The notes under the pieces were generated by a model. That model was not told the DNA's origin. It searched no databases and saw nothing but the letters and a program-made list of their open reading frames with translations. Below are positions 1-64,000 of a DNA stretch of 64,000 nucleotides, one piece after another; the first letter of the stretch is position 1, and each line of letters opens with the position of its first letter. The stretch comes from Ilex aquifolium. Taxonomy: Eukaryota; Streptophyta; Magnoliopsida; Aquifoliales; Aquifoliaceae. Location: positions 28,329,701 through 28,393,700 of the forward strand of contig OX637391.1 of NCBI GenBank assembly GCA_951799425.1, read 5' to 3'. A program made the translations under genes and the position numbers.

Positions 1-340
1 CAAGGGTAGAATCAATAACAAACGAATATCGAATTTAGATACCAAGAACAAATGGATCATTAAGCTTAGGAAATTAAGGACAAGGAAACAATCAAGTCTC
101 GAGATCAATAACAACGGATATCAAGCTTGGAATCAGAGATAAAGTAACAATCATATATTGGAATCGATAACAAACGACTATCAAGGTTTGAAATCAATGA
201 CAAATGCAAGATAAAGAGAAAACACCTCTCCCTTGAAAACTAGGATTTCAAGGGCATCCCAAAAGGATTTGGTGGTCACCCACCCATAACATAGCTTAGA
301 ACAAATAATATTTAAGTTCGGGAATCAAGAGCAAAGGAGA
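1..340 (-). repeat. degenerate ~30-bp tandem repeat array in Tekay-A
   Basis: Read on the minus strand, the unit is roughly CTTGATTTCAAGCTTGATA followed by a T-rich spacer, repeating about every 30 bp with much divergence. The same array appears in Tekay-C (44880-45900) and Tekay-D (54190-55020). Towards 200-420 it runs into sequence related to the leader part of Tekay LTRs, with an AAACCCTAG motif present twice about 120 bp apart. No coding content. Confidence 0.75.
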
Positions 341-639
341 AATCAAGAGAAAAACACATCTCCTTTGTAAACTAGGGTTTGAAGGCATAAGAAAAGATTT
401 AGGGTTTACCCAACCATAATATATTTGAGAACAAGGTAGTGTTATCCAGAATGGCAAGACATGATGATTCCCTAGCAAGTAGATATAAATTAGAGTCAAA
501 GATTACATATAAATAAACCCTACTGGTATCCCCTTGTTTTCCCGTAGGCAAGTTAACATATACAGTAAGTTCTATTTCCTCGAAACTCAATCTCAATTCC
601 ACAGCGTACACAATACGTAGAAAAGAATAAGTCGCATAG

Positions 640-1190
640 GAATCAAATATAATTCGGGCCCAAAAATTGTAGAGAAGAGCAATACCTTCCACCACGGCGT
701 TGGAGGCATCTTCCTCCGGTTGAGTCAAAGCAAAAACCCTTCCTTGATTGGCGCCGCCGGGGGCTTGAGCTTGTAACGGTATCTGTGGTGGTAGTGACTG
801 TCGTAGCGGTGGCCTGTTTCCATTCACTCGCCAGTTGCTTGGTTGGTCTTGGTGGAAAGCAATGGACAATTATCATTGAAGTGCCCAACACCTCCACAGG
901 CAAAACATCGGCGTGCATCCGTGCCTACTCTCTCTGGTACGCCTCCCGCTCCTCGAGCTATCTGAGGTCTCTGCTGTTCTGGCCTTTGTAGAGGTAGCTG
1001 GTTTGCTGGTACTTGCTCGGTTGCTTATTTGGTCCTTGGGGGAAACAAGGGGCATCTATGTTTGAAGTGCCCATACTCTCCGCATGCAAAGCATTGGCGC
1101 GGGTCAGTGCTTGTTCTATTCTGAGTCACTTCATCTCCTCGAGCTGTCAGAAGTCTCTGTCCACCTGCCTGGTCTGGACTTCGGTATGGT
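640..1190 (-). pseudogene. Tekay-A gag, zinc-knuckle part (fossil)
   Basis: Minus-strand remnant of the C-terminal half of gag, the RNA-packaging nucleocapsid part. A CX2CX4HX4C zinc knuckle is visible (CFACGEYGHFKHRC, near 1040-1100). A second knuckle-like block lies about 170 bp further on in a related frame (near 865-915), followed by a Pro/Gln-rich stretch. The same two-knuckle layout is seen in Tekay-C at 44090-44330. It is separated from the N-terminal part of gag by the inserted solo LTR. Broken; not a functional gene. Confidence 0.75.
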
Positions 1191-1195
1191 GCTGC

Positions 1196-3093
1196 TGATG
1201 AGCGCATAATATTGCATATTTGAAGGGCTCATTACATGCATTATAACTCAACTTTTGCATTTAAATATTTAGTGTTAGCCAAAATTGTCAATAATGTTGA
1301 TATTTTGATGTTGCATGTTTTTATACCTTAAATCATGTATTTTATAACCTTGCAACTATGATGGATGTGTGGTGAAGGAATAGACACAATACATGAAGAA
1401 TTGGAGGCTTAAAAGTGAAGAAATCAATAAGGCATTGGTGCTTGGGAACAAGGGCATCAACAGCCACATCATTTGGAAGCACTTCCTTGGTTTTCCTCCA
1501 TTTTGGCCATGATCTACTCAGAATCAGGAAAAGTTCAAAACATGAAAGTTGTAGATCTGGATGTCTTCTATATTTTTTCGAAATTTCAGCTCAATCGGAT
1601 GGTTGGATCAAAAGTTATGCCAATTCTACGACAACTGGTCCAGAGCAGACAACTACCGGAAATACCTACCGGTAGTTAGCACTCCAGTAGCAAATGACTA
1701 CCGGTAGTTATCACTCCAGTAGCTAATAACTACCGGTAGTCACTACCGGTAGGTCGTCCAGAAGTGCCCAGAACGACTTCTTTCTTGCTCCACTTGCTTG
1801 GGGGTCCCACCTACACTTCTCCCACGCCTAGCCTGACATTTTATCCCTACAACCATGCCTCCCTTACACAAATGGAAGACTTTGGAGGCTTGGCATTGAA
1901 TGAAGAGGAGAGAGAAGTGGGCTGCCATATGGGGTTGCAGGCTAGCCTGTCGAGACTCATCAACTCAGCCCCCTCTTGATGGGAGGCTTTGCACACACCT
2001 TGGGGGGACCACCATGCACGAAAATGCATGTCTCTACACTCCATACATTCAGCATTACACATTGTATGGGGTGGCTACCTAAGCTTAGAATGCTCCAAGG
2101 AAGAAGACAATGAATAGTGCTAGAAATTTATGTTTTTGCATTCTCTTCTCCATTTCAAGTGTAGTAAGCTTTTAGATATCATGTAATCTTTATTTCTTGC
2201 ACTTTAATCTTATTTATTTCAAGTCTATTGCAAGTTTAGTTTCATACTCTTGAATCTACCATTGTTGTATTAAGTTTTTATTCATTTCAAGCTTAAAATG
2301 TGTATTTCATATTTGTCTTCTTAGTTTAAGTTTTATTGTTTCAAGTTAAGTTTCATGCTTTAAATCTTCATTTCTCTTCCATGTCCATCTACATTATGCT
2401 TGTCTTGCATTTTTAATATGAGTAGCTAGGATTTAAGTTGGTTAATCCAAGGGAAAATTCCTCTTGGGAATACCATTTTCAACTCTTCTTCATTCCTCCC
2501 TTTAGAGTCAAATGGTTCGGTTTGACGGGGTTGAGAGTGGATGAGTTGGTGAGCCTTTGATATTCCGTAGGCCTAGTCACGGTTTATGCTTAGATACTCA
2601 CCAATCTCGTCCCTAGCTTCCCCCGAATCAATCGTTCATTCATGCTCAATCGGAGGAAGGCTTTGAGTTGATTTGGTATTCCCATTGGAATGAACCCTTT
2701 GGATTAGCCAACACTTGCTTTATTTGCATTTTCATTTACAAACCAAACACAAAACTCAAACAAAAGATTTTACATTTTCTTTTCACTTTTGCAAAATCAC
2801 TTTCACAAAACTCCCTTTCCTTCCCTGAGGAGACGACCTTGGAATACTCTTCCAAGTAAAACACCGACAACGAAAGACTCCTTGTGATTGGGGAGCACTT
2901 TTGTTCACCACACACGCATTTCATTTCATACATTTTGTTCATCACATTTCCATTCACATCCATTTTGTTGTTGTTTCCTATCTTTTTGCATCATCCGGAG
3001 GGAGAGTGACACTCCCCCATTCCTATAAGCTATACACATAGTTGAGGGTGATGTTAAGCGGTTAGGAAACAACACCGCATTACTTACCAATCA
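1196..3093 (+). mobile_element. solo LTR, LARD/Athila-type family (copy 1)
   Basis: 1898 bp, starting TGATGAGCGCATAATATTGC and ending ACCAATCA (TG...CA), flanked by the direct repeat GCTGC at 1191-1195 and 3094-3098. It interrupts gag of Tekay-A. It is a sister of the solo LTR 38181-40015 (same first 60 bp and same 3' half) and more distantly related to the LARD LTRs at 16036 and 19157 through the 3' half. No internal region, so it is the product of LTR-LTR recombination. It carries four CTACCGGTAG palindromes. Confidence 0.93.
1666..1752 (+). promoter_or_regulatory. palindrome array, CTACCGGTAG class, in solo LTR 1
   Basis: Perfect palindromes CTACCGGTAG at 1666-1675, 1698-1707, 1730-1739 and 1743-1752, with a half-matching copy near 1652. 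The first three are spaced 32 bp apart and separated by CACTCCAGTAG-like text. No clear TATAAAT box was seen downstream, unlike in the Tekay LTRs. The same class occurs in the Tekay-type solo LTR at 29498-29647. Function is inferred only from position. Confidence 0.8.
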
Positions 3094-3883
3094 GCTGCTC
3101 GCTGCACTCCACTGGTGCTAGGGTCCGTCCTGATCGGACCTCCTTTCGCGAAGCTCTGTCGCCGCTGGCTGTCCTCTATATCTCTCTCCACTAATGCAGC
3201 TCGGTCAACTAGGTCCCCATACTCCCGGATCTTGAGAGCCACCAGCTTCTCCCGGATAGCAGGCCTCAAGCCCTGCTGGCCTCAGTAGATATAAACTCTG
3301 TAGCATAACGGGATAGCTCATCGAAACTCCTCTCGTACTCGGTCACCGTCATGCTGCCCTGTCGGAGAGCAAGGAAATCGGCCTTCATTCTGTCTCTTAC
3401 TGATTCTGGAAAGTACTTGTCTTGGAAAATTTGGTCAAATTCCTCCCAAGTGAGTGCATCCGTGGTCCTCCTTCTTTTTACTGAGTCCCACCAATGGTCG
3501 GCCTCCCCCTCGAATAGATAAGTCGCCAAGCCGACCCGAAGATCCTCGGCTATCCCCATGCCATCACATATCTTCTTCACTCGACGGATCCATTTATCCG
3601 CATCCAAGGGGTTAGAGCTCCCTTGGAAAGTAGGCGGGTGTTGCCTCAGAAACTCTCGGAGAACTACCATTCTCCTATTCTCCTCTCTGTTGCCCGGTAC
3701 TTGGGCTAGTGGATGAGCCCCACCGTTATGGTTGTTCCCATTCTAGTGTTGTACCAGAGTGGTGAGCTCCCTCAAACACTGATAGATGCCATTAATTGCA
3801 TCGGGAGGTGGTGGCGGTGGTGGGTTTGTTTGACCTCCATTACCACGACCACGCCCTCGTCCACGTACACGTTCACCGTCCAT
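3094..3883 (-). pseudogene. Tekay-A gag, N-terminal and capsid part (fossil)
   Basis: Starts at the ATG near 3880 with an Arg-Gly rich stretch (RGRGRGRGNGG) and then a Pro-rich linker. The capsid-like part follows, with FLRQHPPTFQGSSNPLDADK, a WW-containing block (EADHWWDSVKRR) and FDQIFQDKYFPESVRDRMK, all typical of plant Ty3/gypsy gag (retrotrans_gag domain). It lies just downstream of the primer site, as expected. The solo LTR interrupts its far end. Broken fossil. Confidence 0.85.
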
Positions 3884-4057
3884 CCTGCACATCAATTTAC
3901 AATTTAGTTCCTCGATGTGCAAGACATCCTAGGTATCACTTTAGTCTATAACACAAGACGGGTGTGAAATCTAACTCAAACCCTTTTATTCAACTTAGTC
4001 CTAAGGCTCTAGTAGTAATCCATAACCTACAGCTCCCATGTAAGACCTAAAGCCTAA

Positions 4058-4069
4058 GCTCTGATACCA
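4058..4069 (-). other. primer-binding site, tRNA-Met type (Tekay-A)
   Basis: Minus-strand TGGTATCAGAGC, four bases inside the 5' LTR end at 4074. It is complementary to the 3' end of initiator tRNA-Met, the usual primer of plant chromoviruses. Confidence 0.9.
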
Positions 4070-4073
4070 ACTT

Positions 4074-6268
4074 TGTAACGCCCCAAAACACACCCTGGAC
4101 GACATTACATTCTAAAACCATTTACATAATGAGAGCACTAAGATAATCCATCAATAAGAAAAATTTTCCATTCATCATCCATAGAATTTACAATATCATC
4201 CCAAAAGAATAAGCCAAGCTATGACCACAATATCAAAAGAATATGCCAAACTATGACATTTACATCTCAAAGGATCAAACGTAACTTAGCAACGGAATAA
4301 CAAAAGAAAACTAAACTTCACATGATTTCAAAATAAATTCTCAAGTCTAGTGTAAAAGAAGCTATGTCTCTACAGGTCCACCTCGAGATCTAGATTCCCC
4401 TCAGGTGGGGCCTCCCAATACCCCGGCTCGTCAACTCCGAGATTCTCCTCTAGCACCAAATCTGAAAATGTTTAACTGTAGGGGGTGAGCACTAAGCTCT
4501 GTAGCAACATTCCTCCCAAACTGGAACAAGGTTTATAAAAGCATATAAAATGGCCGGTCTCATTTCACAAATAGCATATATAATCTTTGAAGTAAAACAG
4601 AGACATTTTAGAATGGATCTCAAGTTTAAGTAACAACAGTAATTTAAATGAACAGTAAAAGAAACCAAGATCCAACACATATCCATTTCCCAAAATATAA
4701 ACCATTTTCCCACAAGACCTTGTGGAATCTCATACTCCCACAAGTGCTTGTAGGTAACCATTTTCCACAATAATCCAATAATCCATAACTTGAATATCCC
4801 ACAATCATATGTATATGTATCTCAAACATGATGTGAGACAAACCCCAGGAATCAACACATTGAGTAATATCTAGCCCACACACACCCACACAAATCTTAT
4901 TAAAGATATCCATCCTTTAGGAAGGGCGTATGCCATACCAATGGCAGTGACGTATTCAACCCAGGTATTAGTATACTAACCCTCTGACACGGCACCCGTG
5001 AGCAATAGCGGTTTAGTCTTACCAAAGCACTAACCCCACTACGAGTGGTAGGAAAAATGCCAACCCACACGGAGCAAGCAACACGCCTACCCACTCTACG
5101 ATATCTCGTCAAAGGCCACCCATGGTCATCCCACACTCATAAGAGATACAATACCAAACCCAATTTCACAATTTACAAGTATATCTTAAAAACCCCCAAA
5201 TTTATCACATGACAATTTCAATAAACAATTACAAAAATACAAGAGATCACCACAACATCATTTTATTACTCAACACCAAGCACTATGATTTCAAAATCAA
5301 TAATAAAGGAAGAATTTAAGAAGAAAACCATCACTCTCCAATAACTAGGGTTTTGAAACACAAAAAAAGATTTCATGGATATTCAACCCTAACTTTGTTA
5401 AAAACATGTAATCTTTGCCCAAAAGACTAAGAAATGATGATTTCATATCATATATATAACATTTAGAGCAAAACATACTTATATACATAAGTCCTAACCT
5501 CAATGTAAGAGAAAGAGAAGAAATCCCCTACCTTTCTTCTTCCTATGTGTTCTTGAAAACTTGAAGTTTTGATCTTCTTCAAGGTGCAAATCCTCATTTG
5601 ATCTTGTGTTTTCCCCTTCTTTCCTCCTCTCTAAGTCTTCCTAGGGTTTGAAATGTTGAAATGGGACTAATGGAGGCGTCCTTATGTATTTATAGGGTGA
5701 GAAATGGCCTCCTGTGCGCGATTCTGAAACCCAGAATTCGCAAGTCACGTTCGAACGTCATTGGCGTTCGAACGTTCGTCACTCCCAGTACTTTTGTTTT
5801 TCCATCAGAAAAGAGTACTGGAACGTACTTTCGTTCGAACGTTTATTCACGTTCGAACGTCGATTCACGTTCGAACGGAATTCCTGTTTCTACTGAAACT
5901 TCCAGTGAAGGTTTGGCCTATTTAGAGATTAATTTGGAAATTTTTCGTGAAATACTCTTTTGTAGCCCTAGAAGTATTCTATCTACTGTTAAAATTTCAG
6001 AGCCAACGGAAATTAGAATAAAAAGTTATGATCAAAATATTAGGAAGTGTCCAAAATCCTTTCTACCCAAGTTTTCTCTTAAATGTGCTTTCATTCCGAA
6101 AATCTTCCTAGCTTCTAATACATACCCTATGACACCGCCTAACTTTTTTATTGCTACTTTTCCAATCTACCAAATTCAAACACACATCACTACGCATATC
6201 CCCATTTTTACAACATTTGTTTACTATATATCTATATACATATATAAAAGAAAATGCGGGGTGTTACA
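4074..6268 (-). repeat. 5' LTR of Tekay-A
   Basis: 2195 bp. On the minus strand it starts TGTAACACCCCGCATTTTC and ends GGGGCGTTACA, giving an extended, near-11-bp inverted repeat at its ends. It contains a palindrome array and TATA box (5688-5878). A 78-codon open frame (4900-5136) recurs in the LTRs at 28648-28884, 42618-42854 and 47793-48029. It is closely related to the LTRs of Tekay-C. Confidence 0.93.
5688..5878 (-). promoter_or_regulatory. LTR promoter module: five CGTTCGAACG palindromes plus TATA
   Basis: Palindromes (core CGTTCGAACG, often extended to ACGTTCGAACGT) start at about 5748, 5765, 5832, 5850 and 5868, with 17-18 bp periods inside each cluster. Between the clusters lie CCAGTACT (5785-5792) and its inverse AGTACTGG (5814-5821). 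A minus-strand TATAAAT box is at 5688-5694, 52 bp from the nearest palindrome. Transcription would run towards 4074. TATA placement is ordinary for an LTR; a role for the palindromes is inference. Confidence 0.85.
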
Positions 6269-7550
6269 ATGAATATAACACGCAACATTAAATCAAAAAC
6301 ACTAAAAACTATATTGCAACCCTATGTAATGGAAAAGTTCATTAACACCCAAATTAACATGAAAAACTTTCACAATTACATTTGCAGTCCCTAGCTACTT
6401 TTGTAGCCCCGAATTGAGTGTAATACTAATCAAATCAAAAATCTCAAACCGTTCAAGCCTTGTATTCACAATACTTCATCCACGCCACCACAATCAAAAA
6501 CTCCACCACCGCACCTTCTATGTACAATGTCACCCTGCAAAATAGTTGTTATTTCAAACTTAAAGTCAAGTAACTCTTCATACGATGACTAATCAAAAAA
6601 TAAAAAAAAACTCAGTGCGTTGATGGACTACAATCGTGCGATGATGGAACTTCAAAAAAACCCAAACAAACCCAAACCATAACATTAAATCAAATACCAC
6701 TAAAAATTATAATATTCAATCAAAACACTACAATCCAATGAAAAAACCCAAATTTGAAATGTGACAAACACGATGTTATGAAAAACCTCAATTTGAGAAA
6801 GAACAAATTTTGCATAAAACAAAACAAAACAATAAAATTGAAATTAACTTCTAATAAAACAAAACAATAAAATTGTTATCGAATGAAATTGATGCTTCCT
6901 TCCTTATCAAGGTCACCGACAATACATTAACTATTGCATCCTTTCTCTAGGACCCATAACTCGTGTCCCCCCTTTCCCACTGTAAAATGCACTGTGTTGA
7001 TGGACTCATCAACCTTCAAAACACACACCTATCCTCCTCTTAATCAAGTAGTATTGTAAACCCTTAAAGCTTAACACCAAAGAAATTAAACTATGAAAAT
7101 CAAGAATCAAAAGTGTGCATATTGTTCATTCAATCCAAATAACCATGTTTCCATGAGAAATTTCATCAAAATAACCATGTGCATAACCAAAGATGTAGCA
7201 TTTGTTCAGTACATAATCGAAAGCAATTCCATGCTAGAAAACACCATTCCAAATTACACAAACAATGAATGAATTATCACAATGCCATAAATTGCCAACT
7301 AACAAAAGTGGCAGAAACAAAAACTTCATTAAGCAAACCTCATGGCGTAAACAAAAACCTCATTAGACTTTACTTGTGATACAATAAACTTTAATTTAGG
7401 TAGTCTTATATTAAGAAAAAATTGCAATTGAATAAGAGTGAGATGCTCAATCAAAAGGCATTGATTGTAACTATGTAAAAGTAGTCAACCGATTATATTT
7501 ACACAATTTTATAAGCAAAAAATTTGCTTAGAGTTCAAGAATTCACTAAC

Positions 7551-7637
7551 CACAACAAAGCTTGAAAGTGCAAGGTTCATCTCTGTTTCTCGTTGAAGTA
7601 AACTTGGCTCCATCAAGCAACATGGGTACCTAGTGAA
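7551..7637 (-). pseudogene. FKBP-type peptidyl-prolyl isomerase exon fragment
   Basis: An exon-like block preceded by a good acceptor (TTTTCCAG) and followed by a GT donor. In one frame it reads MLLDGAKFTSTRNRDEP followed by CTFKL. This matches the FK506-binding core of plant multi-domain FKBPs (usual form TLLDGTKFDSSRDRG-PFKF). The preceding VHYTG motif is only partly kept: the bases before MLLDG are disturbed, giving a stop in that frame. The block is 87 nt, whereas a full FKBP domain needs about 330 nt over several exons, and no other FKBP exon was found. FKBPs catalyse proline cis-trans isomerisation and act as co-chaperones. This is a relic, possibly captured by a transposon. Confidence 0.72.
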
Positions 7638-8551
7638 CTGGAAAACACAATGATGAAAATTATAGGTAAGACCAAAACAAAAAAGATTATCCCTTGAGAA
7701 CACATTTAAGCCAAACCAAAAAAAAAAAAAAAAAGCTTTAGCTATCAATATCACAAAAAAATACACCACATGAAACTCATTCACTATTCCGATATTGAAA
7801 CAAAATCAAAGAGCTGAAAAAAAAATATACGAAAAAGTAAATTTATAAAATAATATCAGTTCAAAGACTAAAACATCAGAGTTCTCAGTTTATTTAGCAA
7901 AAGGATGATCTCCCTGATTCTCTAGCAGGCTGAGCTAGCTCCCATCATGAAAGACAATAAGAGTCAAATTCTCTCGTCCATATTGTTCAAGTTGAAGGTA
8001 AGGAAATGAAATTAGTCCTTGGTTTAAGATAGCTTTAACTAGATTGCAAATAAACAATCCATACTGTCCAACCTCTAGTTTATTAGGATACATTAAACTA
8101 AATAAACAGTTACTTTTTAACCATCCTTGGTCCCGGTATAAAAGTAGACCATGACCCATGTTTATCATGAATGGATTAAAATATTAACAACATTGATTAA
8201 TACACTATTTATTTAATATTACAGCTGTAAGTTGAATTCTAAACTTATAAAAGTATAACAACAATCAAGATTGATTTAATTTTCATATACTTTGATCAAA
8301 TGATATAAAATTCATTCCATTTTTTTTTTCTCAAAAATATTAACTCATCTAACACATTTCCCAATGATAATCAACTCCACTAATCCACATATCTCTCTCT
8401 CCCCTGTTGCTTATTTTTTCTCTGTTCACTTTCATTATGAATTGCATAATTAAAAAAAATTGATTTTTTGTATTATAAAGTGTTTTCAAGCATGGAGTAA
8501 TTTATATTTGCTATATATAACTACTAAATAGTGAATGGGAGAGATCATACC

Positions 8552-8806
8552 AACTCATCAACATAACGGAAATGTACGGAGACACAACACTTGTTATTCT
8601 CCACCTTTAACACCCAAAGTAGATTTGGTTGTCCCCAACAAAGCTTGGTACACCTGGAAGCTGATATTTTAGAGAATACTATTTTAGATTTGCAAATGTA
8701 AAATGTATTTATTTTAATTGACTCAATAAGATGAAGAGTGAAGAATAACCTCATCGATCATGGGAAGGAATTCACCGGCTGGTTGAAAGAGCATAGCTTG
8801 GGTATC
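8552..8806 (-). pseudogene. trehalose-6-phosphate phosphatase fragment, two exons
   Basis: Exon 8750-8806 (57 nt, phase 0, acceptor TCAG, GT donor) reads DTQAMLFQPAGEFLPMIDE. Exon 8552-8653 starts VYQALLGTTKSTLGV after TTCCAG and ends KVENNKCCVSVHFRYVDEL before GTATG. Joined by the 96-nt intron, this is the plant TPP segment that reads FQPA.EFLPMIDEVY..L...TKS.PGAKVENNKFCVSVHFR.VDE, in the HAD-superfamily phosphatase that makes trehalose from trehalose-6-phosphate. One extra A in the second exon, between the V of STLGV and KVENN, shifts the frame, so this is a pseudogene. The catalytic DxDx(T/V) exon upstream and the GDD-type exon downstream were not found. Introns are retained, so it did not come through an mRNA copy. 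Confidence 0.85.
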
Positions 8807-9231
8807 CTGAGAATCTATACTATGAAACATGACAATCTAAGGGGAGTAATCTAAGGCAAGAGAACTATTTTAGAAGGCAATTCAGAGTAAAGAAAGGGTA
8901 AAGATAGTCTGTATGAAACTAATACTCCAACTTGGTTTCCAACAACACGAAAGGGGAAAATGCCAAAATTAGGGATAATGCAACAACTTGTTGAAAGAAG
9001 GTAGCCATATGCCCCCAAAATCTATATGCTTCTCTAATATACCATTCCAATAATTAAACAACCTATTTAAAACTTGTTTTGGATTCAGATAACATCTATA
9101 ATTTATTACCAAAATCCATATCACAAAGTTCTTGAGTTTGAATATCAAATCTGCTCACCTTTTGTCAACTGAATAACCAAGAAAGAGCAGCAGAGTACAA
9201 CTGCACTACAAATAAGATTTCAAGGAGTTAC

Positions 9232-9493
9232 CTTTGGACATCTTCTTTTGGCAAATTGGTAAAGCAAAGGCCACAATCCCCGCGCAGAAGTTGAACAAGA
9301 AATTTTTCAACAACATTAAAAAAAAAAATCTAATTGTGAATAAAACCTACGAAGAAAAAAAAATTGCAATATACAAGGAATATATACAACAACAATTCAT
9401 ACTTTCGAAATCTTGTGAAGACCTAGTCTGATTTCATCGGCAACAGATCGAACAATAGAAACCTGCATGACTTTGTTGGATCCCAGGAAAAAT
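9232..9493 (-). pseudogene. Mrt4 (mRNA turnover protein 4, P0-like ribosome assembly factor) fragment, two exons
   Basis: Exon 9403-9493 (91 nt) reads FFLGSNKVMQVSIVRSVADE and continues IRLGLHKISK, with a CAG acceptor and GTATGA donor. Exon about 9232-9290 reads LLRGDCGLCFTNLPKEDVQ before a GTAAC donor. Together they match the middle of plant Mrt4, a nucleolar homologue of acidic ribosomal protein P0 needed for 60S subunit assembly (FFLGSNKVMQ..., SKLLRGD.GL.FTN.PKEEV). The acceptor of the second exon appears mutated: the expected CAG before CTTCTGCG reads CAA. The N-terminal MPKSKRNK exon and C-terminal exons were not found. Introns are kept. It is a relic of a host gene, in the same orientation as the other two fragments. 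Confidence 0.85.
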
Positions 9494-10017
9494 CTGACAC
9501 CCCAAAAATATAGATGATTGTGTTACAAATCATATTAGTATACTGCAGATTGCTGTGGTTAGCCTACCAGAAGTTTCTACTGAAAATGCCCTCAAAACAA
9601 TGTTATAACTTGTAAAAGTGCATTTCCAATATGTTCATGGGAGAAAAGTGTAAAAGTCCATAGGAAATTTACAAATAGTTCATTGCAGTTAAAATTGCAG
9701 CTCAGTGTTTCCAGAAAAAACTATCCTATAAAGTTTCCCCAACCCAAATAGAGTTTTAAAGAAAAATCTATAAATGAATGAAAACTAAATCTCCCAGTAT
9801 ATAGCAATATAGGATAGTGCTAAATCCAAAGCCTTTTTTTCCAGTTCACAGCCTGAAGTGCGCATCTTCAGTACAAAAGTTCATCCTTCACTTCTCTTAA
9901 TATTAAGCCCTCTATAAGCAGGGCATGAAGTTTTTAAAAAGTGTGTAACTTTGTATATCCTACATTCACTATGAGCATATCCATCAGGATAGAAAAATGA
10001 ACAATCCACAATCTAAC

Positions 10018-12077
10018 TGTCATGCCCCGAATTTCCACAAACCCGGGGAGTGAGTGAAAAAGAAGAAGAAAGTAAATGAAAGGTCATTAGGTTGGATAAA
10101 TTGGTTTCTCATTCATTTCCCACGTTTTCCCAAAGTTTTTCAAACCACTTTTCTTATATTTTTAGCCTATTTCTTCAAGGTTTCTAAAACCCCCATTTTG
10201 ACATCATTCCCACATATTTCAAAGGTGTTTTACACACTTAACAAGTCTTTTAATTTTTCATAAAATTTCGACATAACCTCCTTTATTTTCCAAGCCTTTT
10301 TCCCACCTAATATTCACAATTTTCATATGCATAAACATATCACAACCCACCCTCACTCGGTGGTCACAACCCATGTAAATTAAACATACATCCTTTATTT
10401 TCAATATACACATATGATACTCATTAAATAAAGATATCCTACATATCAATTGGGTTTACACCCTTACACTTTGAAATGGTCGGCTTATGCCCATACATAC
10501 AAAATATGCCCCAAGGGCCAAATATCCATTCAAGCCCCTTTTTCTCTCCTTTCTTCAAGACTTCCTCAAGTCTCAAGTACCGGGAGCCTCATCTGTAATA
10601 TGATATCCCACGAATGAGTCAGCTCAACTGCTGGTATGACAAAATACTAATGCTAGGAACAAATTTAAGGCGTGGCATGTGCAAGTGTACATTTTAAAAG
10701 CTACAACCCCGCAATCCCTCAATGCTATGCAATGTCAATATGCATGACACACTCATATAACTCTATGCCACCCATGTCTCGCTTCACGGTCCGCCCCCGT
10801 CAGCCCACGAGTACTGTCATTGGCCAGATTTTGGGTTTTTCACCACAGGATCTACACCCTCATAATGCATAGCACCAAGTGCTCAACCCACACTATGTTC
10901 CAAGGATTCGTGTATGCCAAGATGCCATGATTTTTCTCAATGTGAATTCTATGAAACATTTCATCAAACACTTGACGTATAACTTAAAATATGCCCCCTT
11001 TATAAAGTAAAGCATAACTTTAAATTCATAACACTTTATCTACATGAATGTGAGGCACAATTCAATGAATTAAACATGTGATCATATTTCATGTTCATTA
11101 CTTTCACAATTTCTCAAAGAAATACAAATACACAAATTACCAATTCATGGAATAAATCATAACTCTCAAACCACAAGAGTTTCTCTACATAAACATAAGG
11201 TATAATATGATAATTCAACACATAAGCAATATACACCTTAATCATAGCAACAAATTGTCAAGAAATTCAAAGAACACAAAAGTACTTAAGCCATTAACTC
11301 TAAGTTTTCAAAGCAACTACCAACTAAATGATTTTCTAACATCAAGTAAACACCTAAATCATTCAATCTACACATGAAAAGGCAAGAAAACTTAAATCTA
11401 TTCCCAACTTAGTAAAACATCATACCTAGAATGGTTTTTCTCAACCAAGAGAATTGTGTTCACTTTATAGCCGAACCGATCAGTGAGAATCTAGCTCTTG
11501 TTGAGAGGAACAACTTCTTAGAAGGAAGTCTTGCAAGAATCTTGACCTAAGATTGAGTTTTGGTGGCTTGAAGCTTGAAGAACATAGGATTTTTCTTTAT
11601 TCTTCCTCCTTGAACGTCTACTGCCCCTTCCCAGACCAAAAACACTGATATTTTTACACTAAAGGGTTGTATTTATAGTGGAGGTCAAAGGTGAAAAATG
11701 ACCCTTTTGCCCTTGATGAATCCGGGACCCCGTTACACTACAACCCGTCCCGAAACGCCTCAATTTGACATTCTATTTCAACCAAAGTTCTTAAAATTAT
11801 TTTAAATGAAAATTTTCAAAAAAATATATTTTCGCTAGTGGCCGGGTTTAGCGGGTCCCACCTAGGCCACCCGGGATACCCTTTTTGTCCAATTTTGGGA
11901 ACTGTTTTCATTTAGGTTCAAATTCGCACAGTAGCTGTATTTTAATATTCTAAGCATGTTTATCTTCTATGACATACTCAAATTATGCTTGTAAACATGA
12001 CTTATGCTTAAATGATGCATGAATAGTGCCCTACCGGCAAAACTGACAAATTTATCCTCACTTTTCAGATCTCTACA
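10018..12077 (-). repeat. 3' LTR of Tekay-B
   Basis: On the minus strand it starts TGTAGAGATCTGAAAAGTGA and ends CGGGGCATGACA. A TATAAATAC box lies near 11663-11671 (minus). No palindrome array was seen upstream of it, which sets this LTR family apart from the others. Text around 11800-11900 is GC-richer (GGCCGGG, CCCGGG) but not in tandem palindromes. Confidence 0.93.
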
Positions 12078-15000
12078 TCCTTCCCCCCTTAAAGAAATTT
12101 CGTCCCGAAATTTAGAAATGTACTTCTGTGAATAAAAAACTCTGGGTACCTAGCGCGGACTTCAGCCTCACGCTCCCAAGTAGCCTCCTCGACCCCATGA
12201 TGGTTCCAAAGAACCTTGACCAAAGGGATGGTCTTGCCCCGAAAAACCTGGTCCTTCGAGTCCAATACCTCCACTGGCCTCTCATCATAAGAAACATTGC
12301 CCTCCACTTGAATATCTGCCCAATCTAACACATGTGACAGGTCAGGCTTGTACTTCCTCAACATCGACACATGGAAGACATCATGAACCTCTGATAGTTG
12401 TGGCGGTAATGCTAGCTTATAAGCCACCTCACCAACCATCGCAAGGATCTCAAATGGTCCTATAAACCGCGACGACAATTTCCCGCTATGCCCGAATCTC
12501 CTCAATCCCCGCCGTGGGGCTACCTTGAGGAACACATGTCCCCCAACATCAAATGATAGAGGTCACCGCCTCCTGTCTGCATAACTCTTCTGGCGGCTCT
12601 GTGTCGTCAACAGACGTTGTCTAATCAACTGTATTTTGTCCATGGTCTCACGGACTATGTCAGGCCCTAAAGCAGCTGTCTCCCCTACCTCAGTCCAACA
12701 TACTGGTGAACGACACGGCCTACCATACAACGCCTCAAAAGGTGCCATCTCAATACTAGACTGATAGCTGTTGTTGTAGGCAAACTCTACTAAAGCAAGG
12801 TGATCTTCCCAGCTACCCCTGAAGTCCATAACACATGCTCTAAACATGTCCTCAAGTATCTGAATAGTACGCTCTGACTGACCGTCAATCTGAGCGTGGA
12901 AAGCAGTACTAAACAGTAGCTGAGTCCCCAAGGCTGTCTGAAGACTATACCAAAACCGTGCAGTGAAACGTGGGTCTCTATCTGAAACAATGGAAACAGG
13001 AATCCCATGTAGTCGTACTATCTCTCAGATATACAGCCTACTGAGAACATCCACTGAATCAGTCGCTCTAATTGGTAGGAAATGTGAGGACTTCGTCAAC
13101 CTGTCAACAACAACCCAAACTGCATTGTGACCTCTTGGTGACTTCGGAAGACCCATCACAAAATCCATGGTAACAAACTCCCACTTCCACTCGGCCACTG
13201 GCAATGGTTGTAACAAACCCCCAGGTCTCTGGTGTTCAGCCTTAACCTGCTGACATGTGAGACATCTCGATACAAACTGTACCACATCCCCCTTCATCCC
13301 CGTTCACCAATACTAGCGACGTAAATCATGGTACATCTTAGTGCCCCCTGGATGTACTGCAAGGCGTGAATGATGGAAATCTCTAAGGACATCAGCCCTA
13401 AGAGACTCTGGAACAAAGACTCTACCCATATACCTCAGGCTAAGGTGAGAATGAACTGTCCATCCCTCAAAGCTCTCGGCACTTGCAACTCGTGCTCGAA
13501 TCTGCAGTGCCTCTGTGTCTTGTAACTGTGCCTCAATAACCCTGCTCAACAGTGTAGGTTGTGCACAAACACTGAATAGTGTGGCGTGTCCCTCAGACTC
13601 GGCAAGGTCTAAGTCAAACTCACCAATGTCTCCCATCGTCAAACTCACCAATGTCTCCCATCATCTCCCACTCCCTAATAGCAATGCTAGCTATAGTGCT
13701 CCTCGGTCTCCTACTAAGTGCATCTGCTACGACATTGGCCTTCCCAGGATGGTACTGAAGGTCAAAGTCATAGTCCTCCATATACTCCATCCATCTCCTC
13801 TGCCGAAGGTTCAAGTCCTTCTGCGTGAAGATGTATCTGAGGCTCTTGTGATCTGAGAACACCTCGAACCTCTCCCCATATAAGTAGTGTCGCCAACTCT
13901 TAAGTGCAAAAATGACGGCAGCTAACTCCAAATCATGTGTGGGGTAGTTCTGCTCATGATTCTTCAACTGACGAGAACCATAGGCTACCACTCTACCCTC
14001 CTGCATCAACACACAACCTAATCCCTCTCGTGAAGCATCACAATAAACGGTATAGCCAATACCTCCCTCAGGTATAATCAGGACAGGTGCTGAAGTCAGC
14101 CTCTTCTTCAGCTCCTGAAATGAATGCTCACAGTCATCTGTCCACTCAAATCTAATGCCCATGCGCGTCAGACGAGTCATCGGCGCGGCAAGACGAGAAA
14201 ACCCCTCTACAAACCGACGGTAGTACCTTGCCAATCCCAAGAAACTCCGAATCTCAAATACACTATTCGGCCTCTCCCAACTCATAACAGCGTCAATCTT
14301 AGAAGGATCCACAGATATTCCACTACCTGACACAACATGGCCTAGAAACTGCACCTCCTGAAGCCAAAACTCACACTTCGAGAGCTTAGCAAATAAACAG
14401 TGTTCCCTCAAAATCTGTAACACAGTCTGTAGGTGAAAGGCATGCTCATCCTCAGAAGGTGAATAAATCAAAATATCATCAACAAACACCACAACAAACT
14501 GATCTAAAAAAGGACTAAAAATGCGATGCATCAAGTCCATGAATGCCGCCGGGGCATTCGTCACACCGAATGGCATAACCACGAATTCATAATGGCCATA
14601 ACGAGTGCGAAAGATGTCTTCGCCACATCCTCCTCCCGTACTCTCAACTGATGATACCCCGATCTAAGATCAATCTTCGAGAAATACTTCGAACCCCTAA
14701 GCTGATCAAACAAGTCATCTATCCTCGGCAACGGGTACTTGTTCTTGATAGTGACTCGGTTCAACCTCCTATAGTCCACACACAAACGCAATGTTTCATC
14801 CTTCTTCTTCGCAAATAGTGCCGAAACACCCCACGGAGAAGTACTAGGACGAATAAAACCCTTACCCAGCAAATCAGTCAACTGCTGCTTCAGCTCTCTC
14901 AACTCAGCTAGAGCCATACGGTAAGGTGGAATGGAAATAGGCATAGTGCCTGGGATAAGCTCAATCGTGAACTCTATCTCTCGTCTCGGCGGTAGACTAA

Positions 15001-15903
15001 TCAAGTCATTCGGGAAGACATCTGGAAACTCATCCACGACGGGTGGTAACACACTCTCTATAGTCTCACTCCCATCTGCTACCAAACTAGCCAACATGTA
15101 ACTATGACCTCCCCAACTCCTCAAGTTATACAAGGGTGGAACTAAGAAATCCCCACGATCTCCCGTGAAATAAAAGCTATCTCCCTCTGGAGTACACACT
15201 GTCACTCCCCCCCTGTAGCAATCTATACTCGCCGGAAAAGTAAACAACCAATCCATCCCCAAAATAATATCAAAACCAGACATGTCAAGCAGAATGAAAT
15301 CAAAATAAAGGATGCGATCGGCTATCTTTATCGAGCAATCTCTACAGATCCTCGTCAATATCACACTACCCACAACTGGGGTGTCAACATGCAATGGTGG
15401 ATCTAACCGATCTATATCCAGTCCCAATGTCATGGCAAACATGGTAGATATGAATGAATGAGATGCACCCGAGTCTATCAGTACGCTAGCCCATGAACTA
15501 AACACAAGGAATGTACCTCGAACCGCTGAAGGTCCAGAAGTAGATGTCACTGGTGTGGCCACTGCATAAACACGACCCTGAGTAGTCTGGCCCTATCTAC
15601 CTCCCCCTCTCTTTCCTTGCTGACCTCCTCCCCTTTGTCCGGGAGCTCCAACACTCTGTGCGGAGGGTGCAGACTGAAAATATGGTGCCGGAGGTCTATG
15701 GCCTAACTGTGGCTGTGGCAGAGGCACCTGAGTATGCTGATAGTAATGTGGCCTCTCCGAGCTCTGTGAAGTCTGCCCCTGAGGACAGTTGGCCCTAACA
15801 TGGCCTGCCTGGTGACAAGTGTAGCAAAGTTGTGGAGCTCTCCACCCCTGACCCTACCGCGCCTAGGTACTACAGGTCTAGCAGGAGTCCTCTTTGGTGG
15901 CAT
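12078..15903 (-). pseudogene. Tekay-B gag remnant and pol (PR-RT-RH-IN-chromodomain), fossil
   Basis: Order on the minus strand: gag start (MPPKRTPARPVVPRRGRVRG at 15903) and a zinc knuckle near 15770-15830 (CX2CX4HX4C), then a retropepsin-like protease with [12 protein letters not shown] follows with [19 protein letters not shown] and FVDDILIYS, then RNase H with [10 protein letters not shown]. Next is the integrase zinc-binding part and core (CLTCQQVKAEHQRPGG, TMDFVMGLPKS), and last a chromodomain ending PLVKVLWNHHGVEEATWE, which marks chromoviruses. Gag is far shorter than usual. The reading frame is broken in a handful of places. The pol order is that of Ty3/gypsy (IN after RH). Confidence 0.93.
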
Positions 15904-16035
15904 GTGTCTACAAGTCCAATAGGCATTTAAAAATCAATACCTCTTTTCACATTAGACATATGCATTTAAAAGAACAAGAAGCACGTACATGTCAACAACT
16001 CACACTTGACAAGCAATAACTACAACATGTCTTAA

Positions 16036-17694
16036 TGATTAGCACAATATATTGTATGATTCACATGTGCAAATCAATGTTAATTGAATGGTTTTTATAA
16101 TTAAAAGATGGAGTTTTACTTCATAATTTCTCAATTTAACATTTGATGATTGTAGGGTAAAAGTGCGCAACATAACCATCTTGAGGCTTCTCAAATACAT
16201 CAAGATGAATAAGGGTGAAGGAAAACCAAAGGCAAGCTCAACATGGGAGAACAGGAAGAAATTCAGGAAAAAAAGGGCTAGCGTACCGGTACGCTGACCC
16301 TACTGGAGTGCTGCGTACCGGTACGCCCGAAGGAATTTTGCCCAAATTCTGCGAACTTGTCTCAGCCGATTTTTGTGGACCCCACCATGTCTTCCCCCAC
16401 CTGCCTCCTGCAAGCCCACAACACTATTCATTGTGTTCACACCTCTTTTGGACTATTGATTGCAAGAGAGCATTGATGAGAGGAGTGAGAAGTTGAGCTG
16501 CTGGGTCTTGAGGAGTGCCCTGCCATGCCCTGTCCAAGCCATCACCCGCAACCTATTGATGGTGGCTCTACACACAGCTTGTGGGGACCACCATGCACGA
16601 AAATTGAAGGCTCACACTCCATATACTCAGCATTTTTCAGCATTGCAGAGGGGAGTGGCTACCTAAGCTTAGTTTTTTTGGACCTCCAAGGAGGAAGATG
16701 ATGAATAGTGACGTTTTTGCATTCGCTTCTCCATTCAAGTTGTAGAAATCTTTTTTAATCTCTTGTAAGGATCTTCTAAGTTTAATTTATTGTCTTTAAT
16801 CCCATTCCTTTCAAGTACATTGCAACTTTAGTTACATGTTCTAGCTTTCACCATTGTTGTATGAGTCTTTCCACTTCAAGCTTTTCTTAAAATGGGTATT
16901 GAATGTTTTTCTTCATAGTTTTAGATTTATTGCTTCAAGTTAAGTTTCATGCTTTAATCTCCATTTCCTTTATATGTCTATTTACATTATGCTTGTCTTT
17001 CATTTATGCATAAGTAGCTAGCTTTTAAGTTGGTTCGTGCAAGGGTGAATTCCATTTGGGGATTCCATTCCAACTCTCTTTCATTCCTTCTCTCGGTGTA
17101 TGTTGGCTCGGTTTGATTGGGTTGAGGGTGGATAAATTGGTGAGTCTTTGATATTCCGTAGGCCTAGTCACGGTTTATGCTTGGATACTCACCATTTTAT
17201 CCCTAGCTTCCCATGAATCAATCGTACTTCTAGGCACCATTGGAGGAAGGCTTTGAGTTGGCTTGATATTCCCATTGGAATGAACCTCTTGGATTAGCCA
17301 ACACTTGCTTTCTTGCATTTTCATTTTGAACAAAACTCAACAAAACACAAATACAAGATTTTACACTTTCTTTTCTCTTTTTGCAAAATCACTTTCATAA
17401 AACTCCCTTTCCTTCACTGAGGAAACGACCTTGGAATACTTTTCCAAGTAAAACACCAACAACAAGAGACTCCTTACGATTGGGGAGCACTTTTGTTCAC
17501 ACGCATTCCATTCCACATTTCATTCCATACATTTTGTTCATTCCACATTTCCATTCACATTTGTTGTTGCTCCTATATCTCTTGCATTATCCGGAGGGAG
17601 AGTGACATTCCCCCATCACTATAAGCCACATACACACATTGAGGGTGAGGGTGATGTTTAGAGGTTAGGATACAACAACGTTTTCCATCAATCA
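16036..17694 (+). repeat. 5' LTR of the LARD element
   Basis: 1659 bp. Palindromes GCGTACCGGTACGC lie at 16281-16294 and 16313-16326; the second is followed by CCGA. The 3' half shares long stretches with the solo LTRs at 1196 and 38181 (GGAGGGAGAGTGACACTCC, GGTTAGGA...CAACG). Confidence 0.93.
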
Positions 17695-19156
17695 TTGTGG
17701 ACAATTTACGGATTGAGTTCACATTTGAGTGCTTGACATGAATAGTGGAGATGAGTAAGTACCCGTGTGAGCTTTAGTGCTAATTCTTGTTTGGAGGGAA
17801 CTTACATTTACTCAAGGAACAATTTTTCAAATTCCACATTTGTTCAATAATCTCATTATGCTTGTTTTGGTTAGGTGTATTTGGGTAGTTGATTGACTTT
17901 GTCTTGATTGTACAATTCTCCCATATGCTTATCTAGAGATGATCTTAGGCCATTTTTGAATGCTTTGAGCCTTAGCCTTTTTCTTGGAAAAATTTATCCC
18001 TAGTGCCATGATTGAGCCTTACTTGAATTCGTTTCTATGCCATACATTTGACCAAGCCAATGCAAAATGATAAATACTTACCTTACCTTGGTTGTTCCTA
18101 GAGCTAAATTTGAGTGATCGTTAAAGCGAAGGAAGTATGGTGTGGAAATTCAAACAAAAGGGATGAAGGATGTTGAAACTCAAAAGAGTTCAATGGAAAA
18201 AGAATGAAAATCCAAGAAAAGGAGAGAAAGGGAGTGAAAAAGGAGAAAAAGAATGAGAAAAAGAAAAGGGAAAAATGTAAAGGAAAAGAAAGAAAAGAAA
18301 CAAAGGGTGTGGTGATGGTGTGAAAATCAAAATCCCATAAAAGGGAAGTGTTTTTCTAAGATTAAGGTCATTCACCCGGAACAACCCTCTTTGTTATCCT
18401 ATATCCTTCGTTTCCCTTACCACAACATCACCCCAAGGCCTCATTACAACCCATGAAAGTCCTAAAAGATCTAGAGAAGCATGGGGGATGCATACGTTTA
18501 AAAGAACAAGAGAAGTTGATTTTGCTATCTAATGCCCTAGCATTCCTTTCATGAGATTATGCCAAGGTTGTGTTCATTTTTATGCATACTTCATTTTTGG
18601 ATTATATGTGAGCATATTTTGTTTTGAACATAATATTCTATCTCACATATACACATGGAGAGCATGCCAAGATAACCATAGCGTGATTCATTGTGAGAGA
18701 ACACCCTTCGCGAGTTTTTGCATCGAAGCTTAATGTGGATGGCCAAAGTAAATGTGAACTCCATTGTGTAAATGTTTAAATTACATGTTCATTTCACACA
18801 CACACACGAGTTTTGAAAGGAAATGTGTAGGTGGATACTCTAGAATAGCATTTACGGCTATGATATGTCTCATGTGTGATTTGTTCGGGTGTTTGAACCA
18901 AGTTGTTTTTAGTATCCCATTGCTAATTAAGATAGGGGAATATATTTTAAATATTGGATACTATGAAAAGAAGTTTGTAGGTACCTTCACTGGAAACCTT
19001 CACGAGACAAAATTCGTCCACTAGGGATCACCTAAGGGTTTAAAGGCTTGTTGCATGTACTAAATGCAATATCGGAATTAGTATAATTTTATTTTTTGTT
19101 TTCTTGCTTTTTACATTTTGTTTGCTAGGGACTAGCAAAGCTTAGGTTGGGGGGTG
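17695..19156 (+). other. LARD internal region, no coding capacity seen
   Basis: 1462 bp without a recognisable protein. It holds a purine-rich stretch at 18190-18300, a CA microsatellite near 18796-18808, and the purine tract before the 3' LTR. The text directly after the 5' LTR (TTGTGGACAATTTACGG) did not match a tRNA primer site that I know. Confidence 0.8.
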
Positions 19157-20827
19157 TGATTAGCACAATATATTGTATGATTCACATGTGCAAATCAATG
19201 TTAATTGAATGGTTTTTATAACTAAAAGATGGAGTTTTACTTCATAATTTCTCAATTTAACATTTGATGATTGCAGGGTAAAAGTGCGCAACATAACCAT
19301 CTTGAGGCTTCTCAAATACATCAAGATGAATAAGGGTGAAGGAAAACCAAAGGCAAGCTCAACAGGGGAGGACAGGAAGAAATTCAGGAAAAAAAGGGCT
19401 AGCGTACTGGTACGCTGACCCTACTGGAGTGCTGCGTACCGGTACGCGTACCGGTACGCCCGAAGGAATTTTGCCCAAATTCTGCGAACTTGTCTCAGCC
19501 GATTTTTGTGGACCCCACCATGTCTTCCCCCACCTGCCTCCTGCAAGCCCACAACACTATTCATTGTGTTCACACCTCTTTTGGACTATTGATTGCAAGA
19601 GAACATTGATGAGAGGAGTGAGAAGTTGAGCTGCTGGGTCTTGAGGAGTGCCCTGCCATGCCCTGTCCAAGCCATCACCTGCAACCTATTGATGGTGGCT
19701 CTGCACACAGCTTGTGGGGACCACCATGCACGAAAATTGAAGGCTCACACTCCATATACTCAGCATTTTTCAGCATTGCAGAGGGGAGTGGCTACCTAAG
19801 CTTAGTTTTTTTGGAGCTCCAAGGAGGAAGATGATGAATAGTGACGTTTTTGCATTCTCTTCTCCATTCAAGTTGTAGAAATCTTTTTTAATCTCTTGTA
19901 AGGATCTTCTAAGTTTAATGTATTGTCTTTAATCCCATTCCTTTCAAGTACATTGCAACTTTAGTTACATGTTCTAGCTTTCACCATTGTTGTATGAGTC
20001 TTTCCACTTCAAGCTTTTCTTAAAATGGGTATTGAATGTTTTTCTTCATAGTTTTAGATTTATTGCTTCAAGTTAAGTTTCATGCTTTAATCTCTATTTC
20101 CTTTATATGTCTATTTACATTATGCTTGTCTTTCATTTATGCATAAGTAGCTAGCTTTTAAGTTGGTTAGTCCAAGGGTGAATTCCATTTGGGGATTCCA
20201 TTCCAACTCTCTTTCATTCCTTCTCTCGGTGTATGTTGGCTCGGTTTGATTGGGTTGAGGGTGGATAAATTGGTGAGTCTTTGATATTCCGTAGACCTAG
20301 TCACGGTTTATGCTTGGATACTCACCATTTTATCCCTAGCTTCCCATGAATCAATCGTACTTCTAGGCACCATTGGAGGAAGGCTTTGAGTTGGCTTGAT
20401 ATTCCCATTGGAATGAACCTCTTGGATTAGCCAACACTTGCTTTCTTGCATTTTCATTTTGAACAAAACTCAACAAAACACAAATACAAGATTTTACACT
20501 TTCTTTTCTCTTTTTGCAAAATCACTTTCACAAAACTCCCTTTCCTTCCCTGAGGAGACGACCTTGGAATACTTTTCCAAGTAAAACACCGACAACAAGA
20601 GACTCCTTACGATTGGGGAGCACTTTTGTTCACACGCATTCCATTCCACATTTCATTCCATACATTTTGTTCATTCCACATTTCCATTCACATTTGTTGT
20701 TGCTCCTATATCTCTTGCATTATCCGGAGGGAGAGTGACACTCCCCCATCACTATAAGCCACATACACACATTGAGGGTGAGGGTGATGTTTAGAGGTTA
20801 GGATACAACAACGTTTTCCATCAATCA
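19157..20827 (+). repeat. 3' LTR of the LARD element
   Basis: 1671 bp. It differs from the 5' LTR by about twenty substitutions and by one extra palindrome unit: CGTACCGGTACG occurs twice head to tail at 19435-19446 and 19447-19458, where the 5' LTR has one. A degenerate copy lies at about 19402-19415. Confidence 0.93.
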
Positions 20828-20946
20828 CTTAACATACACCAAACAAGTTCTTACACTTAACATAATGCTCACCAAAATTTAAAACCATGTGTAACAGCCC
20901 TATCGTGTTCAACAACACCCCACAGTCCCTAGGTATTCGAACCTAT

Positions 20947-20958
20947 GCTCTGATACCA
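20947..20958 (-). other. primer-binding site, tRNA-Met type (Tekay-B)
   Basis: Minus-strand TGGTATCAGAGC, three bases inside the 5' LTR edge at 20962. The short leader 20833-20946 follows before the LARD insertion. Confidence 0.9.
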
Positions 20959-20961
20959 AGT

Positions 20962-23022
20962 TGTCACGCCCCGAATTTCCACAAACCCGGGGAGTGAGTG
21001 AAAAAGAAGAAGAAAGTAAATGAAAGGTCATTAGGTTGGATAAATTGGTTTCTCATTCATTTCCCACGTTTTCCCAAAGTTTTTCAAACCACTTTTCTTC
21101 TATTTTTAGCCTATTTCTTCAAGGTTTCTAAAACCTCCCTTTTGACATCATTCCCACCTATTTAAAAGGTGTTTTACACACTTAACAAGTTTTTTAATTT
21201 TTCATAAAATTCCGACATAACCTCCTTTGTTTTCCAAGCCTTTTTCCCACCTAATATTCACAATTTTCATATGCATAAACATATCACAACCCACCCTCAC
21301 TCGGTGGTCACAACCCATGTAAATTAAACATACATCCTTTATTTTCAATATACACATATGATACTCATTAAATAAAGATATCCTACATATCAATTGGGTT
21401 TACACCCTTACACTTTAAAATGGTCGGCTTATGCCCATACATACAAAATATGCCCCAAGGGCCAAATATCCATTCAAGCCCCCTTTTCTCTCCTTTCTTC
21501 AAGACTTCCTCAAGTCTCAAGTACCGGGAGCCTCATCTGTAATATGATATCCCACGAATGGACCAGCTCAACTGCTGGTATGACAAAATACTAATGCTAG
21601 GAACAAATTTAAGGCGTGACATGTGCAAGTGTACATTTTAAAAGCTACAACCCCGCAATCCCTCAATGCTATGCAATGTCAATATGCATGACACACTCAT
21701 ATAACTCTATGCCACCCATGTCTCGCTTCACGGTCCGCCCCCGTCAGCCCGCGAGTACTGTCATTGGCCAGATTTTGGGTTTTTCACCACAGGATCTACA
21801 CCCTCATAATGCATAGCACCAAGTGCTCAACCCACACTATGTTCCAAGGATTCATGTATGCCAAGATGCCATGATTTTTCTCAATGTGAATTCTATGAAA
21901 CATTTCATCAAACACTTGGCGTATAACTTAAAATATGCCCCTTTTATAAAGTAAAGCATAACTTTAAAGTCATAACACTTTATCTACATGAATGTGAGGC
22001 ACAATTCAATGAATTAAACATGTGATCATATTTCATGTTCATTACTTTCACAATTTCTCAAAGAAATACAAATACACAAATTACCAATTCATGGAATAAA
22101 TCATAACTCTCAAACCACAAGAGTTTCTCTACATAAACATAAGGTATAATATGATAATTCAACACATAAGCAATATACACCTTAATCATAGCAACAAATT
22201 GTCAAGAAATTCAAAGAACACAAAAGTACTTAAGCCATTAACTCTAAGTTTTCAAAGCAACTACCAACTAAATGATTTTCTAACATCAAGTAAACACCTA
22301 AATCATTCAATCTACACATGGAAAGGCAAGAAAACTTAAATCTATTCCCAACTTAGTAAAACATCATACCTAGAATGGTTTTTCTCAAACCAAGAGAGTT
22401 GTGTTCGCTTCATAGATGAACCAATCAGTGAGAATCTAGCTTTTGTTGAGAGGAACAACTTCTTAGAATGAATTCTTACAAGAATTTTGACCTAAGATTG
22501 AGTTTTGGTGGCTTGAAGCTTGAAGAACCTAGGGTTTTTCTTTATTCTTCCTCCTTGAACATGTACTGCCCCTTCCCAGACCAAAAATACTGATATTTTT
22601 ACACTAAAGGGTTGTATTTATAGTGGAGGGCAAGGGTGCAAAATGACCATTTTGCCCTTGATGAATCCGGGACCCCGTTACACTACAACCCGTCCCGAAA
22701 CGCCTCAATTCGACATTCTATTTGAACCAAAGTTCTTAAAATTATTTTCAATGAAAATTTTCAAAAAAATATATTTTCGCTAGTGGCTGGGTTTGGCGAG
22801 TCCCACCTAGGCCACCCGGGATACCATTTTTGTCCAATTTTGGGAATTATTTCCGTTTAGGCTCAAATTCTCACAGTAGCTGTATTTTAATATTCTAAGC
22901 ATGTTTCTCTTCTATGACATACTCAAATTATGCTTGTAAACATGACTTATGCTTAAATGATGCATATGTAGTGCCCTACCGGCAAAACTAACAAATTTAT
23001 CCTCACTTTTCAGATCTCTACA
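20962..23022 (-). repeat. 5' LTR of Tekay-B
   Basis: Partner of 10018-12077, nearly equal in length. A TATAAATAC box (minus) lies at about 22614-22622. The flank CTAAC follows at 23023-23027. Confidence 0.93.
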
Positions 23023-23379
23023 CTAACCAAGCCAAAGCTTATGTCCCAATTGATTCGCACTTTTTCGTGATCTGATTTATATTATACACCCAAGTATAAG
23101 TGGTCAAATTGTAGTTTTCTCGGTTTTAAGTCCAAGTATCGATCCCACGAAGAGTTTTTAATAATTAGGAAATAAAATAAAAATAGTTTAGTTGTTATTT
23201 AAGTAGTGTGACATGAGATAACTTGTGATGTGATATTAGATTGATAACTAGTCTAATTAAGCTTTTGTTTGTAGATAGATTGTTTAAAGACAATAATATA
23301 AAAAGTATCATTCAGTTTAAGGATCTCATATGTTTTATATTGATCAAGTACTGGAAATGCCACCTTACAACAATTAACT

Positions 23380-23980
23380 TCCATGTCACTGGAAAGTCAA
23401 CTAGTAGGTCTGATGTATATAAACCATCACACAGCAACTTCTTAGGTTAGCTGGTGGTATCCATGACAATTGATTAATTCAAGTAAACCAGAAGGACACG
23501 CCATTCATGAGGAATACTTGAATTACTCAATTGATCCCATGATAGTAAGTGCGTACATAATAAACCATAACTCAGCAAATTTTTAGGTTAGCTAGTGGTA
23601 TTAAATTATAACACAGCAACTTCTTAGGTTAGCTGGTTATAGATGTACTAATTGACTAATTCAAGTAAACCAGAAGGACATGCCATTCATGAGGAATACT
23701 TGAATTACTTAATTGATCATCTATAATATATATGTACTAGTTAAACATCCTCAGTGCCTTTGGAGGTCAATCCATACCGGTGGAACACCGTAGATATTTG
23801 ACTAGCAATATTATTATGTATACCAGTTAAACAATCTTAGTAATCCAGAAAGACAAGCCATTCATGAGAATCACTTAGGTCATTAATCTGATAGTTATAT
23901 ATATAAGTTAAACAACCCTAATAACCCAGAAGGACAAGCCATTCATGAGGATCATTTAGGTTTTGTATGACGGCAGTTCA
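23380..23980. repeat. degenerate tandem units in the Athila-2 LTR
   Basis: Four diverged copies of a block centred on CCAGAAGGACA.GCCATTCA followed by TGAGGAATACTTGAATTA or TGAGGATCA. They start near 23489, 23669, 23838 and 23924. A shorter companion block, CAGCAACTTCTTAGGTTAGC, also recurs (near 23433, 23573 with changes, and 23617). Spacing is irregular (about 85-180 bp). The origin looks like local duplication within the LTR. Confidence 0.7.
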
Positions 23981-24161
23981 ACTATCCAAATAGAAAGATA
24001 ACACATAAATGTAGAAATACAGAGTTTCGGTTAGATTGTATGACGGACCGGATTTGTGTATGACTTCCTCTTTCTCTCTTTCTTTTCTTTCTTTGGAATT
24101 CTCTCTGGAGCTCTCTTTATGCCCGCCCTCCTCCTGAAGAAGAAGAAGGCCATGCATGACC

Positions 24162-24229
24162 TATATATAGAAAAAAGGAAGCAGGAGGTGGAGGCTTTGC
24201 ATGAGCTGCCTTTTGCCATCGTCCGGACG
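24162..24229 (-). promoter_or_regulatory. Athila-2 LTR promoter module: CGTCCGGACG palindrome plus TATA
   Basis: A perfect palindrome CGTCCGGACG lies at 24220-24229 and a minus-strand TATATATA box at 24162-24169, 50 bp downstream in the direction of transcription. Only one perfect copy is left. GGCGGTGGAGC near 24245 is a possible relic. The same palindrome core returns in the internal module at 60064-60094. Confidence 0.7.
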
Positions 24230-24510
24230 CCCCTCCACCATCCAGGCGGTGGAGCCTTGCTGGATCTTTATCTTTGTGGTGTGCTGACTCTTTTTTTGGT
24301 TGAATTACACTTTGGTCCCTTGTTCTTTTAACTTTGACATCTTATTCCTTGTATTTTCTGACAATTCTGCATCAAACCCTGCAGTTTCAAACATAATACA
24401 CGTAAAACCCTAGTTTATGCACAAACTCTAATTGATAGTTTTTAACTACTTTATCTTAGCAATTTACTTATTTTAACTATTCTAATTTATATACTAGTTA
24501 GGGTTAATCA

Positions 24511-25425
24511 CACTCCCGAACTTAAACTTTACTAGTCCCTAGTAAATTAAAAATCAAAATGAAATTAAAATACAAACAGAGGTAAAATCATTTTCGTAGA
24601 TTTTTTCACGATTGCATTTAGCATATGCAACAAGCCTTTAAACCCCTAGGTGATCCCTAGTGGACGGGTTATGTCTCGTGAAGGTTTTCAGTGAAGCTGC
24701 CTACAAACTTCAATAGTTAGGAGTTTATAATTCATATTTTTCACAAAATAATTAAATCAATATTCCTTCTGTCTCGCCAGAATAGTTCTTTTTCTGATCA
24801 CTATAAGAGTAACACACGTTTGTTGTGACATTATCTATATATTTTTATAAAAACTTGTGTGTGTGTGTGTAATGATTTCTTTATTTTCAAAAATTATTTG
24901 AGAAATATTACCCTCTTTCATGGTAGTCTTGATGTCAATCCTTTCTTGGAATACACTCAGCAAAAATAACACACATGTTATAGTGATTGTTCTCAAGAAT
25001 TACATGTGATTGAAGTTTAGTTAACAAAGCAAATAATTTCACATGTCGTAAATCAAAAAATCGGTTATTTGAATAAAATTGGAATTTGACATAATCTCAT
25101 GAAAGAATATTAACATTATATTGATTATATTATCAACATTCTCTTTTTTTGGATTGATAGAATTTATACAGATGTATGATCTCTGGAATCAAAAAGGACT
25201 TTTTCTAGGTTGTAATGTGGCCATCGGTTTAAAGTTTAAGAAACGAAGTATATCGGATTCAAAAACTACTTTTTATATTGTGGCACACCTCTTTCTAACT
25301 TTTTCAAACTTTGCATGTTCATCCTTTCCATTTTTAATTTTCTTGGCTCTTTTCTTTCTGTTTTTCCTTTTTAAATTTCTTTCATGGCTAATAGTAAATA
25401 TCCTTTTCTTTCCCTTTTCTTTTCC
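24511..25425 (-). other. Athila-2 purine tract and 3' noncoding region
   Basis: The minus-strand purine-rich AGTTTAAGTTCGGGAGTG (24511-24528) directly precedes the LTR and serves as the second-strand primer in this lineage. The remaining ~900 bp matches in part the Athila-1 region 30313-31330 (for example the CTCGTGAAGGTTTTCAG stretch and the AATCTCATGAAAGAATATTAA stretch). No coding region was seen. Confidence 0.75.
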
Positions 25426-26106
25426 TGTAACACCCCGCATTTTCTTTTATATATGTATATAGATATATAGTAAATATTTGTTGTAAAAATATGGATATGT
25501 GATGATGTATGCATGAACTATGTAGATTGTAAGAGTAGAAATAAAAATGTTAGGCGAGGTAATAAGGTATGTATTGGAAGCTAGGAAGTATTCCGGAGTG
25601 AAAGCACACTTTAGAGAAAATTTGGGTAGAAGAATTTTAGACACTGCCTTAGTGTTTGAATCATAACTTTTTATCCTGATTTCCATTTGATCTGAAATTT
25701 TTACAGTAGATAGTATACTTCCAGAGCTACAAAAGAGTATTTCACGAAAAATTTCCAAATCAATCTCTAAATAGGCCAAAACTTCACTGGAAGTTTCAGC
25801 AAAAACAGGAATTCCGTTCGAACGTGAATCGACGTTCGAACGTGAATAAACGTTCGAACGAAAGTGCGTTCCAGTACTCTTGTCTGATGGAAAAATAGAA
25901 GTACTGGGAGCAACGACCATTCGAACGCCAATGACGTTCGAACGCCAATGACGAATCTAGGTTTCAGAAATCGCGCACAAGAGACCATTTCTCATCCTAT
26001 AAATACATAAGGACGCCTCTCTTTGCATCATTTCAACATTTCTAACCCTAGGAAGACTTAGAGAAGAGGAAAGAAGGGGAAAAACACAAGATCAAGGGAG
26101 GATTTA
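25426..26106 (+). repeat. 5' LTR of Tekay-C, first part
   Basis: Starts TGTAACACCCCGCATTTTC. It includes the promoter module and the transcription start region, and stops at ATTTA (26102-26106), the target duplication of Athila-1. The second part resumes at 42162. Confidence 0.93.
25815..26004 (+). promoter_or_regulatory. Tekay-C 5' LTR promoter module, five CGTTCGAACG-class palindromes
   Basis: CGTTCGAACG at 25815, 25833, 25851 (18-bp period) and 25935, and a variant CATTCGAACG at 25918. CCAGTACT and its inverse lie between the two clusters (about 25871-25908). TATAAAT is at 25998-26004, 53 bp after the last palindrome. Confidence 0.85.
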
Positions 26107-27415
26107 TGATGGCTTGATCCAATGTGTACACCCAAGTGCAGGCGGTCAAGCTGTAGTAATAATCCGGTTTGAGTCCGGAGTCGAATCCACAGGGAACTTT
26201 TGTTGATATTTCTAAGGCAAGCAGTGGTAGAGACCTTTTGATTGTAACCTTTTAGATTTGCTGTGAGATATGGGTTTTGCTGGATAGAATATAAGATTCT
26301 TTCCAGGAGGATTTTCTTAACAAAATAGGAGATAAATGCTAATTAAAAAGAGTCACTCTTTAGTGCAAGGATCTGGACATGTAGTTAGTTATCCGGTTTG
26401 TCATAATTGTGCTTGATAACTCAATTAACTCCCGTCTCAACAGCAAGTTAATCGGAAGATAAAGATGGATTGTGAGAATTAAGAACATGATTCCGATGTC
26501 TTTCTAGAAGTTTACAAGAATTGCCTGTGCCGAGACTTAACCCGTCTACAAACAAGCAAGTGTTTCTACAAGATATCCAATCATGATATTAATAGTCCAT
26601 TCTTTAAATGAGTACAATAAGGGGGGAGATTGAAGGGTAGTCATGAGGATCTAGCCGGGGTACTTGCCTTGAACTGATGAGTCTTTCTATGCAGGAGTCA
26701 TCCATGTCATAGAAAGAGCTCACAATTATACAAAGTACCTTAGCTTTGCTAGATGCAATCAATCATCCGGTAACAAGGAGAAATAAACGTTAAGCATAAA
26801 AGAACATTGCTCAAATGTGATTCCCGGATAACTTATACATGCCCTTCTCCTCTCACTAAAGAGTGAATGAGAAACTACTCACTCTTCATGGCTTGGGTAA
26901 AGCTAGAAAAGTGAGTGATGCTCATCCCTCCAAGTGGAGAACTTTAAAAGATAAAGTAACAACAAACGCAGAGCTAATCTTCCACAAAGAATGGGTGAAT
27001 CACGTTCCACCCTTCACGGCTTTAATAAAGCTCTAGAAAAGTGGAAGAGTTTCACTCTTCTAAGAAAGAAGGAAGCTCAAGCAATGGAAGTGAAATGCAT
27101 GAACAATAAAAGTAGAAGAAAGCTAGTCACATTTGGAGGGTGGCTTCCTCAACCAAGAATTGGAGGGTTGCTTCCTCAACCAAGATGTGAGTTATTTCTC
27201 TTCTATGCATGAGAAATGAAAGCATAAACATAAGCATAAGCATAAAACTACTGTTATAACAAGCAAGAGATGTTGGGCTAAAGCCAAACTAATCTCTAAA
27301 ATAAAGACTTCATAAGGAAAATGAACTAACTACAATGAGAGTGGGAGTCTAAGCCTCCATCACTACTCTACTTCCTACTATACTTTTTTCTTTTCTAGCT
27401 CTCCAACAAGGGGAG

Positions 27416-27637
27416 TATTTATAGGCAAGAGGATGATAAAAGGGGGGGGGTGAAAGAATAGTGTTTGCCGCCCAAGTCAAAGTGAACAGTCAACAACTCT
27501 GCTGCCAGTCTGTGAATGACGTTCGAACGTGAGTTGGCGTTCGAACGTTCTTTCTGTTTTTGCACTGTGGGCGTTCGAACGTTGACTGTCGTTCGAACGT
27601 TTCTTCTGTTTTTGCACTGAGGGCGTTCGAACGCCAG
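27416..27637 (-). promoter_or_regulatory. Athila-1 3' LTR promoter module, CGTTCGAACG class
   Basis: Five palindromes between 27519 and 27637 and, beyond the nested solo LTR, further pairs at 29962-29990 and 30080-30110. The TATAAATAC box (minus) at 27416-27424 is about 95 bp from the nearest palindrome. The partial 5' LTR keeps the same set at 41615-41976 with its TATA near 41508-41516. Confidence 0.82.
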
Positions 27638-27740
27638 ATTTGCTCTGACCCCTTTCACTTGAGTGATCTGTTGGTCTCCTGTGAAGTGCAGTTCCAACTC
27701 TCTGCAGTGGTCTGGTCTTCCATCAACTCAAGTGCACGTT

Positions 27741-29961
27741 TGTAACGCCCCAAATACCACCCTGGACGGCATTACACTATGAAACCATTCATGTCATGAG
27801 AGCAACTAAATATATATCCATCGAATAAGAAACATTCTTAATTTTAACAAAATTTGGGCAGAGTCTCCTTTGTCCAGGAAGCTCCACCCAAAAATCACAA
27901 CCTGTGCAATTCTATTAACTTGACCACACAGGGTCCATTTAACCATCCAATAACAATAGAATTTCTATTTACCATCTATACTATCCTTAACATTATCACA
28001 AAAGAATAGGCCAGATATGGCAATTACATTCCCCAAAAGAATTACATGAATATATCGCAGCGGAGTTTCAAAAGAATCTAGACTTTACATTGTTCAGAAA
28101 TAAATCTCCTAGTCTAGAACAAAATAAGCTATATCTCTAGATGTCCCATTCGGGATCTAGGTACCCCTCCAAGGAAGCTTCCCCAAGGCCCGGCTCATTC
28201 ACACCGAGCTCCTCCTCTAAAGCCAAATCTGAAAAATATTAATTGTAGGGGATGAGCACGAAGCTCTGTAGCAAAATCTTCCCAAACTCAAACAAGGTTT
28301 AGAAAAGCATATAAAACGGCCGGTCTCATTTTACAAATAGCATACATAATCTTTGAAGTAAAACAGGGACATTTTAAAATGGATCTCAAGTTTAAGTAGC
28401 AACAGTAATTTACATAAACAGTAAAAGAAACCAAGATCCAATACATATCCATTTTCCAAAATATAAACCATTTTCCCACAAGACCTTGTGGAATCCCATA
28501 CTCCCACAAGTCCTTGTAGGAAACCATTTTCCACAATAATACAACAATCCATCAATATGTATATGTATCTCAAACATGATGTAAGGCAAACCCCATGAAT
28601 CGACACATTGAGTAATATCTAACCCACACACACCCACACAAATCTTATCAAAGATATCCATCCTTTAGGAAGGTCGTATGCCACACCAATGGCAGTGACG
28701 TATCCAACCCAGGCATTAGTATACTAACCCTCTTACACGGCACCCGTGAGCAATAGCGGTTTAGTCTTACCAAAGCACTAACCCCACTACGAGTGGTAGG
28801 AGAAATGTCAACCCCCACGAAGCAAGCAACACGTCTACCCACTCTACGATATCTCGTCAAAGGCCACCCATGGTCATCCCACACTCATAAGAGATACAAT
28901 ACCAAACCCAATTTCACAATTTACAAGTATATCTTAACAATCCCCAAATTGAGCATGTGACATTTTCAATAACCAATCAAGAAAAATACAAGAGATCACA
29001 ACAATATCATTTTATTACTCAACACAAAACACTATGATTTTGAAATCAAGAATAAATGAAGAGTTCAAGAGGAAAACCCATCACTCTTGAAAACTAGGGT
29101 TTTTCAATCAAAAGAGGGATTTCATGGGTATTCAACCCTAACTTTGTGTAAAACATGTAATCTTTGTCAAAAAGCCTAAGAGAGGATGATTACATAGCAT
29201 ATATATACCATTTAGAGCAAAACATACATATATACATAAGCCCTAACCTCAATGTAAGAGAAAGAGAAGAAATCCCCTACCTTGATGTTCTTGGAAATCT
29301 AGGGCTTGGATCTTGAATCACCCTTAAATTCCTTGTTTTTCACCTTTGATCTTGTGTTTTTCTCTTCCCCTCTTTCTCTCTAATGTTTTCTAGGGTTTTA
29401 AGGTGTGTAATGAAGGCTAAGGGGATGGCAAGAAGTATTTATAGTGGGGGAAAAACCGGCTGCTCGCGAACTAAAATTGTCTGATTTTTACAGCGACTAC
29501 CGGTAGCTAATTTTGACTACCGGTAGCTCGGGTACACTGGACACTCGACTACCTGTTGACTACTGGTAGCTCGGGTACATTGGACACTTGACTACCGGTA
29601 GTCCGAGTACACTGGGCACTTGACTACCGGTAGTTACTACCGGTAGTTGATCCCAGATTTGCCTACTTCCTTTATTTTTCATTTCTAATCCATTCCAATC
29701 TCTTCCAAAACCATCCCAAACCTCTCCAACATATATTTCTACCTCAAACCTATTTAGTACAAGTTCTAGGACATAAAATTTCATATTTTCACATACTAAA
29801 ACTAAATTTCAAATATGATTTTCATTAACATTTTAAATCTTTACTTTTCAAATTTACAAAGTTCAAACACACTTCAATACCCCTATCCACATCTTTACAA
29901 CCATTATTTGCTATATCTATATATCTATATGCATATATAAAAGAAAATGCGGGGTGTTACA
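27741..29961 (-). mobile_element. solo LTR, Tekay type, inside the Athila-1 LTR
   Basis: 2221 bp, read on minus from TGTAACACCCCGCATTTTC to GGGGCGTTACA, with duplication ACGTT at 27736-27740 and 29962-29966. It landed inside one palindrome of the Athila-1 LTR. The uninterrupted sequence is visible in the other Athila-1 LTR near 41829-41841. It keeps the 78-codon open frame (28648-28884) but carries CTACCGGTAG palindromes, so it is a different subfamily from Tekay-A and C. Confidence 0.95.
29437..29647 (-). promoter_or_regulatory. promoter module of the solo Tekay LTR, CTACCGGTAG class
   Basis: CTACCGGTAG at 29498-29507, 29518-29527, 29592-29601, 29623-29632 and 29638-29647, with degenerate copies (CTACTGGTAG at 29560-29569). 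Several are followed by the phrase GGGTACACTGGACACT. TATAAAT on minus is at 29437-29443, 54 bp from the nearest palindrome. Confidence 0.85.
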
Positions 29962-30294
29962 ACGTTCGAACGTGAGTTGGCGTTCGAACGTGACACTCAA
30001 GTACTTTAGAGCTCCAGTCTTCTTTCCTAACTGCAACACGCCTTCTCTTCAGCATTTGAGTCTGCTACAGTGTATTGTGGACGTTCGAACGTGAGTTGGC
30101 GTTCGAACGTTTTGGCTGTGCTCCAAGCTTCTCCAATTTTGGGCTCTAATGTACTGGTACTGCATCCAAGTGTGGTACTTGTTGTTCTTGGGTCCTTGTT
30201 CAGTTTAGGGCCTGAAATGACATCACTTAAACTCCATTAAAGTACAATTAGTCTTAAAATGTCATAATAATATGTCAAATTTAAGTACTAATCA

Positions 30295-32124
30295 CACTCC
30301 CCAACCTAAATATTGCTAGTCTCTAGTAATATGAAAAAGAAAATTCTACTCCTAATGCCATTTTCGTAGGTCATCCGGTTGCATTTAGCTTATGCAACAA
30401 GCCGTTGAACCACTAGGTTTACCCTAGCGGACGAGTGTTGTCTCGTGAGGGTTTCCAGAGAAGCTACCCACAAACTTCAGTCGAACAGATGTGCATAGGA
30501 GAATGCTAACTAAAGTAAATTAGCATCATGGTCGTTGGGACACCAGATTTTCAATTTTTGACTTATGTCTCACACGTCCTTATTTCACAGGTATTCATTC
30601 TATGCAAAAATTATCATTTGTTACATTGGCATTTGAAATTCTCAATGCAGTAGGAATGATCATTCAAGCAACAGGAATTGTTATGTAACAGATACTCCCT
30701 TTTATTACCTTCCATGGATAGTTTCGATTTCACAAACCTCACGTAATATACTCTCAGCAAAGGTTCACTCTGATTATAGTGACTTGTTTCTCACAGATCA
30801 TGTGATCAGAAGATGGCCAATCGAAAAATCACATGCACAATTTAGGAAAGGAGTGAAATTTTAAAGAAGCAACTACTTATGTTTGGCATAATCTCATGAA
30901 AGAATATTAATGCAATTAAAAGGAATTCTATTTACCATATCCCAATTGTGATTAACAACACATGCATGTAACATACTTGAGATCAATTAGGGCTTTTCAT
31001 GGGTTGTAGCGTGGCCAGAGGTCAGTGGCTAACGAAACGACGTCAGGGATTTTCAAAAGCTATCTGCTGTTTGCGTATTGTAGCACACCTTTTTCTAACT
31101 TCTTGATATTTTGCCGAGAGATGACATTTCTTTCTTTCATTTTTCTCATTTTTTCACTTTCTTGGCAAGTTCTTGCCTTTTTGCATCTGTTTTGTTTCAA
31201 TTGTTCCAATCAACTCTTCTTGGATGATAATCTCGAATGCTTCTTTTTCTTTTCCTTTTTCTGTGTCATCTTACAAAGAGGATGTAAGAAAATTAGATAG
31301 CCAATGTATGTCAAGTATGTTTTCCTGTGGATTGGTAATCATGTAGGTTTATCAAAGAAAACTTTATACGTTGATGGCTCAAACACGGCTAACGAAGGAT
31401 AAATTTTTTTTCAAAGAAAGGTCTAAGGCTCAATATTATATCAAAGATGGCCTACGATCATTTCTCAAGCATTGCACATGTATGTGTCGTATGCGATGGT
31501 TCCGTGTGGGATATGTCAATAGATCACTTTTAAGTGCGTTAATCAAAGCACGGTTAATGAGATCATTCAAAAATTGAGATTTGAAACGAATTTACTTGAG
31601 TAAACATTGATTGTCTCTCGAAAGCATCGTTAGGTTCGAAACTCACCCTGGTGTTCTTTGTTATCTCCACTGTGTATGTCGGGTTTTCCAGGGGGTATTG
31701 GTTATATACCAATTCCATTTGCGAGTCAGATCCTCCTGTACTTTTAAAATAACAAATATCGATGTACATATGACAATTTAAGTATAGAGAGAATACCAAT
31801 ATTTTCAAGAAATGTGGTTTTAAGTCTCGGTTGATAAATGGAGGTGTCAAACCGATCATGTGCATATTTACTCTAGCAAGCATTCTTAACATCCACATTT
31901 GTTCCATCACCTTTTAATTTTTATGCTAAATCTACAAATGCATTAAAACAAAGAAAAGTGATAAATGGAACCATTCATTTTAAAATATCGTCTTTTAACA
32001 TCAACAGTTCAATTCATTCACAACCACACAAAAACTTACAACTATCAAAGAAGAAATTCATAAAAAGAAGCACTTTGAACAAACATAAAAAAAAAACAAG
32101 GACAGAAATAGAAATCCCTCTCTC
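30295..32124 (-). other. Athila-1 purine tract and long 3' noncoding region
   Basis: On minus, ATTTAGGTTGGGGAGTG (about 30295-30311) is the purine tract before the LTR. The remaining ~1.8 kb has no gene that I can support. It shows partial similarity to Athila-2 pieces 24511-25425, 48838-49081 and 58116-58400. Long 3' noncoding regions are common in Athila. Confidence 0.78.
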
Positions 32125-33243
32125 TCACTCTCCTCCTTGTCCACTAGCTCCGCCATGTCCACCATGTCCACCCCTCAGATACCTAAGGATCTCATCTTGC
32201 TTAGCTTCAATGCTAAGCATGATGTCCTGTAATGAGCGTCGGGTGCTGGTGCTGGTGCTAGGTCCCTCACCTGCTGGCTGATCTCCCTCTTCCTCCATCT
32301 CTCTCTCTATCTCTCTCTCCATCTCATCTAGCTCCTCTTGCACTTCATCCACTCCGTGGGCCGGGGGTTCTTCTTGCCTTGCTGCTGGGCCGCCACTATG
32401 ACTTTGGCTTCTCCGGAAGGAAGCCTTGTTCAGTGGCCCCATTGGCTTTTGAATCTCCATCTCAGGCTTTACCCTCACCCCATGCTCTGTGCACATTTCA
32501 GTCACCAAAGTACCAAAAGGGAGTGCGCTCCTCTTTACATCACACCCCTTCTTCATTTCGCTCAGGATGAGAGAAAGGAGGTCATGCTATGTCCCTTGCC
32601 AATGGCATACAGAAGTCGGGCCATGTCGGGTAGAATCTCATTCTTTATTCCTACGGGAGCGAAGTTGGACACCGCAATTAAATTCAACATCTTATATTTG
32701 TCACTTAGCTCCCCTTGTCTAAAGAATTTCTTCCCTGCCCATGAAAAGTTGGGTACTCCCGTTAGTTCTTTCCCCACCTCAGTCATCGCCACATTCTTCC
32801 TTGAGGGATAAACGGGATTTGGGACCCGAGGTATTTCTTCCCTTATTTCTACAATATATGCTTCATCCACGTCAATGTGGGTACCCCTAACATATGTCCA
32901 GATTGCGCCGTTGATGATCTCAGCGTTGGAGTAAAACTCCCGCACCAAGTCAACAACGGCGTCTCCACCATTCCTCAAATACCATACCCACTCCCTCCTC
33001 TCCATCTCCTGCTTTATACCAATCCCAGCAAAATCATCAATCACAACATCTCTCTCACAGACAATAGCATGCTTATGGTAAAAATTCTCATACCTCTCAG
33101 CCTTTAAGGCATTAGGAAATTTGGTTCTGTCATATGTCTTTGTCCTTTGCCTTCCTCCCCTTTCTTCAATCACTTCTTCTACCATGTTTGGGTCTTGATT
33201 CACTGGTGGAGCACGCCTGGCAGGGAGTTTCATCCTTGGCATG
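32125..33243 (-). pseudogene. Athila-1 extra ORF in env position (plant-specific retroelement domain), fossil
   Basis: Starts with the Met near 33243 (MPRMKLPARRAPPVNQDPN). A domain follows with LVREFYSNAEIINGAIWTYV, VRGTHIDVDEAYIVEI and MARLLYAIGKGHSM, a pattern found in ORFs annotated as 'putative plant transposon protein' in Athila-type elements. The C-terminal part is acidic (EELDEMEREIEREMEEE), has a predicted coiled-coil stretch (DIMLSIEAKQDEILRYL) and ends in Gly-His repeats. I see no signal peptide or membrane segment, so an envelope function is not supported. The matching ORF in Athila-2 (58763-59833) has the same layout. About one break was noticed. Confidence 0.75.
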
Positions 33244-33458
33244 GCGTTCGAACGTGGGTTTGATTTGGGAGGGTCCTGAAAAGTTCTGGAACTTATGGTT
33301 CTAGGTCTGGGATTGATGATTTTGATGTGGGGAGGAGTTAGGGAAGGTCGAATTTGGGTATTCTTGGGGAATGAGGGCAAGTTGAGGTCTGTGGAGTGAG
33401 AATGAATTCTAGGGTTATGAAAAATTTGGGGATTTTGGCTGAAAACGACGAACCAGGC

Positions 33459-33779
33459 TTTTATAGCCTGAGTTGTAACGTTCGAACGTTGGTGACATTC
33501 GAACGTGGGTAGAAGGAATTTAAACAAATCGTTCGAACGTGGTTTGTCGTTCGAACGTGGTGAGCTTCCAGTACTTTTGTGTTTCTGTTAGAGGCCAAAG
33601 TACTGTAAGTACTCTTCGTTCGAACGGTCTATTGGCGTTCGAACGTTATTCTCGCTCGAACGGTCTATTGGCATTCGAACGGACTGAGCTTCCAGTACTT
33701 TCAAGTTCCAGCAGAAGCTTCATCAGAGGCTGAGTACTGTAAGCAGTCAACGTTCGAACGTTACCTGGCGTTCGAACGT
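33459..33779 (-). promoter_or_regulatory. internal promoter-like module of Athila-1
   Basis: On minus, an array of CGTTCGAACG palindromes and variants (about 33479-33779; perfect copies near 33479, 33530, 33548, 33617, 33636, 33751 and 33769) precedes TATAAAA at 33459-33465, with 11 bp between the TATA and the extended palindrome 33477-33490. The extra ORF starts about 216 bp further on. CCAGTACTTTTGT occurs at 33568-33580, identical to text in the Tekay-A LTR. It repeats the palindrome class of the element's own LTR. Promoter activity is inferred. Confidence 0.75.
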
Positions 33780-34047
33780 TGAACCAAAAATTAAAATTTT
33801 TCTCTATTGCACTATATACAATCAAAGAAGACAAAACACACAAATTTAATTCAAAAACTAAGGCGTCTCAAGATGAACCCCTACCCACGCTTCAGGTTGG
33901 TATTTTGGGGCATTCCTTACTCGGCCCATATTTTCATTTCAGTCAAAAAGAAATTTATACAAAAAGATTTTTACACTTTTTACAACAAATTCGGACCTTT
34001 GGCATTCACTCCCCCAACAAAAGTATACTTTTCCTACAGAAGATTAT

Positions 34048-34458
34048 CTAATCTGAGTCTCCCTCTATGTCTGTGTAAAATGGACAACCAGTAACTCTCC
34101 CAACTTCCTCTCTCACAAATCGGTTAAGGACAGTGCCGGAATAGCATGACGTATCAGGGTAATCCTTACTCAGCTCATTCACTATCCAGTCTAATCGATC
34201 AAGTGCGCGACCAGAAATTGGTTCAGAACACTGGTTGTACCTTTTTTCGTGAAAGTATCTGCCACACTGTTTACAGGCACCAAGCCTTTTTGCACGACGG
34301 CGTTTGGCAAAGCTACTTCTGCCACAGAGGGGTTTCGCTTGTTTTTCTTTGATTTCAGCCTTCCTTACTAATCTTGCTTTTCTCATGATCATGGTATGTA
34401 CATCAGGTGGAAAAGTACGTAGGATTCCTAGGCTAAACCAAAAAAGATTTACATCCAT
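34048..34458 (-). CDS. small Cys/Arg-rich ORF of Athila-1, carlavirus NABP-like (fossil element)
   Basis: 136 codons, open from MDVNLFWFSLG to a stop. It has an amphipathic N-terminal part (FPPDVHTMIMRKARLVRK), a basic stretch SSFAKRRRAKRLG, then CKQC...C (ACKQCGRYFHEKRYNQC) and an acidic end. A basic stretch of the form (S)xxAxRRRAKxLG followed at once by CxxC and a further Cys is what I recall from the cysteine-rich nucleic-acid-binding proteins of carlaviruses, some of which act as silencing suppressors. It sits between pol and the extra ORF. Athila-2 has a diverged copy (60420-60782). The match is by eye; a host zinc-ribbon or a lineage-specific nucleocapsid-like protein are alternatives. 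Confidence 0.65.
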   Translation of the reverse strand: MDVNLFWFSLGILRTFPPDVHTMIMRKARLVRKAEIKEKQAKPLCGRSSFAKRRRAKRLGACKQCGRYFHEKRYNQCSEPISGRALDRLDWIVNELSKDYPDTSCYSGTVLNRFVREEVGRVTGCPFYTDIEGDSD

Positions 34459-34967
34459 GATTGCTAAATTTTAAGACTCACTATCTGGTTCTTTAACGTC
34501 TGTCAGTCACAAAGACGATTGAAGCTGATTCATAAGCATAATCAATTTATACAATCAATGTTCAAACATGATCAACTACGACAATAATAAAAATAATAAA
34601 AAAAAAATTTGCAAAAATTATGAACGAAAATGAACTAATGAACGAAAATGAACTGATCATACCCCCCAACCTAAACTGAATATTGTCCCCAATGTTTCGA
34701 ATTTACTGGTTCATGGAGTGTGGAGACGAGGTTGAATGGTAGAGATCTGTTCACCGCTGAGACCTACAAATAAAAAAAACACCAAAAATTACTCATCTGT
34801 GCACAGATCTGGATTTCGGGTAGGCTGAAAATCCTTATGTGTGAGTGCGAACAAGAAAAGAACACCCGTGAGCAAATATAAGATTAAAATGCTAAATAGG
34901 AAGCAAAATATCGTGTTTGTGGAGTGTGTGGTCATGGGTGTTTTCTCGGGTAACAGTGACTCGAAGA

Positions 34968-35028
34968 CTAACAGAAGGAAGAAGAAGAAAAGAAAAAGAA
35001 GAAGAAGAAGAAGAAAAAGGGGGGGGGG
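34968..35028 (-). promoter_or_regulatory. pyrimidine tract with possible splice acceptor, Athila-1
   Basis: Read on minus, a run of C then CTT repeats (34971-35028) ends in TTCTGTTAG with AG at 34968-34969. It lies between the end of pol and the small Cys-rich ORF. Spliced mRNAs for the ORF after pol have been reported for Athila-type elements (for example barley BAGY-2), so this could be the acceptor. It could equally be a simple microsatellite (GAA/G on plus). Confidence 0.45.
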
Positions 35029-35060
35029 CAACTGCGGCGGCTGGGGAACAAGTGGGCGCC

Positions 35061-38000
35061 TTATAACGGCGCCCCAGTGGGTCGAGTTGGAGTAGATATT
35101 TCCTGACCCGATCCACTGGAGTGTCGGCAAGCGTGAATTTCAGAGGAGTACTCCGGTTCCATTAGAAGAATGGTTTCCACATTTCTAACAAAATCCTCCA
35201 AAAATGGTTTTAACCTCTGACCATTAACAGTAAAATTATTACCGTTTACTGGGTTTTCCACTTCAACTGCTCCGTGTTCAAACACCTTTTTCACAATGTA
35301 AGGCCCAACCCATCTTGATTTTAACTTACCAGGGAAGAGGCGGAGTCTTGAGTTGAATAGCAAGACTTTTTGAGATGGCTCAAAAGATTTCCGCACAATG
35401 TGTTTGTCATGAAAGATTTTCATCCTGGTTTTAGCAATCTTAGCATTTTCATATGCTTCATTTCTCAATTCCTCCAATTCATTTATCTGAAGTTTCCTTG
35501 TTAGCCCAGCCTTGTCTAAGTCAAAATTCATTGCTTTAATGGCCCAGTATGCCCTATGTTCCAATTCCACAGGCAAGTGACATGGCTTTCCATAGACTAA
35601 TCGATAAGGAGACATGCCCAAAATTGTTTTAAAAGCAGTTCGGTATGCCCAGATCGCATCAGTTAGTCTTAATGACCAATCTTTGCGATCTGGATTCACC
35701 GTTTTTTCCAAAATTAATTTGATCTCCCGATTAGCTAACTCAGCTTGTCCACTGGTCTGTGGGTGATAAGGGGTTGCAATTTTGTGAAAAATCAAGTATT
35801 TTTCCATTAAATTCCAGAAGGGACGATTGCAAAAATGAGCACCCCCATCGCTTATGATTGATTTCGGAATTCCAAACCGGGACAAAATATTTTCTTTTAA
35901 AAATTTGATCACTGTTTTATGATCATTGTTTCGGCATGGAATTGCTTCAACCCATTTGGATACATAGTCTACAACCACTAAAATGTATAGATAGCCAAAG
36001 GAAAGGGGAAATGGTCCCATAAAATCGATGCCTCAACAGTCAAAAATTTCAATTACCAGAATGGGGTTTAAGGGCATCATATTTCTTTTAGAAATGTTTC
36101 CCAACCTTTGACACCTATCACAAGTTAAACAAAAGGCATGGACATCTTTGAAAAGTGTGGGCCAGTAAAATCCACACTGCAATATTTTTGCAGCTGTTTT
36201 TCTTGATGAAAAGTGGCCACAGCATGCTTCAGAATGACAAAATGTTATTACCTGGCTACTTTCATGAGCAGGGATGCAACGTCTTGTGATTTGATCTTTA
36301 CAGTACTTGAATACGTAAGGATCCTCCCAAAAGTAGTTACGAACCTCCCTCAGAAATTTCTTTTTGTCCAACATGGTAAAAGATGGAGGGAGTGTATCAG
36401 TAGCAAGAAAGTTAGCAATGTCTGCATACCATGGTGTCTTATCAATCATGAACAGTTGTTCATCGGGGAATTTTTCATTGATTGGCAGTCCATCCTCATG
36501 AAATTCATAGGTCAGTCTGGACAGATGATCTGCCACCACATTCTCGACGCCTTTCTTGTCCTTAATGACAAGATCAAACTCTTGGAGCAGAAGTATCCAT
36601 CTCAAGAGTCTTGGTTTGGCGTCCTTCTTTGTGAGCAAAAATTTTAGAGCTGCATGGTCAGTGAATATAGTAACAGAAGAACCAACAAGATAAGAACAGA
36701 ATTTTTCCAGTGAAAAAACTACAGCAAGCAATTCTTTCTCAGTTGTTGAATAATTCATTTGGGCATCATTCAAAGTTTTGCTTGCATAGTAAATCACATG
36801 GGGTTTCTTATCTTTTCTTTGTCCCAATACAGCACCTACAGCAAAATCACTTGCATCACACATTAGTTCAAAAGGAAGATTATAGTCAGGAGGTTGCATT
36901 ATTGGTGCAGAAATTAACATGTCTTTTAGCTTGTCAAAGGCTTTTTGGCATGCTTCATTCCAATCAAATATTACATCCTGACTTAGGAGGTGGCACATTG
37001 GTTTTGCTATGGTACTGAAATCTTTTATGAATCTCCTGTAGAACCCTGCATGTCCTAGGAATGATCGAACATCCTTTACAGTCTTAGGAGCAGGCAAATT
37101 TTCAATCAAATCAGTTTTTGCCTTGTCAACTTTCATGCCTTCAGACGACATGATGTGACCAAGAACAATGCCCTGTGTTACCATAAAATGACATTTTTCC
37201 CAATTGAGCACTAGGTTGGTTTCCTTACACCTGATCAGTACTTTCTCTAGATTGGTTAAACACAAATCGAAGGAATCACCATAGACAGAGAAGTCATCCA
37301 TAAATACTTCCAAAAATTTTTCAACCATATCACTGAACAAGCTTAGCATACATCTTTGGAATGTTGCAGGAGCGTTACAAAGTCCAAATGACATCCTTTT
37401 GAATGCAAAGGTGCCAAAGGGGCATGTGAAGGTTGTCTTCTCCTGATCATCTAGGGCTATCTCAATTTGGTTATACCCTGAATATCCATCCAGGAAACAG
37501 TAAAATGCATGACCTGCAATTCTCTCCAGGACTTGGTCAAGAAACGGGAGAGGAAAATGATCTTTTCTAGTGACCAAATTGAGTTTTCGATAATCAATGC
37601 ACATTCGCTATCCTGTGACGACTCGAGTTGGGACTAGTTCATTTGCATCATTTTTGACCACTGTGACCCCAGATTTTTTTGGCACAACTTGGGTTGGACT
37701 GACCCATTTACTATCTGAGATAGGGAAGATTATCTTTGCATCTAAGAGTTTGAGTACTTCAATTCTCACAACTTCCTTCATGTGAGGGTTCAGTCGTCGC
37801 TGCATTTGACGAGAGGGTTTTGAGTCCTCTTCAAGGTATATGGCATGATTGCAGATTAACGGGCTTATACCTTTCAAGTCAGCGATGGTCCATCCAATGG
37901 TACTTTTATGACTTCGAAGAACTTCAAGCAATTTAGACTCTTGCAAGTCTGTGAGTTTAGATGAAATTACCATTGGGTATGACTCATTCTCTCCTAAGAA

Positions 38001-38170
38001 TGCATATTTGAGGTCAGATGGGAGAGGTTTCAATTCAGGCTTTGGTGGGCTAACACTTTATGAGACTGGCTTTGTGCCACTTGGTGAAATTTCTTCGAAT
38101 TTGAGTGCCCAGGTCTCAATAGTATGAGTAGGGTCACTTGGTGGATTTGGGTCATCATCTGTTATTTCTG
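35061..38170 (-). pseudogene. Athila-1 pol: RT, RNase H, integrase (fossil)
   Basis: Minus-strand domains in order: RT with [31 protein letters not shown] and [11 protein letters not shown]; RNase H with [14 protein letters not shown] and [11 protein letters not shown]. Integrase follows, with a zinc-binding end ([17 protein letters not shown]) and core ([43 protein letters not shown]), then a GPY-type module ([20 protein letters not shown]). There is no chromodomain. These signatures are those of the Athila/Tat branch. The pre-RT linker is at 37608-38033. Roughly a few breaks; otherwise long open stretches. Confidence 0.93.
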
Positions 38171-38180
38171 ATGAGATGAG

Positions 38181-40015
38181 TGATGAGCACATAATATTGC
38201 ATATTTGAAGGGCTCATTACATGCATTTTAACTCAACTTTTGCATTTAAGTACTTAGAGTTAGCCGAAATTATGAATAATGTTGATATTTTGATGTTGCA
38301 AGATTTTATTGCTTAAATCATGTATTTTAGGACATTGCAACCTTGATGGATGTGTGGTGAAGGCATGGACACAATACATGAAGAATTGGAGGCTTAAAAG
38401 TGAAGAAATCAAGAAGGCATTGGTGCTTGGGAACAAGGGCACCAGCTGCAGCAATAATTGGAAGCACTGCCTCGGAATTCCTCCATTTTGACCATGATCT
38501 ACTCAGAATTTGGAAAAGTTAAAAACATGAAAGTTGTAGATATGGGTGTCTTCTGTTTGGTGTCAAAATTTCAGTCCAATCGAACGGTTAGATCAAGAAT
38601 TATGCCGATTCTACCGAAGGTGGTCCAGTGCAGAAAAACAGTACCGGTACCAAATGGTACCGGTACCTAGTACCGGTACTCCGGACCTTCTGGTCGCGAA
38701 AACAGCCTGTAACTCAACTTTGAGGCTTGGGGGTCCCACCTACACTTCTCCCACGCCTATCCCAACATTTCCTTACACATTTGCAGGCCTCCTACACTCA
38801 AGTGGAAGACTTTGAAGGCCAATGCATTGATGGAGGATGGGAGAGAAGTGAGATGCCAGGGCTATGATCTCCTAGCCTGTCAAGCAATCCATTCAGCCCT
38901 CTCTTGATGGGAGCTCGTACACACAGCTAGGGGGGAGCCTCTTGGACGTTTTGGCAAGTCTCCACACAGCATATATTGAACATTACAAGCTTGTATAGGA
39001 GTTGGCTACCTAAGCTTAGTTTAGTTCCAATGAAGAAGACAATGAATAGTGCCGAAAGTTTACATTTTTGCATTCTCTTCATTCCATTGTCATGTAATCT
39101 CTTGTAAGGATCTTCTAAGTTTAATCTATTGTCTTTAATCTCATTCCTTTCAAGTCTATTGCAAGTTTACTTACATGTTCTTCATTTCACCATTGTTATG
39201 CTTTCATGTTCTTCATTTTTAGCTTAAAATGGGTTTTGAATATTTCTCTTCATAGCTTTAGATTTCTTGTTGTAAGTTAATTTTCATGCTTCATGTCTTC
39301 ATTATATGTCTTTACATTATGCTTGTCTTTCATTTTTATGTATGATTAGCTAGGATTTAAGTTGGTTAATCCAAGGGAAAATTCCTCTTGGGGATTCCAT
39401 TTCAACTCTTCTTCTTTCCTCCCTTTTGAGTCAAATGGTTCGGTTTGACGGGGTTGAGAGTGGATGAGTTGGTGAGCCTTTGATATTCCGTAGGCCTAGT
39501 CATGGTTTATGCTTAGATTACTCACCAATCTCGTCCCTAGCTTCCCCCAAATCAATCGTTCATTCATGCTCAATCGGAGGAAGGCTTTGAGTTGGCTTGA
39601 CATTCCCATTGGAGTGAACCTTTGTGGTTAATCAACACTTGCTTTATTTGCATTTTCATTCACAAACCAAACACAAAACTCAAATACAAGATTTTACACT
39701 TTCTTTTCACTTTTGCAAAATCACTTTCACAAAACTCCCTTTCCTTCCCTGAGGAGACGACCTTGGAATATTTTCCAAGTAAAACACACGACCACAAAAG
39801 ACTCCTTTCGATTGGGGATCATTTTTGTGCACACCGCATCTCATTCCATCTATTTTGTTCATCACATTTCCATTCACATCCATTTTGTTGTTGTTTCCTA
39901 TCTTCTTGCATCATCCGGAGGGAGAGTGACACTCCCCCATCACTATAAGCCACATACACACATTGAGGGTGAGGGTGATGTTACGAGGTTAGGAACAACG
40001 TTTTCCAATCAATCA
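38181..40015 (+). mobile_element. solo LTR, LARD/Athila-type family (copy 2), inside Athila-1
   Basis: 1835 bp, TGATGAGCACATAATATTGC...AATCAATCA, with duplication ATGAG at 38176-38180 and 40016-40020. It splits the Athila-1 protease and pol regions. Sister of the solo LTR 1196-3093. It carries three GTACCGGTAC palindromes. Confidence 0.95.
38641..38679 (+). promoter_or_regulatory. palindrome array, GTACCGGTAC class, in solo LTR 2
   Basis: GTACCGGTAC at 38641-38650, 38657-38666 and 38670-38679, with spacers CAAATG (6) and CTA (3). The Tekay-D LTR has the same class with 6- and 3-base spacers (TGAATG, TAA). No TATAAAT box was seen nearby. Confidence 0.85.
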
Positions 40016-41288
40016 ATGAGTTCTAACAGAGATGATTCAGCAGGATCCTCACAGAATGTATCATCCAGATGTTCCTGTATCAAAGATTCTATGGAGTTTA
40101 CTTCCCTTTCTTCCTTTTCCTCTTCTGGATGTTTAGCAATATTGAAAATGTTCATTTCGAGAGTCATATTCCCAAAAGTTAATTTCATGACTCCATTCCT
40201 GCAATTGATTAAAGCATTGGAAGTTGCTAGGAATGGTCGACCAAGAATGACGGGAATTTGGTTCTCCGAATTTATTACTGGTTGAGTATCCAGAATAATG
40301 AAGTCAACAGGGAAGACAAAACTATCTACTTGGACAAGCACATCTTCAACAATCCCTCTGGGGGTTTTGACAGATCTGTCAGCCAATTGGAGTGTGACAC
40401 AAGTGGGTTTAAGTTCACCCAACCCCAACTGTTGATAGACAGAGTAGGGTAGCAGATTAACGCTGGCTCCAAGGTCTAACAAGGCTTGTTCAATTCTGAA
40501 GTTTCCAATGATACATGAGACAGTCGGACACCCTGGGTCTTTGTATTTTGGAAGGGTTTTCTGTTGGAGAAGAGCACTAGCTTGTTCCATTAGGAAAGAT
40601 CTTTTTTGGACTTTCTGGCTTCTCTTGACTGTGCACAAGTCTTTTAGAAACTTGGCATAAGGCGGAACTTGTTTGATTGCATGCAGAAGTGGGATGTTGA
40701 TATTTACTTGCTTAAAAAGCTCGTAAATTTCAGGCTGATTTTTCACTTTTTGTTTGGTTCTGAGTCGATGAGGAAATGGAGCCGGAACGGGATACGAAGG
40801 TTCCTTTTTCTCAGAAGGTTCTGACTCTTGTTCAATCACAGGCTCAGGGTCTTTCTCAATTGGTTCAGGTTCAGATGATGGATTGGCTGGGCTTGACTCA
40901 GGTCTTGGCTTGGGAATGAGTATGTCTCTGATTGTTTTGTCAATCACTTTGCCACTTCTTAGTGTCGTGACAGCTTGGGCTTGGTCTTGGGTGTTTCCTG
41001 TTGTTGAAGGGTTCCCTACAAGAAATTGGCATTGTGGCTGCTTTGGTTGGGCAGGAAACTTTCCCTTTTCGTGTGTGACCATGGATTGAGTCAACTTTTG
41101 GATGTGGCTTTTAAGATCCTCAAAGGATTGAGTGGTCTGGGTTTTGAAATCAGTGAAAGCCTGTGTGGAATTATTGTTATAATTCATTTGGCTTTGCATG
41201 AACTGATTTAATGTGTCCTCAAGGTTCCTCTTTTGTGGTGGTTGGTATGGTTGATATGCAGGAGGTCCTTGAGGTGGTGGGTATGGCC
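40016..41288 (-). pseudogene. Athila-1 gag C-terminus and protease (fossil)
   Basis: Minus strand: a Pro/Gln-rich gag end (PYPPPQGPPAYQPYQPP), then a Gln/Asn linker and an acidic Pro/Ser/Glu-rich stretch. An aspartic protease follows with ALLDLGASVNLLPYSVYQQL and IPVILGRPFLATSNALIN. The DLGA active-site form is usual for Athila-type proteases. The gag start is absent. Confidence 0.88.
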
Positions 41289-42161
41289 CTTCTATGCATG
41301 AGAAATGAAAGCATAAACATAAGCATAAGCATAAAACTACTGTTATAACAAGCAAGAGATGTTGGGCTAAAGCCAAACTAATCTCTAAAATAAAGACTTC
41401 ATAAGGAAAATGAACTAACTACAATGAGAGTGGGAGTCTAAGCCTCCATCACTATTCTACTTCCTACTGTACTTTTTTCTTTTCTAGCTCTCCAACAAGG
41501 GGAGTATTTATAGGCAAGAGGATGATAAAAGGGGGGGGGGGGGTGAAAGAATAGTGTTTGCCGCCCAAGTCCAAGTGAACAGTCAACAACTCTGCTGCCA
41601 GTCTGTGAATGACGTTCGAACGTGAGTTGGCGTTCGAACGTTCTTTCTGTTTTTGAACTGAGGGCGTTCGAACGTTGACTGCCGTTCGAACGTTTCTTCT
41701 GTTTTTGCATTGAGGGCGTTCGAACGCCAGATTTGCTCTGACCCCTTTCACTCGAGTGATCTGTTGGTCTCTTGTGAAGTGCAGTTCCAACTCTCTGCAG
41801 TGGTCTGGTCTTCCATCAACTCAAGTGCACGTTCGAACGTGAGTTGGCGTTCGAACGTGACACTCAAGTACTTCAGAGCTCCAGTCTTCTTTCCTAACTG
41901 CAACACGCCTTCTCTTCAGCATTTGAGTCTGCTACAGTGTATTGTGGACGTTCGAACGTGAGTAGGCGTTCGAACGTTATGGCTGTGCTCCAAGCTTCTC
42001 CAATTTTGGGCTCTAATGTACTGGTACTGCATCGAAGTGTGGTACTTGTTGTTCTTGGGTCCTTGTTCAGTTTAGGGCCTGAAATGACATCACTTAAACT
42101 CCATTAAAGTATAATTAGTCTTAAAATGTCATAATAATATGTCAACTTTAAGTACTAATCA
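41289..42161 (-). repeat. partial 5' LTR of Athila-1
   Basis: 873 bp matching 27199-27740 and 29962-30294 of the 3' LTR. It carries all nine palindromes without the nested solo LTR, so it serves as the uninserted reference. A G-run (41531-41543) differs in length from the 3' copy. Confidence 0.92.
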
Positions 42162-43662
42162 ATTTACACATTGAAGAGGATCAAAACTTCAAGTTTTTCA
42201 AGAACACTAAGGAAGAAGAAGGTAGGGGTTTCCTTCCATTCTCTTACATTGAGGTTAGGGCTTATGTATATATGTATGTTTTGCTCTAAATGTTATATAT
42301 ATGATATGAAATCATCATCTCTTAGTCTTTTGGGCAAAGATTACATGTTTTAACAAAGTTAGGGTTGAATACCCATGAAATCTCTTTTTTGTGTTTCAAA
42401 ACCCTAGTTTTTGGAGAGTGATGGATTTTCTTCTTAAATTCTTCCTTTATTATTGATTTTGAAACCATAGTGCTTTGTGTTGAGTAATAAAATGATGTTG
42501 TGGTGATCTCTTGTATTTTTTGTAATTGTTTATTGAAATTGTCATGTGATAAATTTGGGGGTTTTAAAGATATACTTGTAAATTGTGAAATTGGATTTGG
42601 TATTGTATCTCTTATGAGTGTGGGATGACCATGGGTGGCCTTTGACGAGATATCGTAGAGTGGGTAGACATGTTGCTTGCTCCGTGTGGGTTGGCATTTC
42701 TCCTACCACTCGTAGTGGGGTTAGTGCTTTGGTAAGACTAAACTGCTATTGCTCACGGGTGCCGTGTCAGAGGGTTAGTATATTAATACCAGGGTTGGAT
42801 ACGTCACTGCCATTGGTATGGCATACGCCCTTCCTAAAGGATGGATATCTTTGATAAGATTTGTGTAGGTGTGTGTGGGCTAGATATTACTCAATGTGTT
42901 GATTCATGGGGTTTGCCTTACATCATGTTTGAGATACATATACATTTGGATGGATTATTGTATTATTGTGAAAAATGGTTACCTACAAGCACTTGTGGGA
43001 GTATGGGATTCCACAAGGTCTTGTGGGAAAATGGTTTATATTTTGGGAAATGGATATGTGTTGGATCTTGGTTTCTTTTACTGTTCATTTAAATTACTGT
43101 TGTTACTTAAAATTGAGATCCATTCTAAAATGTCCCTGTTTTACTTCAAAGATTATATATGCTATTTGTGAAATGAGACCGGCCATTTTATATGCTTTTA
43201 TAAACCTTGTTCGAGTTTGGGAGGAATGTTGCTACAGAGCTTAGTGCTCACCCCCTACAGTTAAACATTTTCAGATTTGGTGCTAGAGGAGAATCTCGGA
43301 GTTGACGAGCCGGGGTATTGGGAGGCCCCACCCGAGGGGAATCTAGATCCCGAGGTGGACCTGTAGAGACATAGCTTCTTTTATACTAGACTTGAGAATT
43401 TATTTTAAAATCATGTGAAGTTTAGTTTTCTTTTGTTATTCCGCTGCTAAGTTACGTTTGATCCTTTGAGATGTAAATGCCATAGTTTGGCATATTCTTT
43501 TGATATGGTGGCCATAACTTGGCTTATTCTTTTGGGATGATATTGTAAATTCTATGGATGATGAATGAAATTTTTTTCTTATTGATGGATTATCTTAGTG
43601 CTCTCATTATGTAAATGGTTTTAGAATGTAATGCCATCCTGGGTGTGTTTTAGGGCGTTACA
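42162..43662 (+). repeat. 5' LTR of Tekay-C, second part
   Basis: Resumes after Athila-1 with ATTTA (42162-42166, duplicated) and ends GGGCGTTACA at 43662. It matches 47339-48837 of the 3' LTR at about 98%. It holds the recurrent 78-codon open frame at 42618-42854. Confidence 0.93.
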
Positions 43663-43666
43663 AAGT

Positions 43667-43678
43667 TGGTATCAGAGC
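43667..43678 (+). other. primer-binding site, tRNA-Met type (Tekay-C)
   Basis: TGGTATCAGAGC, four bases after the 5' LTR. Confidence 0.9.
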
Positions 43679-43829
43679 TTAGGCTTTAGGTCTTACATGG
43701 GAGCTGTAGGTTATGGATTACCACTGGAAAGGTAGGACTAGGTTGAAGGAACCGTAGGCTTGCATTTGTTTGAAGTTATGTGTTTATCAGGTAGGTTAGA
43801 TTCATTGTATATTTAGGTTAAGGGTTAAT

Positions 43830-44650
43830 TATTTGTTCGAATTCGATGAGTTGTCTCGCTACGCAATCAAGTTTGTGGTCACTGAGGCAAGGAGGGCTAA
43901 ACACTTTGAACAAGATTTGAGGCCTTCCATCCGCGAGAAGCTGGTTATACTATGAATTCGAGAATACAAGATCTCGTGAACGTGGACGTGAACGTGGACG
44001 TGGACGTGGACGTGGACGCGGTTGAACAAAGACTTCAGACAGCTGGAGAAGATGGAGTTACTCAGACGAGAGCAGGCATGGACCCGCGCCAATGCTTTGT
44101 ATGCGGAAAGTATGGGCACTTCAAACATAGATGCCCCTCGTTTCCCCCAATGACCAAGCAAGCAACCGAGCAAGTACCAACAAACAAGCCACCTCTACAA
44201 AGGCCAGCACAACAGAGACCTCAGATAGCTCGAGGAGCGGGAGGCGTACCAGAGAGAATAGGCACGGATGCACGCCGATGTTTTGCCTATGGAGGTGTTG
44301 GGCACTTCGTAGATAATTGTCCATTGCTTTATACCAAGACCAACCAAGCAACTGGGTGAGTGAATGCAAACAGGCCACCGCTACGACAGCCACTACCACC
44401 ACAAAGACCGTTACAAGCTCAAGCCCCCGGCGGCGCCAATCAAGGAAGGGTTTTTGCTTTGACTCAACCGGAGGAAGATGCCTCCAACGCCGTGGTGGAA
44501 GGTATTGCTCTTCTCTACAATTTTTGGGCCCGAATTATATTGGATTCCTATGCCACTTATTCTTTTCTACGTACTGTGTACGCTGTGGAATTGGGATTGG
44601 GTTCCGAGGAGCTAGAACATGCTTTATATGTTGACTTGCCTACGGGAGAA
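43830..44650 (+). pseudogene. Tekay-C gag remnant with two zinc knuckles (fossil)
   Basis: A short capsid-like piece (FDELSRYAIKFVVTEARRAK) is followed by an Asp-Val repeat stretch from a GT(G)GAC repeat near 43980-44020. Then come a zinc knuckle CFVCGKYGHFKHRC (about 44095-44136), a second knuckle-like block (RRCFAYGGVGHFVDNC) and a Gln/Pro-rich tail. Much shorter than a full gag; broken. Confidence 0.75.
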
Positions 44651-44879
44651 CAGGGGGATACCAGGCTGGTCTGTAAGGGTTACGTGCAAGCGGATTATAT
44701 TTCAGTTACCAGTAGGTTTACTTATATGTATTTCTTTGACTCTAAATGTTATATGTATGCTATCAAATCCTTGATTCTTGTTATTCTTGAAATTAATGCC
44801 ATGTGGAAAATAATGTGATGGTTGGGTAACCCTTAAATCGCCTTGCTTGCTACCAAACCCTAGTTTTTAAGGGAAGTGT

Positions 44880-45900
44880 GTTTTTCTCTTGATTTCTCAT
44901 TTGTTCTTGATTTCCACCCTTGATATTTGTTTGTTATTGATTTCAATACCTGATTGTTCCTTATTGTTAATGCCAAGCTTAATATTCATTTGTTCTTGAT
45001 ATCTAAATTTGATATGCACTTGGTAGTGACTATAACCCTTGTGATTCAATTATTCTCAATATTCAATACTTGATATTCTTTATTCTTGATTCCAAGACTT
45101 GAGTGTTCTTTTGGTCTTGATTTCTAAGCTTCATAATCATTTTTTCTTGATTTCACACCTTGATAGTCGTTTGTTATTGATTTCCATACATGATTGTTCC
45201 GTTAAATCTTAATTTCTCCTTTGTTCATGACTTTCAAACTTGATACGCTTTTATTCTTGATTTCCAAGATTAATATTCATTGGCTCTTGATAGCCAAATT
45301 TGATATTCATTTGATTGATTCTAACTATTGTAATTCATGTATTCTTGATATTCAATACTTGACATCCTTTGGTTCTTGATTTCAAGACTTGGTTGTTCCT
45401 TTGTTTTTAATCTTCCCAGGCTTGATGATCCATTGGTTCTTGATAGCCAAATTTAATATTCATTTGTTATTGATTCTAACCCTTGTGATTCATTTATTCT
45501 TGATATTCAATACTAGATATTCATTGGTTCTTGATTTTCAGACTTGACATTCAATTGCTCTTGATTTGAATACTTGATTTCTCCTTGTCCTTGAGTTCAA
45601 AACTTGATACTCTTTAGTTCTTGGTTACAAAGCTTGATATGCATATGTTATTGACTCCAAGACTCGATTGTTACTTTGTTCTTGATTTCAAGCCTTGATT
45701 GTTTCTTATTTTGATTCCAAAGCTTGATATGAGTTTGTTATGGAATTCGAGACTTGATTGTTCCTTTATTTTGAATTTCAAAAACTTGAGATTCGTTTGT
45801 TATTAATTTCAAACCTTGCTTGTTCTTTTGTTCTTGATTTCCAAGCTTGATAGCCATTTATTCTTGATTCCAAAGCTTGATTTTTTTATTTACTCATGAA
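44880..45900 (+). repeat. degenerate ~30-bp tandem array in Tekay-C
   Basis: About 33 units of the type TTCTTGATTTCAAGACTTGA plus ~10 bp (TATTCATTTG or GTTCCTTTG), repeating every 28-32 bp. It is flanked on the left by text like the LTR leader (AAACCCTAGTTTTTAAGGG) and on the right by CTCTAGTGATTGGTA then AAAATGGTATTTTCGATGAT. Both match the LTR leader of Tekay-D around 52985-53105. It lies where pol would normally be. Confidence 0.8.
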
Positions 45901-46055
45901 TTCAAAACTCTAGTGATTGGTAGTGACCACTAAAATGGTATTTTCGATGATATTATGTTAATTTTTCTTAAATTATTTCGTTGAAAAAAAAAAATGTATA
46001 TGGATTTGGAAGCTAAAATGGGAGGACAAGTCTGGTTAGGTTTCAACTGTAACCT

Positions 46056-46664
46056 TTGGTGGATTGTAATTTATATCAGAGTGCGCAGCGAACTAACGGA
46101 GTAAGGACTACAATGGGGAAACTACGGAGAAGATTCAACTCATCCGAGAGAGGCTACGCACGGCGCAAAGTAGACAGAAGAGCTATGCGGACCACAGATG
46201 AAGATCCTTGGAATTCAAAGTGGGAGATTACATGTTTCCCAAGGTGTCACAAAAGAAGGGCGTGTTTCGATTCGGCAAGAAGGAGAAGTTAGCGCCAAGA
46301 TATACCGGACCGTTTGAAGTGATCAAAGCGGTAGGCAATGCGGCGTATCAACTTCGACTACCAGCCCAGCTATCCGGAGTACATGGCGTGTTTCACGTTT
46401 CGATGTTGAGAAAGTGTCAATCGGATGCAACGCCGGTCGTAGACTTGGAAGATATTGAAATTCAAGATGGGGCAACCTATGAAGAACAACTGGTGAAGAT
46501 TCTCGATGCCAAAGAGAAGGTGTTCTGTAACAAAGTCATCCGACTAGTGAAGGTTTTGTGGCAACACCATGGAGTGGAAGAAGCTACATGGGAACCGGAG
46601 CAAGAAATGCAGGAGACATATTTGTTCGCTACTTGAGGTAAGTTTCGAGGACGAAACTTTCTTT
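46056..46664 (+). pseudogene. Tekay-C integrase C-terminus and chromodomain (fossil)
   Basis: Contains the integrase tail (KLAPRYTGPFEVIKAVGNAA, GVHGVFHVSMLRK) and a chromodomain (VKILDAKEKVF, LVKVLWQHHGVEEATWEPE). It is followed by GGACGAAACTTTC and the purine tract AAGGGGGGTGG (46665-46675) next to the 3' LTR. This end of pol is preserved because it lies next to sequences needed for replication (inference). Confidence 0.88.
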
Positions 46665-46677
46665 AAGGGGGGTGGAT

Positions 46678-48837
46678 TGTAACACCCCGCATTTTCTTTT
46701 ATATATGTATATAGATATATAGTAAGTATTTGTTGTAAAAATGTGGATATGTGATGATGTATGCATGAACTATGTAGATTGTTAGAGTAGAAATAAAAAT
46801 GTTAGGCGAGGTAATAGGGTATGTATTGGAAGCTAGGAAGTATTCCGGAGTGAAAGCACACTTTAGAGAAAATTTGGGTAGAAGAATTTTAGACACTGTC
46901 TTAGTGTTTGGATCATAACTTTTTATCCTGATTTCCATTTTGATCTGAAATTTTGACAGTGGATATTATACTTCCAGGGCTACAAAATAGTATTTCACGA
47001 AAAATTTCCAAATCAATCTCTAAATAGGCCAAAACTTCATTGGAAGTTAAAGCAAAAACAGGAATTCCGTTCGAACGTGAATCGACGTTCGAACGTGAAT
47101 AAACGTTCGAACGAAAGTGCATTCCAGTACTCTTGTCTGATGGAAAAACAGAAGTACTAGGAGCAACGACCGTTCGAACGCCAATGACGAATCTGGGTTT
47201 CAGAAATCACGCACAAGAGACCATTTCTCACCCTATAAATACATAAGGACGCCTCTCTTTGCATCATTTCAACATTTCTAACCCTAGGAAGACTTAGAGA
47301 AGAGGAAAGAAGGGGAAAAACACAAGATCAATGGAGGATTTACACATTGAAGAGGATCAAAACTTCAAGTTTTTCAAGAACACTAAGGAAGAAGAAGGTA
47401 GGGGTTTCCTTCCATTCTCTTACATTGAGGTTAGGGCTTATGTATATATGTATGTTTTGCTCTAAATGTTATATATATGATATGAAATCATCATCTCTTA
47501 GTCTTTTGGGCAAAGATTACATGTTTTAACAAAGTTAGGGTTGAATACCCATGAAATCTCTTTTTTGTGTTTCAAAACCCTAGTTTTTGGAGAGTGATGG
47601 ATTTTCTTCTTAAATTCTTCCTTTATTATTGATTTTGAAACCATAGTGCTTTGTGTTGAGTAATAAAATGATGTTGTGGTGATCTCTTGTATTTTTGTAA
47701 TTGTTTATTGAAATTGTCATGTGATAAATTTGGGGGTTTTAAAGATATACTTGTAAATTGTGAAATTGGATTTGGTATTGTATCTCTTATGAGTGTGGGA
47801 TGACCATGGGTGGCCTTTGACGAGATATCGTAGAGTGGGTAGACGTGTTGCTTGCTCCGTGTGGGTTGGCATTTCTCCTACCACTCGTAGTGGGGTTAGT
47901 GCTTTGGTAAGACTAAACCGCTATTGCTCACGAGTGCCGTGTCAGAGGGTTAGTATACTAATACCTGGGTTGGATACGTCACTGCCATTGGTATGGCATA
48001 CGCCCTTCCTAAAGGATGGATATCTTTGATAAGATTTGTGTAGGTGTGTGTGGGCTAGATATTACTCAATGTGTTGATTCATGGGGTTTGCTTTACATCA
48101 TGTTTGAGATACATATACATATGGATGGATTATTGTATTATTGTGAAAAATGGTTACCTACAAGCACTTGTGGGAGTATGGGATTCCACAAGGTCTTGTG
48201 GGAAAATGGTTTATATTTTGGGAAATGGATATGTGTTGGATCTTGGTTTCTTTTACTGTTCATTTAAATTACTGTTGTTACTTAAACTTGAGATCCATTC
48301 TAACATGTCCATGTTTTACTTCAAAGATTATATATGCTATTTGTGAAATGAGACCGGCCATTTTATATGCTTTTATAAACCTTGTTCGAGTTTGGGAGGA
48401 ATGTTGCTACAGAGCTTAGTGCTCACCCCCTACAGTTAAACATTTTCAGATTTGGTGCTAGAGGAGAATCTCGGAGTTGACGAGCCGGAGTATTGGGAGG
48501 CCCCACCCGAGGGGAATCTAGATCCCGAGGTGGACCTGTAGAGACATAACTTCTTTTATACTAGACTTGAGAATTTATTTTAAAATCATGTGAAGTTTAG
48601 TTTTCTTTTGTTATTCCGCTACTAAGTTACGTTTGATCCTTTGAGATGTAAATGCCATAGTTTGGCATATTCTTTTGATATTGTGGTCATAGCTTGGCTT
48701 ATTCTTTTGGGATGATATTGTAAATTCTATGGATGATGAATGGAAATTTTTTTTTATTGATGGATTATCTTAGTGCTCTCATTATGTAAATGGTTTTAGA
48801 ATGTAATGCCGTCCAGGGTGTGTTTTGGGGCGTTACA
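46678..48837 (+). repeat. 3' LTR of Tekay-C
   Basis: 2160 bp from TGTAACACCCCGCATTTTC to GGGGCGTTACA. Four palindromes (47068, 47086, 47104, 47171) against five in the 5' LTR. TATAAAT is at 47234-47240. The 78-codon frame is at 47793-48029. Confidence 0.95.
47068..47240 (+). promoter_or_regulatory. Tekay-C 3' LTR promoter module, CGTTCGAACG class
   Basis: Three palindromes with exact 18-bp period (47068-47113), the AGTACT pair, a fourth palindrome at 47171-47180, a 53-bp gap, then TATAAATAC. Confidence 0.87.
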
Positions 48838-49081
48838 TTTCCTTTTCTTTTCCCTCTTTTCTTCTTCTTTTGTTTTTCTGTATCATATTGATTTAGAAGA
48901 GGGTGCAAGAAAATTATGTAGCAAATGTAGGTTTGATAGATATTCTTATGTGGCTCGGGTATTTTTCGGGTTTCAAGAAAAGAGTTTATACTTTTTCAGG
49001 CTCAATCCTGGCTTAACTAAGGATATAATTTTGTAAAAGAAATGGTCAAGGCTCAAAATTAACCAAACATGGCCTAAGATC
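48838..49081 (-). other. Athila-2 piece between Tekay-C and Tekay-D
   Basis: 244 bp of the Athila-2 3' noncoding region. It resembles Athila-1 around 31262-31330 (GAGG.TG.AAGAAAATTA). It ends with AGATC (49077-49081), the target site of Tekay-D. Nothing else seen. Confidence 0.75.
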
Positions 49082-51382
49082 TGTAACACCCCACATTTTC
49101 GTTCATATAGATATATAGATATAGCAAATAATGGTTGTAAAGATGTGGATAGGGGTATTGAAGTGTGTTTGAACTTTGTAAATTTGAAAAGTAAAGATTT
49201 AAAATGTTAATGAAAATCATAGTTGAAATTTAGTTTTAGTGAGTGAAAATATAAAATGTTAGGTCCTATAACTTGTATTAGATAGGTTTGGTGTATAAAT
49301 ATGTGTTGGAGAGGTTTGTGATGGATTTGGTTAGTTTTGGAATGGATTGGAAATGGAAAACAAAAGAAATAGGCAAAACTGGGTAAATGGTACCGGTACT
49401 GAATGGTACCGGTACTAAGTACCGGTACCCAGATTCCAGAAGGTTTCTTGTACCGGTACTGGGTACCGGTACTGAATGGTACCGGTACTGAGTACCGGTA
49501 CTACCGAAACCAGACTGTTTATTTTAAAGTCGCGAATTTCGGTCTCTCTCTCTCTCTCCCTATAAATACTTAAGGCCGACTATTTGAGCCCCATTTCAGC
49601 CTTCTAAACCCTAGGCACCTTTAGAGAGAAAGAGAGGGAGAGAAGAACATCAAAGATAAGGAGAGATACACCATTTTAGAAGATTAAAATCCTAGATTTC
49701 TAAGATTTCATCTCTCTACTCATTCTCTTTTCTTCCCTTCTTCACCCACTCTCACCCAAATCTTTTGAAAACCCTATGGAGAGGAGATTAAAAGGAAAAA
49801 AAAGGAAAGCAAGAAGGTCTTGAAGCTTGGGTAATTGGCTAAAACTCTTGAGCATTGAGGTAGAGGATTTCTTCCTAATCTCTTACATTGAGGCTAGGGT
49901 TTATGGATATATATATATATATGTTTTTCACTCTTATCCTTATATACATGATAAGAAATACATGATTCTTGTTCCTCTTGAAATAAATGCCATGTTTTGA
50001 ACATTGTGATGGTTGGGTAACTATTAAATTTCTCTTTTTCATCTTCAAACCTTGGTTTTAAAGAGAAATGGACTTTTCCCTCTAATTTTCCTTGGTATTG
50101 CTTTCAAAACTTTAGTGTTTGATATTGTACACCAAAATGTTACTTATGATGATCTCTTGCTCATTTTCTTCCATCATATTATGAAACATTATATTCGAAA
50201 TTGTGGAATTTGGTAATTCCTTGAAATGTTGATGAATTGAGAATATTTTGGTTTCCTCAATTGTATGGTTGTTGTGAGGGACTTGGATTGCCTTCAAGAG
50301 ATGCCGTAGAGTGTTAGAGGTTAGTCTACCCCAGTGGGGGTGAGATGGTTTCCTAGCACTTGTAGTGGGTTGTCATTTGGTAATGAAACCACTATCGTTC
50401 ACTGGAGTTCGAACAAGGGATAGTATACTTTTCCTGGGAAGGGACTCGTCACTGCCATTGGGATGGTAGACGCCATTTCCTAAAATGCTTGTGAATGTGA
50501 TTGTGATTGGTGGACTAGGTATAATCGTTGGGTAGATTCATGAGAATCAATTAACATACATGGTACGGGGATGAACCAATATACTTGGGATGATGAGTTG
50601 GAACGTCTCGGCCGGTGCATTGGTATGGGACAATGCATCGGAAGACGCCCTTCCGAATTGGCCTAACTTTGGACACGGTGTATTGTTGTTCAATTTAATT
50701 TATTCTTTTACTTGATTGTTGTTATGGTTTAAACTTGAGATCTATTTAAAATATCCTGCTTTTCCTTCAAAATGTTATATATGCTATTTGTGAAAATGAG
50801 ACCAACCGTTTTATATGCTTTCCTAAACCTTGTTTGAGTTTGGGAAGATTTTGCTACAGAGCTTCGTGCTCATCCCCTACAATTAACATTTTTCAGATGA
50901 TGTTATAGAGGAGGAGCTTGGCGCTAATGAGCCGGGCCTTGGGGAAGCCTCATTAGAGGGGTACCTGGATCCCGAGTGGGACATGTAGAGATGCCCCTTT
51001 TATTTTTGTACTAGACTAGGAACCAATATGTACAAACATTGTAAAGTCCAGTTTCTTTTGAAATTCCGCTGCAATATATTCATGTAATTCTTTTGGGTTG
51101 TAATGGCCTTAGTTTGGCTTATTCTTTTGGGATGATTGTTGTGGATAGTATATATGGTGAATGAAATATTTTGGATTTGATGGTTAGATAGACCCGGTGT
51201 GGTCAAGGTATTATAAATGTACAGGTTGTGAGTTTTGGGAGAGCTTCCCGTACGAAGGAGACTCTGCCCAAATTTTGTTAAAATTAAGAATGTTTCTTAT
51301 TTGATGGATATATATTTAGTGCTCTCATGATGTGAATGTTTTAGAATGTAATGCCGTCCAGGGTGGTATTTGGGGCGTTACA
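49082..51382 (+). repeat. 5' LTR of Tekay-D
   Basis: 2301 bp, TGTAACACCCCACATTTTC...GGGGCGTTACA. Contains seven GTACCGGTAC palindromes (49390-49501) and TATAAAT at 49561-49567. Confidence 0.94.
49390..49567 (+). promoter_or_regulatory. Tekay-D 5' LTR promoter module, GTACCGGTAC class
   Basis: Perfect palindromes start at 49390, 49406, 49419, 49450, 49463, 49479 and 49492, so starts are 16 or 13 bp apart (spacers TGAATG, TAA, TGG, TGA). TATAAATAC follows after 59 bp, with a CT repeat in between. Confidence 0.87.
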
Positions 51383-51385
51383 GAA

Positions 51386-51872
51386 TGGTATCAGAGCCTA
51401 GGCTTTAGGTCTTACATGGGAGCTGTAGGTTATGGATTACCACTGGAAAAGGTAGGACTAGGTTGAAGAAATCGTAGGCTTGTATTGGTTTGAAGCTATG
51501 TGTTTATCAGATAGGTTAGATTCATTTTATATTTAGTGTAAGGGTTAATTATTTGTTCGAATTCGATGAGTTGTCTCGCTACGCAATCAAGTTTGTGGTC
51601 ACTGAGGCAAGGAGAGCTAAACACTTTGAACAAGATTTGAGGCCTTCCATCCGCGAGAAGCTGGTTACACTCTTAATTCGAGTAGAAATTCTCGACGCCA
51701 AGGAAAAAGTGCTTCGCAACGAAGTTATCATCTTGGTAAAGGTTTGGTGGCAACACCATGGAGTGGAGGAAGCTACATGAGAACCGGAGCAAGAAAGGCG
51801 GGAGAAGCCTCCATTTTTGTTCGCTACTTGAGGTAAGTTTCGAGGACGAAACTTTCTTTAAGGGGGGTGGAT
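51386..51872 (+). pseudogene. Tekay-D primer site and reduced internal region (fossil)
   Basis: TGGTATCAGAGC (51386-51397) three bases after the LTR, then leader, a short gag-like piece (FDELSRYAIKFVVTEARRAK), a chromodomain-end piece (VKVWWQHHGVEEAT) and a purine tract AAGGGGGGTGG before 51873. Non-functional. Confidence 0.8.
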
Positions 51873-52394
51873 TGTAACACCCCGCATTTTCGTTTATATA
51901 TGTATATAGATGTATATTAAATAATGGTTGTAAAAAATGTGGAGATGTGTAAGGATGTAAGAATAAATTATATAGATTGTAATAGTAGGAGAACGCTAGA
52001 GATAAATATGGATTGGGAAGTTGGAGTTTCCAAGACGATTAAACTTGGAAAGGGTGACTAGATAAATTTCTAAATATTTTTAGGACAAAATAAGGTGTCC
52101 ATTGAATCCGGAAGGTCGAACAACCTTGGGAGAGGTAATATGAGGTGTATTGGAAGCTAGGAAGTATTCCGGAGTGAAAACACACTTAGAGAAAATTTGG
52201 GTAAAAAGGAGTTGGGACACCTTCTAGTATTTTGGTCATAACTTTTTACCCTTATATCCAATTGATCTGAAATTTTTACAGTAGATAGTAGACATCTAGG
52301 GCTACAAAAGTGTATCTCATGAAAATTTTCCAATTCGACCTCTAAATGGGTAAAAATCGCGCTGGAAGTTGGAACAAAAATCTGGCAGTCAAAC

Positions 52395-52521
52395 CGTACC
52401 GGTACGCGTACCGGTACGCCGAACTCCAGTAGCTAAACCGTACCGGTACGCGTACCGGTACGCCCGATAAAGCCCAGCCCGATCCAACTTCCGGTCTTTC
52501 TCCATTTCTTCCACTATAAAT
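52395..52521 (+). promoter_or_regulatory. promoter module, paired CGTACCGGTACG class
   Basis: Two pairs of abutting 12-bp palindromes (period 12), the second followed by CCCGA. TATAAATAC lies 52 bp downstream. The LARD LTR has the same pairing and the same CCCGA extension (19435-19462). Confidence 0.87.
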
Positions 52522-53286
52522 ACTTAATGCCGCCTCCTTAATCCTCATTACACCACTTCAAACCCTAGAAACCATTAGAGAGAGAGAGAAGAAGAGAAAA
52601 ACACAAAAAAATCAAGAGAGATTTACACCTTGAATAAGATCAAACCCTAGTTTTTCAAGAACCCACTTCTCCACCCCATTTTCTCTTCTATACTTTCACT
52701 TCACTCTCACTTAAATCTCTTAGAGCCCTAGGAGAAAGTAACAAGGGAGCAAGAAAAGGGACTAAGGGAGTCCTTACAGCTTGGGTCTTTGCTTTGAGCT
52801 TTGGATTAAAAAGGTAGGGGTTTCCTCTCACTCTCTTACATTGAGGCTAGGGTATTTATGTATGTATGTTTTGGCTATCAATGGTATATATATATGTTAG
52901 GAAATCATCTTCTCTTGGGCTTTTTGACAAAGATTTTATGTTTACACAAAGTTAGGGTTGTATACCCATGAAACCCCTCTCTTGTTTGAAAAACCCTAGT
53001 TTTCAAGAGGGATGGGTTTTCCTTTTTGAACTCTTCCTTTATTCTTGATTTAAAAACTTTAGTGTTTCATATTGAACAACAAAATGGTATTTATGATGAT
53101 CTCTTGTATTTTTCCTTCATTGTCTATTGAAATTGCCTCAAGTTGGATGTGTGGAATTTTATGAAAATTTGCTTGAGAAATTGGGGATTTATGGTATTGT
53201 TGGTAATGTGAGATGTTTGTTGATATGTTATCTCTTGCGTAGTTGTACGATACTAACATGGTTTACTATTGACCGGGTGTCATGTA

Positions 53287-53395
53287 GTGGGTAGACGGCT
53301 TTGTATGCCACGCGGGTATGAACTTTTCCTACCACATGGTGTGGGTAGACGTCTTTGTACGCCGTGTGGGTACGAACATTTCCTAGCACTAATGA
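53287..53395 (+). repeat. 54-bp tandem duplication in a Tekay LTR
   Basis: Two units starting GTGGGTAGAC at 53287 and 53341 with the shared body CTTTGTA(T/C)GCC and TTTCCTA. The same pair occurs in Tekay-E at about 63109-63210, whereas Tekay-A and C LTRs have one unit. It marks the D/E subfamily. Confidence 0.8.
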
Positions 53396-54189
53396 TAACG
53401 GTGTAGTAACGTGGGTTGTGTCGGACATACGGTGTGGGTATCGTGCATTGTACCAAAAATGGTTTCGACAAGAGTTTCGGGAAGTATGGGATTCCGCGAG
53501 AACTTGTTGGAAACAGTTTATGGTAGAATGGATTATCAATGGTATATTTTGTTTATTTATTCATTTCAATTACTGTTGCTATCTAAACTTGAGATCTGTT
53601 AAATGTCCTCATTTTACTTCAAATGTTATATATGTTATTTGTGAAATGAGACCGACCGTTTTATATACTTTGCTAAACCTTGTTTGGGTTTGGGAGGATT
53701 TTTCTACAGAGCTTCGTGCTCACCCCCTACCGTTGAATATTTTTTTTCAGATTTTGTGCCAGAGGATGAGCTCGGTGCTCATGAGCCGGGCCATGGAGAG
53801 GCTTCACTAGAGGGATACTTGGATCCCGAGTGGGACATCTAGAGATGTCGCTTACTTTTGCTCTAGACTAGGATATTCATTGTAAACCTTGTAAAGTCTA
53901 GTTTTCTTTTGTTATTTCCGCTGTGCTACATTAGTTGATTTTTGAAATGTAAAGGCCAAAATGGGTCTATTCTTTTGGGATAATGATGTAAATTTTATGG
54001 ATGATGAATGGAGAATTTTCTTATTGATGAAATTATATTAGTGCTCTCATGTTGTGAATGGTCTTAGAATGTAATGCTGTCCAGGGTGGTATTTGGGGCG
54101 TTACAATAATACTACCTTGTCCCAAAATATATTATGGTGGGGTAAACCCTAAATCTTTTCTTATGCCTTCAAACCCTAGTTTACAAAGG

Positions 54190-55020
54190 AGATGTGTTTT
54201 TCTCTTGATTTCTCCTTTATTCTTGATTCCCGAACTTAAATATTATTTGTTCTAAGCTATGTTATGGGTGGGTGACCACCAAATCCTTTTGGTATGCCCT
54301 TGAAATCCTAGTTTTCAAGGGAGAGGTGTTTTCTCTTTATCTTGCCTCTGTCATTGATTTCAAACCTTGATAGTCGTTTGTTATCGATTTCAATACATGA
54401 TTGTTACTTTATCTCTGATTCCAAGCTTAATGATCCATTTGTTCTTGGTATCAAAAATTTGATATTCGTTTGTTATTGGTTCTACCCTTGTGATTCAATT
54501 ATTTTCAATATTCAATACTTGATATTCTTTATTCTTGGTTCCAAGACTTGAGTGTTCTTTTGGTCTTGATTTCTAAGCTTTATAATCTTTTGTTCTTGAT
54601 TTCACACCTTAATAGTTGTTTGTTATTGATTTCCATACATGATCGTTCCGTTAAATCTTAATTTCTCCTTTGTTCACGACTTTCACGCTTGATACGCCTT
54701 TATTCTGGATTTCCAAACTTAATATTTATTTGCTCTTGATAGCCAAATTTGATATTCATTTGATTGATTATAACTATTGTAAGTCATGTATTCTTGATAT
54801 TCAATACTTGACATCCTTTGGTTCTTGATTTCAAGACTTGACATTCAATTGCTCTTGATTTCAATACTTGATTTCTCCTTGTCCTTGAGTTCAAAACTCG
54901 ATACTCTTTAGTTCTTGGTTACAAAGCTTGATATGCATCTGTTATTGACTCCAAGACTCGATTGTTACTTTGTTCTTGATTCCCAAGCTTGATTATTTAT
55001 TTGTTCCTTAATTCAAAATT
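54190..55020 (+). repeat. degenerate ~30-bp tandem array in Tekay-D
   Basis: Same unit type as 44880-45900 and very similar in order over long stretches. It is preceded by two copies of an AAACCCTAG / GAAATCCTAG leader-like block about 130 bp apart (54160-54330). Confidence 0.78.
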
Positions 55021-55161
55021 CTAAAGATTGGTATTGACCAATAAAATGGTATTTTCGATGATATTATGTTAATTTTTCTTAATTTATTTCGTTGGAAAAA
55101 TGTATATGGATTTGGAAGCTAAGATGGGAGGACAAGTCGGGTTAGGTTTCAACTGTAACCT

Positions 55162-55790
55162 TTGGTGGATTGTAATTTATATCAGAGTGCGCAGCGAACT
55201 AACGAAGTAAGGACTACAATGGGGAAACTACGGAGAAGATTCAACTCCTCCGAGAGAGGCTACGCATGGCGCAAAGTAGATAGAAGAGCTATGCGGACCA
55301 CAGACGAAGATCCTTGGAATTCAAAGTGGGAGATTACATGTTTCCCAAGGTGTCACACAAGAAGGACGTGTTTCGATTCGGCAAGAAGGAGAAGTTAGCG
55401 CCAAGATATACCGGACCGTTTGAAGTGATCAAAGCGGTAGGCAATGCGGCGTATCAACTTCGACTACCAGCCCAGCTATCCGGAGTACATGGCGTGTTTC
55501 ACGTGTCGATGTTGAGGACGTGTCACTCGGATGCAACTCCAGTCGTGAACTTGGAGGAGATGGAAATTTAAGACGGAGCAACCTACGAAGAACAACCGGT
55601 AGAAATTCTCGACGCAAAGGAAAAAGGTACTCCGTAACAAAGTCATCCGACTAGTGAAGGTTTGGTGGCAACACCATGGAGTGGAGGAAGCTACATGGGA
55701 ACCGGAGCAAGAAATGCGGGAGAAGTATCCCTTTTTGTTCACTACTTGAGGTAAGTTTCGAGGACGAAACTTTCTTTAAGGGGGTTGGAT
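55162..55790 (+). pseudogene. Tekay-D integrase C-terminus and chromodomain (fossil)
   Basis: Parallel to 46056-46664: KLAPRYTGPFEVIKAVGNAA, GVHGVFHVSMLR, then the chromodomain end. The purine tract AAGGGGGTTGG precedes the 3' LTR at 55791. Broken. Confidence 0.85.
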
Positions 55791-58110
55791 TGTAACACCC
55801 CGCATTTTCGTTCATATAGATATATAGATGTAGCAAATAATGGTTGTAAAGATGTGGATAGGGGTATTGAAGTGTGTTTGAACTTTGTAAATTTGAAAAG
55901 TAAAGATTTAAAATGTTAATGAAAATCATAGTTGAAATTTAGTTTTAGTGAGTGAAAATATAAAATGTTAGGTCCTATAACTTGTATTAGATAGGTTTGG
56001 TGTATAAATATGTGTTGGAGAGGTTTGTGATGGATTTGGTTAGTTTTGGAATGGATTGGAAATGGAAAACAAAAGAAATAGGCAAAACTGGGTAAATGGT
56101 ATCGGTACTGGGTACCGGTACTGAATGGCACCGGTACTGAGTATCGGTACCCCGATTCCAGAAGGTTTCTTGTACCGGTACTGGGTACCGGTACTGAATG
56201 GTACCAGTACTGGGTACCGGTATTGAATGGTACCGGTACTACCGAAACCAGACTGTTTATTTTAAAGTCGCGAATTTCGGTCTCTCTCTCTCCCTATAAA
56301 TACTTAAGGCCGACTATTTGAGCCCCATTTCAGCCTTCTAAACCCTAGGCACCTTTAGAGAGAAAGAGAGGGAGAGAAGAACATCAAAGATAAGGAGAGA
56401 TACACCATTTTAGAAGATTAAAACCCTAGATTTCTAAGATTTCACCTCTCTACTCATTCTCTTTTCTTCCCTTCTTCACCCACTCTCACCCAAATCTTTT
56501 GAAAACCCTAGGGAGAGGAGATTAAAAGGAAAAGAAAGGAAAGCAAGAAGGTCTTGAAGCTTGGGTAATTGGCTAAAACTCTTGAGCATTGAGGTAGGGG
56601 ATTTCTTCCTAATCTCTTACATTGAGGCTAGGGTTTATGGATATATATATGTTTTTCACTCTTATCCTTATATACATGATAAGAAATACATGATTCTTGT
56701 TCTTCTTGAAATAAATGCCATGTTTTGAACATTGTGATGGTTGGGTAACTATTAAATTTCTCTTTTTCATCTTCAAACCTTGGTTTTAAAGAGAAATGGA
56801 CTTTTCCCTCTAATTTTCCTTGGTATTGCTTTCAAAACTTTAGTGTTTGATATTGTACACCAAAATGTTACTTATGATGACCTCTTGCTCATTTTCTTCC
56901 ATCATATTATGAAACATTATATTCAAAATTGTGGAATTTGGTAATTCCTTGAAATGTTGATGAATTGAGAATATTTTGGTTTCCTCAATTGTATGGTTGT
57001 TGTGAGGGACTTGGATTGCCTTCGAGAGATGTCGTAGAGTGTTAGAGGTTAGTCTACCCCAGTGGGGGTGAGATGGTTTCCTAGCACTTGTAGTGGGTTG
57101 TCATTTGGTAATGAAACCACTATCGTTCACTGGAGTTCGAACAAGGGATAGTATACTTTTCCTGGGAAGGGACTCGTCACTGCCATTGGGATGGTAGACG
57201 CCATTTCCTAAAATGCTTGTGAATGTGATTGTGATTGGTGGACTAGGTATAATCGTTGGGTAGATTCATGAGAAGCAATCAACATACATGGTACGGTGAT
57301 GAACCAATATACTTGGGATGATGAGTTGGAATGTCTCGGCCGGTGCATTGGTATGGGACAATGCATCGGAAGACGCCCTTCCGAATTGGCCTAACTTTGG
57401 ACACGGTGTATTGTTGTTCAATTTAATTTATTCTTTTACTTGATTGTTGTTATGGTTTAAACTTGAGATCTATTTAAAATATCCTGCTTTTCCTTCAAAA
57501 TGTTATATATGCTGTTTGTGAAAATGAGACCAACCGTTTTATATGCTTTCCTAAACCTTGTTTGAGTTTGGGAAGATTTTGCTACAGAGCTTCGTGCTCA
57601 TCCCCTACAATTAACATTTTTCAGATGATGTTATAGAGGAGGAGCTAGGCGCTAATGAGCCGGGCCTTGGGGAAGCCTCATTAGAGGGGTACCTGGATCC
57701 CGAGTGGGACATGTAGAGATGCTCCTTTTATTTTTGTACTAGACTAGGAACCAATATGTACAAACATTGTAAAGTCCAATTTCTTTTGAAATTCCGCTGC
57801 AATATATTCATGTAATTCTTTTGGGTTGTAATGGCCTTAGTTTGGCTTATTCTTTTGGGATGATTGTTGTGGATAGTATATATGGTGAATGAAATATTTT
57901 GGATTTGATGGTTAGATAGACCCGGTGTGGTCAAGGTATTATAAATGTACAGGTTGTGAGCTTTGGGAGAGCTTCCCGTACGAAGGAGACTCTGCCCAAA
58001 TTTTGTTAAAATTAAGAATGTTTCTTATTTGATGGATATATATTTAGTGCTCTCATGATGTGAATGTTTTAAAATGTAATGCCGTCCAGGGTGGTATTTG
58101 GGGCGTTACA
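55791..58110 (+). repeat. 3' LTR of Tekay-D
   Basis: 2320 bp, near-identical to 49082-51382. The palindrome array (56099-56239) has nine units, several imperfect, against seven perfect ones in the 5' LTR. TATAAAT is at 56295-56301. Confidence 0.94.
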
Positions 58111-58762
58111 AGATCATTTTCCAGAAATCATATATTTGTACTCTTTCTAAATGAAAGTTAAGGAAAATTCTAATAATATAATTCAATAAGTGTTAATCAA
58201 AACAAAATTAATGAGATTATTCAAAGAAAATTGATCGTTGAATCGAAGAGTTTTATTTGAGTAGATATAGAATATCTCTCCGAGAATGATTAGCTCAAAT
58301 TCTGCAATTGGTTTTACATCTCCACTATATATATGCAAAGAGTGTAATATTTCACAAGGTTTCTAAAATAAGGAAATCTATTTTGTGCTTATAAGAATAA
58401 GTTTAAACAAAAATATTAAGATAATGCACAACTAAAATATGAAAATCCCGCGTGATCAGATTAAGACTATTCTTACAAAGCATTAAAATACTAACTCCAT
58501 TCAATCGTGAATCATATGAAATAGTTTTCCTAACTCAAAAATATCAGTTCCTTAAGTAACAAAAAAAAATTTAAACACACAATAGTTCAAAACATACATA
58601 AGTTCTAGTCAAATAAGTTTAAAACAAACAAGTGCAAAACATAAATTAAAGGTCAAGTGCATAAGTAAAAGTGCGTAATTAAAAATTTGAGTGAAAGATA
58701 GCAAACTTTTTGTGTAGAATCTCTAGTCTTTAAGAAGTAGAAGGTCCTCCTCCAAAACGTTC
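58111..58762 (-). other. Athila-2 3' noncoding piece
   Basis: AT-rich; partly alignable to Athila-1 around 31560-32100. No gene, no clear repeat. Confidence 0.65.
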
Positions 58763-59833
58763 TTACAGTAGCCTCAAGATTTCTGCTTGGTTCTGCTCAT
58801 AATCATCCATACGCTGATTGAGTTGATTAATAGTGGTTTCCAATCCTAGCAAAATTTGTCTGTCAGTTCTGTCATCCACTGGTATGTATGGTTGATCCTC
58901 TTGTGGCTGCTGCTGTTCTTGCGGAATGAATTCTTCAGGTACTTGGAATGGTTCATCTTGTGGTGGAGGTGGTGCTTCAGGTTGCTCTTCAGGCTGTCCT
59001 CCATGACTCTTTTTCAATGAAGTTTTATCCAATGCTCCAAAATGGTCCACTGTTTTCCATATAGGATCAATAATCACACCCTTGTTCCTGCATAGCTGAG
59101 AAACTAACATAGCATATGGAAGTGAAGGTTTCTTTCCATCCACATCAAGCAACATTTGGTCCATGATTAAGTTTGGAAGATCAATTGTGTGTCCCATCCC
59201 AAAAACATATACAAAGTAAGTTTGCTCAGTATAAATCTGATTTTACTGAGCTCGGGGTAATAAACTGTTCATTGTTATCAAATTTAGAATTCGATATTTG
59301 TCTGTCAGATCCCCTTGCTTTATGTATTTATTTGGTCTACCCCAAACAAACTCTGGATTACCCATTAATTCTCTCCCTACATCATTCAAATCAGGTAATT
59401 CAATGTGAGGATATTGAGGGTTTTCTGGTCTTTACATGGGTTGAAATAATTCGGCTATAGTAGTCGGTGTAACTTGAAAACAATACCCCGAACGAACACA
59501 CGCAATTGTCTTTCTCCAATTATCTCAGCATTACTATAAAACTCACGAACTAAACAATCATAAGTAGGCGCAACAAATCTAACATAATGCAACCATCCTG
59601 TTTCAGCAAGAATTTGTCTTACTCCTATGTTCTCAAAATCCTCATAAATAACTGGTCGTTCAGAAATAATAGTTTTTGTCATAAAATTAGCATCATACTA
59701 GGCATGTTGTTCAAAATTTTCAAATATCACCTCATTGAAGATATTCCCTGGTCCAAGTTGTTGTGGAGGTGCTTGAGGTTGATCTCTTTGTGCATGGCTT
59801 GAAGATCTTCTCGTTCGTCGTCTTGAATCCATG
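58763..59833 (-). pseudogene. Athila-2 extra ORF in env position (fossil)
   Basis: Minus strand from a Met near 59833 (MDSRRRTRRSSSHAQRDQP). A domain follows with CLVREFYSNAEI and VFVRGIVF, matching the Athila-1 ORF at 32125-33243. The C-terminal part is Pro/Gln-rich (QPEEQPEAPPPPQDEPFQ) and ends in a coiled-coil-like stretch (ETTINQLNQRMDDYEQNQAE). Sequence identity with Athila-1 is low outside short blocks, but the layout is the same. Broken in a few places. Confidence 0.72.
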
Positions 59834-60045
59834 TTTTTCTTGATTTCTCTTCAAATGCTCCGTTTCAACTGATTTCAATCGGTAGATACCTTCAAAACGT
59901 GATGGGTAAGTGAATAATTGAAGAAGATTTGAAGAAAAATGGTTGAATACTGTAGATTTGAGAGCTATTGTTTGGAGAATCTCCGCTATTTCAAATTCTG
60001 GCCTGCGAGGGAGATGAAATGATCGGTTTTTTGCATGGAGATGGC

Positions 60046-60094
60046 ATTTATAGGGGCACTGCTGTCCGGACACTAGGCCCACCGTCCGGACGGT
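60046..60094 (-). promoter_or_regulatory. internal promoter-like module of Athila-2, GTCCGGAC class
   Basis: On minus: a 14-bp perfect palindrome ACCGTCCGGACGGT (60081-60094), a second GTCCGGAC (60064-60071), an 11-bp gap, then TATAAAT (60046-60052). The extra ORF starts about 210 bp on. It has the same arrangement as 33459-33490 in Athila-1 but a different palindrome class, which matches this element's own LTR (24220-24229). Confidence 0.75.
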
Positions 60095-60419
60095 GCTGCA
60101 TAGCTGGTTTTTTGGCTTTGTAACTGTAGACTGCTGCTTCTTAGTTCCTGTAATTCTGCTCTTTTTTCTTTAAATTCCTACAGTGTACAAAATTAAAAAC
60201 AATTTTATCTATTCTACAAAACTTTGCTAACCACTCTTTTTCTTTTCAAAAATTGATGGTTTTTATTTTTTATTTGTTATTTATTATTTACTAATTTTCC
60301 TAATTAATTTATAGTTATTTACATTTATTTACAATTATGTACAATTTTTCCAAAAATCATATCTCATTTTATCATACTGATTCATAGTCAGAACTGTCTG
60401 GATTAGTGATACCAGTCAC

Positions 60420-60782
60420 ACGGTTAACTTCACTTCTTACGTATCTTGTTAACATTATGGTAGAATAGGATGGCGCCTCAGGATAATCCTTACTCTATCC
60501 ATACCTAATCCACCGTAGACGATCTAACGCTCGACCTGAAATTGGTTCCGCACACTGATTATATTATCTCAAATGTTCTGTACGACCACATCTTACACAA
60601 CCACCGCAACGATTTTTTTGTCGGTGTTTAGCAAATGTACTTTTTTCACACAGGAGTCTTGGTTGACTTTCAAAAATTTCTAAATTTCTAACTTTTCTTA
60701 CTTTTTGCATGATCAATGCATGTATATCTTTTGGAACATGATGTAGTAGAATTAAACTTAACAAAAATTGTTTTTCGTCCAT
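60420..60782 (-). pseudogene. Athila-2 copy of the small Cys/Arg-rich ORF (fossil)
   Basis: Minus strand MDEKQFLLSLILLHHVPKDI, then STFAKHRQKNRCGGCVRCG with CX2C, and further on QCAEPISGRALDRL, which aligns with the Athila-1 protein (SSFAKRRRAKRLGACKQCG; QCSEPISGRALDRL). Same place: between pol and the extra ORF. Clearly diverged from Athila-1, so the ORF is an old part of this lineage. Broken. Confidence 0.7.
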
Positions 60783-61149
60783 TGTATAATAAAAATGAAA
60801 ATAAAAAAAAAAACTTAACCAAAATAGGTTAGAAATTTATATATATATATTTAAAATAAGTTGACTCTTTATCTGGTTCTTTTATGTCTGTCAGTCACAA
60901 AGACAAACAAATTTAAAACAAAATTAGTGCTCTAAATACAAATAATAAATTCACACCCATACCTCCCCAACTTAAATTAAACATTATCTGCAATGTAAAA
61001 ATAGTGATAATCAACATTGACAAGAAAATTCAGCAATCTGTTGTTGTTTCACCGATTGGAATATCTGGCTGTTACTTAGGAGATTTACTCTGTCAAATAA
61101 ATTACAACTAATTAGTAATATTATGGAGAATTAAGCAACAATTTATTTT

Positions 61150-61817
61150 TCAGAGCACATAAATAGGATCAAAAAGTTGTACAAAAGTTATATCTTGAGT
61201 AAAACCATCATAATATGGTCTAAGCCTTTGACCGTTTACTTTAAAGATAGTTCCAGTTACCGGATTTTCAATTTCAATTGCTCCATAGTCAAAAACTTGT
61301 TTGACAATATAAGGACTTGTCCATCTAGATCTTAGTTTTCCAAGAAATAAACGAAACTTTGCATTATATAACAGAACTTTTTGAGAAGGTTTAAAAGATT
61401 TTCGCACGATATTTTTATCATGAAAAATTTTGTTCTTGACTTCGCAATCTTTGTGTTTTCATAAGCTTCATTTCTTAACTACTCTAATTCATTAATTTGA
61501 AGTTTGTGAGATATTCCAGCTTTGTCCATATCAAAATTCATTATTTTGATTGCCCAATATGCTCGATGTTCTAATTCTACAGGCAAGTGACATGGTTTAC
61601 CATAAACCAACTGATAAGGAGACATTCCTAAAATAGTTTTATATGTAGTACGGTGAGCCCAAAGCGCATCAGTCAATCTTAAGGACCAATCCTTACGATC
61701 TGGATTTAATATTTTTTCTAAAATATATTTTATCTCCCTATTAGCTAATTCAACTTGTCCACTTATCTTTGGATGATACAGAGTGGATATTTTATGTGAA
61801 ATTGAGTATTTTTTCAT
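61150..61817 (-). pseudogene. Athila-2 integrase end (fossil)
   Basis: Minus-strand integrase core end ([58 protein letters not shown]) and GPY-type module (RWTSPYIVKQVFDYGAIEIE). It aligns with Athila-1 35240-35800. The rest of pol is not present; the Tekay-E LTR follows. Confidence 0.88.
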
Positions 61818-61851
61818 AAGATTTTCAAAAAATTTATTGCAAAAATGTAAT

Positions 61852-64000
61852 TGTAAACCCCCACATGTTTAGATTAATATAGTAATATAATTTTCTAGTA
61901 ATTCTAATAAAAGCAATGATGTAAGAATAAACTAAATAGATTGTAATAGTAGGAATAAATACTAGGGAGACAAATGGATTGAGAAGTTTAAGTTTCGAAG
62001 GTGTGTAAACTTGAGAAGAGAGATTATGGAAGTTTCTAAATATTTTTAGGTCAAAATAAGTTGTCCATTGAATCCGGAAGGTCGAAAAACATTATGAAAG
62101 GTAATATGGGGTGTATTGGAAGCTAGGAAGTATTCCGGAGTGAAAACACACTTAGAGAGAATTTGGGTAAAAAGGAGTTGGGACACCTTCTAGTATGTAG
62201 GTAATAACTTTGTATCCTTATATCCAATTGATCTGAAATTTGGACAGTAGATAGTAGACATCTAGGGATACAAAAGTGTATCTCATGAAAATTTTCCAAT
62301 TCGACCTCTAAATGGGTCAAAACTTCCCTGGAAGTCGGAGCAAAAATCTGTCAGTCAAACCATACCGGTACATAGTACCGGTACGCCCGACTACAGTAGC
62401 TAAACCGTACCGGTATGCCCGAAAGAAAACCTGATATTCTGAACAATAAATGTCGGGTTTTGGCTCAAAACTTAGCACTATAAATACCTCAAAACATCTC
62501 TTTAGCCTCATTACTCCACTCCTAACCCTAGAAACACTTAGAGAGAAAGAAAGGAAGAGAGAAACTCAAAATCAAAGGGAAAAAACACAAGATTTAAGGG
62601 TGATTCAAGATTCAAGCCCTAGATTTCAAGAACACCAAGGTAGGGGTTTTCTCTCACTCACTTACATTGAGGCTAGGGTATTTATATATGTATGCTTTGG
62701 CTATCAATGGTATATATATGATATGGAATCATCATCTCTTAGGCTTTTTGGCAAAGATTACATGTTTGAACAAAGTTAGGGTTTAATACCCATGAAATCT
62801 CTTCTCTAGTTTTAAAACCCTCATTTTTGTAGAGTGATGTATTTCCTTCTTAAATGCTTTCTTTATTATGGATTTTCGAAACCTTAGGCTTTGTGTTGAG
62901 TATTGAAATGCTATTGTACATGATCTTTTGTATTTTTCTTCATTGTTATTTGAAATTGTCTCATGATGGATTTGTGGATTTTAAGGAATTTGCTTGAGAA
63001 TTTGGGGGTTTATGGTATTGTTGGTTATGTGAGATATTTGTTGGTATTTTATCTCTTGCGTGGTTGTACAATACGAACATGGATTACTATGGACCGGGTA
63101 TCATGTAGTGGGTAGACGTCTTTGTATGCCACGCGGGTATGAACTTTTCCTACCACATGGAGTGGGTAGACGCCTTTGTACGCCGTGTGGGTATGAACTT
63201 TTCCTATCACTAATGATCACGGATTAGTAACGTGGGTTGTGTCGTACATACAGTGTGGGTTCTAGTGCATTGTACCAGAAATAGTTTCGACAAGAGTTTC
63301 GGGAAGTATGGGATTCCGCGAGAACTTGTTGGAAACGGTTTATGGTAGAATGGATTACCAATGGTATATTGTGTTTATTTATCCATTTCAATTACTGTTG
63401 CTATCTAAACTTGAGATCTGTTTAAATGTTTGTGTTTTACTTCAAATGTTATATATGTTATTTGAGAAATGAGACCGACCGTTTTATATACTTTTCTAAA
63501 CCTTGTTTGGGTTTGAGAGGATTTTTCTACAGAACTTTGTGCTCACCCCCTACAGTTGAACATTTTTCAGATTTGGTGCCCGAGGATGGGCTCGGTGCTA
63601 ATGAGCCAGGCCATGGAGAGGCTTCACTAGAGGGATATTTGGATCCCGAGTGGGACATCTAGAGATGTCGTTTACTTTTATTCTAGACTAGAATATTCTT
63701 TTGAAACACTGTGTAGTCTAGATTTCTTTTGTAATTTCCGCTGCGCTGTAATAGTTAAATTTTCTTTTGGAAATGTAAAGGCCAAAGATGGCATATTCTT
63801 TTGGGATGATATTGTAGATATTACCTATGGTGAATGAAATTTTATTTTGTGAAGTATAAATGGACCCGGTGTGGTCAATGTAGTATAATTGCACAGGTTA
63901 TGTATTTGGGTAGAGCTCCCCGTACAAAGGAAACTTTGCCCGAATTTTGTTAAATTAAGGAATGATTTCTATGAAGTCTTATTTATGGATGGTTTATCTT
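61852..64000 (+). repeat. Tekay-E LTR, cut by the window end
   Basis: Starts with a degenerate TGTAAACCCCCACATGTTT. From about 61910 it follows the LTR 51873-54105 closely, and reaches within about 100 bp of the expected LTR end. I cannot tell whether it is a solo LTR or the 5' LTR of an element continuing to the right. Older or faster-changing than Tekay-D, judging by the start. Confidence 0.82.
62362..62485 (+). promoter_or_regulatory. Tekay-E promoter module, (C)GTACCGGTAC class
   Basis: ATACCGGTAC (62362), GTACCGGTACGCCCGA (62375) and CGTACCGGTATGCCCGA (62406), so both later copies carry the GCCCGA extension seen in the LARD LTRs. TATAAATAC is at 62479, 62 bp after the last palindrome. 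Confidence 0.82.

Follow-up and report, generated by a model that had tools for sequence, protein, structure and literature searches.

Tandem arrays of short CG-centred palindromes were found on the promoter side of LTRs in Ilex aquifolium and, within an array-bearing, non-Tekay lineage of Ty3-type elements, again before a PF20167 accessory gene, with the same motif at both places in 7/7 elements in which both were read. These arrays could be the operators of a regulator encoded by the elements themselves, wired like Tas of foamy viruses, diversified like the targets of VANC proteins and common to other retrotransposons, a reading on which our judgment is almost evenly divided.

The window, i.e., the whole stretch analysed (64,000 nt, OX637391.1, 28,329,701-28,393,700), contained 169 perfect palindromes of at least 10 bp, of which 77 were CG-centred, versus 68.7 ± 7.6 (max 84) and 6.8 ± 2.6 (max 14), respectively, in 40 first-order Markov sequences. 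The same array classes were present in an independent sample of 20 evenly placed 10-kb stretches outside the window (contigs C1-C5, 200 kb). When a cluster was defined as the recurrence of one CG-centred 10-mer palindrome, 26 clusters were found in window and sample together (264 kb); words centred on AT and on TA formed 0 and 0 (two-letter-only words left out) and GC-centred words formed 2, both of GTACGCGTAC, which overlaps adjacent GCGTACCGGTACGC units. Throughout the 800-Mb genome, copies numbered 51,910 for GTACCGGTAC (reversed control, 907), 22,728 for CTACCGGTAG (353), 12,048 for ACGTTCGAACGT (44), and 8,992 for CGTCCGGACG (134), a 57- to 274-fold excess for four words that were all picked since they had been seen in the window. 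For the spaced pair TACCGGTA-N30-60-CTATAAATA the counts were 2,771 versus 4. All five recurring palindrome words fit SKWYCGRWMS, a plan that was drawn up with these words in view. Across lineages, the array spacers repeatedly contain another short motif, CCAGTA (23 versus 1.07 expected; 14 of 23 arrays).

Table 1. Palindrome arrays and associated genes in the window
Feature	Position	Strand	TATA box or remark
(A)CTACCGGTAG(T) array, LTR 1196-3077 (TGATGAGCGC...)	1666..1752	+	no TATA within 160 bp
ACGTTCGAACGT array, U3 of Tekay-type LTR 4074-6268(-)	5747..5878	-	TATAAAT 52 bp on
GCGTACCGGTACGC pair, LTR 16036-17694 (TGATTAGCAC...)	16280..16326	+	no TATA within 160 bp
GCGTACCGGTACGC pair, LTR 19157-20827 (partner of 16036-17694)	19434..19459	+	no TATA within 160 bp
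Single CGTCCGGACG	24220..24229	-	TATATA 50 bp on
CGTTCGAACG array, U3 of Tekay-type LTR fragment from 25426	25815..25944	+	TATAAAT 53 bp on
CGTTCGAACG array, TATA-side part, split 3' LTR of element Y	27519..27635	-	TATAAAT 95 bp on
(G)ACTACCGGTAGT(C) array, U3 of solo Tekay-type LTR 27741-29961(-)	29497..29648	-	TATAAAT 53-54 bp on
CGTTCGAACG array, other part of Y 3' LTR	29962..30109	-	split off by Tekay-type LTR 27741-29961
PF20167 ("putative plant transposon protein") ORF of Y from ATG	32565..33242	-	frame ends within domain
CGTTCGAACG array before Y accessory gene, presumed internal promoter	33477..33778	-	TATAAAA 11 bp on
Carlavirus-type nucleic-acid-binding protein ORF (PF05515/PF01623) of Y	34051..34470	-	between integrase and internal array
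pol of Y	35064..38057	-	RT, RNase H, and integrase, each in an open frame of its own
GTACCGGTAC array, LTR 38181-40018 (TGATGAGCAC...)	38641..38680	+	no TATA within 160 bp
CGTTCGAACG array with nine exact copies, Y 5' LTR (from 42161)	41612..41976	-	TATAAAT 99 bp on
CGTTCGAACG array, U3 of Tekay-type LTR 46678-48837	47068..47180	+	TATAAAT 53 bp on
GTACCGGTAC array, U3 of Tekay-type 5' LTR 49082-51382	49390..49502	+	TATAAAT 58-59 bp on
GCGTACCGGTACGC array, U3 of Tekay-type LTR from 51873	52395..52463	+	TATAAAT 51-52 bp on
GTACCGGTAC array, partly decayed, LTR 55791-58110 (partner of 49082-51382)	56099..56240	+	TATAAAT 55 bp on
Degenerate PF20167 gene of element Z	58766..59832	-	
CACCGTCCGGACGGTG + TGTCCGGACA before accessory gene of Z	60063..60095	-	TATAAAT 10 bp on
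Degenerate carlavirus-type binding-protein gene of Z	60378..60785	-	gene order as in Y
Decayed GTACCGGTAC array, U3 of Tekay-type LTR	62362..62416	+	TATAAAT 62 bp on

An earlier note on this DNA had listed nine of these sites as arrays of perfect palindromes at a fixed distance from the TATA box in almost every LTR. All nine are present, with gaps to TATAAAT or TATATA of 52, 50, 53, 54, 53, 59, 52, 55, and 62 bp in order of position, and most are arrays; that at 24220 is a single palindrome, beside a segment (24506-24712) that matches the internal region of a PF20167 element at its polypurine-tract end, next to the LTR L037, and several units of the arrays at 56099 and 62362 have decayed. Nine further arrays were found (starting at 1666, 16280, 19434, 27519, 29962, 33477, 38641, 41612, and 60063). 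The distance is fixed in most Tekay-type LTRs only, a name taken from the earlier note, the matches here being to LTR ends, RVP_2, zf-CCHC, and SH3_Tf2-1 only; elsewhere it ranges from 6 to 171 bp or no TATA box was found. By scan, a TATA box directed away from the array was present within 160 bp in 18 of the 26 clusters (that at 29962 is spurious), and 8 had none. In a Tekay-type U3 outside the window (L041), TATATA follows the array at only 6 bp, and the distance is therefore not fixed in every Tekay-type LTR. No TATA box was found for the LTR arrays of L036, L039, L042, and L020. The arrays are also not confined to LTRs. Those inside elements have a TATA box 10-36 bp on in Y, Z, L004, L026, L027, and L039, and the first one at 171 bp in L025, whereas in L042 and L020 a search up to 250 bp found none; judged by sequence, the internal site does not look like a promoter in every element (L025, L042, L020).

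In the lineage of elements Y and Z, the accessory ORF lies in sense and its sole match is PF20167. With a Pfam gathering cut-off of 45, scores were 100 in L026, 72.3 in L025, 67.0 in L032, and 45.2 in Y, and the fragment in Z scored 29.5, below the cut-off; the genes of L039 and L042 were identified by tblastn only. Part of the pol of Y (37611-38057) had no Pfam match. Palindrome coordinates were used to retrieve seven loci as candidate sites of the gene, and the PF20167 gene was present in 5/5 where it was expected, the expectations having been formed before the sequences were read, without a written record; in the other two (L040 and L041), retrieved with no such expectation, no PF20167 gene was found. 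Five motifs are represented in the agreement between LTR and internal site, i.e., CGTTCGAACG in Y, CTTCCGGAAG in L020, CTACCGGTAG in L025/L036 and in L039, CGTCCGGACG in L026/L037 and L027/L038, and GTACCGGTAC in L042. Part of this agreement is descent, because array and gene are inherited together; in L025/L036 the internal and LTR arrays agree at 96% along 125 bp.

When diverged elements with a common motif were compared, palindrome positions were kept at 30/30 versus 163/257 (63%) elsewhere, and in a second such comparison at 48/50 versus 177/242 (73%). The palindromes were kept despite their CpGs. An array has moreover been exchanged between Tekay-type LTRs that otherwise align, and the U3 of L041 carries a CGTCCGGACG array in sequence 87% like window positions 52050-52380. 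The earlier note's description of operator-like sites on the promoter side, whose sequence changes, agrees with these results, and the Tekay-B pair (10018-12077, 20962-23022) that it had described as free of arrays indeed contains no CG-centred palindrome of at least 10 bp.

The accessory genes are under purifying selection, dN/dS of PF20167 being 0.05-0.23 between diverged copies of the same motif; it was 0.6-1.0 among very close copies with few changes, and 0.49-0.72 between motif groups (four computable values, near-saturated sites). The PF20167 distance correlates with the motif distance among seven subfamilies (Mantel r 0.55, p 0.024). The motif does not strictly follow PF20167 identity: L025 and L039 both carry CTACCGGTAG at 48% identity, and the protein of L020, an element with a different motif, resembles each of the two at 51-53%. 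The C-terminal stretch of the product resembles a coiled coil in several copies. A structure model of it was too poor (mean pLDDT 35, with only the C-terminal blocks at 331-350 above 60) to show a DNA-binding fold.

Motifs of the PF20167 lineage are also present in Tekay-type and Ty1/copia LTRs. Locus L012 is a Ty1/copia element, with an RVT_2 polymerase and a copia gag between array-bearing LTRs, and a copia LTR and the internal array of L027 have 22 bp exactly in common. Neither these common motifs nor the second array before the accessory gene had been noticed in the earlier note.

As proposed here, the arrays would be promoter-side operators (enhancers) maintained by selection, and their owner would be the non-Tekay Ty3-type lineage, in which an LTR promoter would drive gag-pol and a second promoter, between pol and the 3' LTR, the PF20167 gene, both bearing tandem copies of one CG-centred palindrome. 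The PF20167 product may bind this palindrome as a homodimer and, as an activator rather than a repressor or anti-silencing factor, would first raise its own expression by way of the internal promoter, and next the expression of gag-pol by way of the LTR, like Tas. From one subfamily to another, its specificity and the operators would change jointly, as for VANC and the VANC targets, and Tekay-type and Ty1/copia LTRs with the same palindromes would use the factor in trans. It is possible, though we are rather doubtful, that one lineage encodes a fast-diversifying dimeric PF20167 regulator whose palindrome marks its LTR and accessory-gene promoter, that chromovirus-like and Ty1/copia elements captured matching cassettes and use the regulator in trans, and that new pairs of regulator and operator emerge and spread across the retrotransposons of the genome.

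In plant retrotransposons such as Tnt1 and Tto1, the U3 enhancer repeats likewise place short activator sites, in several copies, before the TATA box of the LTR; those repeats are read by host factors and belong to single families, whereas the present palindromes are exchanged between subfamilies and match an array in front of the accessory gene. The VANDAL elements of Arabidopsis are DNA transposons of the MULE type. Their VANC anti-silencing proteins read target repeats, and the motifs described, YAGTATTAY and AGTTGTCC/AGTTGTAC, are not palindromes (PMC5735166, PMC10398659). Both systems have short noncoding tandem motifs that diverge quickly between related elements, and reading by an element-encoded protein has been shown for VANC and is proposed here; the present elements differ in the CG-centred palindromes and their promoter-side position, and are LTR retrotransposons with gag/pol domains, no MULE transposase match being found among the frames scanned. 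The earlier note's suggestion of a symmetric binding protein with VANC as parallel gains a candidate element-encoded partner in PF20167, without involvement of a MULE or VANC gene as far as these frames show, and its interpretation as a whole is partly supported. Foamy viruses have the transactivator Tas, with an LTR and an internal promoter (PMC10534306). As there, an LTR-flanked element carries, near its 3' end, an accessory gene behind its own site, and the LTR and that site bear one motif; this layout, with the gene near the 3' LTR, was found in all seven elements. Unlike Tas, PF20167 is a plant retrotransposon family without match to a known transactivator, and here the sites are tandem perfect palindromes of many motif classes per genome, occurring also in other lineages, with promoter and binding putative. 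The pol domains are Ty3-type and no env match was found among the frames scanned, which does not place these elements in Spumaretrovirinae. Additional ORFs between pol and the 3' LTR, suggested DNA binders, are also described for Retand elements, with their TRP28 ORFs (PMC11963269), and for maize Grande, whose gene23 has its own promoter (PMC11963269, PMC7264820). Both kinds run antisense, and TRP28 belongs to PF04195, whereas the ORF here is PF20167 and in sense; three PF20167 proteins scanned gave no TRP28 match at E up to 10.

Another explanation, which we consider unlikely, is that the palindromes are host transcription factor sites, several lineages having acquired enhancer modules such as those already known from plant LTRs, with the internal array a copy of the LTR module and PF20167 in another role. 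This would accommodate the arrays in elements without a PF20167 match nearby (Tekay-type LTRs, copia, L040), the LTR-derived look of the internal array of L025/L036, the recurrence of CCAGTA across lineages and the failure to see a DNA-binding fold in PF20167. However, with five or more palindromes built on a single plan, several host factors, for which there are no obvious candidates, would have to share a preference for symmetric CG-centred sites, and the correlation with PF20167 divergence would be accident or mere descent. It is considerably less probable that the regulator is the carlavirus-type zinc-finger protein of Y. A protein of this kind, p12 of Chrysanthemum virus B, is reported to activate transcription in the nucleus and to suppress RNA silencing (PMC7588395), and the gene adjoins the internal array in 8/8 fetched best-match loci (one being the window copy) and in L004. 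A first look at the genome gave 4,092 candidates, of which the best 150 were scored, about 138 of these being without stop (counted by eye); dN/dS was 0.16-0.31 for four copies, and the proteins of Y and Z, which have different palindromes, are 54% identical overall (30/48 positions in the zinc-finger stretch). However, no match was found in the spans read of L025, L026, L027, L020, L039, and L042 (upstream span about 0.5 kb in the last two), all with arrays of other motifs.

Very improbable, to our mind, is that the arrays are host silencing sites (e.g., for CG methylation or as small-RNA nuclei) whose turnover is escape: the units contain CpGs and LTR 55791-58110 has more decayed units than its partner, but perfect silencing sites would not be expected to be kept in two places over deep divergence or shared across lineages. 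Arrays without regulatory role, whether as slippage-prone repeats, as by-products of recombination that spread when elements were copied, or as favoured targets of integration, would suit the tandem layout, the solo Tekay-type LTR inserted inside a palindrome (5-bp target duplication ACGTT) and the report that LTR retrotransposons often target palindromes (PMC6911290), but are disfavoured, with hardly any probability left to them, by the CG-only centring, the promoter-side position, the conservation against diverged flanks and the occurrence in separate lineages.

If PF20167 reads the palindromes, plant retrotransposons would own Tas-like transactivation circuits with exchangeable specificities, and different superfamilies would parasitise each other's regulator. 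This would give a concrete handle on joint bursts of particular retrotransposon families in one genome, and would offer natural operators in tens of thousands of copies, together with the matching protein variants, for studies of the evolution of DNA recognition. Even with a host factor as reader, a deeply conserved CG-centred palindromic enhancer common to Ty1/copia and Ty3 elements would be a strong and testable regulatory code.

Perfect palindromes of at least 10 bp numbered 169 in the window, 77 of them CG-centred, against 68.7 ± 7.6 palindromes and 6.8 ± 2.6 CG-centred ones expected from 40 first-order Markov sequences. The nine sites listed in the earlier note as tandem CG-centred arrays were all present and ended 50-62 bp before TATAAAT or TATATA, but the one at 24220-24229 is a single palindrome and not an array; the window also has nine more arrays or parts of arrays. 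An independent sample of twenty evenly placed 10-kb stretches from contigs C1-C5 (264 kb with the window) held 460 palindromic 10-mers, including 65 CG-centred ones. The commonest CG-centred words in the sample were CTACCGGTAG (17), CGTCCGGACG (9) and GTACCGGTAC (7), followed by TGATCGATCA (7, six of which lie in the single locus L024), CGTTCGAACG (5) and CTTCCGGAAG (4). Clusters with a recurring word in the 264 kb were CG-centred in 26 cases, compared with none each for AT and TA, two-letter words being excluded, and two for GC, both overlapping GCGTACCGGTACGC units. The recurring words, CGTTCGAACG, GTACCGGTAC, CTACCGGTAG, CGTCCGGACG and CTTCCGGAAG, all fit SKWYCGRWMS (5/5), a pattern drawn post hoc from these five. 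A satellite-like repeat in the fetched locus L024 (8373-9849), several of whose units are spaced by about 180 bp, also carries a CG-centred palindrome, ATGATCGATCAT.

Genome-wide counts (800,232,872 bases, 103 contigs) were made for words all picked from the window, with the pattern read backwards as the control. GTACCGGTAC occurred 51,910 times (control 907), CTACCGGTAG 22,728 (353), ACGTTCGAACGT 12,048 (44) and CGTCCGGACG 8,992 (134), and TACCGGTA-N30-60-CTATAAATA gave 1,663 + 1,108 matches versus 4 + 0; in the first hundred or so among the matches listed, its spacers were about 52 to 59 bases long and the intervening sequence was variable. The asymmetric word CTACCGGTAC was absent from the 264 kb versus 30 + 26 occurrences of two symmetric words, and another asymmetric neighbour, GTACCGGTAT, occurred four times, but this rarity is weak evidence because the arrays are homogeneous by descent. 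Conservation was seen between copies, with motif positions set on the first sequence of each compared pair. The LTRs L038 and L037 share 73% identity over 979 columns, and in their array segment the palindrome positions agreed at 30/30 versus 163/257 of the other positions; for the internal arrays of L026 and L027, which precede the accessory gene, the values were 48/50 and 177/242. CpGs, as in these palindromes, are expected to decay faster if methylated. The LTR at 55791-58110 has more decayed palindrome units than its partner LTR. The arrays are very probably selected cis-regulatory sites. That they are sites of host transcription factors is an unlikely explanation.

In a scan for the position of the palindromes relative to the TATA box, an outward-pointing TATA lay within 160 bp of 18 of the 26 clusters versus 0.286 at random points (binomial 2e-5, treating copies of one element as if independent, which they are not), one of the 18, at 29962, being spurious because the adjoining DNA is an inserted LTR. 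None of the 26 clusters had an outward TATA on both sides in that scan; under a looser TATATA criterion both flanks of the array at 33477 carry one. The fixed distance claimed in the earlier note, about 50-62 bp, held for the window LTRs of the chromovirus-like Tekay type and for the listed TACCGGTA-N30-60-CTATAAATA copies, but not in general. A Tekay-type U3 outside the window (L041) has TATATA 6 bp past its array; the LTR distance is 93-99 bp in element Y-type copies, 62 bp in L037, 90 bp in L038 and 31 bp in the copia element L012. Internal arrays lie 10-36 bp from a TATA in elements Y and Z, L004, L026, L027 and L039, and 171 bp in L025; two of the nine, in L042 and L020, have none within 250 bp. 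No TATA was found within 160 bp of the array in the LTRs at 1196, 16036, 19157 and 38181, nor within 250 bp of the LTR arrays of L036, L039, L042 and L020; these LTR promoters, of the CCGG-centred PF20167-lineage group, may be TATA-less. One spacing rule for every lineage is rejected, as the distances run from 6 to 171 bp or no TATA is present.

In the window, eight U3 regions of the Tekay type could be aligned on both array flanks and at the TATA box, but the arrays between differ: three carry CGTTCGAACG, two carry CGTACCGGTACG or a decayed form of it, another two GTACCGGTAC, and one ACTACCGGTAGT. As far as its array, which consists of CGTCCGGACG, the U3 of L041 matches window positions 52050-52380 at 87% identity. 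At least 17 copies of a Tekay-type promoter match, about 5.1 kb apart and in the same direction, were found at C1:28180090-28261992(-) among the matches listed; they form a run of tandem LTR elements lying some 70-150 kb ahead of the window. Two Tekay-type internal regions (45110-45881 and 54484-55014) contain 30-bp tandem repeats (TTTGTTCTTGATTTCAA...).

The Ty3-type element Y carries a second array before its accessory PF20167 gene.

Features of element Y, in the order of its genes
Feature	Window position	Strand	Remarks
5' LTR with CGTTCGAACG array	from 42161	-	
gag-protease frame	40012-41418	-	PF13650
pol domains	37607-35064	-	
Carlavirus-type nucleic-acid-binding ORF	34470-34051	-	PF05515/PF01623
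Second CGTTCGAACG array	33778-33477	-	TATAAAA 11 bp further on
PF20167 ORF	start 33242	-	
Polypurine tract	near 30300	-	
3' LTR	two parts, split by solo Tekay-type LTR	-	97.6-98.2% identity to 5' LTR

The solo LTR (27741-29961, minus strand) was inserted within a ACGTTCGAACGT-type palindrome of element Y and is flanked by the target duplication ACGTT. The degenerate element Z (58.5-61.3 kb) has the same gene order, with CACCGTCCGGACGGTG. Among four loci fetched solely for containing ACGTTCGAACGT, L001 and L002 are a single Y-type LTR, and L004 repeats the Y gene order with TATAAAA 13 bp past the final palindrome. L003, which spans 3 kb, contains the carlavirus-type gene and a single palindrome but gave no match to PF20167.

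A PF20167 gene in fitting orientation was found at 5/5 array groups expected to flank one (L025, L026, L027, L039 and L042). These groups (C1:5933853, 3225071, 6619756 and the pairs 8955461/8957750 and 7634735/7636704) were picked from palindrome coordinates, the expectation being without an advance written record and the orientation for the last pair having been left open beforehand; L040 and L041, fetched alongside L039 but not on that expectation, gave no PF20167 match. In L025, L026 and L042 the PF20167 frame is open over the sequence that was read. The palindrome of the internal array recurs in the adjacent arrays (L036, L037 and L038, and those inside L039 and L042); these follow a shared polypurine tract and LTR start, the one in L039 being similar as judged by eye. 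In L020, AAACCTTCCGGAAGGTTT-type arrays precede the PF20167 ORF and are also present in the LTR that follows it. With Y and L020 included, the LTR palindrome equals the internal palindrome in 7/7 elements, representing five motifs.

That the PF20167 product reads the palindromes of its own LTR and internal site, which other lineages would use in trans, has in our estimation slightly less than an even chance of being correct. Pairwise identity of the protein correlates with half-site differences (Mantel r 0.55, p 0.024, seven subfamilies; r 0.63, p 0.001 for nine sequences including near relatives). One protein group has half-sites ending in ACG (L026, L027 and Y; Z less clearly) and the other GGTAG, GGTAC and GGAAG (L025, L039, L042, L020). 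Against a strict code, however, the same palindrome is found in L025 and L039, whose proteins are 48% identical, and L020, with a different palindrome, is equally close to both. The dN/dS of PF20167 was 0.05 for L026/L027 (synonymous sites near saturation), 0.13-0.23 between two CGTTCGAACG subgroups and 0.6-1.0 among near-identical copies with few changes; between motif groups four computable values were 0.49-0.72, most pairs not being computable. Structure modelling gave no usable fold, with pLDDT >60 only in two blocks (331-350, last helix), and the C-termini of L026, L025 and P0015 appeared coiled-coil-like by eye. Protein searches outside this genome gave one match for the window PF20167 ORF and none for L026.

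It is improbable that the regulator is instead the carlavirus-type zinc-finger protein. The carlavirus p12 activates transcription in the nucleus and suppresses RNA silencing (PMC7588395, in part), and the zinc-finger stretch of the element protein differs between Y and Z, with 30/48 positions alike. The gene adjoins CGTTCGAACG arrays at 8/8 best-match loci (one being the window copy) and at L004 and L003, and is also found in element Z; it was not found in the spans read in L020, L025-L027, L039 and L042, and PF20167 is the more constant companion of the arrays. The dN/dS of the carlavirus-type gene was 0.16-0.31 (four copies), and the best 150 of 4,092 first-look genome candidates were scored, 12 having a stop (counted by eye). 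Since the same gene order recurs in other retrotransposon copies and the first-look candidates number thousands, the ORF is an element gene, and an endogenous carlavirus fragment at 34051-34470 is rejected. Ten outside matches to the gene (window 34051-34470(-) and ~60378-60785(-), L028-L035) lie on contigs <3 kb.

The wiring proposed for PF20167 is the same as in foamy virus, in which Tas activates the LTR as well as the internal promoter from which it is itself expressed (PMC10534306, in part), and the likeness to VANC lies in changing tandem targets (PMC5735166, in part). Retand has extra ORFs near the 3' LTR for which DNA binding was suggested, but these are antisense and of another family than the PF20167 gene (PMC11963269, in part). 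In a text search of open-licence papers for four palindromes and two longer strings, which matched 340, the 15 titles listed included none on plant LTRs. By title and start of abstract, the open-licence matches listed contained no description of tandem palindromes as LTR promoter sites, nor of PF20167 or a carlavirus-type protein within a retrotransposon; the available text of the domain screen PMC9289625 names neither PF20167 nor a carlavirus-type domain, and 'palindrom' was not found in that of PMC11656987. The system as a whole is without earlier description among these listed matches, as far as their titles and abstract openings go.

The palindromes are shared across lineages. L012 is a Ty1/copia element (RVT_2, copia gag) with GCGTCCGGACGC arrays in both LTRs, and it shares the 22-base string ACTGGAAGTCGCGTCCGGACGC exactly with the internal array of L027. 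Every palindrome of the Tekay-type and copia LTRs read here recurs in PF20167-lineage LTRs. A second constant short motif between palindromes, CCAGTA/TACTGG, occurred 23 times versus 1.07 expected, in 14/23 arrays of different lineages. A few spacer stretches of 14-18 bases match between arrays of the Tekay type and those of the PF20167 lineage (E 0.002-0.007 each, over many comparisons), which suggests that cassettes may have been exchanged between the two. It is conceivable, though somewhat doubtful, that these elements share an operator language, in which the PF20167 lineage would encode the candidate regulator and the chromovirus-like and Ty1/copia elements would use captured palindromes in trans.
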